From positions 1 through 36,332 of the forward strand of contig NZ_JANLCK010000020.1 in NCBI RefSeq assembly GCF_024979315.1: 36,332 nt of DNA, read 5' to 3'. This stretch comes from Herbiconiux oxytropis (lineage in GTDB: Bacteria; Actinomycetota; Actinomycetes; Actinomycetales; Microbacteriaceae). The first letter of the stretch is position 1. The number at the start of each line of letters is the position of its first letter. The position numbers and the translations under genes are program-made. The notes below the pieces were generated by a model. That model searched no databases and was not told the DNA's origin. It was given only the letters and a program-made list of their open reading frames with translations. Of this stretch, positions 1 to 36,332 are shown piece by piece.

Positions 1-1
1 C

Positions 2-94
2 GCCGCCGGGCTCCTGAACGAGACCTTCGGCACCGACGCCGTGAAGCGCGGCCTCCTCGTGGGTGTCGCGAAGATCACCGTCAACACCAAGTAA
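2..94 (+). CDS. C-terminal end of an unidentified protein (partial)
   Basis: The window opens inside a reading frame that ends at TAA (92-94). Thirty residues are visible, including GTDAVKRGLLVG and the terminal ITVNTK. The frame is open to the window edge, has strong GC at third positions and is followed 13 bases later by a strong hairpin terminator, so it is probably a real gene end. The short hydrophobic and Thr/Val-rich tail would suit the last beta strands of a secreted or surface protein, but I do not recognise the family. Nothing can be said about function. Confidence 0.6.
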   Translation, partial: AAGLLNETFGTDAVKRGLLVGVAKITVNTK

Positions 95-107
95 GCCCGC
101 TTCTCTG

Positions 108-138
108 AATGGCCCGTCGCCTCCCGCGACGGGCCGTT
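108..138 (+). terminator. Rho-independent-like terminator after the first gene
   Basis: A perfect 10-bp stem, GGCCCGTCGC (111-120) with GCGACGGGCC (126-135), encloses the loop CTCCC. Flanking AA/TT bases extend it slightly. There is no long T tract, as is common in high-GC actinobacteria. It closes the gene that ends at 94. Confidence 0.75.
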
Positions 139-186
139 CGGCGTTTCCGGGGTTCGGTCGGTTGTTCGTGTGGCCGTGGGGTGTGC

Positions 187-366
187 ATGATCCGTTCGAG
201 TCATAGTCCCCTCGCGTGGCAGCTCGAGCAGCTGAGCGCACCGACGCGCGCGGCACTCCAGCGCCTGCCGCCGGTCGGCACCGACTCGTCAGGGCCGCTC
301 GGAGCGGGCCTCCTGGCCTCGGGGGTTCTCGGCGCGAACATCCGCGCGATCCAAGCTGCTCTCTGA
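187..366 (+). CDS. Small protein of unknown function, 59 aa (left, full-length copy)
   Basis: The frame runs from ATG 187 to TGA 366 and ends with GVLGANIRAIQAAL. The last 39 codons are duplicated at 18494-18614. Between the copies there are only four base differences in 121. Three are silent third-position changes and one gives Leu to Pro, which is the pattern expected of a coding sequence. The ribosome binding site is weak (GC-rich GTGGGG-like stretch), and a GTG at 181 is an alternative start. No signal peptide or membrane segment is clear; the C-terminal half is mildly hydrophobic. I do not recognise the family. It marks the left border of the 18-kb island. Confidence 0.5.
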   Translation: MIRSSHSPLAWQLEQLSAPTRAALQRLPPVGTDSSGPLGAGLLASGVLGANIRAIQAAL

Positions 367-369
367 CAC

Positions 370-383
370 CCGTCTCCGGACGG
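370..383. terminator. Short bidirectional hairpin between convergent gene ends (left copy)
   Basis: CCGTC (370-374) pairs with GACGG (379-383) around a TCCG tetraloop, lying between the stop of the small gene and the stop of the Gly-rich stub. The right repeat has a different 5-bp stem at the same place, so the structure is kept while the sequence changed. Confidence 0.5.
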
Positions 384-410
384 TCAGTCGTCGCCGCCAC
401 CGCCTCCACC
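384..410 (-). pseudogene. 3' stub of a Gly-rich membrane protein gene
   Basis: On the minus strand the last nine codons read six glycines, two aspartates and TGA. They match the end of the intact Gly-rich gene at 18634-18966. Upstream of 410 the sequence diverges into island DNA, so the 5' portion is missing here. A frame stays open into the flanking sequence but has no resemblance to the intact protein. Confidence 0.65.
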
Positions 411-453
411 ACAGGAGCTCCGCTTCTGGGCTGGCGAAGGAGCAGGTCGACGA

Positions 454-497
454 TTGCAAGAAATTTCTGTGATGGATACAGTGATAGAAATTCTTGC
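454..497 (+). promoter_or_regulatory. Promoter with two operator-like palindromes upstream of the UlaG-like gene
   Basis: A plausible -35 TTGCAA (454-459) and -10 TACAGT (477-482) are separated by 17 bases. The perfect palindrome AGAAATTTCT (459-468) lies in the spacer and AGAAATTCTTGC (486-497) lies near the expected start of transcription. The two elements together also form a larger inverted repeat. The same core occurs at 4719-4761 and 18335-18342. RpiR-family regulators often bind GAAA/TTTC-type palindromes, and one is encoded at 8240-9130, so I infer it represses here. Confidence 0.6.
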
Positions 498-510
498 GAA
501 GGAGCCCGCG

Positions 511-1362
511 ATGCCCGAACCTCGATTGCCCCTGGACCCCGTCTTTCCTGCCCCGCCGGGGCGCGAGGACTCAGTCGTGGCCTGGTGGCTCGGACAGGCG
601 GGCTTCGCCATCCGTTATCACGACGAGCTCCTGCTCATCGATCCCTACCTGAGCGACGTCCTCGCCGACAAGTACCGCGGGCGCGTCTTCCCCCACGCCC
701 GGCTGCACCCCTCTCCCGTCAATCCGTCCGACATACGAGGTCTCGGCCTGGTGCTGTGCACCCACGGGCACACGGATCACATGGACCTGGGCTCGATCCC
801 GTATCTCCAGAGCTCGAGCGATCCGCTCTTCATCGTGCCGCGGTCCGAGTCCGTGAAAGGCGTGTCCCGAGGAATCCCGGCTTCACGTCTGCTGGGTCTC
901 GACACAGGCGAGATCTTCGCCAGTGGTGGCGTCACGGTGACCGCCGTTCCCGCGGCGCACGAGCAGATCAGTCTCGACGAGCACGGGCAGAATCTGTTCC
1001 TCGGCTACGTCATCGACATCGGCGGAGTGCGCCTCTACCACTCCGGCGATTGCACCCCCTTCGACGGCCAGGAGGAGCTCATCCGCTCGCTCGACGTCGA
1101 TGTCGCACTGCTGCCCGTCAACGGCCGAGACGCGCACCGAATGGGAAACGGTGTGCCCGGCAACTTCGAGCTCGACGAGGCCGTCGCCCTGTGCCGCTCG
1201 GCAGGCGTACCCGCACTCGTCTGCCACCACTGGGGACTGTTCGAGTTCAACAGCGCCGACCCCGCCGACCTGCGCGAGAGGTTGGGCGAGGTCACCGACC
1301 TGGACTGGCGGGTGCCGGAGCTCGGCGTGCCCTTCGCCCTCGAGCGATCGGCCGCGGCATGA
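511..1362 (+). CDS. UlaG-like metallo-beta-lactamase-fold hydrolase (possible lactonase)
   Basis: This 283-aa protein of the UlaG branch of the metallo-beta-lactamase superfamily (COG2220 type) carries THGHTDH (84-90), His150, Asp180 in HSGD and His240. Together these supply a complete two-metal site. Characterised relatives include L-ascorbate-6-phosphate lactonase, so ring opening of a sugar lactone or its phosphate is plausible, but the substrate is not known. The start at 511 is supported by AAGGAG (499-504) six bases upstream; the upstream in-frame ATG at 472 falls in the promoter region. The gene overlaps the next one by ATGA (1359-1362), so the two are probably translationally coupled and controlled by the operator-bearing promoter at 454-497. 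No ascorbate PTS genes are present, which argues against a true ascorbate role. Confidence 0.85.
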   Translation: MPEPRLPLDPVFPAPPGREDSVVAWWLGQAGFAIRYHDELLLIDPYLSDVLADKYRGRVFPHARLHPSPVNPSDIRGLGLVLCTHGHTDHMDLGSIPYLQSSSDPLFIVPRSESVKGVSRGIPASRLLGLDTGEIFASGGVTVTAVPAAHEQISLDEHGQNLFLGYVIDIGGVRLYHSGDCTPFDGQEELIRSLDVDVALLPVNGRDAHRMGNGVPGNFELDEAVALCRSAGVPALVCHHWGLFEFNSADPADLRERLGEVTDLDWRVPELGVPFALERSAAA

Positions 1363-2279
1363 CCTCGACGTTCTGGTTCTTCGGGGTGACCACCGGCGGC
1401 TCGGCCATGCAGCGCATCTACCCGCTCTGGATGGAGGAGCTCGGAATCGACTCCGCCTTGAGCGGAGTGGACTTCCCACTGGATGCTCCACCGGGCGACT
1501 ACCGGGCAGCGGTACAACGAGTCAAGGACGACCCCGACTCCGTCGGCGGCCTTGTGACATCGCACAAGCTCAACGTCCTCTCCGCCGCGAGCGATCTGTT
1601 CGACGGCCTCGACGAGTCGGCGCAGCTGCTGCGCGAGGTGAGCTGTCTGCACAAGCGCGACGACCGACTGCTCGGCGCCGCCCTCGACGACCGCACGAGC
1701 TCACTCGCCCTGCAGGCGCTCACCCCGCAGGGCTTCTGGGATCGCGGTGGCGAACTCCTCCTTCTCGGGGCCGGAGGCGCCTCGATCGCCACCACGCTCG
1801 GCCTCCACCACGCCGCAGCGGCAGGGCAGCCTGTTCCCTCGCGCATCCGCGTGACCGCCCGATCCGGTCATCGGCTCGAGGAACTCGAGGCCGTGCATCG
1901 CCGGATCGACTTCTCGATCCCCGTGCTGCCGATCGTGACGGCAGACGCCGAGGAGACCGACTCGGTGGTGGCAGGCCTGCCGCCCGCGTCGATGGTCGTC
2001 AATGCGACTGGAATGGGCAAGGATCGGCCAGGATCGCCGACGACCGAGGAGGTCGAGTACCCCGTGGACTCGATCGCGTGGGACATGAACTACCGCGGCG
2101 AGCGCCCGTTCCTGAGGCAGGCCGAGCGGCGGGCCGCGGAGCGGCGGGTCACCGTCGTCGATGGGTGGGACTACTTCGTCTACTCCTGGACGCACGTCGT
2201 CAGCGTGGTGCACGACCTCGAGATCGACCCAGCCACCTTCGAGCGCCTCTCCAGGATCGCTCGATCGGTCCTGGGCTGA
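1359..2279 (+). CDS. AroE-like (shikimate dehydrogenase-like) oxidoreductase, paralog A
   Basis: This 306-aa protein has the two-domain layout of shikimate/quinate dehydrogenases. The N-terminal substrate domain carries SHKLN with Lys70 (the family's catalytic lysine) and DDRTSS with Asp111 as the likely catalytic aspartate. The Rossmann motif GAGGAS comes next, then NATGMGKDRPGSP, the counterpart of the AroE NATPLGM loop. It is longer than a housekeeping AroE (about 270-280 aa) and its signature motifs are altered. A second paralog is encoded at 10689-11633 in the same regulon. It follows the UlaG-like gene with a 4-base overlap. I infer an NAD(P)-dependent dehydrogenase acting on a polyhydroxylated substrate of this pathway rather than aromatic amino acid synthesis. 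There is no other shikimate-pathway gene nearby. Confidence 0.8.
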   Translation: MTSTFWFFGVTTGGSAMQRIYPLWMEELGIDSALSGVDFPLDAPPGDYRAAVQRVKDDPDSVGGLVTSHKLNVLSAASDLFDGLDESAQLLREVSCLHKRDDRLLGAALDDRTSSLALQALTPQGFWDRGGELLLLGAGGASIATTLGLHHAAAAGQPVPSRIRVTARSGHRLEELEAVHRRIDFSIPVLPIVTADAEETDSVVAGLPPASMVVNATGMGKDRPGSPTTEEVEYPVDSIAWDMNYRGERPFLRQAERRAAERRVTVVDGWDYFVYSWTHVVSVVHDLEIDPATFERLSRIARSVLG

Positions 2280-2285
2280 CCCTCC

Positions 2286-2318
2286 GGTCCCGGCCGAGCC
2301 CCACCCTCCGCCGGGACC
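2286..2318. terminator. Hairpin between convergent aroE-like and HAD genes
   Basis: GGTCCCGGC (286-294 of this kilobase, i.e. 2286-2294) pairs perfectly with GCCGGGACC (2310-2318) across a 15-base loop, just after the stop of the AroE-like gene and before the stop of the opposing HAD gene. It could end transcription in either direction. Confidence 0.5.
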
Positions 2319-2333
2319 TCCTCCTCAGACTCT

Positions 2334-2864
2334 TCAGACTCCGCCGTCGTAACGGTTCGAGTCGTCGTAGTACCCGCTGGGGAAGTACACGCTCGGGATA
2401 CCGAACTCCCCGTACATCTCCACGATCCTGCGGTTGTCGTCGATCGCGAGCACCGGCTGGAGGCCCCAGGTGCGCAGACGGTCGACCTCCTCGCGTTTGT
2501 AGTCCACGGCGTGGCGGGAGGAGTCGTCCTCGTGCGGAGGCCGGCAGACCAGGAGATCCCAGCGCAGGCCGTTCTCGGTCAGCCATTGCCTGGTGACCCC
2601 GGCCACGTCGTCGACCCGACCCGTCAGGATGACGATCCGCACGTCGTCGCGCATCGTGGCGGCGAGCGCGCGCCCCGCCTCGATCACGCCGTCGCCTTCC
2701 ACGCCGGCGTAGAAGCCCTTCCAGTCGGGCTCCTGGCGATGCAGGAAGTGCTGCCGGTGCAGCGCGTCGGCCAGGACGCCGTCGAGATCGAAGATGACGG
2801 CCTGCCCTCCGGCGAGGCCGCCACCGGGTACGTGCCAGTGCCCCGGCAGCGGCGTCCCGGTCAC
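2334..2864 (-). CDS. HAD-superfamily phosphatase coupled to split transketolase
   Basis: This 176-aa HAD-fold protein has motif I FDLDGVLAD (nucleophile Asp26, acid/base Asp28), motif II ILTGR (Thr80), a Lys in DYKREE and the acidic motif AIDDNR. The set is complete, so a phosphatase activity is likely. It resembles the small phosphatase domain seen in polynucleotide kinase-phosphatase-like proteins, but the neighbours point to a small phosphorylated metabolite. It starts with GTG at 2864, which overlaps the stop of the transketolase C-terminal subunit gene (GTGA, 2861-2864). It is the last gene of the three-gene minus-strand operon. It may remove phosphate from a transketolase product or clear a toxic side product; this is inference. 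Confidence 0.75.
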   Translation of the reverse strand: MTGTPLPGHWHVPGGGLAGGQAVIFDLDGVLADALHRQHFLHRQEPDWKGFYAGVEGDGVIEAGRALAATMRDDVRIVILTGRVDDVAGVTRQWLTENGLRWDLLVCRPPHEDDSSRHAVDYKREEVDRLRTWGLQPVLAIDDNRRIVEMYGEFGIPSVYFPSGYYDDSNRYDGGV

Positions 2865-3838
2865 GCGAGCGCCTCGCGGACGACGGCTGCGATGCCCCGG
2901 GCATCGAGCCGGTAATGGGCATACAGATGGGTGGGCGGCGCAATGAGACTGTATTCGTCGTGGATGCCATGTCGCACGAGCCGCGCGCCGGAGCGGCTCT
3001 CCGCCATGACCTCGGCTACGGCTGCCCCGAGGCCTCCCAGCACATTGTGCTCCTCGACGGTGAGCACCACGGAGCTACGGGCGGCCGCCGCCCGCACGAG
3101 GTCGGCGTCGAGCGGCTTGATGGTCGCCATATCGATCACGCCGATGGACAGCCCCTCCGCGGCCAGGGTCTCGGCGGCACGGAGAGCAGGGTGCACCTGC
3201 GTTCCACAGGCGATGATCGTGAGGTCGGTCCCCGTGGAATGCTCGATCCCCCGACCGAAGCGGAACTCGGCGTCATCGGCGTACACCTGTGGATCCCGCC
3301 CTCGGCTGGTTCGGAAGTAGATCGGCTCCGGCCAAGTCGCCGAGGCGCGGATCGCCGCCTGCAACTGCGGGCCGTCCGCCGGCGAGACCACAGTGAGGCC
3401 GGCGATGGCCCTCATGACCGAGATGTCCTCGGTGGCGTGGTGGCTCGTACCGTAGAAGCCGAGCGAGATCCCGGTGTGGTGGCCGATGAGACGCACGGGC
3501 AGCTTGGTGTACGCGACGTCCATCCGGATCTGTTCACAGCAGAGCAGAGCGAGGAACGACGCGAATGTCGCCACGAAGGGCGTGGCACCCGTGGTGGCCA
3601 GCCCTGCCGCAGCCGAGACCATGTTCTGCTCGGAGATGCCGAACTGGACGAAGCGATCGGGATGCGCGCGCGCGAACTTCACGAGCCCGTTGGAGTACTG
3701 CAGGTCGGCCGTGCCTGCGACGACGGGGACGCCCGCCTCGACGAGCTCGATCAACCCGTCGGAGAGATGGTCGAGGCCTGGGTTCTGCGCGTTGAGCCCG
3801 CGATACTGCCAGGAGCCCTCTGCCAGTGCGGAGCTCAC
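2861..3838 (-). CDS. Split transketolase, C-terminal (pyrimidine-binding) subunit
   Basis: This 325-aa protein corresponds to the second half of transketolase. FGISEQN contains Glu70, the conserved glutamate that activates thiamine diphosphate. TSHH (131-134) replaces the usual PTHQ, and a C-terminal transketolase domain with EEHNVLGG follows. The stretch that normally reads GEDGPTH reads GFYGTSH, so the aspartate known as Asp469 in E. coli TktA is Tyr129 here; other split transketolases also vary at this place. The GTG start at 3838 overlaps the stop of the N-terminal subunit gene (GTGA), which supports coupled synthesis of a two-subunit enzyme. A split pair next to a kinase and dehydrogenases resembles the AptAB arrangement in apiose catabolism, but substrate identity is not shown. 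Confidence 0.9.
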   Translation of the reverse strand: MSSALAEGSWQYRGLNAQNPGLDHLSDGLIELVEAGVPVVAGTADLQYSNGLVKFARAHPDRFVQFGISEQNMVSAAAGLATTGATPFVATFASFLALLCCEQIRMDVAYTKLPVRLIGHHTGISLGFYGTSHHATEDISVMRAIAGLTVVSPADGPQLQAAIRASATWPEPIYFRTSRGRDPQVYADDAEFRFGRGIEHSTGTDLTIIACGTQVHPALRAAETLAAEGLSIGVIDMATIKPLDADLVRAAAARSSVVLTVEEHNVLGGLGAAVAEVMAESRSGARLVRHGIHDEYSLIAPPTHLYAHYRLDARGIAAVVREALA

Positions 3839-4704
3839 GATCGGGCCCCGCGGATCTCGGCGATCGCGGCGTCGGCGTCGGCCGGCACGAGGTAACCCAG
3901 ATGCCACCCCGGCTCCTCCTCCATGTAGGCGACCCCCTTGCCCTTCATCGTGCGGGCGATGACGCAACTGGGAGCAGCCTCGGCGGGACGCTCGGCGAGC
4001 AGAAGGAGGAGGTCACGCACGGCGACTGCGTCGTGGCCGTCGACCTCGTGGACCTCCCAGCCGAAGGCGCGCCACTTGTCGCCCAACGGTTCGATGCCGA
4101 TCACGTCGTCCACGCTGCCGTCGAGCTGGAAGCCGTTGCGGTCGACGATCGCGACGAGTCTGCCCAGCCGGTGATGCGCACCCGCGAGTGCGGCCTCCCA
4201 GACCTGCCCCTCCTGCATCTCGCCGTCGCCGAGCATGACGAACACGGAGAAGTCCCGAGCGGAGAGACGGCCGCCGAGGGCCATACCGAGACCGTTGGAG
4301 AGTGCGTGGCCGATGGATCCGGAACTGAAGTCGATTCCGGGCACCTTCGTCATATCGGGGTGATCGCCGAGCGGGCTGCCGAGCCGCGTGTAGCTGTCGA
4401 GCACCTCCTGAGAGAAGTAGCCGAGGTCAGCCAGAATCGGGAACAGACCGACGGCGGCGTGGCCTTTCCCCATCAGGAACCGATCCCGATCCGGCCAGTC
4501 CGGCCGCGACGCATCCGTGCGCATCACCCCGTAGTAGAGAGCGGCGAAGATCTCGGCGGCCGAGAAGACCGAGCTGTAGTGGCCGACCTTGGCCAGCTCG
4601 ATGAGCCTGATGGCCTCGGTGCGCACGAACTCGGCGCGGTCGGCGAGGAGGGTGTCGTCGGCCCACGGCCGATCAGGGGGCAGAAGCGTCGTTGCTGAAG
4701 GCAT
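3835..4704 (-). CDS. Split transketolase, N-terminal (thiamine diphosphate-binding) subunit
   Basis: This 289-aa protein is the first half of transketolase. It shows GHY with His42, KGHAAVG with His82, GDHPD with His115, His133, and the thiamine diphosphate/magnesium motif GDGEMQEG beginning at Gly159 with Asn190 downstream. All typical histidines of the N-terminal half are present. The ATG at 4704 has AGGA directly against it, which is too close for a standard ribosome binding site, and a candidate -10 lies only seven bases upstream, so a leaderless transcript is possible. The gene is the first of the operon with the C-terminal subunit and the HAD phosphatase. It diverges from the SDR gene at 4780 across a region with two operator-like palindromes. 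Confidence 0.9.
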   Translation of the reverse strand: MPSATTLLPPDRPWADDTLLADRAEFVRTEAIRLIELAKVGHYSSVFSAAEIFAALYYGVMRTDASRPDWPDRDRFLMGKGHAAVGLFPILADLGYFSQEVLDSYTRLGSPLGDHPDMTKVPGIDFSSGSIGHALSNGLGMALGGRLSARDFSVFVMLGDGEMQEGQVWEAALAGAHHRLGRLVAIVDRNGFQLDGSVDDVIGIEPLGDKWRAFGWEVHEVDGHDAVAVRDLLLLLAERPAEAAPSCVIARTMKGKGVAYMEEEPGWHLGYLVPADADAAIAEIRGARS

Positions 4705-4710
4705 TTCCTC

Positions 4711-4761
4711 ATCGTGATTGAAATTTCACCCGCCGTCAAGCTAGCGTCGGAAGAAATTTCT
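4711..4761. promoter_or_regulatory. Divergent promoter region with two GAAATTTC palindromes
   Basis: TGAAATTTCA (4719-4728) and AGAAATTTCT (4752-4761) are perfect 10-bp palindromes whose centres are 33 bp apart, about three helical turns. For the minus strand, TTGACG (4739-4734) and CACGAT (4716-4711) with a 17-base spacer could serve the transketolase operon. For the plus strand, TTGAAA (4718-4723) and TAGCGT (4742-4747) are weaker candidates for the SDR gene. The first palindrome lies within or against the core promoter elements in both directions, so it should act as a repressor site for both units. Confidence 0.6.
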
Positions 4762-4779
4762 ATCTCGACAGGAGAACTC

Positions 4780-5490
4780 ATGAGCACCTCTTCCCCGACC
4801 CCGGTCGCCGTTGTCACCGGAGGCGGCACCGGCATCGGTCGCGCCGTCGGCGAACTGCTCCACACCCGAGGCTGGACGGTGCGCGCCGTCGGGCTCGATG
4901 TCGATACCGATGCTCCTTCGGCGCTCGCGGAAGGCTTCCGGCACTGCGACGTGAGCGATGGCGACGCCCTTCGCGATGCCCTCGCCGACCTCGGCCCGGT
5001 GTCGGCACTCGTGACCTGCGCCGCCGTGCTCCGGGATGACGAATGGGTGCCCGAGAGCTTCGACAGGGTGCTGGGCATCAATGCGACGGGCGTGCTCGCC
5101 GTGGCCGAGATCCTGCGGTCGCGACTCGCCGAGGCACGGGGCTCCATCGTCAACTTCGCGTCCATGTGGAGCTTCTTCGGTTCACCGAACGCTCCCGCGT
5201 ACGCCGCATCCAAAGGCGCCGTCGTAGCCCTGACCCGCTCCCAGGCCGTGGCGTACGCCGCCGAGGGCATCCGCGCGAACGCGATCGCGCCCGGCTGGAT
5301 CGCCACCCCCATGTCGCGCCGCGCCCGCGACGACGAGGACCGCTACGCCCGCATCACCGAGCGCATCCCGCTCGGCCGCTGGGGTGCGGCGGAGGACGTG
5401 GCCCGCTCGATCGGCTTCCTCGTGTCGGACGATGCCGCCTACGTCACCGGCGCGGTGCTCACCGTCGACGGCGGCTACTCGATCGCCTAG
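4780..5490 (+). CDS. Short-chain dehydrogenase/reductase (SDR) 1
   Basis: This 236-aa classical SDR has the cofactor motif TGGGTGIG near residue 14, catalytic Ser in FASMWS, the catalytic pair in YAASK and the closing region VDGGYSIA. The ATG at 4780 is preceded by AGGAG (4770-4774) with five bases of spacing. In-frame codons further upstream lie in the operator region. It probably oxidises or reduces a sugar, polyol or sugar acid with NAD(P), as part of the island pathway. The stop codon overlaps the stop of the opposing dehydrogenase gene in the four bases CTAG (5487-5490). It diverges from the split transketolase operon and shares its control region. Confidence 0.85.
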   Translation: MSTSSPTPVAVVTGGGTGIGRAVGELLHTRGWTVRAVGLDVDTDAPSALAEGFRHCDVSDGDALRDALADLGPVSALVTCAAVLRDDEWVPESFDRVLGINATGVLAVAEILRSRLAEARGSIVNFASMWSFFGSPNAPAYAASKGAVVALTRSQAVAYAAEGIRANAIAPGWIATPMSRRARDDEDRYARITERIPLGRWGAAEDVARSIGFLVSDDAAYVTGAVLTVDGGYSIA

Positions 5491-6578
5491 AACACCACGA
5501 GGGTGCGAGCGCCCACGCCGGCCACCAGATCGGCGATCCCGTCGTTGATCTCGTCGAGCGCGATCCGCCGGCCTGCCAGCGCCTCGAGCTCGAGCCGGCC
5601 GGCGAGGTGGTCGGCGACGAGGGCCGGCAGGTCGCGCTGCGGCTCAAGGGAGCCCGCCCGCACGCCGTGCACGCCCTTGCCCGAGTGCAGGTGGTCGGCG
5701 GGCAGCGGGATCGTGGCGCCGTCACCGAAGACGCCGACCGCCCAGACGGAGCCGCCGCGGGCGGTCGCGTCGAGCGCGAGTCCGATCAGCGCCGGCGCCC
5801 CCACCGCCTCAAAGGAGTGGTCGGCCCCTCCGTCGGTCAGATCGCGCACGAGTGCGGCCGGATCGGCGACGAGCCCCGTGTCGACGACGTGCGTGGCGCC
5901 GAACCGCTCCGAGGCGAGCGCCAGCCGCTCCGGACTGCGGTCGAGCGCGATGACGGTGGCGGCGCCGGCCGCCGCCGCTCCCTGGCAGACGTTCAGCCCC
6001 ACTCCCCCCGCACCGATCACCACGACGTGGTCGCCGGGACCGACCCCGGCCACCTTCCGCGCCGAACCCACCCCTGTCGCGACGGCGCAGCCGAGCATGG
6101 CCGCCAGGTCGAGCGGCATGCGCTCGTCGATCACGGTCACCGCGTTGCGGTGGAGCACCATCTCCTCGGCGAAACCCGCGATATTGGTCCACTGATGCAC
6201 CTCGGAACCGGCCCGGGAGAGCCTCGGCTCCTCGCCCGCTCCGCGCATCGTCGCCTGGCGATCCTGGCACATCGCCGGCCGACCCGATCGGCACATCCGG
6301 CACCGGCCGCAGAACACCACGAAGCAGGCCACCACGTGGTCTCCGACGGCGACATCCTTCACGGAGGAACCCACTTCACTGACGACCCCGGAGGCCTCGT
6401 GCCCGAGCACGACCGGGAGCGGCCTGGCCACCCGGCCGTCGATCACGTGCAGGTCGGAGTGGCAGATGCCGACCGCCGCGGTGGCGACGCGGACCTCGTT
6501 GGCCTGAAGCGCATCCGGAGTGTCGATGGTCTCGATCGTGAGCGGTTCGTGCAGGGCGTTCAGGACGGCTGCGCGCAT
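5487..6578 (-). CDS. Zinc-dependent medium-chain alcohol dehydrogenase (MDR 1)
   Basis: This 363-aa zinc-dependent dehydrogenase has catalytic-zinc ligands Cys39 and His60/Glu61 (GHEA). The full structural-zinc set is Cys90, Cys93, Cys96 and Cys104, and the coenzyme motif is GAGGVG. The overall pattern is that of class III-like alcohol dehydrogenases. GAGGAG lies eight bases before the ATG at 6578; earlier in-frame codons reach into the promoter. It stands alone on the minus strand and is divergent from the kinase gene at 6702. A looser version of the island operator lies in its leader at 6596-6608. It is likely to oxidise a primary or secondary alcohol of the imported compound or an aldehyde derived from it; the substrate is unknown. 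Confidence 0.85.
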   Translation of the reverse strand: MRAAVLNALHEPLTIETIDTPDALQANEVRVATAAVGICHSDLHVIDGRVARPLPVVLGHEASGVVSEVGSSVKDVAVGDHVVACFVVFCGRCRMCRSGRPAMCQDRQATMRGAGEEPRLSRAGSEVHQWTNIAGFAEEMVLHRNAVTVIDERMPLDLAAMLGCAVATGVGSARKVAGVGPGDHVVVIGAGGVGLNVCQGAAAAGAATVIALDRSPERLALASERFGATHVVDTGLVADPAALVRDLTDGGADHSFEAVGAPALIGLALDATARGGSVWAVGVFGDGATIPLPADHLHSGKGVHGVRAGSLEPQRDLPALVADHLAGRLELEALAGRRIALDEINDGIADLVAGVGARTLVVF

Positions 6579-6595
6579 GGGACGGGCTCCTCTTC

Positions 6596-6651
6596 GGTAA
6601 TTTTTTCCTTGACACTGTTGCAATCAGAATAAACTTCGGTCACTCTAGTGA
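6596..6651. promoter_or_regulatory. Divergent promoter region of MDR 1 and the FGGY kinase
   Basis: This AT-rich gap has a consensus -35 TTGACA (6609-6614) reading toward the kinase, but the best -10, TAAACT (6630-6635), gives a short 15-base spacer. GGTAATTTTTTCC (6596-6608) resembles, on the other strand, GGAAAATGATTACC at 18303-18316 and may be a weak site for the same regulator. TCACT-CT-AGTGA (6640-6651) is a separate dyad near the expected start of the kinase transcript. Confidence 0.4.
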
Positions 6652-6701
6652 GGGGCGTCACGGCCCGTCAACGAAGACGACGAAGTGGATGCGATCCGAC
6701 G

Positions 6702-8201
<1,500 letters not shown>

Positions 8202-8235
8202 GCAGAGGGCCCTGAGCTCCCCCATCGAGACCGGT

Positions 8236-8255
8236 CGGCTCAGCCGCGCGAGCCG
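8236..8255. terminator. Possible hairpin between convergent kinase and RpiR genes
   Basis: CGGCTC (8236-8241) pairs with GAGCCG (8250-8255) around an 8-base loop, overlapping the stop codon of the RpiR gene and 35 bases after the kinase stop. The stem is short, so this is a tentative terminator. Confidence 0.3.
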
Positions 8256-9130
8256 CTGACCCGAGTGGGCTTGATCGCCGAGAGGTAACTCTCCTGCAGG
8301 TAGTCTGCCGTCTCCTCGTAGTACTTGGTGGCGTAGGTGGCGTAGAGCACGTCGATGGCGAGCAGCTGACCCCATTTGGCCGTGACGGATTCGCCGTAGA
8401 CGTCCGAGGAGGCGACCGTTCCCGCCGTCACGAGCACCCGATCGACCACGGAAGCCAGTGCCGAGTCGACGTTCGACGTGATGCCCACGGTGTGGGCGCC
8501 GTGGAACTTGGCGATCTGCGCGGAGGAGACCACCGAGGTGGAGTCGCCGGAATCGCTGATGGCGATCAGCACGTCGTTCGCACCGAGGGTCGCGCTGCCC
8601 ATGGACTGCACGCTCTGGTCCCGGAAGAAGTGGCAGCGCACACCGGCGCGCACGAAGCGCATCGTGGCGTTCTCGGCGGCCGTCGACGAGGACCCCATGG
8701 CGGCGAAGTAGACCGACGAGGCGGCGTGGATGCGCTCGACCGTCTCCGTGACGATCTCGGGGTCGAGGCGCTCCGCCGTTCGGGTGAGCGCCTCGAGGCT
8801 TCCGTGCAGGACCTTCTCGACCACGGCCGATGGGGTGTCGCCCTTGAGCACGCCCTCGTAGACCCAGCTCGCCTTGGGCTCGGCCGCGCCGGGGCGGGAG
8901 TAGATCGCCTGGGCGATGCCGAGGCGCAGTTGGTTGTAGCCGTCGAGCTCGAGCTCCCTGAGGAAGCGCGACACTGTGGAGTCGGCGACACCGGCGCGGC
9001 CGGCGAGCTCTGTGATGGAGAGCGACTGGGCGACCTCGGGATCGGTGAGGATCACCTCAGCGACACCGCGGAGCGCGGGGCTGAGCGATCCGGCTCGCCG
9101 CGAGATCTGGTGCAGCAGGTTGTCAGTCAT
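8240..9130 (-). CDS. RpiR/MurR-family transcriptional regulator of the island
   Basis: This 296-aa regulator has an N-terminal RpiR-type helix-turn-helix domain (about residues 1-77, with SITELAGRAGVADSTVSRF) and a C-terminal SIS sugar-phosphate-binding domain (about 120-250, with FAAMGSSSTAAENA and ISDSGDSTSVV). Such proteins sense phosphorylated sugars and usually repress or activate catabolic operons. The ATG at 9130 aligns best with family starts and overlaps the end of the upstream gene by eight bases; GTG at 9145 would add five residues. It is the last gene of the long operon from 18285, so it should be autoregulated. I infer that it binds the GAAATTTC palindromes at 459-497, 4719-4761 and 18332-18345. 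The most likely effector is a sugar phosphate made by the island kinase. Confidence 0.85.
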   Translation of the reverse strand: MTDNLLHQISRRAGSLSPALRGVAEVILTDPEVAQSLSITELAGRAGVADSTVSRFLRELELDGYNQLRLGIAQAIYSRPGAAEPKASWVYEGVLKGDTPSAVVEKVLHGSLEALTRTAERLDPEIVTETVERIHAASSVYFAAMGSSSTAAENATMRFVRAGVRCHFFRDQSVQSMGSATLGANDVLIAISDSGDSTSVVSSAQIAKFHGAHTVGITSNVDSALASVVDRVLVTAGTVASSDVYGESVTAKWGQLLAIDVLYATYATKYYEETADYLQESYLSAIKPTRVSGSRG

Positions 9131-10064
9131 CCCCTGGTCGCTCACGATCAGAGTCTAAAGCGTCGAGGAGATTCTCGACCGCTGCCGTCATGGCGCGGTC
9201 GATGCTCTCACGGGTGAAGCCGCCGAGGTGGGCGGTGCCGATCACCGACGGGTGCGTCGTGAGCGGAGTCATACCCGGCGGCTCCACCTGGTACACGTCG
9301 GTGGCATACGTGCGCAGCCTGCCTGTGTCGAGGGCGTCGAGGACAGCTCTCTCGTCGACGAGCGTGGCGCGCGCGGTGTTCACGAGAATCGCCCCTCGAG
9401 GCATCAGTGCGAGCGCTCGATCGTCGACGACAGGCTGGCGCGCAGGTGGCGCGTGCAGGCTCAGCACCTGTGCGCCGCTGAGCACATCGTCGAGCTCCGC
9501 GAAAGCGAAGTCGCCGTCAGGTGCGAAGGACGGATCCGGAAACGCGTCGAAGGCTCGGACGCTCATGCCTAGAGCCAGAGCCACCCGGGCCACCCGCCTG
9601 CCCACCTGCCCGGCACCGATGATGCCGAGCCGCCGGCCGGCGAGCTCGATCCCCTCGCGGCGGCCCCACTCCCCCCTGGCGATCGCTGCGGAGGCGAACG
9701 GGATGCTGCGAGCCGCCGCCAGCATGAGGGCCACGGTCAGTTCGGCGACACCCTGTGCGTTGGCCGCGGGCGCACGGAGCACCCGCACGCCGAGCTCCTC
9801 TGCGGCGGCGAGATCGATGGAGTCGGCCCCTGTTCCGTTCCGCGATATGACTCGGAGCCGAGGTGCCGCGATGAGCACCGATCGTGGCACGGGCTCCACG
9901 CCGGCGAGATAGCCTGCGCTGTCGGCCAGCGACGCGATCAGCTCCTCGGGGGTGGGCACGGCACCCGGCGAGGGGAAGACGACCTCGAACCCTGCCGACC
10001 GCAGGCGCTCGATGGCCGGGTGCCCGTGTGCCGAACGGGGGGTCACCACGATGCGCGAAGGCAT
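9123..10064 (-). CDS. D-isomer-specific 2-hydroxyacid dehydrogenase
   Basis: This 313-aa protein of the D-2-hydroxyacid dehydrogenase family, closest in style to phosphoglycerate dehydrogenase without regulatory domains, has the NAD-binding motif GAGQVG (150-155) and a catalytic triad of Arg232 (NTARAT), Glu261 (VEPPG) and His279 (AHLGG). All three residues are present. It would interconvert a 2-keto acid and a D-2-hydroxy acid, for example a sugar-acid fragment released by the aldolase or an aldonate. It lies between the cupin isomerase gene (seven-base gap) and the RpiR gene (eight-base overlap), deep in the importer operon. A housekeeping serine-synthesis role is unlikely in this setting. 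Confidence 0.85.
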   Translation of the reverse strand: MPSRIVVTPRSAHGHPAIERLRSAGFEVVFPSPGAVPTPEELIASLADSAGYLAGVEPVPRSVLIAAPRLRVISRNGTGADSIDLAAAEELGVRVLRAPAANAQGVAELTVALMLAAARSIPFASAAIARGEWGRREGIELAGRRLGIIGAGQVGRRVARVALALGMSVRAFDAFPDPSFAPDGDFAFAELDDVLSGAQVLSLHAPPARQPVVDDRALALMPRGAILVNTARATLVDERAVLDALDTGRLRTYATDVYQVEPPGMTPLTTHPSVIGTAHLGGFTRESIDRAMTAAVENLLDALDSDRERPGDD

Positions 10065-10071
10065 CCGGGCC

Positions 10072-10665
10072 TCAGTTGCCCCAGCGCGGGTTGTCGAGGA
10101 GCACGGGCGCGCCGTCCCGCTCGACGACGATCTTGCGGAAGCCCTTGGTCTCGATGGTGCCGTAGTCGTGTCCGGCGTCGCCGGGGAAGGCGAAGAAGGT
10201 GATCAGCGGCTCGTCGGAGGAGGTGTTCACGCTGCGGTGCGCGTAACGGCCCGGAACGTAGACCGAACGGCCCGGCCGGAACTCCTCGACCTGCACGTCG
10301 CCCTCCGGACTCTCCATGAGCATGAGGCCCTGGCCGGAGAGACAGAAGTAGATCTCGGCGGACTCGAGCCGGGTGTGGAAGTGGCCCTTGGTCATGAAGT
10401 ACTCATCTCCCACCTTGCCGGGGTAGGTGATGCTCGTTCCGTATGCGACCTCGGTCTCGAGCGACGGCACGTCGAAGTCGTAGAACTCGTAACTCAGCAC
10501 GTCGTCGCGCGCGACCTGCGCGTCGAACGCCGCGGTGTCGGAGTACATGCCGGCCATCGCCGACAGCGGCCGTTTGAGCGAAGCGCGATCCTCGGTGAGC
10601 CCGGTGGTCAGGTCGAATGCCGTGGCGACGGCGCGAGTGGTGGGGATGGTGGACGATGCGGTCAT
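10072..10665 (-). CDS. Cupin-type glucose-6-phosphate isomerase-like protein
   Basis: This 197-aa single-cupin protein of the archaeal-type phosphoglucose isomerase family has GHFHTRLESAEIY supplying His95, His97 and Glu104, and YAHRS supplying His143. The spacing of these ligands (+2, +9, +48) matches the metal site of the Pyrococcus furiosus enzyme (His88, His90, Glu97, His136). It should catalyse aldose-ketose isomerisation of a phosphorylated sugar, though the true substrate may differ from glucose-6-phosphate. It follows AroE-like paralog B after 23 bases in the importer operon. The ribosome binding site before ATG 10665 is weak (GAAAG-like). A housekeeping isomerase is expected elsewhere, so this copy is probably pathway-specific. 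Confidence 0.85.
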   Translation of the reverse strand: MTASSTIPTTRAVATAFDLTTGLTEDRASLKRPLSAMAGMYSDTAAFDAQVARDDVLSYEFYDFDVPSLETEVAYGTSITYPGKVGDEYFMTKGHFHTRLESAEIYFCLSGQGLMLMESPEGDVQVEEFRPGRSVYVPGRYAHRSVNTSSDEPLITFFAFPGDAGHDYGTIETKGFRKIVVERDGAPVLLDNPRWGN

Positions 10666-10688
10666 GGCGGTTCTTTCGTGTGGGCCCG

Positions 10689-11633
10689 TCAGGAACGGGC
10701 GATGCGGGAGAGAGTGTCGAAGTCGGGGCCGGAGGTGGGGATGTCGATGTCGAAGACCTGCGCCATCACCCGGGTCCAGCCGTGCAGGAAGTAGAACCAG
10801 CCGTCCACGGCGGTGACGCCGCGATCGGACTGGGCACGGGCCTGGTCGAGGAAGACGAGGTCGCCGCGGTAGTTGAAGTCCCAGGCCGTCGCGCGGTCCG
10901 GGAACCGGGCGGCGTCCGTGAGCGGCGAGCCCGGCCGATCCTTGCCGAGACCCGTAGCGTTCACGACCACGGCCTCCGTCGACATCTCCGCCAGGACGGC
11001 ATCGTTGTCGACAGGCTCGGGGGCGAGGGCGTATCGGGTCGGGATGCGGAAGCCGATGCGGTCGTGGAAGGCGCGCATCTCGTCGAGTCGGCCGGCCCTC
11101 CTGTTCGTGACGACGAGCCGCTCCGGCACCCTCGCACCCGCCTGCTGCCGGCGATGCAGGTGCAGCGTCAGGGCGAGCGACGAGCCACCAGCGCCCAGCA
11201 GGAGCAGGTCGTCGGGTCCGTCGCCGACGATCTCGTCATAGGCGAGTCCGCTCGTCACGTCGTCCATCGCGTGGCCGAGGAGCCGCCCTCCGCGCTTGGA
11301 GATGCTGCTGATCTCGTCGAGCAGCGCCGCCGACTCCCCGATCTCGTCGAAGAGGTCGCGGCTGGCCTTGAACAGGTTGAGCTTGTGAGTCGTCACCAGG
11401 GCGCCCAGGGCCGACGGGTCGTCGCGGAGGTACTGCACCACCCGGCGGTAGGTCTCCGGATCCGAGTCGAGAGGCACATCGATCCCCACGATGCGCCGTG
11501 GGAGGCCGAGATGAGCCGCCCACTTCGGGAAGACCTGCATGATCGACGACGAGCCGGTCGTGACGCCTACGAAGTAGAACGTGGGGCCGTCGGCCGGTGC
11601 TAGTGAGGTGGGCGTGTACACGGTGGCGCTCAT
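10689..11633 (-). CDS. AroE-like (shikimate dehydrogenase-like) oxidoreductase, paralog B
   Basis: This 314-aa protein is clearly homologous along its length to paralog A at 1359-2279. It has THKLN with Lys84, MDDVTSG with Asp125, the Rossmann motif GAGGSS, NATGLGKDRPGSP and VDGWFYFLHGWT. It has a longer N-terminus (TGSSS loop near residue 27) and so keeps more of the serine-containing substrate loop of AroE. The start ATG 11633 overlaps the stop of the preceding dehydrogenase gene by ATGA. Two diverged copies under one regulator suggest two successive or stereochemically different oxidation steps on a polyhydroxylated substrate (inference). It is not part of aromatic biosynthesis on present evidence. 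Confidence 0.8.
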   Translation of the reverse strand: MSATVYTPTSLAPADGPTFYFVGVTTGSSSIMQVFPKWAAHLGLPRRIVGIDVPLDSDPETYRRVVQYLRDDPSALGALVTTHKLNLFKASRDLFDEIGESAALLDEISSISKRGGRLLGHAMDDVTSGLAYDEIVGDGPDDLLLLGAGGSSLALTLHLHRRQQAGARVPERLVVTNRRAGRLDEMRAFHDRIGFRIPTRYALAPEPVDNDAVLAEMSTEAVVVNATGLGKDRPGSPLTDAARFPDRATAWDFNYRGDLVFLDQARAQSDRGVTAVDGWFYFLHGWTRVMAQVFDIDIPTSGPDFDTLSRIARS

Positions 11634-12685
11634 CGGGCGGCCTCCTCGAAGACGATGACCGACTTCATGCCCTGCCCTGATCGGGAGGCCTCCATCGCCT
11701 GGGAGATGTCGTCGATGGCGAATCGGGAGGTGATGATCGGGGACAGATCGATCCCGCCGTCGGCCACGATGTCGATCACGTCGCCGTAGTCGGCCACGCT
11801 CGAGCCCGTGGTGCCTGTGAGGATCTGCTCCCGGTAGTGCAGCGAGTTCACGTCGATCTGGGGGCGGGCCTGGTCGCCGAGCCCGGAGAAGACGTTGATC
11901 CTGCCGAGCCGACCGGCCATATCTGTGGCGGAAGCGATCACCTCCGACTTGGAGACGCAGGTGATCACCACGTCCGCTCCCCGCCCTCCGGTCAGCCGCA
12001 TCACCTCGTCGAGCAGGTCGGTCTCGGAGACGTTGATGAGCTCGTCTGCCCCCATCCGCCCGGCGATGTCGAGCCGGGGCTGGCGCGTGTTGGCCACGAT
12101 CACCTGCCGGGCACCCGCCCGCTTCGCCAGCGCCGTGTGCAGGCAGCCGATGGGCCCGGCCCCGATGATGAGCACGGAGTCGGCGGCCGAGACGCCGATC
12201 GCGCGCTGACCGTGCAGGCAGCACGACATCGGCTCGAGGATCGCCGCGACCTCATCGGTCAGCGCGTCGGGCACGTGGAAGACGTTCCCTCGCTCGAGGG
12301 CGATCGCCGGCACGAGCAGATACTCGGCGAAGCCGCCGTCGATGGTGATGCCGAACGCTTCGTAGTCGGGGCAGAGCTGATTGAGCCCGCGGGCGCACAT
12401 CGCGCAGCGCCCGCAGCCGATGTTCGGCGCCACGCTGATGCGGTCGCCCACCACGAGGCCGACGACGTCGACACCGGCCTCGACGACCTCACCGGTCAGC
12501 TCGTGACCGAGCACGCGCGATGTCCCCTCGGGGATGCGGAAATGGCCGTGCTTCGTGATGCGCAGGTCGGTTCCGCATACGCTCGCCGCCCGCACCTTCA
12601 CGAGCAGATCACCGGGGCCCGGCACAGGAACGGGCACGTCAGTGACCTCGACGACGCCGGGCCGGCGGAAGACGGCCGCCCTCAT
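11630..12685 (-). CDS. Zinc-dependent medium-chain dehydrogenase, sorbitol dehydrogenase-like (MDR 2)
   Basis: This 351-aa zinc-dependent dehydrogenase of the sorbitol/threonine dehydrogenase branch has catalytic-zinc ligands Cys37 and His61/Glu62, with Glu in LEPMSCCLHG. The structural-zinc cysteines 91, 94, 97 and 105 are all present, and the coenzyme motif is GAGPIG. Such enzymes oxidise polyols or sugar alcohols to ketoses with NAD. Its start overlaps the stop of MDR 3 by ATGA and its stop overlaps the start of AroE-like B in the same way, so the three genes are tightly coupled. The substrate is presumably the imported compound or an early intermediate. Confidence 0.85.
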   Translation of the reverse strand: MRAAVFRRPGVVEVTDVPVPVPGPGDLLVKVRAASVCGTDLRITKHGHFRIPEGTSRVLGHELTGEVVEAGVDVVGLVVGDRISVAPNIGCGRCAMCARGLNQLCPDYEAFGITIDGGFAEYLLVPAIALERGNVFHVPDALTDEVAAILEPMSCCLHGQRAIGVSAADSVLIIGAGPIGCLHTALAKRAGARQVIVANTRQPRLDIAGRMGADELINVSETDLLDEVMRLTGGRGADVVITCVSKSEVIASATDMAGRLGRINVFSGLGDQARPQIDVNSLHYREQILTGTTGSSVADYGDVIDIVADGGIDLSPIITSRFAIDDISQAMEASRSGQGMKSVIVFEEAAR

Positions 12686-13818
12686 CGGGGGCTCCCCACC
12701 GGGGCTGCGAGACCGGCGTCTGCGGCGAGAGCGGCCGACAGCGACGACGACAGGGCCGACTCCCGTTCTGCGGCGGCCTCGTGGGAGACCGCGAAGACGG
12801 TCTTGTTGGACCAGCCCGCGCGGTCGGCGAGGCGCGCGAACACCATGGGGGCATCCTCCAGAGACTCCACGTGGCTGACCAGATCGTCGACCGAGAGCGT
12901 GCGACCGAGGCACGCCACGACCATCTCCCAGTCGTTCGAGGTGCGGGGTGTGATCACGGCGTTCCAGGTGCCACGCAGAACGAGCTCCCGGCGGAGGATC
13001 CGGGAGACGGTCTCCTTGGGCAGCTCCACATCGGTGCTCAGGTCCCCGAGCAGGATGACCTGACCTCGCGGCGCTGCAGCATGCACCGCCTGCAGGAGGG
13101 TTGCACCCAGACCGCTCGCTTCGACGGTGATGTCGACTCCCCTGCCACCGGTCGCTGCTCGGGCCAGCTCGTCGCTCGTAGCCTGACCGGCGTCGAGCGT
13201 CTCGAAACCCAGATGCTCCGCGACGGCTCGCTTGCGCTCGTCGATGTCGGAGACGAGCACGCGCACGACACCCAGGATGCGCAACCATTGCGCGGCGAAC
13301 AGTCCGATCGGACCTGCGCCGATGACGAGGGCCGAGGCATTGGTGCCGATCTCGGCCTTCCGCACGGCGTGCAGGGCCACCCCGGCCGGTTCCACCATCG
13401 CACCGGCGATGAGCGACGTGCCTTCGGGCAGCTTGATGAGGTTGCGCTCGGGAACCCGCAACCGCTCCTCGAGCCCACCGTCGCGGCGGGAGCCGAAGTA
13501 GTCGTAGTTCTCGGCGAGGGTGAACTCACCGATCTCGGTCATCGGATCGGCCGGGTCGGGGACGCAGGGGAATATCGCCACGCGATCGCCTGCTCGCAGC
13601 GCGCCGCTCGGTGAATCCTCCTCGAGCGTGCCCGACATCTCGTGCCCGAGCACCAACGGGAATCCGTACCCCTTCCCGACCCCGAACCGAAGCACGTCCG
13701 AACCGCACACACCCACCGCGCCGATTCGCACGAGCACCGAGTCGATACCGACCGGCTCAGGCTCGGGCACGTCGGTGACGACGAGGTCGCGCACCCCTCG
13801 CAGAACCGCAGCTCTCAT
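12682..13818 (-). CDS. Medium-chain dehydrogenase, galactitol-1-phosphate dehydrogenase-like (MDR 3)
   Basis: This 378-aa dehydrogenase resembles the GatD branch: Cys38 in GVCGSD, His59/Glu60 in GHEMSG, NYDYFGSRRDGG, VEPAGVALH and the coenzyme motif GAGPIG. The catalytic zinc site is therefore kept. The lobe that normally holds four structural-zinc cysteines has only Cys85, and the rest reads Pro/Asp-rich, so structural zinc is probably absent. A low-complexity Ala/Ser tail of about 30 residues follows the usual family end. It sits between SDR 2 (three-base gap) and MDR 2 (4-base overlap). It may act on a phosphorylated or free polyol. Confidence 0.8.
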   Translation of the reverse strand: MRAAVLRGVRDLVVTDVPEPEPVGIDSVLVRIGAVGVCGSDVLRFGVGKGYGFPLVLGHEMSGTLEEDSPSGALRAGDRVAIFPCVPDPADPMTEIGEFTLAENYDYFGSRRDGGLEERLRVPERNLIKLPEGTSLIAGAMVEPAGVALHAVRKAEIGTNASALVIGAGPIGLFAAQWLRILGVVRVLVSDIDERKRAVAEHLGFETLDAGQATSDELARAATGGRGVDITVEASGLGATLLQAVHAAAPRGQVILLGDLSTDVELPKETVSRILRRELVLRGTWNAVITPRTSNDWEMVVACLGRTLSVDDLVSHVESLEDAPMVFARLADRAGWSNKTVFAVSHEAAAERESALSSSLSAALAADAGLAAPVGSPR

Positions 13819-13821
13819 CGC

Positions 13822-14658
13822 TCAGACCTCCATGCCGTACCGGAGCACCTTGTGGGTGGGGTACAGGGAGAACGTGGGGATCGTGACGTCCGGGGTCCGG
13901 GTCGCGATGTAGAGAGCGGCCTCGGCGACGTTCGAGACGTCGATGCAGGTGGCGGAGAGCCCCTCCGCGATCTCCTTCTCATCGAGCCAGCCGTCGGTGT
14001 ATGCCGGCAGATCGCCGTCGTACAGCCCTTTGTCGATGATCTCGGTCATCGGGGTCCGCACATGTGAAGGGTTGAGCACCGTCACGCCGATGTTCTTCTC
14101 CATGCCCTCGATCAGGATGTTCTTGGAGAGGCCGAGCATGCCGTGCTTGGATGCGCGATACGGGCTGTGGCCGGGCCCGGAGGCGACCTTCGTCGAAGAC
14201 GACCCCATGTTGATGATGCGGCCACCCCAGGACTGCTGCTCCATCACGAGGAAGGCCTCGCGACAGCACAGGAACACGCCCGTGAGGTTCGGCTCGATCG
14301 TCTTGTACCACTCCTCCAACGTGACCTGGGTGATGGGAGGCGCGAGGGAGTCCCGGCCCGCACTGTTCACCACGAGGTCGATACGACCCCAGCGCGCGAC
14401 GGTCTCCGCGAAGAAGGCTCGCACCTGCTCTTCGTCGACGACGGTAGCCGTGATCGCCAGGATGTCGCCGCCACGCTCGGTGATGTCGGCGGCCACCTCA
14501 TCCAGGCGTGGGGTGTCGATGTCGATCATCGCGACCTTCGCTCCGTTGGCGGCGTAGATGCGCGCCACGGCCTCGCCGATGCCGGAGGCGGCTCCGGTGA
14601 TGAGGGCCACTCTGCCCTCGAGTGCGGTGCCGGGTGTCGGCAGGTAGTCAGGCACCAT
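13822..14658 (-). CDS. Short-chain dehydrogenase/reductase (SDR) 2
   Basis: This 278-aa classical SDR has the cofactor motif TGAASGIG near residue 21, NSAG, catalytic Ser in MGSSS and the catalytic pair in YRASKHG. It has a C-terminal extension of about 25 residues compared with short SDRs and ends without the common VDGG segment. The ATG at 14658 is preceded on the coding strand by AAAGGAG with seven bases of spacing, and the gene overlaps the aldolase gene end by 11 bases. It is likely to be an NAD(P)-dependent oxidoreductase for a sugar acid or polyol in the island pathway. The exact reaction is unknown. Confidence 0.85.
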   Translation of the reverse strand: MVPDYLPTPGTALEGRVALITGAASGIGEAVARIYAANGAKVAMIDIDTPRLDEVAADITERGGDILAITATVVDEEQVRAFFAETVARWGRIDLVVNSAGRDSLAPPITQVTLEEWYKTIEPNLTGVFLCCREAFLVMEQQSWGGRIINMGSSSTKVASGPGHSPYRASKHGMLGLSKNILIEGMEKNIGVTVLNPSHVRTPMTEIIDKGLYDGDLPAYTDGWLDEKEIAEGLSATCIDVSNVAEAALYIATRTPDVTIPTFSLYPTHKVLRYGMEV

Positions 14659-15349
14659 GATGGTGCTCCTTTCCAGCTGTTCCAGCTGTCTCTCTGATGG
14701 TTCGGACCTCGTCTGCGGCTGCTTCCGCACGGCGGGTGATCTCGGTGAAGTCCCCCGCCTCGAGCAGAGCGCGCGGAGCGATCCAGGTCCCGCCGCACGC
14801 CAGAACGGCGGGACGGGCGAGGTAGCGGGGCAGGTCGGCGGCGGTGATGCCGCCCGTGGGCATGAAACGCGCGTGCGGATAGGGACCGGCCAGGGCATCG
14901 ATCAACGCGACGCCCCCGATCACCTCAGCCGGGAAGAGCTTCACGACCTCGGCTCCCAGACGGAGCGCGCCGTCGAGTTCGGACGCCGTGGCGGCTCCCG
15001 GGATGAATTCCAATCCTCGTTCCCGAGCGCGAGCGAGGACCGATTCGCTGGTGCCCGGCGCCACCCCGAAGTGCGCGCCGGCGTCAGCGGCCGCGTCGAC
15101 GTCCTCCGGACGGAGAAGGGTTCCGGCTCCCACCACGAACCCGGGGCGCAGTTCCCTGACGCGAGCGATGGCCGCTGCCGCCGCGGGCGACCGGAACGTC
15201 ACCTCCATGCCGGTGAGACCGCCTTCGAGGAGGGCATCGGCGAGCCTCAGCCCCTCGTCGGCGGAGGCGACGACGACCACCGGCACGATGCCCTCGTCGC
15301 GGAGGTGTGCAGTGACGGTGCGCTCGCTCAGGGGGGAGACGGCGCTCAT
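14648..15349 (-). CDS. eda: KDPG/KHG-type 2-keto-3-deoxy acid aldolase
   Basis: This 233-aa class I aldolase of the 2-dehydro-3-deoxyphosphogluconate / 4-hydroxy-2-oxoglutarate family has the Glu49 motif MEVTFRS, GAGT (75-77 region), the Schiff-base Lys137 in KLFPAE and the phosphate-binding PTGGI loop. The catalytic set is complete. It cleaves 2-keto-3-deoxy sugar acid phosphates, or a related keto acid, to pyruvate and an aldehyde. Its start overlaps the stop of the importer ATPase gene by ATGA. Its presence says that at least one branch of the pathway passes through a 2-keto-3-deoxy acid, alongside the kinase/transketolase branch. Confidence 0.85.
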   Translation of the reverse strand: MSAVSPLSERTVTAHLRDEGIVPVVVVASADEGLRLADALLEGGLTGMEVTFRSPAAAAAIARVRELRPGFVVGAGTLLRPEDVDAAADAGAHFGVAPGTSESVLARARERGLEFIPGAATASELDGALRLGAEVVKLFPAEVIGGVALIDALAGPYPHARFMPTGGITAADLPRYLARPAVLACGGTWIAPRALLEAGDFTEITRRAEAAADEVRTIRETAGTAGKEHHHGA

Positions 15350-16167
15350 GACGCCCTCTCCAGCCCGAGCTTCTCCGGCGTGGTGGCGCCGACCATCATC
15401 GCCACGGCGTCGGCCATGTCGACCTGTGAGGTCTCCACGAGCGCGATCCGGCGGCCGAGCCTCTGGATGTGCACGCGATCGGCGACCTCGAAGATCTGCG
15501 GCATGTTGTGGCTGATCAGGATGACGGGGATGCCTCGCGAGTTGATGTCTTTGATGAGCTTCACGACGCGTCCCGACTCCTTCACGCCGAGCGCCGCGGT
15601 GGGCTCGTCGAGGATGACGACCTTCGAGCCGAAGGCCGCGGCTCGCGCCACGGCGACACCCTGGCGCTGTCCTCCCGAGAGCGTCTCGACGGACTGGCCG
15701 ACGTTCTGGAGGGTCTGAAGCCCCAGCTCGGCCATGGCGCCGAGCGCCTCCTGTCGCATCCGCTTCTTGTCGAGCATCCGGAACACGCTGCCGGCGATGC
15801 CTGCTCGGCGCAGTTCGCGGCCCAGGAAGATGTTCGTCGCAACGTCGAGCGCCGGTGACACGGCGAGGCTCTGGAAGACGGTCTCGATGCCGAGGCGACG
15901 GGCCTCGACCGGCGACTTCAACGCGGTCGGCTCTCCGCCCACGAGCAGTTCACCCCCGTCGGGCTGCACGGCTCCGCTGAGGCACTGGATGAGAGAGGAC
16001 TTGCCCGCACCGTTGTCGCCGATCACGGCGAGCACCTCGCCCTGCCTGATCTCGAAGTCGGTCTCGTCGAGGGCGACGACGTGGCCGTAGCGCTTCACCA
16101 GTCTGCGGCCCTCGAGCACGAGCTCGTGCGAGCGGGGAACGGAAGGAGCAGTCGATTCTGTGGTCAT
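15346..16167 (-). CDS. frcA: Sugar ABC transporter ATP-binding protein, FrcA-like
   Basis: This 273-aa single-domain ATPase has Walker A GDNGAGKSS, signature LSGGQRQG and Walker B VVILDEPTAAL, followed by the switch histidine in ISHN. Many sugar importers of this class use a double-length ATPase. A single domain is the FrcA arrangement, which matches the FrcB-like binding protein and single permease upstream. It powers uptake of a monosaccharide or polyol. The gene follows the permease gene by one base and overlaps the aldolase gene. The gene name reflects similarity, not a proven fructose specificity. Confidence 0.88.
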   Translation of the reverse strand: MTTESTAPSVPRSHELVLEGRRLVKRYGHVVALDETDFEIRQGEVLAVIGDNGAGKSSLIQCLSGAVQPDGGELLVGGEPTALKSPVEARRLGIETVFQSLAVSPALDVATNIFLGRELRRAGIAGSVFRMLDKKRMRQEALGAMAELGLQTLQNVGQSVETLSGGQRQGVAVARAAAFGSKVVILDEPTAALGVKESGRVVKLIKDINSRGIPVILISHNMPQIFEVADRVHIQRLGRRIALVETSQVDMADAVAMMVGATTPEKLGLERAS

Positions 16168-16168
16168 G

Positions 16169-17242
16169 TCAGCGTCCGATCTTGCGCAGGCGCTGGTCGA
16201 CGGCGACCGCGCCGATGATGAGGATTCCGATGGTGAACTCCTGCCAGAGGTTGTCGAAGCCGGCCAGCGACAGGCCGCTCGAGAAGACGCCGACGATCAC
16301 GGCACCGAGGAGCGTGCCCATGATGCGGCCGCGACCGCCGAACAGGCTCGTGCCGCCGATCACGACGGCTGTGATGGAGGCGAGGTTGTAGGAGGCGCCC
16401 GCCGTGGGCGAGATGGAGCCGATGCGACCGATCAGGAGCCACGCGGTGACGCCGATGATGAGGCCGGCGACGATGTACACGGACATCAGCACGCGGTTGA
16501 CCCGGATGCCGGACAAGCGGGCGGCCTCGAGATTGTCGCCGACGGCGTAGATGTGCGTGCCCCAGGCGGTGCTGCGCAGGATGTAGGCGAAGAGCACGAA
16601 CATCAGGATCGTGAGCACCTGACCGTAGGTGAACGTCGTGCCGAAGACCTGGAAGCCTGTGCCGAGCCAGGTCAGCAGGGCCGGCACCTCGGCGTACGGA
16701 ACGCTCTCGCCGTCGGAGATGAAGATGTTCAGCGCGTAGAAGATGCTGAGGGTGCCGAGGGTGGCGATGAACGGCGGGATGTTCAGCTTCGTGACGATCA
16801 ACCCGTTGATGGCACCGCAGATCACGCCTACGAGGACACCCAGCAGCAGAGCGAACTCGACCGGGAGACCCAGGGTCACCGCGAGCTTGCCCATCACCAC
16901 CTGGGCGAGAAGCATCACGGCGGCCACGGAGAGGTCGATGCCGGCGGTCAGGATGATGAGAGTCTGGGCGATGCCGAGCAGCGCGATCACCTGCACCTGC
17001 TGAAGGATGAGGGAGAAGTTCTGCAGGGTGCCGAAGTTCGGAGAGACGATCGAGAAGACGATCAGAGCGATGACGAGCACCGCCAGGGGCCCGATCAGGG
17101 GCCTGGACAGCATCCGCCGCTCCACCCATTGCAGCGGGGAGAGACGGGCGCCGCCATCGATCTCGACGAGGCCTCTCGGCGCCTTGGGGGCGGGGAGGCT
17201 CGTGCGCTCGCCGTCGGGGAGGTCGGTCGCACTTCTGTTCAC
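16169..17242 (-). CDS. frcC: Sugar ABC transporter permease, FrcC-like
   Basis: This 357-aa permease of the ribose/xylose/fructose importer class has many hydrophobic segments from about residue 45. It carries the family motif TAGIDLSVAAVM, then NIPPFIATLGT and VIGGTSLFGGRG near the end. The GTG at 17242 leaves a five-base gap after the binding-protein gene; a GTG at 17260 is an alternative start that would overlap that gene. It presumably forms a homodimeric channel with the ATPase encoded downstream. It belongs to the eleven-gene operon that ends with the RpiR regulator. Confidence 0.87.
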   Translation of the reverse strand: MNRSATDLPDGERTSLPAPKAPRGLVEIDGGARLSPLQWVERRMLSRPLIGPLAVLVIALIVFSIVSPNFGTLQNFSLILQQVQVIALLGIAQTLIILTAGIDLSVAAVMLLAQVVMGKLAVTLGLPVEFALLLGVLVGVICGAINGLIVTKLNIPPFIATLGTLSIFYALNIFISDGESVPYAEVPALLTWLGTGFQVFGTTFTYGQVLTILMFVLFAYILRSTAWGTHIYAVGDNLEAARLSGIRVNRVLMSVYIVAGLIIGVTAWLLIGRIGSISPTAGASYNLASITAVVIGGTSLFGGRGRIMGTLLGAVIVGVFSSGLSLAGFDNLWQEFTIGILIIGAVAVDQRLRKIGR

Positions 17243-17247
17243 GGCCC

Positions 17248-18285
17248 TCAGCCCCAGCACTGCTCGAGGCCGAAGGCGGTGTCCTCCGACTCGACGCCGT
17301 CCTGCGGCTGATCGGTGACGAGCGTGACTCCCGTGTTGGTGAAGTCGAGGCCGTCGCTGTTCGCCGGCTTCGATCCGTCATCGAGGTACGCCTTGACCGC
17401 CTGCAGCGCCTGCTTCGACATCTCGAGCGGGAACTGCATCGACGTCGCCGCGATGATGCCCTCCTGCACGTTCATGACCCCGGGGCATCCGCCGTCGACC
17501 GAGACGATCGTGATCTGACCCTCGAGGCCCGCAGCCGTCACGGCCTGGTAGGCGCCGGCCGCCGTCGGCTCGTTGATCGTGTAGACGAGGTTGATGGTCG
17601 GGTCCTTCTGGAGCAGCTTCTCCATGCCCGTGCGGCCACCGGCCTCGTTGGCGTCGGTGACCTCGTGCCCGATCAGGCGCGGGTCGCTCTCATCCCACAT
17701 CTTGGTGGGGTCGCCCGTGTCGATGCCGAAGCCCTCGAGGAAGCCCTGGTTGCGGGCGACGTCGACGGGGATCTGGTCGGTGCTGAGGTCGAGGGTGGCG
17801 ATGCGGGGCTCGGTGTCGCCGAGTGCGGCCTTCGCCCACTCCCCCACCAGCTGACCGGCGAGCTGGTTGTCGGTGGCGAAGGTCCCGTCGATCCCCGATT
17901 CGGAACCGAGGGGGGAATCCATCGCGAACACGACGATGCCCGCAGCCTGCGCCTTCTTGACGGCCGGGATGATGCCGTCACCGGCCGGGGTGACGAGGAT
18001 CGCCTTCGCCCCTTGGGCCGTGAAGTTCTCGATGGCCTTGATCTGGGAGTCGACGTCGCTCTGCCCGTCGCCGGAGGCGACCTGCAGGTTGAAGCCGAGG
18101 TTCTTCGCCTCGTCCTCGGCGCCTTCCGTCATCTTGACGTAGAAGGGGTTGTCCTGCGTCTTGATGACGAGACCGACAAGGGGTTCGCCGTTCGATGATG
18201 CCTGGGTGCCACAGCCGCTGAGGCCGAGGAGCACCATTGCTCCTGCGGCGGTCGCAGCCACGATGCTGCGAGTTCGTGCGTGCAT
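17248..18285 (-). CDS. frcB: Sugar-binding lipoprotein of ABC importer, FrcB-like
   Basis: This 345-aa periplasmic-binding-protein-type lipoprotein has a signal peptide with lipobox LSGC (Cys25). VIKTQDNPFYVKMTEGA follows, then AKAILVTPAGDG and VSVDGGCPGV, all in the style of FrcB from the fructose/mannose/ribose importer. It would capture the island substrate outside the membrane and deliver it to the permease. AGAGGA lies just before ATG 18285. It is the first gene of the long operon and is transcribed from the promoter at 18326-18353, which carries an operator-like palindrome in its spacer. The family suggests a monosaccharide or polyol, and specificity cannot be read from sequence. Confidence 0.88.
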   Translation of the reverse strand: MHARTRSIVAATAAGAMVLLGLSGCGTQASSNGEPLVGLVIKTQDNPFYVKMTEGAEDEAKNLGFNLQVASGDGQSDVDSQIKAIENFTAQGAKAILVTPAGDGIIPAVKKAQAAGIVVFAMDSPLGSESGIDGTFATDNQLAGQLVGEWAKAALGDTEPRIATLDLSTDQIPVDVARNQGFLEGFGIDTGDPTKMWDESDPRLIGHEVTDANEAGGRTGMEKLLQKDPTINLVYTINEPTAAGAYQAVTAAGLEGQITIVSVDGGCPGVMNVQEGIIAATSMQFPLEMSKQALQAVKAYLDDGSKPANSDGLDFTNTGVTLVTDQPQDGVESEDTAFGLEQCWG

Positions 18286-18302
18286 GATTTCCTCTCGGGG
18301 AT

Positions 18303-18353
18303 GGAAAATGATTACCGGTGAGATCACCATAGAGGAAATTTCTTCTTTTTCAA
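18303..18353 (-). promoter_or_regulatory. Promoter and operator of the importer operon
   Basis: On the minus strand, -35 TTGAAA (18353-18348) and -10 TATGGT (18331-18326) are 16 bases apart. GAGGAAATTTCTTC (18332-18345 on the plus strand), a palindrome with one mismatched pair, fills the spacer. A looser dyad GGAAAATGATTACC (18303-18316) lies just downstream of the expected start. The layout, operator between -35 and -10, is the same as at 454-482, so repression by the RpiR protein is likely. Confidence 0.6.
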
Positions 18354-18476
18354 GACCTGGATAGGGTTTTTTCCGATCCCTCCGTCTCCTGTGCGGAAGT
18401 GGATGGCCTCTGGCAGGCGCGTGAGCCGCGGCCTGCGCGGAGAGGGTCCTGCCCGCGATCGAGCGGGAGGCCCCTG

Positions 18477-18614
18477 ATGAGCGGCCGCAGGATGCGCGCG
18501 GCACTCCAGCGCCTGCCGCCGGTCGGCACCGACTCGTCAGGGCCGCCCGGAGCGGGCCTCCTGGCCTCGGGAGTTCTCGGCGCGAACATCCGCGCCATCC
18601 AAGCCGCTCTCTGA
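18477..18614 (+). CDS. Small protein of unknown function, 45 aa (right, 5'-altered copy)
   Basis: The last 39 codons match the small gene at 187-366. The first residues, MSGRRM, are different, so the original N-terminus was replaced at the island border. A strong GGGAGG (18465-18470) lies six bases before ATG 18477, better than the site at the left copy, so expression is possible. A short stem, CCCGC (18452-18456) with GCGGG (18463-18467), could partly mask that site. A Leu to Pro change is the only residue difference in the shared part. Function is unknown. Confidence 0.4.
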   Translation: MSGRRMRAALQRLPPVGTDSSGPPGAGLLASGVLGANIRAIQAAL

Positions 18615-18660
18615 CACCCGCCTCGGGACGAGGTCAGTCGCCGCCGCCACCGCCTCCACC
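18494..18660. repeat. Right direct repeat of the island (167 bp)
   Basis: This is the partner of 246-410. The coding part differs at four of 121 positions and the intergenic hairpin has different sequence but the same pairing. The repeat ends inside the Gly/Asp codons of the intact Gly-rich gene. Confidence 0.85.
18621..18633. terminator. Short bidirectional hairpin between convergent gene ends (right copy)
   Basis: CCTCG (18621-18625) pairs with CGAGG (18629-18633) around GGA, between the small gene stop and the Gly-rich gene stop. It replaces the CCGTC/GACGG stem of the left repeat at the same position. Confidence 0.5.
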
Positions 18661-18966
18661 GTCGCCGCCACCGGACGAGCCACCGCCGTCGGACGAGCCA
18701 CCGCCGTCGAAGCCGCCACCGTCAGAGCCGCCCCCGTCGAAACCGCCGCCATTGCCACCATCATCGTTACCGCCGCCGCCGTTGCCGTCGTGGTCGTGGC
18801 GGCTGCCGCCAGTCGAGTCCCCGCTGACGAACACGGCCGCCGATCCGCCGTCAGCAGCATCCCGGCCACTCGAACCGCGCCCGCGCCCGCGCATCGAGAG
18901 CGCCACCAGGATCACCACCACGATGACGGCCACCACCACGAGCACCACGATCAGCCACGACTCCAC
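18634..18966 (-). CDS. Small membrane-anchored Gly/Asp-rich protein
   Basis: This 110-aa protein has one strong N-terminal membrane segment (about residues 4-24, Val/Leu/Ile-rich). An Arg/Gly-rich stretch RGRGRG follows, and then a low-complexity tail of Gly with Ser, Asp and some Asn. Short predicted membrane anchors with disordered Gly-rich tails are common in actinobacterial envelopes, but no function is known to me. The 3' end of this gene is what is duplicated in the left repeat, so the recombination point lies in it. The gene is convergent with the small 45-aa gene and separated from it only by the hairpin. Confidence 0.7.
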   Translation of the reverse strand: MESWLIVVLVVVAVIVVVILVALSMRGRGRGSSGRDAADGGSAAVFVSGDSTGGSRHDHDGNGGGGNDDGGNGGGFDGGGSDGGGFDGGGSSDGGGSSGGGDGGGGGGGD

Positions 18967-19091
18967 GGTCGCCTCCCTCCGGGCACCGGTCCACCCCGCG
19001 CCTCCCCCTCAGCGAACCGCACTCCGGGCGCCGCGACAAGTGCGGCGTGGGGTCGGCGCGATGCCGGACGGCCCACGAGGTCGAAGGGCGA

Positions 19092-19757
19092 TCAGCGCCG
19101 GTTCTGCTCCAGCCAGGCGGCGAAAGGATCGGTCGACGCCCCTGGGCCGTCATCCATGTCGACCAGGTCGCCGACGATCTCGCATGCCCGCTCCGGGATC
19201 GACACCTCGAACGTGTGGCGGACAAAGGCCTGGAACGAACGGGGCGGCGTGAACCGTCTCACGTCCGGATCCTCATCGTCGCCGTTCCGCTCGGCTGCTG
19301 ACGCCTCCGCGGGTGTCAATTCATAGTTCTCAGGCCAGCACAGTTCCTCGTAACCGATCGCCATCAGCCGAAGGAGATCCACGGGGTTCTCGACCAGGAT
19401 CCCGATCGCCGTCGAACCCGAACCCGATCCGAGATGAACGATCCTCTGCACCCCGCCGGGATCGAGCCACAACGCGGCGTGCGAGCCGTCGCCGCCGGTG
19501 CGCACGACGACCGCGATCTCGTCATCGACGTCCTCGTTGCCCAGCCAGAACTTCATGAAGTCCGGCTCGGCCGGATGAAACCCGACCTCGCTCGACGCGT
19601 CGTCGGAGACCCGGTGCACGCCCGCGAGCGGTCCACCGTGGAGCTCGGCGACATGGCCCTGCGCTTGCAGCCAGTCGAAGGTCGTGACCCACTCGGGCGG
19701 CAGGACGAGCCTCGCAGGAAGAGAGTCTCGAACCGCGGTGGTGAACGCAGAGGTCAT
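19092..19757 (-). CDS. Uncharacterised protein, SMI1/KNR4-like
   Basis: This 221-aa soluble protein has no signal peptide or membrane segment. It contains PEWVTTFDWLQAQGH near the start, then acidic stretches, and the segments IVHLGSGSGS and VDLLRLMAIGYEELC. That arrangement recalls SMI1/KNR4-superfamily proteins, which in bacteria often act as immunity or partner proteins, but the match is by eye and weak. No toxin gene is adjacent. The start ATG 19757 is supported by family-like length; no strong ribosome binding site is seen. Function is unknown. Confidence 0.65.
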   Translation of the reverse strand: MTSAFTTAVRDSLPARLVLPPEWVTTFDWLQAQGHVAELHGGPLAGVHRVSDDASSEVGFHPAEPDFMKFWLGNEDVDDEIAVVVRTGGDGSHAALWLDPGGVQRIVHLGSGSGSTAIGILVENPVDLLRLMAIGYEELCWPENYELTPAEASAAERNGDDEDPDVRRFTPPRSFQAFVRHTFEVSIPERACEIVGDLVDMDDGPGASTDPFAAWLEQNRR

Positions 19758-19806
19758 ACGGCCCAGATTACGTTCCGAAGCCTGGGGCGTGCTGCCTCAG
19801 GCCGGC

Positions 19807-19971
19807 TCAGGCGAGCGCGATCGACAGGCGGGTGATCGCGCTCGAGGTGGTGCCGTCGTCGATGACGGTGGCGCCAGGGGCGAACAGCGCGAGGAGCGCG
19901 TCGCCGTCGTGGGCGTTGGTGGCCGCGACGAAGCGCTGCACGGGCGTCGTGGTGGGCCTAGTCGGGAACAT
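19807..19971 (-). pseudogene. NTF2/SnoaL-like protein with internal deletion (54 aa)
   Basis: The frame from ATG 19971 to TGA 19807 encodes 54 residues. PVQRFVAATNAHDGDALLAL and FAPGATVIDD are the typical first helix and strand of an NTF2-like protein of about 120-140 residues. After TTSS the protein jumps straight to ITRLSIALA, which looks like the last strand of the same fold. The middle, about 70 or more residues, is missing without a frame break. I infer an in-frame deletion that leaves a non-functional remnant. It lies 33 bases after the alpha/beta hydrolase gene, in the same direction. Confidence 0.5.
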
Positions 19972-20004
19972 CCGGCCAGGCGAAGTCGAGGCCCGAGCGG
20001 AGCC

Positions 20005-20712
20005 TCAACGCGCGGTGGCCCGGACCGCGTCGAGGATGAGGTCGGCGACGGCGTCGGGCTCCGACACCGTCACGGCGTGCGAGGCGTCGATCTCGACGGC
20101 GTGCGCGGAGGCGCGCTCGGCCATGAAGCGCTGCGACTCGGCGGGCACGGCGAGGTCCTGACGCGTGATGAGGGTCCACGAGGGGATGGCCTTCCACCCG
20201 GCCCGGCTCGCGGCATCCTCGAGTGCTGCGGCGGCGATCGGACGCTGGGTGGCTGCCATCAGGGATGCCTCGGCCTCCGGAACGTCGGCGGCGAAGACCT
20301 CGCGGAACTTCTCCTGCACGATGTAGAGGTCGTCACCGCTCTGGCCGCCCACGGCGCAGGGAACGGGAGTGAGCGCCGGGCCGAGCTCGCCGCCCGGGAA
20401 CCTGCCGGCGAGCTCACCCGTGCTCTCCCCCGGCTCCAGGATGAAGCTCGCGACGAACACGAGAGCTCGCACGTCGGCGGCACCCTCGGTGGCCTCGCTC
20501 GCCACAGAGCCGCCGTAGGAGTGACCGGCGACCACGACGGGGCCGTCGATGCCGTCGATGACGGAGCGCAGGTACTCGGCATCCGGGGCGAGGCCGCGGA
20601 GCGGGTTGGCGATCGCGAGCACCGGCAACCTCTCGCTCTGCAGTCGGCGCGCGACGCCGTTCCAGCTGGCGGACTCGGCGAAGGCACCGTGCACGAGCAC
20701 GACGGTGGGGCG
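20005..20712 (-). CDS. Alpha/beta hydrolase, probably 5'-truncated
   Basis: The frame shows a complete alpha/beta-hydrolase fold of the small esterase type from its first strand onward: TVVLVHGAF (oxyanion region), nucleophile elbow GHSYGG, a late Asp region and the catalytic His in DASHAVTVSEP. Family members usually begin about five to ten residues before TVVLVHG. Here the sequence at that point turns into the end of a GntR-family gene on the other strand, and no ATG, GTG or TTG is in frame before the first strand. GTG at 20700, inside that strand, is the only nearby start. The gene may be inactive or poorly expressed. The substrate is unknown. Confidence 0.65.
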   Translation of the reverse strand, partial: RPTVVLVHGAFAESASWNGVARRLQSERLPVLAIANPLRGLAPDAEYLRSVIDGIDGPVVVAGHSYGGSVASEATEGAADVRALVFVASFILEPGESTGELAGRFPGGELGPALTPVPCAVGGQSGDDLYIVQEKFREVFAADVPEAEASLMAATQRPIAAAALEDAASRAGWKAIPSWTLITRQDLAVPAESQRFMAERASAHAVEIDASHAVTVSEPDAVADLILDAVRATAR

Positions 20713-21171
20713 GTGACGCAGCCCGGCAAGTCGACGGTCGTCAGCCTGATCAACGATCAGAAGGTGCGCGACGCCCGGGACGTCGTCGCCGCCATGCACC
20801 GGCTGGCCGTCCTCGAATCCGTCGGTTCCCTGACGGAGGAGGATCTCGACCGCATGCGCTCCGCGAACCGTGACTTCGCCGCCGCCATCGACGCCGGTGA
20901 CGTCGACGCGGCGCTCGACGCCGACGACGCCCTGCACGCCGTGCCCGTGACGGCTCTCGGCAACCAGGCGGTCGCCGCCGTGCTCAACCAATTCGGCCCC
21001 GTGGTCCGTCGCGCCGAGCGCTTGCGCTTCACCTCGAGTGGCGAGGCCTCGGTCACGGCCCACGACGGCCTCATCGCCCTCTGTGCAGCGGGCGACGCGG
21101 AGGCGGCAGCGGCGGTCGCCTTCGAGACCTGGCACAGCCTCCCGCTGCAGCCGGAGCGTCCAGAGGTCTAG
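20713..21171 (+). pseudogene. GntR/FCD-family regulator lacking its DNA-binding domain
   Basis: The frame encodes about 152 residues starting VTQPGKSTVVSLINDQKV, which is the wing of a GntR winged helix and the linker. A helical FCD-type effector domain follows (VRDARDVVAAMHRLAV, then RAERLRF). The preceding 60 or so residues of the winged helix are missing, cut at about 20712/20713 where the alpha/beta hydrolase gene begins on the opposite strand. GTG 20713 could start translation of the effector domain alone, but it could not bind DNA. I treat it as a pseudogene made by the same deletion that removed the hydrolase start. Confidence 0.65.
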
Positions 21172-21196
21172 AGTCGGCTTGCCGGAGGGAGGCGCC

Positions 21197-21679
21197 GTGA
21201 GCGAGACGCACGAGGATGCCCCGCAGAAGCGGTCGCCGAACGCGGCAGAGCTGGCCGTCTGGCGCACCTACATCGAGACGGCCGAGGAGGTGCGGCGCAC
21301 CCTCGCGTCGGCGTTCCAGGAGACCTCGGGGATCTCGCCCGGCGACTACTCGGTGATGCTCGCCCTGAGCGAGGCGCCCGGGAGGACCCTCCGTTCCTCC
21401 GACGTGGCGACGGTGATGGGCTGGGAGCGCAGCCGTCTCTCGCATCACATCCGGCGCATGGAGGAGCGCGGGCTGGTGCTGCGCGGGCCCGTCGGCGGCG
21501 ACGCGCGGGGAGCCGCCGTCAGCCTCACGGAGGTGGGCGCGCGCACCTTCCGCAGCTCCTCGGCCGCCCACCTCCGCCTCGTGCGCGAGGTCTTCGTCGA
21601 CGCCTTCACCCCGGAGCAGCTCGCCACCCTCCACGCCCTGACCACCGCCCTGCGCACCCACCTCGACACCGACGACTGA
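21197..21679 (+). CDS. MarR-family transcriptional regulator
   Basis: This 160-aa winged-helix regulator of the MarR family has the core LRSSDVATVMGWERSRLSHHIRRMEERGLV (helix-turn-helix) at about residues 70-100, followed by the wing around GGDARGAAVSLTE. Long helices at both ends would form the dimer interface. GGAGGGAGG lies four bases before GTG 21197. It lies 25 bases after the GntR remnant and 34 bases before the BLUF gene, all in one direction. Its targets are unknown; regulation of the adjacent hydrolase or of the BLUF gene is possible but not shown. Confidence 0.85.
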   Translation: MSETHEDAPQKRSPNAAELAVWRTYIETAEEVRRTLASAFQETSGISPGDYSVMLALSEAPGRTLRSSDVATVMGWERSRLSHHIRRMEERGLVLRGPVGGDARGAAVSLTEVGARTFRSSSAAHLRLVREVFVDAFTPEQLATLHALTTALRTHLDTDD

Positions 21680-21713
21680 GGCCCGGCGCGGGAAACACGC
21701 CTAGGGTCGTCTC

Positions 21714-22154
21714 ATGGACCCGCAGCGTTACCCCGTGATCTCCGTCGTCTACTCCAGCACCGCCACCTCGCCGTTCAGCGACGCCGATCTCGCCGCCCTG
21801 CTCACCGTGAGCCGCCGGAACAACGCCCGGAGCGGTGTCACGGGCATGCTGCTGTATCGCGACGGGCGCTTCCTCCAGCTCCTCGAGGGCCCGTTCCGCC
21901 CCGTGCACGACCTGATGGAGCGCATCGCCGACGACACCGGTCACCGCGACGTGCGCGTGCTCATCGACGAGATCGTCGACTCCCGGCAGTTCCCCGACTG
22001 GACGATGGGGTTCCAGCCGGTGGCGGTCGCCGAGGAGGCCTCGATCCCCGGCTACCGGAAGACCTTCGACGACCTCGACGACGACGCCCACGACGTCAGC
22101 TCCACGACCCCGGCCGTGCGCGCCCTCATCCGCTGGTTCCAGTCGGCCCCCTGA
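21714..22154 (+). CDS. Stand-alone BLUF-domain blue-light photoreceptor
   Basis: This 146-aa protein of the BLUF (FAD-using blue-light sensor) family has Tyr13 (VVYSS), Asn37, Gln55 (RFLQLLEG), Trp96 and Met98, with the same spacing as Tyr21, Asn45, Gln63, Trp104 and Met106 of AppA. The photocycle residues are therefore all present. About 45 residues follow the core and could contact a partner, but no output domain is fused. Short BLUF proteins usually act through protein-protein contacts. The gene lies 34 bases after the MarR gene and is convergent with the aldehyde dehydrogenase gene. Whether the MarR protein is a partner is unknown. Confidence 0.9.
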   Translation: MDPQRYPVISVVYSSTATSPFSDADLAALLTVSRRNNARSGVTGMLLYRDGRFLQLLEGPFRPVHDLMERIADDTGHRDVRVLIDEIVDSRQFPDWTMGFQPVAVAEEASIPGYRKTFDDLDDDAHDVSSTTPAVRALIRWFQSAP

Positions 22155-22165
22155 GCACTCGGCTC

Positions 22166-23608
22166 TCAGGCGGTCAGCGCGATGTACTTCTCCTCGAGGA
22201 ACTCGAGGATGCCGTCGCTCGATCCCTCGCGGCCGAGACCACTCTGCTTGACGCCGCCGAAGGGAGCCGCCGGGTCGCTCACGACCCCGCGGTTGATCGC
22301 GATCATGCCCGCCTCGAGCCGACCCGCCACGGCGATCGCCGAGCGCTCCTCACCGAAGACGTAGGCCATGAGCCCGAACACGGTGTCGTTGGCCATGCGG
22401 ATGGCCTCGTCGACGTCGTCGTAGACCACCACGGCCGTGACCGGCCCGAAGATCTCGGTGGCGTTGACGGCGGATCCGTGCCGCACGTTCGTGAGGAGCG
22501 TCGCGTCGTAGAAGGCACCCTCCGGCGAGCTCTCACCGCCGGTCACGACGACCGCGCCCTCGTCGACCGCCGACCGCACGAGGGCGGCCACCTTGTCGCG
22601 CTCCTTCACCGACACGAGGGCCCCCAGCTGGTTCGAGCGATCGAGCCCGGGGCCCACTCGCACCGCCGCGAGCTCCTCCGCCATGCGCGCCACGAAGGCG
22701 TCGTGCACAGACGAGTGCACGTAGAAGCGGTTGGCGGCGGTGCACGCCGATCCGCCATTGCGCATCTTCGCGAGCAGCGACTCCCGCACGCTCAGCTCGA
22801 GGTCGGCGCCGGGCAGCACGATGACCGGCGCGTTGCCGCCCAGCTCCATCGAGGTGCTCACCACGGTGTCGGCGGAGGCGTGCAGCAGCTCCCGGCCGAC
22901 CTCGGTCGATCCCGTGAACGAGAGCTTGCGCACCGCCGGATGCGCCAGCATGTCGGCCACGATCGGCCCGGTCGGCACGGGGGTCACGAGGCCCACGACA
23001 CCGCTCGGGAAGCCGACCCTGTGCAGCACGTCGACCACGTACGCGGCGGTGAGCGGCGTCTCCCGGGCCGGCTTCAGGATGACGGTGCACCCCGCGGCGA
23101 GCGCCGGCGCGAGCTTGCGCGTGGCCATCGCGGCCGGGAAGTTCCAGGGCGTGATGAGCAGTGACACCCCGATGGGCTGCCGGTCGACCACGATCCGCTT
23201 GTCGCCTCCCGGCGAGAGCCGGTACTCACCCGGGATGCGGACGGCCTCCTCGGCGAACCAGCGGAAGAACTCCTTCGCGTAGTTCGCCTCCCCGATCGCA
23301 TCCGCGTACGACTTGCCGTTCTCCCGGATCATGATCTCGGCGAACAGCTCGACCTCGTCGGTGAGCACCTCGTAGGCCGCACGCAGCAGTTCGCTGCGGT
23401 GCCGGGGCGACGTGGCCGCCCAGCTCGCCTGGGCGGCGGAGGCCGACTCGACGGCGTGCAGGCAGTCCTCGCGGGTCGCGATCGCGAAGTCGGCGATGGT
23501 GGAGCCGTCGGAGGGATCGATCACCGGGAACGTGCGCCCGTCGGAGCCCGGTCGCCAGGCGCCGTCGAGGAACAGCTCCGCCCGGAGCGGGAGGGTGGTG
23601 GTGGTCAT
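22166..23608 (-). CDS. NAD(P)-dependent aldehyde dehydrogenase, succinate-semialdehyde dehydrogenase-like
   Basis: This 480-aa aldehyde dehydrogenase has Asn156 (TPWNFP), the cofactor motif FTGSTEVG, Glu255 (MELGGNAP) and catalytic Cys289 (GSACTAANR). The features are closest to the GabD branch, so a small semialdehyde such as succinate or malonate semialdehyde is a likely substrate. AAGGA lies seven bases before ATG 23608. It is the last gene of the seven-gene operon from 29322. It follows the iron-type alcohol dehydrogenase by 23 bases, which suggests the pair turns an alcohol into an acid through the aldehyde. Confidence 0.88.
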   Translation of the reverse strand: MTTTTLPLRAELFLDGAWRPGSDGRTFPVIDPSDGSTIADFAIATREDCLHAVESASAAQASWAATSPRHRSELLRAAYEVLTDEVELFAEIMIRENGKSYADAIGEANYAKEFFRWFAEEAVRIPGEYRLSPGGDKRIVVDRQPIGVSLLITPWNFPAAMATRKLAPALAAGCTVILKPARETPLTAAYVVDVLHRVGFPSGVVGLVTPVPTGPIVADMLAHPAVRKLSFTGSTEVGRELLHASADTVVSTSMELGGNAPVIVLPGADLELSVRESLLAKMRNGGSACTAANRFYVHSSVHDAFVARMAEELAAVRVGPGLDRSNQLGALVSVKERDKVAALVRSAVDEGAVVVTGGESSPEGAFYDATLLTNVRHGSAVNATEIFGPVTAVVVYDDVDEAIRMANDTVFGLMAYVFGEERSAIAVAGRLEAGMIAINRGVVSDPAAPFGGVKQSGLGREGSSDGILEFLEEKYIALTA

Positions 23609-23631
23609 GCGGGAGTCCTTCCCGGCCGCGG

Positions 23632-24927
23632 TCAGCGGCCGCTGCGGCCGGTGGCCGCGATGAGCGTGCGGTCGCCCGCGTGGGCGGCCTCGAGGATGGT
23701 GAGGAGGGTCTGCCGGTCGGAGCCGAGCGGCGAGATGTCGACGAGTCGTCGGGCGCGCAGGGCCAGGTCGGCGATCCGCTCGAGCTGATCGTGCTCGACG
23801 CCGATCTCGGCGAGGCTCAGCGGGATGCCGATGGCCCGGCAGAGCGCGGCCACCCGGTCGACGGCGTCCTGCGCCGCGACCCACGGATCCGCCTCGACCC
23901 CGCCGAGCGCCTCCCCGATGCGGGCCAGCCGCTCGGGGATGACGGGCACGCAGGCCTGCAGCACGTAAGGGATCATGAGGCCCGTGCCGAGCCCGTGCGG
24001 CGTCTTGGTGATGGCGCCGATGGGGTACTGCAGAGCGTGCGAGAGGTGCGTGCCGGTGGGGCCGAACGACATGCCGGCGAGCAGGCTCCCGTAGGCCACC
24101 TCGGCGCGGGCCTCGCGGTCCGAGCCGTCGGCCACGGCGCGGGCGAGCGAGGGCGCGATGCGCCGTACGGCCTCGAGGGCGAGCTGGTCGGCGAAGAGGT
24201 TCTGCCCCGTGAACACGGGCAGCCGACCACCCCACCCGATGGGCAGCTCGGCCGCCGTGAACGACTCGAGGGCGTGCACGAGCGCGTCGATGCCCGCATA
24301 GGCGGTGACCGCGGGCGGCGCTCCGAGCGTGAGCTCCGGATCGACCACCGCGGCCACCGGCACGAGGTGCGGGCTCGAGATGCCGATCTTCATCTCCTGG
24401 TCCGGATCCGAGATCACGGCCACGGGCGTGACCTCCGATCCGGTTCCGGCCGTGGTGGGCACGGCCACGATCGGCAGCACGGGGCCGGGCACGTTGTTCT
24501 CGCCGTAGTAGTCGGCGAGTGCTCCGCCGTGCGACACGAGCAGTGCGATGAGCTTGGCCGCGTCGAGCGAGCTGCCCCCGCCGTAGGCGAGAACCACATC
24601 CGGCGCGAAGGCCCTGGCTGCGGCACCGCTCGCCGTGAGCGAGCCCACGGGCAGCTCGGGCAGCACGTCGGTGTGCACCTCGACGTCAGCACCCTGCGCC
24701 CGCACGGCGGCGACGAGTTCGACGAAGTGAGGCGACCCGGCGAGGAACGGGTCGACGACGGCGAAGACCCGCGAGCCGTGCTCGGCGAGCAGTGGCGGGA
24801 TCTGCGATCGCACGCCGTAGCCCACGTGGATGCGCGGCGGCAGGCGCAGCGTTCCGGTGCCGGCGGCGGCCGCCGCACGGCCGTCACGGAGCACGGTGGA
24901 ACCGGGTACCCGGCCCGCCCTAGGCAC
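23632..24927 (-). CDS. Iron-containing alcohol dehydrogenase
   Basis: This 431-aa group III (iron-type) alcohol dehydrogenase has the cofactor motif GGGSSLDAAK, PTTAGTGSEVTP, and the metal ligands in GIDALVHALES, THLSHALQYP and KTPHGLGTG. The GTG at 24927 is supported by GGAGG five bases upstream and overlaps the SDR gene end by eight bases. The first 25 residues are Ala/Gly-rich and unlike the family start. Relatives oxidise short alcohols or reduce maleylacetate. The neighbours favour a hydroxy-acid or diol substrate, with the aldehyde dehydrogenase as next step. Confidence 0.85.
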   Translation of the reverse strand: MPRAGRVPGSTVLRDGRAAAAAGTGTLRLPPRIHVGYGVRSQIPPLLAEHGSRVFAVVDPFLAGSPHFVELVAAVRAQGADVEVHTDVLPELPVGSLTASGAAARAFAPDVVLAYGGGSSLDAAKLIALLVSHGGALADYYGENNVPGPVLPIVAVPTTAGTGSEVTPVAVISDPDQEMKIGISSPHLVPVAAVVDPELTLGAPPAVTAYAGIDALVHALESFTAAELPIGWGGRLPVFTGQNLFADQLALEAVRRIAPSLARAVADGSDREARAEVAYGSLLAGMSFGPTGTHLSHALQYPIGAITKTPHGLGTGLMIPYVLQACVPVIPERLARIGEALGGVEADPWVAAQDAVDRVAALCRAIGIPLSLAEIGVEHDQLERIADLALRARRLVDISPLGSDRQTLLTILEAAHAGDRTLIAATGRSGR

Positions 24928-25690
24928 TGAAGCCTCCGTCGACCGGCAGCACGACGCCGCTGATGTGGCTCGCGAGGTCGCTCAGCAGCCACGCGGCCGC
25001 CTCCCCCACCTCGGCTCCCGTGCCCGCCTTGCGGAGCGGGGTCGCGGCGATCCGCGCCTCGACCCCGCCCGGGATCGCCCGGCGCGTCTGCTCCAGCATC
25101 GGGGTCTCGGTGGGGCCGGGGGCGATGACGTTCACGCGGATGCCGTCGGGCCCGTTGTCGTGCGCCGCCGTGCGGGTGAGCCCGATGACGGCGTGCTTCG
25201 TGGCCTGGTAGGCGCCCATGCCCGAGCTGCCGCGGAGCCCGCCGATGCTGCTGACGTTCACGATCGATCCGGAGCCGGCCGCGCGCATCACGCGGAGCTC
25301 TTCGCGCAGGCACAGCCACACGCCCTTCACGTTGACCGAGAGGATGCGGTCGAAGTCGTCCTCCGACACCTCGTCGAGGCGGCCGCCCTGGGTGAGGCCC
25401 GCGTTGTTGAAGGCGCCGTCCAGCCGGCCGAAGCGCTCGATCGTGGCGTCCACGATCCGCGCCACGTCGGCACCCCGGCTGATGTCGCCGACCGCGTGAT
25501 CGGCTGTGAAGCCCTCCTCACCGAGCGCATCCGCCACCGCGCGGAGCGGCCCCTCGGTGCGCGCCACGAGCATCACGGATGCCCCGTGCCCGGCGAACAC
25601 CCGGGCTGCGTCGGCGCCGATCCCGGCGCTCGCGCCCATCACGAGAACGACCTTCCCGTGGAGCATCCCGTGTTCTGGCGTGCCTGTCAT
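24920..25690 (-). CDS. Short-chain dehydrogenase/reductase (SDR) 3
   Basis: This 256-aa classical SDR has the cofactor motif GASAGIG near residue 19, NNAG, catalytic Ser in VSSIGG, the pair in YQATKHA and the closing segment VDGGFSA. Its start overlaps the aldolase gene by four bases (ATGA) and its end overlaps the next gene by eight bases. It probably acts on a hydroxy or keto acid of this catabolic pathway. The reaction cannot be specified from sequence. Confidence 0.87.
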   Translation of the reverse strand: MTGTPEHGMLHGKVVLVMGASAGIGADAARVFAGHGASVMLVARTEGPLRAVADALGEEGFTADHAVGDISRGADVARIVDATIERFGRLDGAFNNAGLTQGGRLDEVSEDDFDRILSVNVKGVWLCLREELRVMRAAGSGSIVNVSSIGGLRGSSGMGAYQATKHAVIGLTRTAAHDNGPDGIRVNVIAPGPTETPMLEQTRRAIPGGVEARIAATPLRKAGTGAEVGEAAAWLLSDLASHISGVVLPVDGGFSA

Positions 25691-26490
25691 GGCGTGTCCT
25701 TCCGTGGTTCTTCGTCGTGCACGGTGCGACCCGCGGAGACCGCGGCAGCGGCGGCGGCTCCGAGCAGACTCGCGTCGTTGCTCATCAAGGTGAAACGGTA
25801 TCCGGCCTCCGCCGAGGCCCGCACGGCTGCCGCGGTGGCTCCCCCGGCGTTGCCGATGGGCACGCCCGCAGCCACGGTGTCGCGCACGGCGGCGGCGATG
25901 AGGTCGACGATCTCGGGGTCGGTCTCGGTGCGCCCCTCGCTCGTCGAGAGGTCGGCGGCACCGATGAGCAGGGCGTCGACGCCCTCGACCGCTGCGATCT
26001 CCCCCGCCGATCGAGCGGCGGCGGCGCTCTCGATCTGCGCGATGAGCACCACCTCCTCTTGGCCGAAGCGCAGGTACTCCTCGCGCGGCAGCGCGCCCCA
26101 GGCCCCGGCGCGGCTCGTGCTCCCCACGCCTCGCGTGCCGCGAGGTGGGAAGCGCACGGCCGCGGCGGCGGCCCGCGCCTGGGCGACGGTGTCGACGTGG
26201 GGCAGCATGATGCCCTCGGCACCGGCGTCGAGCACGCGCTGAACCACTCCTCCGTCGAGCGCCGGGATGCGCACGATCGGCGAGACGCCGGCCAGCAGCG
26301 CGACCCCGATCTGCTGCGCGGCCGACTCGATGCTCAGCGCGGAGTGCTCGAGGTCGATCACCACGAAGTCGAAGCCCGCGAGCGCCATCAGCTCGACGCT
26401 CTCCATGGCGGGCAGCTTGACCCAGGTGCCGAGGGCAGGGCCGCCCGGCCGGGCGAGTGCGGCCTTGAACAGGCTCGTTCGTGCCGCCAT
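25687..26490 (-). CDS. HpcH/HpaI-family class II aldolase
   Basis: This 267-aa aldolase of the HpcH/HpaI (2,4-dihydroxyhept-2-enedioate aldolase) family has catalytic His49 (DLEHS), Arg74 (VRIPAL) and the metal ligands Glu154 (QIESA) and Asp180 (GAADLS). The set is complete. Family members cleave 4-hydroxy-2-keto acids to pyruvate and an aldehyde, often a semialdehyde, which fits the aldehyde dehydrogenase at the end of the operon. The start codon shares one base with the stop of the cupin gene (TGATG). The substrate is not known. Confidence 0.87.
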   Translation of the reverse strand: MAARTSLFKAALARPGGPALGTWVKLPAMESVELMALAGFDFVVIDLEHSALSIESAAQQIGVALLAGVSPIVRIPALDGGVVQRVLDAGAEGIMLPHVDTVAQARAAAAAVRFPPRGTRGVGSTSRAGAWGALPREEYLRFGQEEVVLIAQIESAAAARSAGEIAAVEGVDALLIGAADLSTSEGRTETDPEIVDLIAAAVRDTVAAGVPIGNAGGATAAAVRASAEAGYRFTLMSNDASLLGAAAAAAVSAGRTVHDEEPRKDTP

Positions 26491-27437
26491 CACGGGGCCG
26501 GGTAGTCGTCGGCGTTCAGCACCCAGCCCGAGGCCGAGAAGTCCGCACGCGGGGGCGAGAAGATGTCGAGCAGCTGCTGGTGCGCGCCGACCCCCTGGGT
26601 GGTGTGCACCGTGGGCGGCGGGATGATGCAGATCGACGGGGTGCCGATCTCCCGGTGCTCGTCCTGGCGCCACTCGGCGGAATCCGGGCCCCACGGGTAG
26701 CGGATGTGGTGCACGAACGTGCCCTTCACGCCGAACGAGATCTGCTCGAAGTCGTCGTGGAAGTGCGGGGAGAGCCGGTGCTCGTCGCGCGGCGCCGGCT
26801 CCTCGGCCAGGAAGTTGACCATGAGGTTGGTGGTGCGGAAGATGCGGCCGAAGCGGCCCTCGGCGATGGGGGTGTCGGCGAGGCGGTAGACCCGCAGTGC
26901 GAAGCCGCCCACGGGATCGGGCCAGGGCTCGAGCGGAGCGGCGCGGAGGTCGGGCTCGGCGTAGGCGGCGGCGTTCAGCGCCGAGCCGGTGAGCTCCTCG
27001 TCGAGGGTGGAGAACAGCCGGATGACGGGGCCGTCGGCCAGCACCTCGACGGAGCTGTCGCCCGGCGGCACCACCACGAAGGCCTCCTCGGCCACCTCCA
27101 CGGAGCCGGTCTCGACGAAGCCGCTCTCGGTGGTGCCGGTCTCGGCGGTGATGCGGAGAGGCGCGCTCTCGGAATGGAGCAGCACCGCGTACTCGTCGGG
27201 CTGCCCGGTGCGGGTGAGCATGTCTCCGGCCCTCGCCTCGGAGTACACGACCACGAGATTGGCGGCACGGGCGATCCAGGTGCGGCCGCCGGTGGGAGCG
27301 ACCTCGCTGGGCTCGAGGTCGTGGAACGCGAGCCACTGCGAGGGCTTCACGGGGGTCGAGGGGTCGACGTCCCTCGCGGGCGCCGACGGCGCCGCGACCA
27401 GCGTCGAGCGGATGTCGTCCTTGGCGTACATGGTCAT
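26490..27437 (-). CDS. Cupin-domain protein of unknown function
   Basis: This 315-aa protein has a clear C-terminal cupin: His225 and His227 in HFHDDFEQ, Glu231 and His278 in PPTVHTTQG, a complete metal site. The N-terminal half has beta-rich segments (AEEAFVVVPPGDSS) that look like a second, degenerate cupin without metal ligands. Bicupins of this shape include isomerases and ring-opening dioxygenases; this one cannot be assigned. It overlaps the BKACE gene by ATGA and the aldolase gene by one base, so it is a fixed member of the operon. The role may be isomerisation or C-C bond cleavage upstream of the BKACE step. Confidence 0.75.
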   Translation of the reverse strand: MTMYAKDDIRSTLVAAPSAPARDVDPSTPVKPSQWLAFHDLEPSEVAPTGGRTWIARAANLVVVYSEARAGDMLTRTGQPDEYAVLLHSESAPLRITAETGTTESGFVETGSVEVAEEAFVVVPPGDSSVEVLADGPVIRLFSTLDEELTGSALNAAAYAEPDLRAAPLEPWPDPVGGFALRVYRLADTPIAEGRFGRIFRTTNLMVNFLAEEPAPRDEHRLSPHFHDDFEQISFGVKGTFVHHIRYPWGPDSAEWRQDEHREIGTPSICIIPPPTVHTTQGVGAHQQLLDIFSPPRADFSASGWVLNADDYPAP

Positions 27438-28390
27438 GTCGTGGTGCTTCCTGCCTTCTGGAGTGTGACCTCATCGGAGCCCTTGAGGGCGAGCATGCGC
27501 CGGGCGTCGGCGGGGGTGGCGATGGGGCGGCCGAGATCCTCCACGACGGCGCGGATCTTCCGCACCTGCTGCGCGTTGCTCGTGGCGAGCTCGCCCTTGC
27601 CGATCCACAGGCTGTCCTCGAGCCCCACCCGCACGTGGCCGCCGAGCCACGCGCTGTGCGTGCCGAACTGCATCTGGCCGCGGCCGGCGGCGAAGGCCGA
27701 GAAGTAGTAGTCGTCACCGAAGAGCTTGTCGGCGATCGCCACCATGTGGGTCAGGTTCTCGTGGTGAGCCCCGATGCCGCCGAGGATGCCGAAGACGCCC
27801 TGGATGAGGAACGGCGGCTTCACGAGGCCCCGCTCCACGAAGTAGGCGAGCGTGTAGAGGTGCCCGATGTCGTAGCACTCGAACTCGAAGCGCGTGCCGA
27901 GGCCCTCGCCGAGCTCTCGGAGGGTGTGCTCGATGCGGTCGAAGGAGTTGATGAACGGATGGGAGTAGGTGTTCCGCACGTACTGCTCCTCCCAGTCGTG
28001 CTTCCACTCCATGACCTTGTCGGCGATGCCGGAGTAGACGAAGTTCATCGAGCCCATGTTGAGCGAGGCGAGCTCCGGCGCGAACCGCAGGGCGCCGGCG
28101 AGACGCTGGTCCATGGTCATGGCCGACGACCCGCCCGTGGTGATGTTGATGACCGCGTCGGTCTGCTCGAGGATGCGCGGCACGATCTGCTCGTAGAGCT
28201 CCGCCTCCCACGCCGGCCGTCCGTCCGGGTGCCTGGCGTGCAGGTGGATGATGGCGGAGCCCGCCTCCACCGCCTCGAGCGCCGACTGAACGACCTGATC
28301 GGCGCTGAGCGGAAGGTGCTCGCTCTGTGAGGGCACGTTGACCGATCCGGTGACGGCCGTGCTGATGATGACCTGTTCGGCGCGCTGCAT
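27434..28390 (-). CDS. BKACE-family beta-keto acid cleavage enzyme
   Basis: This 318-aa protein of the BKACE (formerly DUF849) family, which includes 3-keto-5-aminohexanoate cleavage enzyme, has His49 and His51 in HLHARHPDG, NITTGG, FECYD, and Arg254 with Glu258 in RVGLED. These match the zinc ligands and catalytic arginine of the characterised enzyme (His46, His48, Arg226, Glu230). BKACEs transfer an acetyl-derived unit between a beta-keto acid and acetyl-CoA, giving acetoacetate and a new CoA ester. The second His pair region and substrate pocket vary between subgroups, so the keto acid is unknown. Its start shares one base with the stop of the upstream DUF6282 gene. Confidence 0.88.
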   Translation of the reverse strand: MQRAEQVIISTAVTGSVNVPSQSEHLPLSADQVVQSALEAVEAGSAIIHLHARHPDGRPAWEAELYEQIVPRILEQTDAVINITTGGSSAMTMDQRLAGALRFAPELASLNMGSMNFVYSGIADKVMEWKHDWEEQYVRNTYSHPFINSFDRIEHTLRELGEGLGTRFEFECYDIGHLYTLAYFVERGLVKPPFLIQGVFGILGGIGAHHENLTHMVAIADKLFGDDYYFSAFAAGRGQMQFGTHSAWLGGHVRVGLEDSLWIGKGELATSNAQQVRKIRAVVEDLGRPIATPADARRMLALKGSDEVTLQKAGSTTT

Positions 28391-29322
28391 CAGTTGGTCT
28401 CCTCGAGTCCGAGCAGGTAGGCGGTGTTGCGGCAGATCATCTGGCGGACGTCCTTCTCCTTGACGCCGTGGTCGAGCAGCTGCTGGATGACGTAGATGTA
28501 GCCGTCGACGGGCAGCGGGTTGGTCTTCTGGCCGAGGTCGGAGTCGATCACGGTGCGCTCGGGGCCCACCTTCTCGATCCAGTCGACCAGCTGGGAGATG
28601 GGGAAGCCGGGGGCGGGCACGTCGGGGTGGTACATCGACATCTCGTGCTCCACGAAGGCGCCGTAGCCGAGCATCGCCTCCACGTCGCCCTCCGAGGCGT
28701 TCACGATGAAGTCGGGGTGGTGCAGCAGCAGCCGGCGCACGCCGTTCTCCTGCGCGGTGGCGAAGAGCGCCTTCATCGACTCGGCGTCGAGGTGGCCGCC
28801 CGAGAGCATGATGCCGGCCTCCGCCACGAGCTGAGTCACCCGCACGGTCTCGGCCGAGACGCTGCCGTCGGCGGCCCACACCGACTCCTCCTTCTCCTCG
28901 AGGTTCGAGCCGGCGGTCGGGAAGCCGTCGTCGTGGCTGTGCGCACGGATGTGCTGACCGGCCGAGACGGTGGGCCCCCAGACGGCACGGCCGCCCATCT
29001 GGATGGCGACGGCGACGGCCGACGGGTTGATGCCGCCGACCTCGGAGTTGAGCGCCACTCCCCCGTAGACCGGAGTCGGGGCATCCTTCAGCTGGTCCTG
29101 CATCGCGAGCAGATCCATCACGGTGTTGTGGTGGTGCGACTTGATCAGCAGGGCGCGGAGCCCGATCCGCGCCGCGTCGTAGGAGGCCTCGACGTGGTTG
29201 AGCCGGCGCGGAAACGGGCTGGGGCCGGAGTGCACGTGCAGGTCGACGGCGCCGTGCAGCACCTTCAGCAATGCGGGAGAGGGGGCGGGCGTGGGGACGG
29301 GTGCGTCGGGTGTGGCGGTCAT
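28390..29322 (-). CDS. DUF6282-type putative metal-dependent hydrolase
   Basis: This 310-aa protein begins its fold with DLHVHSGPSPFPRR, a metal-binding HxH segment as in amidohydrolases and PHP proteins. KSHHHNT, LSGGHLD, LLLHHPDF and VIDSDLGQ follow, which together would supply further ligands for a TIM-barrel hydrolase. This matches what I know of the DUF6282 family, whose reaction has not been established to my knowledge. AAGGAGG lies seven bases before ATG 29322. It is the first gene of the seven-gene operon and diverges from the IclR gene. It may open a ring or hydrolyse an amide or ester of the imported compound. Confidence 0.75.
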   Translation of the reverse strand: MTATPDAPVPTPAPSPALLKVLHGAVDLHVHSGPSPFPRRLNHVEASYDAARIGLRALLIKSHHHNTVMDLLAMQDQLKDAPTPVYGGVALNSEVGGINPSAVAVAIQMGGRAVWGPTVSAGQHIRAHSHDDGFPTAGSNLEEKEESVWAADGSVSAETVRVTQLVAEAGIMLSGGHLDAESMKALFATAQENGVRRLLLHHPDFIVNASEGDVEAMLGYGAFVEHEMSMYHPDVPAPGFPISQLVDWIEKVGPERTVIDSDLGQKTNPLPVDGYIYVIQQLLDHGVKEKDVRQMICRNTAYLLGLEETN

Positions 29323-29358
29323 CCGAGAACCTCCTTGTGTTCGGATTGCGAGCGTTTG

Positions 29359-29470
29359 GTTCAGAATACGGACGAACGTGCGTCCTGTCTACTCAGTCGC
29401 GCGCGATTCGGCGGGCAAAGCTCACTTCGCGTTGTTCAAGATACGAAATTCGGGATTGCATTATGAACAA
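29359..29470. promoter_or_regulatory. Divergent control region with repeated IclR-type elements
   Basis: The elements GTTCAGAATACGGAC (29359-29373) and GTTCAAGATACGAA (29434-29447) are direct repeats about 75 bp apart, and GTTCATAATGCAATC reads on the minus strand (end near 29468). TTGTTCA (29432-29438) and TGAACAA (29464-29470) form an inverted pair. The GTTC-N7-GNAC layout resembles 15-bp operators of IclR regulators such as PcaR. An IclR gene starts at 29526, so control of both divergent operons is likely. Confidence 0.5.
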
Positions 29471-29525
29471 TTGCTTGCTTTACTGATCGACGTACCCGAC
29501 CAGACCCTCGATGAGGAGGTGAGCC

Positions 29526-30308
29526 ATGACCGATCCCGCACCCGAGGCGAACGCACCGGAGACCGTCGTGCCGATCGCCGACACCGACCGCGGTTCGATC
29601 CAGTCGATCGAACGGGCGGCCATGGTGCTCGCCCTGTTCGATCAGAACACCCGCACGCTCTCGCCGACCCTCGTCTCCGAGCGGCTCGGACTCAACCGCA
29701 GCACGGCGCACCGCTACCTGCTGTCGCTGCAGTCGTCGGGCTTCCTCAACCCCTCCAACGGCCCCGGCCCTCTCGTCGACCAGCTCTCGGGCCTCGTCTC
29801 GAGCCGCCAGCAGATCCTCGCCCTCGCCCCCACGATGCTCCGCCGGCTGTCGGACCGCACGGGGCTCACGGCCGTGCTGAGCTTCCTCGGCCGCTCCGGC
29901 GCCGTGGTGGGACACGTGGAGGAGGCGAACGCGGGCACGATCGTGCTCACCGTGCGCGTGGGCACCGTGCTCGAGGTGAAGGCCGCCCAGTCGCGCGTGC
30001 TCCTCGCCTTCCAGTCCGACCCCGCCGTGGTCGCGCGGCTGCATGCGGGCCTCGAACCGGAGGAGGCCAGACGGGAGAACGCCGAGCTGGCCCTGGCCAG
30101 GCGCGACCGCATCGCGTGGGCCGACCTCGGCCGGGTGGGCCTCGCCTCGGTGGCCGCTCCCGTGTTCGGCAGCCACGAGATCCAGGCCGCGATGGCCGTG
30201 CTCGGGACCACGACGATGCTTCCCTCCTCCGCCGAGTCGGAGGACAGAGTGATGATGCTGAGAGAGTCTGCCGAGCAGCTCAGCGCGATGGTGAACGGAC
30301 AGTCATGA
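29526..30308 (+). CDS. IclR-family transcriptional regulator 1
   Basis: This 260-aa regulator of the IclR family has a winged helix at about residues 25-80 (SIERAAMVLALFD, LVSERLGLNRSTAHRYL) and a C-terminal effector domain that starts with LSDRTGLTAVLSF. GAGGAGGTGA lies just before ATG 29526, an unusually strong ribosome binding site. The gene overlaps the permease gene by ATGA and is divergent from the BKACE operon, so it probably controls both the importer and the catabolic genes from the elements at 29359-29470. The effector is presumably the imported compound or an early product. Confidence 0.87.
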   Translation: MTDPAPEANAPETVVPIADTDRGSIQSIERAAMVLALFDQNTRTLSPTLVSERLGLNRSTAHRYLLSLQSSGFLNPSNGPGPLVDQLSGLVSSRQQILALAPTMLRRLSDRTGLTAVLSFLGRSGAVVGHVEEANAGTIVLTVRVGTVLEVKAAQSRVLLAFQSDPAVVARLHAGLEPEEARRENAELALARRDRIAWADLGRVGLASVAAPVFGSHEIQAAMAVLGTTTMLPSSAESEDRVMMLRESAEQLSAMVNGQS

Positions 30309-31177
30309 CCACGACCACACGACCCCGGCGCGCCCCGCGCCCCAGCTGGCTGCTGCTGATACCGGCACTCGGACTGCTGGCCGCCGTGCTCCTGGTGCCC
30401 CTCGGGCAGAGCCTCCTCACGAGCGTCGGAGCCCCGGGCTTCACCCTGGAGCACTACGCGGCGCTCTTCACCGACGGGGTCACCCTCACGGTGCTCGGCC
30501 GCACGGTCGCGACGGCGGCGATCGTCACCGCGGTCGCGTTCCTCCTCGGCTACCCCTACGCCTACCTCATGACCCGCGTGGGGCCGCGCCTTCGCGGGGT
30601 GCTGCTCGTGATCGTGCTCATCCCGTTCTGGACCTCGGTGATGGCGCGCAACTACGCCTGGATCGTGCTCCTGCAGCGCGGCGGCCCCGTGCAGAGCGTG
30701 TTCGAGTTCTTCGGCGCCGACGACATCGCCTTCCAGGGCAGCGTGGTGGGCGTGACCGTGGCCATGAGCCAGGTGCTGCTGCCGTTCATGGTGCTGCCGC
30801 TGTTCAGCTCTCTCGGGGGCATCGACCGTCGGCTGCTGCTGGCCGCCCGCGGGCTCGGCTCCTCGCCGCTCGTGGCGTTCTGGAAGATCTACTGGCCGCT
30901 CTCCCGCGGCGGCGTGGTCTCGGGCCTCATCCTGGTCTTCACCCTCAGCCTCGGCTTCTACGTGACGCCCGCGCTGCTCGGCTCGCCCCAGCAGTCGCTC
31001 ATCGCGCAGCTGCTCGCCCAGCGCACCACGCAACTGCTCGACTTCGCCGGCGCGGGCGCCCTGGGCATCCTCGTGCTCGTGATCACCCTCACGCTCGTGG
31101 CCTGGGCCAACCGCTTCGGCGGCACCATCTCGGCCATCGGCGCCGCCGCCGCCACCGATCGGAAGGAGCAGCGATGA
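30305..31177 (+). CDS. ABC transporter permease, PotB-like
   Basis: This 290-aa inner-membrane permease has about six hydrophobic segments and the EAA-like loop LAARGLGSSPLVAFWKIYWPLS that contacts the ATPase. The class is that of spermidine/putrescine-type importers (PotB). It overlaps the IclR gene by ATGA and the next permease gene likewise, so the four genes are coupled. It works with the PotC-like permease, PotA-like ATPase and lipoprotein downstream. Importers of this class take up polyamines but also many small organic acids and amines, so specificity is open. Confidence 0.88.
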   Translation: MTTTTRPRRAPRPSWLLLIPALGLLAAVLLVPLGQSLLTSVGAPGFTLEHYAALFTDGVTLTVLGRTVATAAIVTAVAFLLGYPYAYLMTRVGPRLRGVLLVIVLIPFWTSVMARNYAWIVLLQRGGPVQSVFEFFGADDIAFQGSVVGVTVAMSQVLLPFMVLPLFSSLGGIDRRLLLAARGLGSSPLVAFWKIYWPLSRGGVVSGLILVFTLSLGFYVTPALLGSPQQSLIAQLLAQRTTQLLDFAGAGALGILVLVITLTLVAWANRFGGTISAIGAAAATDRKEQR

Positions 31178-32043
31178 CCGCGCTCGACGAGCACGAGACC
31201 GCGAACCCGGCCACTCCGACCCCGGCCCCCCGTCGGCCGAGCCGTCGCGACCGCGGGATCGATCCCATCCCCTGGTGGCTGATCGTCATCGGCGCCGCGG
31301 TGGCCCTCTACTTCATCCTCCCCACCCTCATCGTCATCCCGCTGAGCTTCAGCTCGGCCTCGGCGTTCCAGTTCCCGCCGCAGGACTTCTCGCTGCGCTG
31401 GTACGAGAACTTCTTCACCGACCCGATCTGGCTCTCCTCACTCGGCAACTCGTTCCTCGTGGCGACGCTCGCGGCGATCATCGCGACGGTCGTGGGCACC
31501 GCGGCGGCCGTGGGGCTCGACCGCCTCACCGGGCGGCTCGCGGCGTTCGCGCGCACCCTGCTCATGATCTCGCTCGTCACCCCCGCCATCGTGGTCGCCG
31601 TCGCCGTCTACATCGCGTTCCTGCAGTGGCACCTCACCGGCAGCCTCTTCGGCTACGTCATCGCGCACGCCGCGCTCGGGGTGCCGTTCGTGCTGGTCTC
31701 GGTCACCGCCGCGCTCGGCGGGTTCGACCCCAAGCTCCTGCGCGCCTCGGCGTCGCTCGGCGCCTCGCCGCTGCGCTCCTTCATCACGGTGACCATGCCC
31801 CTGATCAGCCGCGGCGTGCTCACGGGCGCCATCTTCGCCTTCGTCACCTCGTTCGACGAGGTCGTCATCGCCCTGTTCCTCCGCTCGCCCACGTTCCAGA
31901 CGCTGCCGGTGCAGATGTACAACAGCGTGACGTTCGAGCTCGACCCCACCATCTCCGCCTCGTCGAGTCTCGTCGTCGTCGCGGTGACCATCATCTTCCT
32001 GGTGCCGCTGCTCATCGGCAGCCGTCGCACGAAGAAGCGTTAG
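31174..32043 (+). CDS. ABC transporter permease, PotC-like
   Basis: This 289-aa permease has a Pro/Arg-rich N-terminal cytoplasmic stretch of about 30 residues, then about six membrane segments. The EAA-like loop is RASASLGASPLRSFITVTMP and VTSFDEVVIALFL follows, typical of PotC. It starts at ATG 31174 overlapping the previous gene by four bases. It forms the second half of the channel with the PotB-like subunit. The next gene, the ATPase, begins nine bases after its stop. Confidence 0.88.
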   Translation: MTALDEHETANPATPTPAPRRPSRRDRGIDPIPWWLIVIGAAVALYFILPTLIVIPLSFSSASAFQFPPQDFSLRWYENFFTDPIWLSSLGNSFLVATLAAIIATVVGTAAAVGLDRLTGRLAAFARTLLMISLVTPAIVVAVAVYIAFLQWHLTGSLFGYVIAHAALGVPFVLVSVTAALGGFDPKLLRASASLGASPLRSFITVTMPLISRGVLTGAIFAFVTSFDEVVIALFLRSPTFQTLPVQMYNSVTFELDPTISASSSLVVVAVTIIFLVPLLIGSRRTKKR

Positions 32044-32052
32044 GAGATCGCC

Positions 32053-33195
<1,143 letters not shown>

Positions 33196-33263
33196 CCGCG
33201 CCGACCACCCTGCACCTCCCCCCATCCCCACCCACCACACCCAGCAACCAGAAGGAAACGACA

Positions 33264-34349
33264 ATGGTGTCCAGATCCAGAACCATCAGCACCGCGCTCA
33301 GCCTCGTGGCGGTCGCCGGCCTCCTCGCCGCGTGCTCCTCCACCCCGACCGCCGGTGGCGGCTCCAGCTCCGAGCCGGCCGCCGACGCGGCGACCACCAT
33401 CACCTTCGTCGGCTACGGCGGAGGCGGTCAGGACGCCCAGATCGAGGCCTGGCAGACCCCCTACACCGAAGCGCACCCGAACGTGACCTTCGTCAACACC
33501 TCGCCGCCCGACGTGGCGCAGGTGAAGGCCCAGGTCGACAGCGGATCGGTGCAGTGGGACGTGGTGGCCACGGCCCCCTACGCGGCGCAGCAGAACTGCG
33601 ACACCCTCTTCGAGCCGCTCGACCTCAGCGCCATCGACCAGACCGACCTGGTGGAGGGCACCGTGGGCGAGTGCTACCTCGGCAACTGGATCAACGCGAC
33701 CCCGATCGCCTACCGCACCGATGCGTTTCCGGAGGGCGAGGGTCCGAAGACGGTCGAGGACTTCTTCGACACCGAGAAGTTCCCCGGCCAGCGCGGCATC
33801 GTGAACAATCTCCAGAACGGCATCCTCGAGTACCCGCTGCTGGCCGACGGCGTCGCGCCCGACGACCTGTACCCGCTCGACGTCGACCGCGCCCTCGAGA
33901 AGCTCGGCGAGATCCGCGACGACACCACCTTCGCCCCCAACGTCGGTGCGCTGCAGCAGGCCGTCGAGGCGGGCCAGGTCGACATGTTCCTGCTGCCGGA
34001 CTCGCGCCTGGTCCCGCTCATGCAGAGCGGGCTCGACATCACCGTCGTGTGGGACGAGACGGTCGCCTCGCTCAATGCCTTCGCCATCCCCAAGGGCGCC
34101 CCCAACAAGGATGCCGCGGTCGAGTTCATCTCGAGCGTCGTCGAGCCCGAGCAGGTCGCGAAGATCTCGGAGCTGCTCGGTGTGGCCCCCGTCAACACGG
34201 CCGCGAAGCCGGAGCTCGACGAGTTCACCGAGAAGGTCGAGGTCTACGGCCCCGCCAACACCGGAGGCACCGTGCTGCAGGACATCGACTGGTACGCCGA
34301 GAACTTCAACGACGTCTCGAACAAGCTCACCACCTGGCTCGCCGGGTGA
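33264..34349 (+). CDS. Extracellular solute-binding lipoprotein, PotD-like
   Basis: This 361-aa binding protein of the PotD class has a signal peptide with lipobox LAAC (Cys24), a Gly/Ser-rich linker and a mature domain with TITFVGYGGGGQ and YLGNWINATPIAYRTDAFP. GAAGGAAA lies before ATG 33264. It lies 68 bases after the ATPase gene, so it may have its own translation control but is likely in the same operon. It captures the substrate of this locus outside the membrane. The substrate is unknown; polyamine specificity should not be assumed. Confidence 0.87.
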   Translation: MVSRSRTISTALSLVAVAGLLAACSSTPTAGGGSSSEPAADAATTITFVGYGGGGQDAQIEAWQTPYTEAHPNVTFVNTSPPDVAQVKAQVDSGSVQWDVVATAPYAAQQNCDTLFEPLDLSAIDQTDLVEGTVGECYLGNWINATPIAYRTDAFPEGEGPKTVEDFFDTEKFPGQRGIVNNLQNGILEYPLLADGVAPDDLYPLDVDRALEKLGEIRDDTTFAPNVGALQQAVEAGQVDMFLLPDSRLVPLMQSGLDITVVWDETVASLNAFAIPKGAPNKDAAVEFISSVVEPEQVAKISELLGVAPVNTAAKPELDEFTEKVEVYGPANTGGTVLQDIDWYAENFNDVSNKLTTWLAG

Positions 34350-34387
34350 CGAGCGGGTCCGCGCTCGCGCCCGGCCGCCCCAGCACT

Positions 34388-34412
34388 GTTCTCACCCTGA
34401 ACTACGATTCAG
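34388..34412 (+). promoter_or_regulatory. IclR-type operator upstream of the second IclR gene
   Basis: GTTCTCACCCTGAAC (34388-34402) is a perfect GTTC-N7-GAAC palindrome. It overlaps a second dyad, CTGAA-N6-TTCAG (34397-34412). Both lie within 30 bases of the start codon at 34415, so binding would block transcription or translation start. The 15-bp layout matches the elements at 29359 and 29434. Confidence 0.5.
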
Positions 34413-34414
34413 GC

Positions 34415-35206
34415 ATGGCGAACATCGAAGGCGGCCAGGAGACATCGGGATCCGACATCCAGGCCGTGGCCAGAGTCGGCCAGATCTGCTCGCTGTTCGG
34501 CCCGCACACCGCGGAGCTGAGCGCGGCGGAGGTGGCCGAGCGGCTGGGCCTGAACCGCACCACGGCGTACCGCTACTGCGCGTCGCTCGTGGCCGCCGGC
34601 ATCCTCGAGCGCGGACCCCGCCGCGGCACGTTCGTGCTCGGCGGCCTCATGCTCCAGCTGGGCATCCATGCCCTCAGCCGGAGGCGGGTCACCGAGATCG
34701 CACCTCCCCATCTCGCGGAGCTGAGCGCGGCCGTGCGCATGACGGCCGTGCTCAGCCTGTGGGGTGCCCGCGGACCCGTGGTCGCCCTCGTGGAGGACGA
34801 CCGGAGCCGCACCGCCGTGGTGACCGTGCGAGCGGGCTCGCAGCTCGACGCCACAGCGGCGCAGACCCGGATCTTCCTGGCCCATCTCACCGACGACCGG
34901 GCTTTCGAGTGGATGACCGAGGGCGCGACCTCCGCGGAGCGCGCCGAGCTCGAGGCGGCCGTCTACACGGCCAGGCGCTCCGGCTACTGCATCGCCTCCC
35001 AGTCCGGCGGCGTCTTCACCGCCGCGGCCCCGGTCTTCGACGAGTTCGGCATCGCGGCCACGATCGGCCTGCTCGGCGCCGACCCGAACGCGGATCTGAC
35101 CCGCGAATCCCCCATCATCTCGCACCTGCTGACGACGACCGCGGCCCTCACCGCCGAGCTCAGCGGCACCCCGGACGGACGATCCCGTGAGCACCCCGAC
35201 CTATGA
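34415..35206 (+). CDS. IclR-family transcriptional regulator 2
   Basis: This 263-aa regulator has a winged helix at about residues 14-70 (LSAAEVAERLGLNRTTAYRYC) and an IclR effector domain from about residue 90. It is similar in layout to IclR regulator 1 but clearly diverged. ATG 34415 has no good ribosome binding site and is close to operator-like dyads, so a leaderless or short-leader transcript is possible. It overlaps the cyclase gene by 20 bases, so the two are coupled. It probably regulates the cyclase gene and itself, and perhaps the whole locus together with regulator 1. Confidence 0.85.
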   Translation: MANIEGGQETSGSDIQAVARVGQICSLFGPHTAELSAAEVAERLGLNRTTAYRYCASLVAAGILERGPRRGTFVLGGLMLQLGIHALSRRRVTEIAPPHLAELSAAVRMTAVLSLWGARGPVVALVEDDRSRTAVVTVRAGSQLDATAAQTRIFLAHLTDDRAFEWMTEGATSAERAELEAAVYTARRSGYCIASQSGGVFTAAAPVFDEFGIAATIGLLGADPNADLTRESPIISHLLTTTAALTAELSGTPDGRSREHPDL

Positions 35207-36167
35207 CGAGCTCGCCTCGGCCACGCCCCCGTACTCCAGCTGGGAGCACTTCGGCCGGCACGACCAGCTCGGCACCATCAACTTCCTGACCCCCGAGCGG
35301 GTCGCCGCCGCCGCCGCGCTCGTGCGCACCGGCCGACGCTTCGGCCTCGACCACCCCGTCACCGCGTTCGAGCCCTACCCCACCGGCACCCGGCATCCGC
35401 TCGTGCACACGGTCTTCGCCAACAACGAGTGGCATCGCGACGACCACGTCGACTCCTTCTACCTGCAGGCCTCGTCGCAGATCGACGCGCTGCGGCACAT
35501 CGGGCACCCGCAGCACGGCTTCTACAACGGCCTCGCTCCGGCCGACAACGACGGGTCGTCGACCACGCTGGGCGTGCACGCCTGGGCCGAGGGCGGCATC
35601 GCGGGGCGAGGGGTGCTGCTCGACGTGCCCCGACACTTCGAACGCCTCGGACTCCCCTACGACGCGTCGGCGACGATCCCCATCGACGCCAGGATGCTCG
35701 ACGAGATCGCCGAGAGCCAGCGGGTCGCGTTCCGGGGTGGCGACATGCTGCTGCTCCGCACCGGATGGGCCGAGCAGTACCTCGCCAAGTCGCCGGCGGA
35801 ACGCGCGGCCACTCCCTGGCGCCGCTCGCCGGGGCTCGCGCAGCGGGAGGAGATCCTGCGCTGGCTCTGGGACCACGAGATCGCGCTCGTCGCCGCCGAC
35901 AACCTCGCGGTGGAGGCCGATCCGGTGATCGACAGCGACTTCCGCTCGGCCGCCGATGCTCCTCCGGCCCGCGGGGTCGACCACAGCGGCATGCTGCACC
36001 GCCCCCTCATCGCCCTGCTCGGCATGGCCCTCGGCGAGCTCTGGCGCCTCGACGAGCTCGCCGACGCCTGCGACGCCGACGGCGTCTACGACTTCCTCCT
36101 CACCTGCAAGCCGCTCAACCTCCCCGGCGGCGTCGGCTCCCCGCCCAACGCGATCGCCATCCGCTGA
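35187..36167 (+). CDS. Cyclase-family (kynurenine formamidase-like) hydrolase
   Basis: This 326-aa protein of the cyclase/kynurenine formamidase-like family has the family's metal region as SSQIDALRHIGH, where the usual HxGTHxDxPxH motif is altered. His and Asp residues around DHVDSF, GDMLLLRTGW and DHSGMLHR follow. Members hydrolyse amide or ester bonds or act on cyclic imides. GTG at 35187 overlaps the IclR gene end by 20 bases. The gene ends in a strong terminator whose stem contains its stop codon. It could act in the same pathway as the DUF6282 hydrolase and the BKACE. Confidence 0.82.
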   Translation: MSTPTYDELASATPPYSSWEHFGRHDQLGTINFLTPERVAAAAALVRTGRRFGLDHPVTAFEPYPTGTRHPLVHTVFANNEWHRDDHVDSFYLQASSQIDALRHIGHPQHGFYNGLAPADNDGSSTTLGVHAWAEGGIAGRGVLLDVPRHFERLGLPYDASATIPIDARMLDEIAESQRVAFRGGDMLLLRTGWAEQYLAKSPAERAATPWRRSPGLAQREEILRWLWDHEIALVAADNLAVEADPVIDSDFRSAADAPPARGVDHSGMLHRPLIALLGMALGELWRLDELADACDADGVYDFLLTCKPLNLPGGVGSPPNAIAIR

Positions 36168-36202
36168 GCCTCGCCTCCGGCGGGGAGGCGGGGCTCAGCG
36201 GA
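36160..36202. terminator. Strong bidirectional terminator with a 19-bp stem
   Basis: Arms 36160-36178 and 36184-36202 form a 19-bp stem with one G-T pair and a five-base GGCGG loop. The TGA of the cyclase gene (36165-36167) lies in the left arm, and a minus-strand gene ends ten bases to the right, so it should serve both convergent genes. Confidence 0.8.
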
Positions 36203-36211
36203 CTCGCGGCC

Positions 36212-36332
36212 TCAGGGGGTGCAGGCGGTGAGGTTCTCGACCGCTACCGAGAGCGAAGCCGGCCCACCGAGGAGGGTGACCTTCGTGGCGCCGAGCTCCT
36301 CGATCTGGGCGAGGGTCGCTGCGGGGATGCAG
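36212..36332 (-). CDS. Cell-wall-binding repeat (CWB2-type) protein, C-terminal part
   Basis: The minus-strand frame ends at TGA 36214-36212 and runs off the window. The visible 39 residues include ATLAQIEELGATKVTLLGG and PASLSVAVENL, the signature of cell-wall-binding repeat type 2 (CWB2, as in putative cell-wall hydrolases and surface proteins of actinobacteria and firmicutes). The protein is therefore probably surface-attached. What it does beyond wall binding cannot be seen. The 5' portion is outside the window. Confidence 0.8.
   Translation of the reverse strand, partial: CIPAATLAQIEELGATKVTLLGGPASLSVAVENLTACTP

Follow-up and report, generated by a model that had tools for sequence, protein, structure and literature searches.

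The window, a 36,332-nucleotide stretch of Herbiconiux oxytropis DNA, carries a block of about 19 genes (positions 511–18,504) that we read as an inserted catabolic island, whose core would encode a widespread and apparently undescribed route for a polyol or a derived ketose. At a probability of roughly 0.35, this reading, with the steps proposed below, is a tentative one. It draws on gene families, conserved residues, co-occurrence, a common promoter word, and insertion relative to a congener, all of which are observed directly. The initial annotation had called the pathway a candidate undescribed one, and this stands in the literature that we covered: a search of open-access full text (subscription papers being outside its scope, and long result lists covered in part) returned no description of the module, and the accessible part of PMC9007349 makes no mention of shikimate dehydrogenase, UlaG, cupin, xylitol, or transketolase.

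Gene content of the island

Every enzyme and importer family named in the initial annotation was located within 511–18,504. The block looks inserted, as 140-bp direct repeats lie at both flanks (243–382, close to the insertion's left edge, and 18,491–18,630; 95% identical) and the corresponding site in a module-free genome of the same genus (G303) is present without the block; both placements rest on the repeat comparison and on that genome.

The core comprises a cupin of the phosphoglucose isomerase (PGI) type, an AroE-like dehydrogenase, a PGDH-like D-2-hydroxyacid dehydrogenase (2-HADH), a UlaG-like hydrolase, a KDPG-type aldolase, an FGGY kinase, and an RpiR regulator. The kinase (6648–8201, true start about 6708) is on the forward strand, and the genes that follow it are on the reverse strand. 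The RpiR-family regulator, with HTH and SIS domains (8240–9145), was assigned by family search. In the 2-HADH (9123–10,064), R232, E261, and H279, which we take to be the catalytic residues, are found in at least 95% of 56 aligned sequences. The cupin isomerase (10,072–10,665) matches the archaeal PGI family PF06560 at 111.3 bits (cut-off 20.7); its residues 16–195 align with archaeal PGI (1j3p), and at least 95% of 63 sequences preserve the metal site (H95, H97, E104, H143). The core AroE-like copy, AroE2 (10,689–11,633; profile and alignment), is followed by three dehydrogenases: the Tdh/IolM-like zinc enzyme MDR1 (11,630–12,685), under both cut-offs; the GatD-like zinc enzyme MDR2 (12,682–13,818), also under its cut-off; and SDR_b (13,822–14,649), with relatives at 69–76% identity in other Actinomycetota and in Alphaproteobacteria. 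The class I aldolase (14,648–15,349) is the sole PF01081 match of the genome and satisfies TIGR01182 (224.8 versus a cut-off of 156.05). The window protein has the Glu, Arg, and Lys that are catalytic in Eda, and these are retained in 37 of 37 module aldolases. Next comes an importer, with an ATPase (15,346–16,167) and a permease (16,169–17,260), both assigned by family search, and an RbsB/FrcB-type sugar-binding protein (17,248–18,504, true start probably 18,285). In a rhizobial-type module (L063), the corresponding binding protein shares 66% identity with 4ry9, whose ligand we take to be D-talitol.

The "GlpK-like" label given initially to the kinase holds and can be sharpened. The protein passes the glycerol kinase equivalog TIGR01311 (660.3 versus 590.35). 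The accessible part of PMC3245297 gives Arg83, Glu84, Tyr135, Asp245, and Phe270 as GlpK signature residues, and the window kinase retains the first four and has Ser in place of Phe270. By exact motifs in 15 module kinases, Arg83-Glu84 is kept in 15, Tyr135 in 14, and Asp245 in 11, while Phe270 is replaced by Ser, Thr, or Ala in all 15, the window's included; both close GlpK paralogues of the same genome retain it.

A further set of genes, which we term the add-on and detected in Actinomycetota only, consists of a split transketolase, a HAD protein, SDR_a, MDR3, and a second AroE/UlaG pair. The UlaG-like metallo-beta-lactamase-fold hydrolase (511–1362, forward) matches PF12706 at 94.1 bits with an HxHxDH site (H85, H87, D89, H90), and H85, H87, D89, H90, H150, D180, and H239, presumably metal ligands, occur in at least 95% of 49 aligned sequences; it does not reach the L-ascorbate-6-phosphate lactonase equivalog NF008688 (31.3 versus 306). 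Its stop overlaps by four bases the start of AroE1 (1359–2279, forward). On the reverse strand lie a HAD-family phosphatase-like protein (2334–2864; family search) and the two transketolase halves, the pyrimidine-binding and C-terminal one (2861–3967, true start probably near 3840–3890) and the ThDP-binding N-terminal one (3835–4704; family search). SDR_a (4714–5490, forward) shows homology from residue 31 (true start about 4800), and the zinc enzyme MDR3 (5487–6623, reverse) has a true start at about 6575.

The operator-like sites in common that had been noted at the outset are four copies of the palindrome GAAATTTC, all within three module promoters and with no others in the window: one upstream of UlaG/AroE1 (460–467), two that came from the word count in the window (4720–4727 and 4753–4760), and one upstream of the importer operon (18,335–18,342). 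The word was first spotted by eye and counted afterwards, so that a shuffle count overstates its significance; an ungapped 18-mer search across the four promoter regions recovered the flanking repeat and not the operator. Across the best 80 of at least 580 AroE2 matches, GAAATTTC is found anywhere in the locus in 32 and is not universal, being absent from L018, L019, L020, L023, and L028.

The AroE-like enzymes

Both AroE-like proteins have a shikimate dehydrogenase fold, yet they are probably not shikimate dehydrogenases, judging from their sequences. K84 and D124, invariant in 35 AroE-like sequences, presumably correspond to the catalytic K65 and D102 of E. coli (mapped by hand from sequence motifs), and this match of fold and catalytic Lys/Asp is what would favor ordinary shikimate or quinate dehydrogenases present in the cluster by chance. 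Against that reading, which we consider extremely improbable, the scores fall far under every listed cut-off (46.4 versus 413 bits and 35.6 versus 200.2 for AroE1; 33.8 versus 413 and 27.7 versus 200.2 for AroE2), and a Pfam search of the two proteins gave no match. Furthermore, in all 16 congeners the AroE-like gene occurs only where the cupin does, and vice versa. In a hand alignment to sequence motifs, the positions that we take to bind shikimate (E. coli Ser14, Asn59, Asn86, Gln244) hold Gly27, Leu79, Ser109, and Gly285 in AroE2; the first Ser, the Asn, and the Gln positions would thus all be replaced, provided that the register at Ser14 and at a one-residue gap before K84 is correct. Leu79 and Ser109 are invariant, and Gly285 nearly so, among the aligned AroE-like sequences.

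Conservation of the module across genomes

Actinomycetota, Pseudomonadota, Planctomycetota, and Spirochaetota all include genomes with this core. Loci were taken as the best 80 of at least 580 matches by AroE2 similarity, a sample that favors the AroE2-like family; 66 were counted, the 14 under 15 kb being left out, and many of the 66 come from related rhizobia. Genes were clustered using a simple ORF caller and blastp, and a partner was scored as present if clustered or matched by tblastn, weak matches included (such as a 38% 2-HADH in L016). Anywhere in these 66 best-ranked AroE-centered loci, the cupin is present in 65, the kinase in 59, 2-HADH in 57, UlaG in 53, RpiR in 51, and the KDPG aldolase in 45, leaving 21 of the 66 without the aldolase. 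By tblastn alone within 3 kb of AroE, the same best-ranked 66 give cupin 62, 2-HADH 51, UlaG 47, and aldolase 32. In L021, L028, and L054, the importer, UlaG, aldolase, SDR_b, MDR2, MDR1, GlpK, AroE, cupin, 2-HADH, and RpiR are collinear on one strand, and in annotated plasmid copies cupin, Eda, AroE, PGDH, MBL, and regulator are contiguous. Sinorhizobium meliloti Ak57 has the module on pSymB (L097). Within the genus, where 16 genomes were compared (raw counts with phylogeny ignored; one assembly is 88% complete and has about 1,110 contigs), the AroE-like gene and cupin are both present in 10 and both absent in 6. The catabolic set posited initially thus has not come apart in other genomes: its core spans four phyla, and AroE and cupin are linked in 16 congeners. 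The AroE-like pair, which the initial annotation could assign to no pathway with these partners, is no peculiarity of the window, and the core is widespread, not special to this DNA.

The add-on is distributed differently. A close split transketolase (86–92% identity) occurs in only 4 of the 16 congeners, those with two AroE copies. Outside the genus, a split transketolase adjoins the module in Microbacterium and Agromyces, accompanied by its add-on partners, and in Streptomyces iranensis, where it lies about 2 kb past the importer; other module members carry the core without the add-on. Microbacterium TPD7012 has core and add-on, with a 2-HADH-like gene of only 38% and no aldolase match in its L016 and L142 stretches.

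Among the 66 best-ranked loci, GlcD-like genes are found in 4 of 9 without 2-HADH versus 2 of 57 with it (P 0.002, kinship ignored), an alternation that points to D-2-hydroxyacid oxidation. Phosphatases also recur, as a HAD cluster in 17 of the 80 best-ranked loci, as an LMW phosphatase fused to UlaG, and as an inositol-monophosphatase-like protein. Side genes of divergent loci include transporters, a PEP-hydrolase-like protein, MaoC, DegT, and others, none of which names the substrate.

A proposed pathway

From these observations we infer the reaction of each enzyme, the order of the steps, and the substrate. The FrcBCA-type system would import a polyol, which SDR/MDR polyol dehydrogenases would oxidize and the FGGY kinase, its glycerol pocket presumably opened by the change of Phe270 to Ser, Thr, or Ala, would phosphorylate to a ketose phosphate. 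The PGI-type cupin could then convert this to an aldose phosphate, whose cyclic form the AroE-like enzyme may oxidize to a lactone; we place it here because its relatives act on ring hydroxyls. The UlaG-like enzyme would open the lactone to a phospho-aldonate, and the PGDH-like enzyme (in some lineages the GlcD-like FAD enzyme) would oxidize the 2-hydroxy acid to a 2-keto acid. Finally, the KDPG-type aldolase would release triose phosphate together with pyruvate (if C3 is deoxy) or hydroxypyruvate (if C3 bears a hydroxyl). The whole route would resemble the Entner-Doudoroff pathway, in a module without a dehydratase, and in some Actinomycetota the add-on may extend it or provide a second outlet. 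This absence of a dehydratase holds for the module only, since the genome has five MR_MLE matches elsewhere and that family includes sugar-acid dehydratases; Edd (6-phosphogluconate dehydratase) gave one match in the genome, at 243.4 bits versus a cut-off of 708.25.

Several points stand against the scheme. The recurring phosphatases have no place in the proposed steps, the aldolase is absent from 21 of the 66 best-ranked loci, and the sugar-active enzyme nearest to the AroE-like one is a reductase. An ordinary hexitol would, furthermore, end as a 2-keto-3-hydroxy acid, a class that KDPG aldolases handle poorly. A 3-deoxy substrate would fit chemically, and we know of no common natural 3-deoxypolyol. 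The most ambitious version, which we consider unlikely, would make the module a complete and mobile equivalent of the Entner-Doudoroff pathway, present in at least four phyla and lacking a dehydratase, with a sugar phosphate dehydrogenase of shikimate dehydrogenase fold. It would degrade a deoxy-ketose or the matching polyol, such as the 3-deoxyfructose that forms as sugars age, or else a deoxy-cyclitol. The ketose-6-phosphate would then pass through aldose-6-phosphate, lactone, 3-deoxy-aldonate, and 2-keto-3-deoxy acid to pyruvate and triose phosphate. The last two steps of the core route may be replaceable, perhaps by transketolase, because Microbacterium TPD7012 lacks an aldolase match and its 2-HADH-like gene reaches only 38%.

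Alternative readings

It is possible, if somewhat unlikely, that the island holds two outlets or two pathways, the core together with an add-on that either serves a second sugar (perhaps branched, as with apiose) or ends the core route by transketolase cleavage. The patchy occurrence of the add-on, in the four congeners with two AroE copies and, in Microbacterium and Agromyces, next to the module, with other members having the core alone, is consistent with this, as is its presence in TPD7012 without an aldolase match in the two stretches. Against it, GAAATTTC is common to add-on and core, the add-on genes adjoin the window's sole kinase, and the window's add-on has neither an importer nor a kinase of its own. 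A diketose route is unlikely: here polyol dehydrogenases would oxidize the polyol twice, the AroE-like enzyme would act as an NADPH reductase of the 5-ketofructose reductase kind that fixes stereochemistry before phosphorylation, and 2-HADH and aldolase would work on later acids. Such a route leaves the lactonase and the PGI-type cupin without a role, and no partner is more constant than the cupin (65 of the 66 best-ranked loci). Additionally, a Clostridium shikimate dehydrogenase homologue is described as inactive on 5-ketofructose in the accessible part of PMC7954740, so on that account the fold alone is no predictor of this activity.

A cyclitol route strikes us as quite improbable. In it, IolG/IolM-like dehydrogenases would yield a cyclic diketone, the UlaG-like enzyme would cut a ring C–C bond, a hydrolysis performed by Thermotoga IolN, and AroE and 2-HADH would shift the keto group ahead of aldol cleavage; in a variant, a deoxy-cyclitol such as quercitol would lead to a 2-keto-3-deoxy acid. 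IolG-like genes near AroE in 5 of the 66 best-ranked loci (a cluster identified from L072), an IolO/psicose-epimerase-like gene in L022, the resemblance of MDR1 to IolM (222 bits), and the handling of cyclohexane polyols by the shikimate dehydrogenase fold all speak for it. Both Iol scores nevertheless lie under their cut-offs (IolM 222.5 versus 450, IolG 262.6 versus 355), no IolG-like gene was found among the window families, and the FGGY kinase and PGI-type cupin would have no role. Of the polyol, cyclitol, or branched sugar suggested initially as substrate, we weakly favor the polyol, as in the core route proposed above.

Significance and comparison with known systems

The constancy of the enzyme set over phyla suggests a nutrient used by many soil, rhizosphere, and aquatic bacteria, and seemingly one without a name. 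If our reading is true, the database names "shikimate dehydrogenase" and "glycerol kinase GlpK" are wrong for two subfamilies; 8 of 15 plasmid records with an AroE-like relative bear the former. A sugar dehydrogenase of shikimate dehydrogenase fold and a dehydratase-free Entner-Doudoroff-like route would, if true, be new chemistry from known folds.

The module shares individual elements with several known systems. D-apiose catabolism uses the split transketolase AptAB and the kinase AplK, and the module likewise combines a split transketolase, dehydrogenases, and an FGGY kinase. The apiose-type likeness drawn in the initial annotation is sound to that extent; however, the transketolase belongs to an add-on of Actinomycetota and not to the heart of the pathway, the kinase is GlpK-type, and the D-apiose pathway has, to our knowledge, no AroE-like enzyme, cupin PGI, 2-HADH, or KDPG aldolase. 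The Agrobacterium D-altritol and galactitol pathways, which Wichelecki reportedly described in 2015 with a PF00294 kinase and a PF08013 epimerase, also pair a hexitol ABC importer with an MDR-family dehydrogenase, whereas PF00294 and PF08013 are not among the module families found. To the Thermotoga myo-inositol pathway (IolG-IolM-IolN-IolO) the module is linked by its IolM-like MDR and by IolG-like and IolO-like genes in relatives; it differs in that MDR1 does not reach the IolM equivalog NF041097 (222.5 versus 450), with the IolG-like and IolO-like proteins of relatives likewise under their cut-offs, and in adding an FGGY kinase, a cupin PGI, and a KDPG aldolase. The Gluconobacter 5-ketofructose reductase (PDB 7cok/7col) uses a shikimate dehydrogenase fold on a sugar, as the AroE-like enzyme would, but the two share only 17–18% identity, and we know of no such reductase in an operon like the module. 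The Entner-Doudoroff pathway (Zwf, Pgl, Edd, Eda) also has a KDPG-type aldolase at its end, and the proposed aldose phosphate dehydrogenase and lactonase steps would match Zwf and Pgl in kind; unlike it, the module uses AroE-like and UlaG-like families for these steps and would have 2-HADH in the place of the dehydratase.

Gene content and conservation of the module

Gene calling and profile searches found all of the gene families named in the initial annotation, on 19 protein genes at 511-18504. The main gene line runs on the minus strand from 18504 to 8240 and encodes an FrcBCA-type sugar importer, a KDPG-type aldolase, the dehydrogenases SDR_b, MDR2 and MDR1, an AroE-like dehydrogenase (AroE2), a phosphoglucose-isomerase-type cupin, a PGDH-like D-2-hydroxyacid dehydrogenase (2-HADH) and an RpiR regulator. 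The other module genes flank divergent promoters, with a GlpK-type kinase opposite the dehydrogenase MDR3, and SDR_a opposite the two halves of a split transketolase and an HAD phosphatase; the genes of the leftmost pair, a UlaG-like hydrolase and a second AroE-like dehydrogenase (AroE1), overlap by 4 bases. To the right of the module, at ~19092-36167, lie MarR- and FCD-type matches, an alpha/beta hydrolase, a BLUF protein, aldehyde and iron alcohol dehydrogenases, an SDR, an HpcH/HpaI aldolase, BKACE, DUF6282, IclR, an ABC importer with binding protein and a cyclase, which is possibly a second catabolic cluster.

The gene set is a conserved module rather than an accident, as emerges from the comparison of AroE-like neighbourhoods for which the initial annotation had called. 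A scan of genome contigs for the AroE-like family returned at least 580 relatives, the best 80 of which were retrieved as loci, onto which the window's 19 proteins were mapped and whose ORFs were clustered; around these 80 the same partners recur repeatedly. In the 66 of them longer than 15 kb, we find the cupin in 65, an FGGY kinase in 59, 2-HADH in 57, a UlaG-like protein in 53, RpiR in 51 and the aldolase in 45; within 3 kb of the AroE gene, by tblastn alone, the counts are 62 (cupin), 51 (2-HADH), 47 (UlaG) and 32 (aldolase). Judged by record titles, the hosts of the best 80 are Actinomycetota, Alphaproteobacteria, Betaproteobacteria, Planctomycetota and Spirochaetota, hence four phyla; on a contig from Nitrospiraceae (L067), no partners were mapped around the AroE-like gene. 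Under even phylum sampling the gene is rare, at 8/296 genomes, counting the window's own and some with fragments only.

Annotated plasmids carry consecutive cupin, Eda (KDPG aldolase), AroE-like, PGDH-like, MBL and regulator genes, and in one plasmid copy this row is divergent from binding protein, ATPase, permease, FGGY, HAD, SDR, glycerol-dehydrogenase-like and SDR genes; one annotated module copy is without an Eda gene. On Sinorhizobium meliloti pSymB (L097), a DeoC/LacD-family aldolase lies between regulator and FGGY kinase (15624-16370) in a cluster that also holds Eda. In two planctomycete loci (L026:7835-9676 and L057:12538-13386) a PEP-hydrolase-like domain adjoins the module, once fused to a sigma-54 activator.

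A widespread core and an actinobacterial add-on

The initial annotation had treated these genes as a single set. The set is indeed conserved, but it has two parts: a core that is old and widespread, and an add-on of Actinomycetota (AroE1 and UlaG, split transketolase, HAD phosphatase, SDR_a and MDR3) that travels with the core. Ten of 16 same-genus genomes have an AroE-like gene, and the identical ten have a PF06560 cupin; two AroE copies occur in four, and a close split-transketolase orthologue (at least 86%) in exactly those four. Add-on gene order is identical in the window and the loci L136 and L137. Among 14 actinobacterial genomes behind retrieved loci, the split-transketolase N half is present at 59-92% identity in six (one, L014, apparently being the same genome as the same-genus G305) and is distant (40% or less) or lacking in the remaining eight.

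The add-on occurs beyond the window's genus. In Microbacterium TPD7012 the order seen in the window recurs for GlpK, MDR3, SDR_a, the two transketolase halves, HAD, AroE1 and UlaG. Agromyces tardus carries GlpK, MDR3, the two transketolase halves and HAD; its AroE1 and UlaG genes are found on the importer's opposite side. In Streptomyces iranensis the two transketolase halves are located just past the importer. In the locus L145 the halves are on a separate contig. The window's own genome has two further N-half-like matches, 39-40% identical to the window's (G000:C29:114374-115120 and G000:C9:32928-33626; frames of 310 and 281 aa), perhaps more split transketolases.

The operator-like word GAAATTTC has four occurrences in the 36,332 bases (460, 4720, 4753 and 18335), every one in a module promoter. 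It is found again at corresponding promoters of L015, L017, L021, L054, L136 and L137 and at Microbacterium and Agromyces transketolase gene promoters, and is absent from L018, L019, L020, L023 and L028. Because the word was chosen by eye, this recurrence outweighs a shuffle count.

Probable insertion of the module

A 140-bp direct repeat (243-382 and 18491-18630, 95% identical) flanks the module. In the same-genus genome G303, AroE and cupin were not found, and window 212-410 and 18494-19045 match stretches of its contig L134 (8290-8090 and 8256-7699), so both flanks join there at a single repeat copy, with no match in L134 for window ~411 to 18417. Window 18418-18496 also matches close by, at 8607-8526, which makes the island edges inexact. 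The module could instead have been lost from G303 with one repeat retained; insertion in the window is the simpler reading. A 30-bp sequence at window 186-215, with 100% copies at four other sites in the own genome and two in G303, is perhaps a small interspersed repeat.

Enzyme families and a proposed route

AroE1 and AroE2 are 49% identical, have no Pfam match and score far under shikimate dehydrogenase cut-offs, although the AroE2 model has a clear shikimate dehydrogenase fold. K84 and D124 are invariant in 35 sequences; in a hand alignment to shikimate dehydrogenase motifs, shikimate-binding positions appear mostly changed. Membership tests argue against shikimate dehydrogenase.

Among proteins of solved structure, the cupin comes closest to archaeal phosphoglucose isomerases (E 1.8e-52, almost full length). 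The aldolase keeps the Eda Glu, Arg and Lys in 37/37 module sequences, and of four glycines in its phosphate-binding motifs three are kept in 37/37 and one in 35/37. Arg, Glu and His of 2-HADH, which we take to be catalytic, are kept in at least 95% of 56 sequences. The GlcD-like gene occurs in 4/9 loci without 2-HADH (L066, L083, L084 and L085; family identified on L084) versus 2/57 with it, among the >15 kb loci from the best 80 of at least 580, and this replacement of 2-HADH by a FAD enzyme suggests that the step oxidises a 2-hydroxyacid; in L102 a FAD-binding oxidoreductase adjoins the regulator despite 2-HADH being present.

UlaG-like metal-site residues are kept in at least 95% of 49 sequences, and membership tests speak against L-ascorbate-6-phosphate lactonase. 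In one locus (L031:12467-13795) the UlaG-like hydrolase and a low-molecular-weight phosphatase domain form a single fusion protein; an annotated MBL protein in a Shinella module is similar in length.

The window kinase is GlpK by profile score. Phe270, which belongs to a five-residue GlpK signature (PMC3245297), is Ser, Thr or Ala in 15/15 GlpK-type module kinases and is kept in the own genome's two close GlpK paralogues. Most other loci have a distant FGGY kinase instead (clusters in 48 and 7 loci among the best 80 of at least 580); three that were scanned lie nearest xylulokinase, under its cut-off. The module binding protein of L063 is 66% identical to 4ry9, whose ligand is presumably D-talitol; the window's binding protein belongs to the same superfamily but to a different cluster, and may therefore bind another substrate.

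These families would fit a linear route in which a polyol dehydrogenase and the kinase act first, followed by isomerisation of a ketose phosphate to an aldose phosphate, a ring-hydroxyl dehydrogenase, a lactonase, the 2-hydroxyacid dehydrogenase and a 2-keto acid aldolase. A 3-deoxy substrate would yield pyruvate, and a normal one hydroxypyruvate, which the add-on transketolase could take up; transketolase can use hydroxypyruvate as two-carbon donor. Against this route, phosphatases recur without a place in the scheme, the aldolase is missing from a third of loci (those longer than 15 kb among the best 80 of at least 580), and the nearest sugar-active relative of the AroE-like enzyme, 5-ketofructose reductase, acts as a reductase. 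Moreover, in the Microbacterium TPD7012 stretches read (L142 and L016), core and add-on are accompanied by only a 38% 2-HADH-like gene, and neither stretch has a KDPG aldolase match, making this strain a natural test case for whether transketolase replaces the aldolase.

The split transketolase is a feature that D-apiose catabolism (AptAB/AplK) has as well. Membership tests also argue against a plain Entner-Doudoroff pathway. The own genome has no match above the cut-off for Edd (6-phosphogluconate dehydratase) and no second KDPG aldolase, so that the aldolase is not fed by the ordinary pathway; MR_MLE proteins, a family that includes known sugar-acid dehydratases, are present elsewhere in this genome. 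We found no description of the module among the open-access papers listed in literature searches, and take it to be a sugar or polyol catabolic module, probably holding two enzyme subfamilies of new function.
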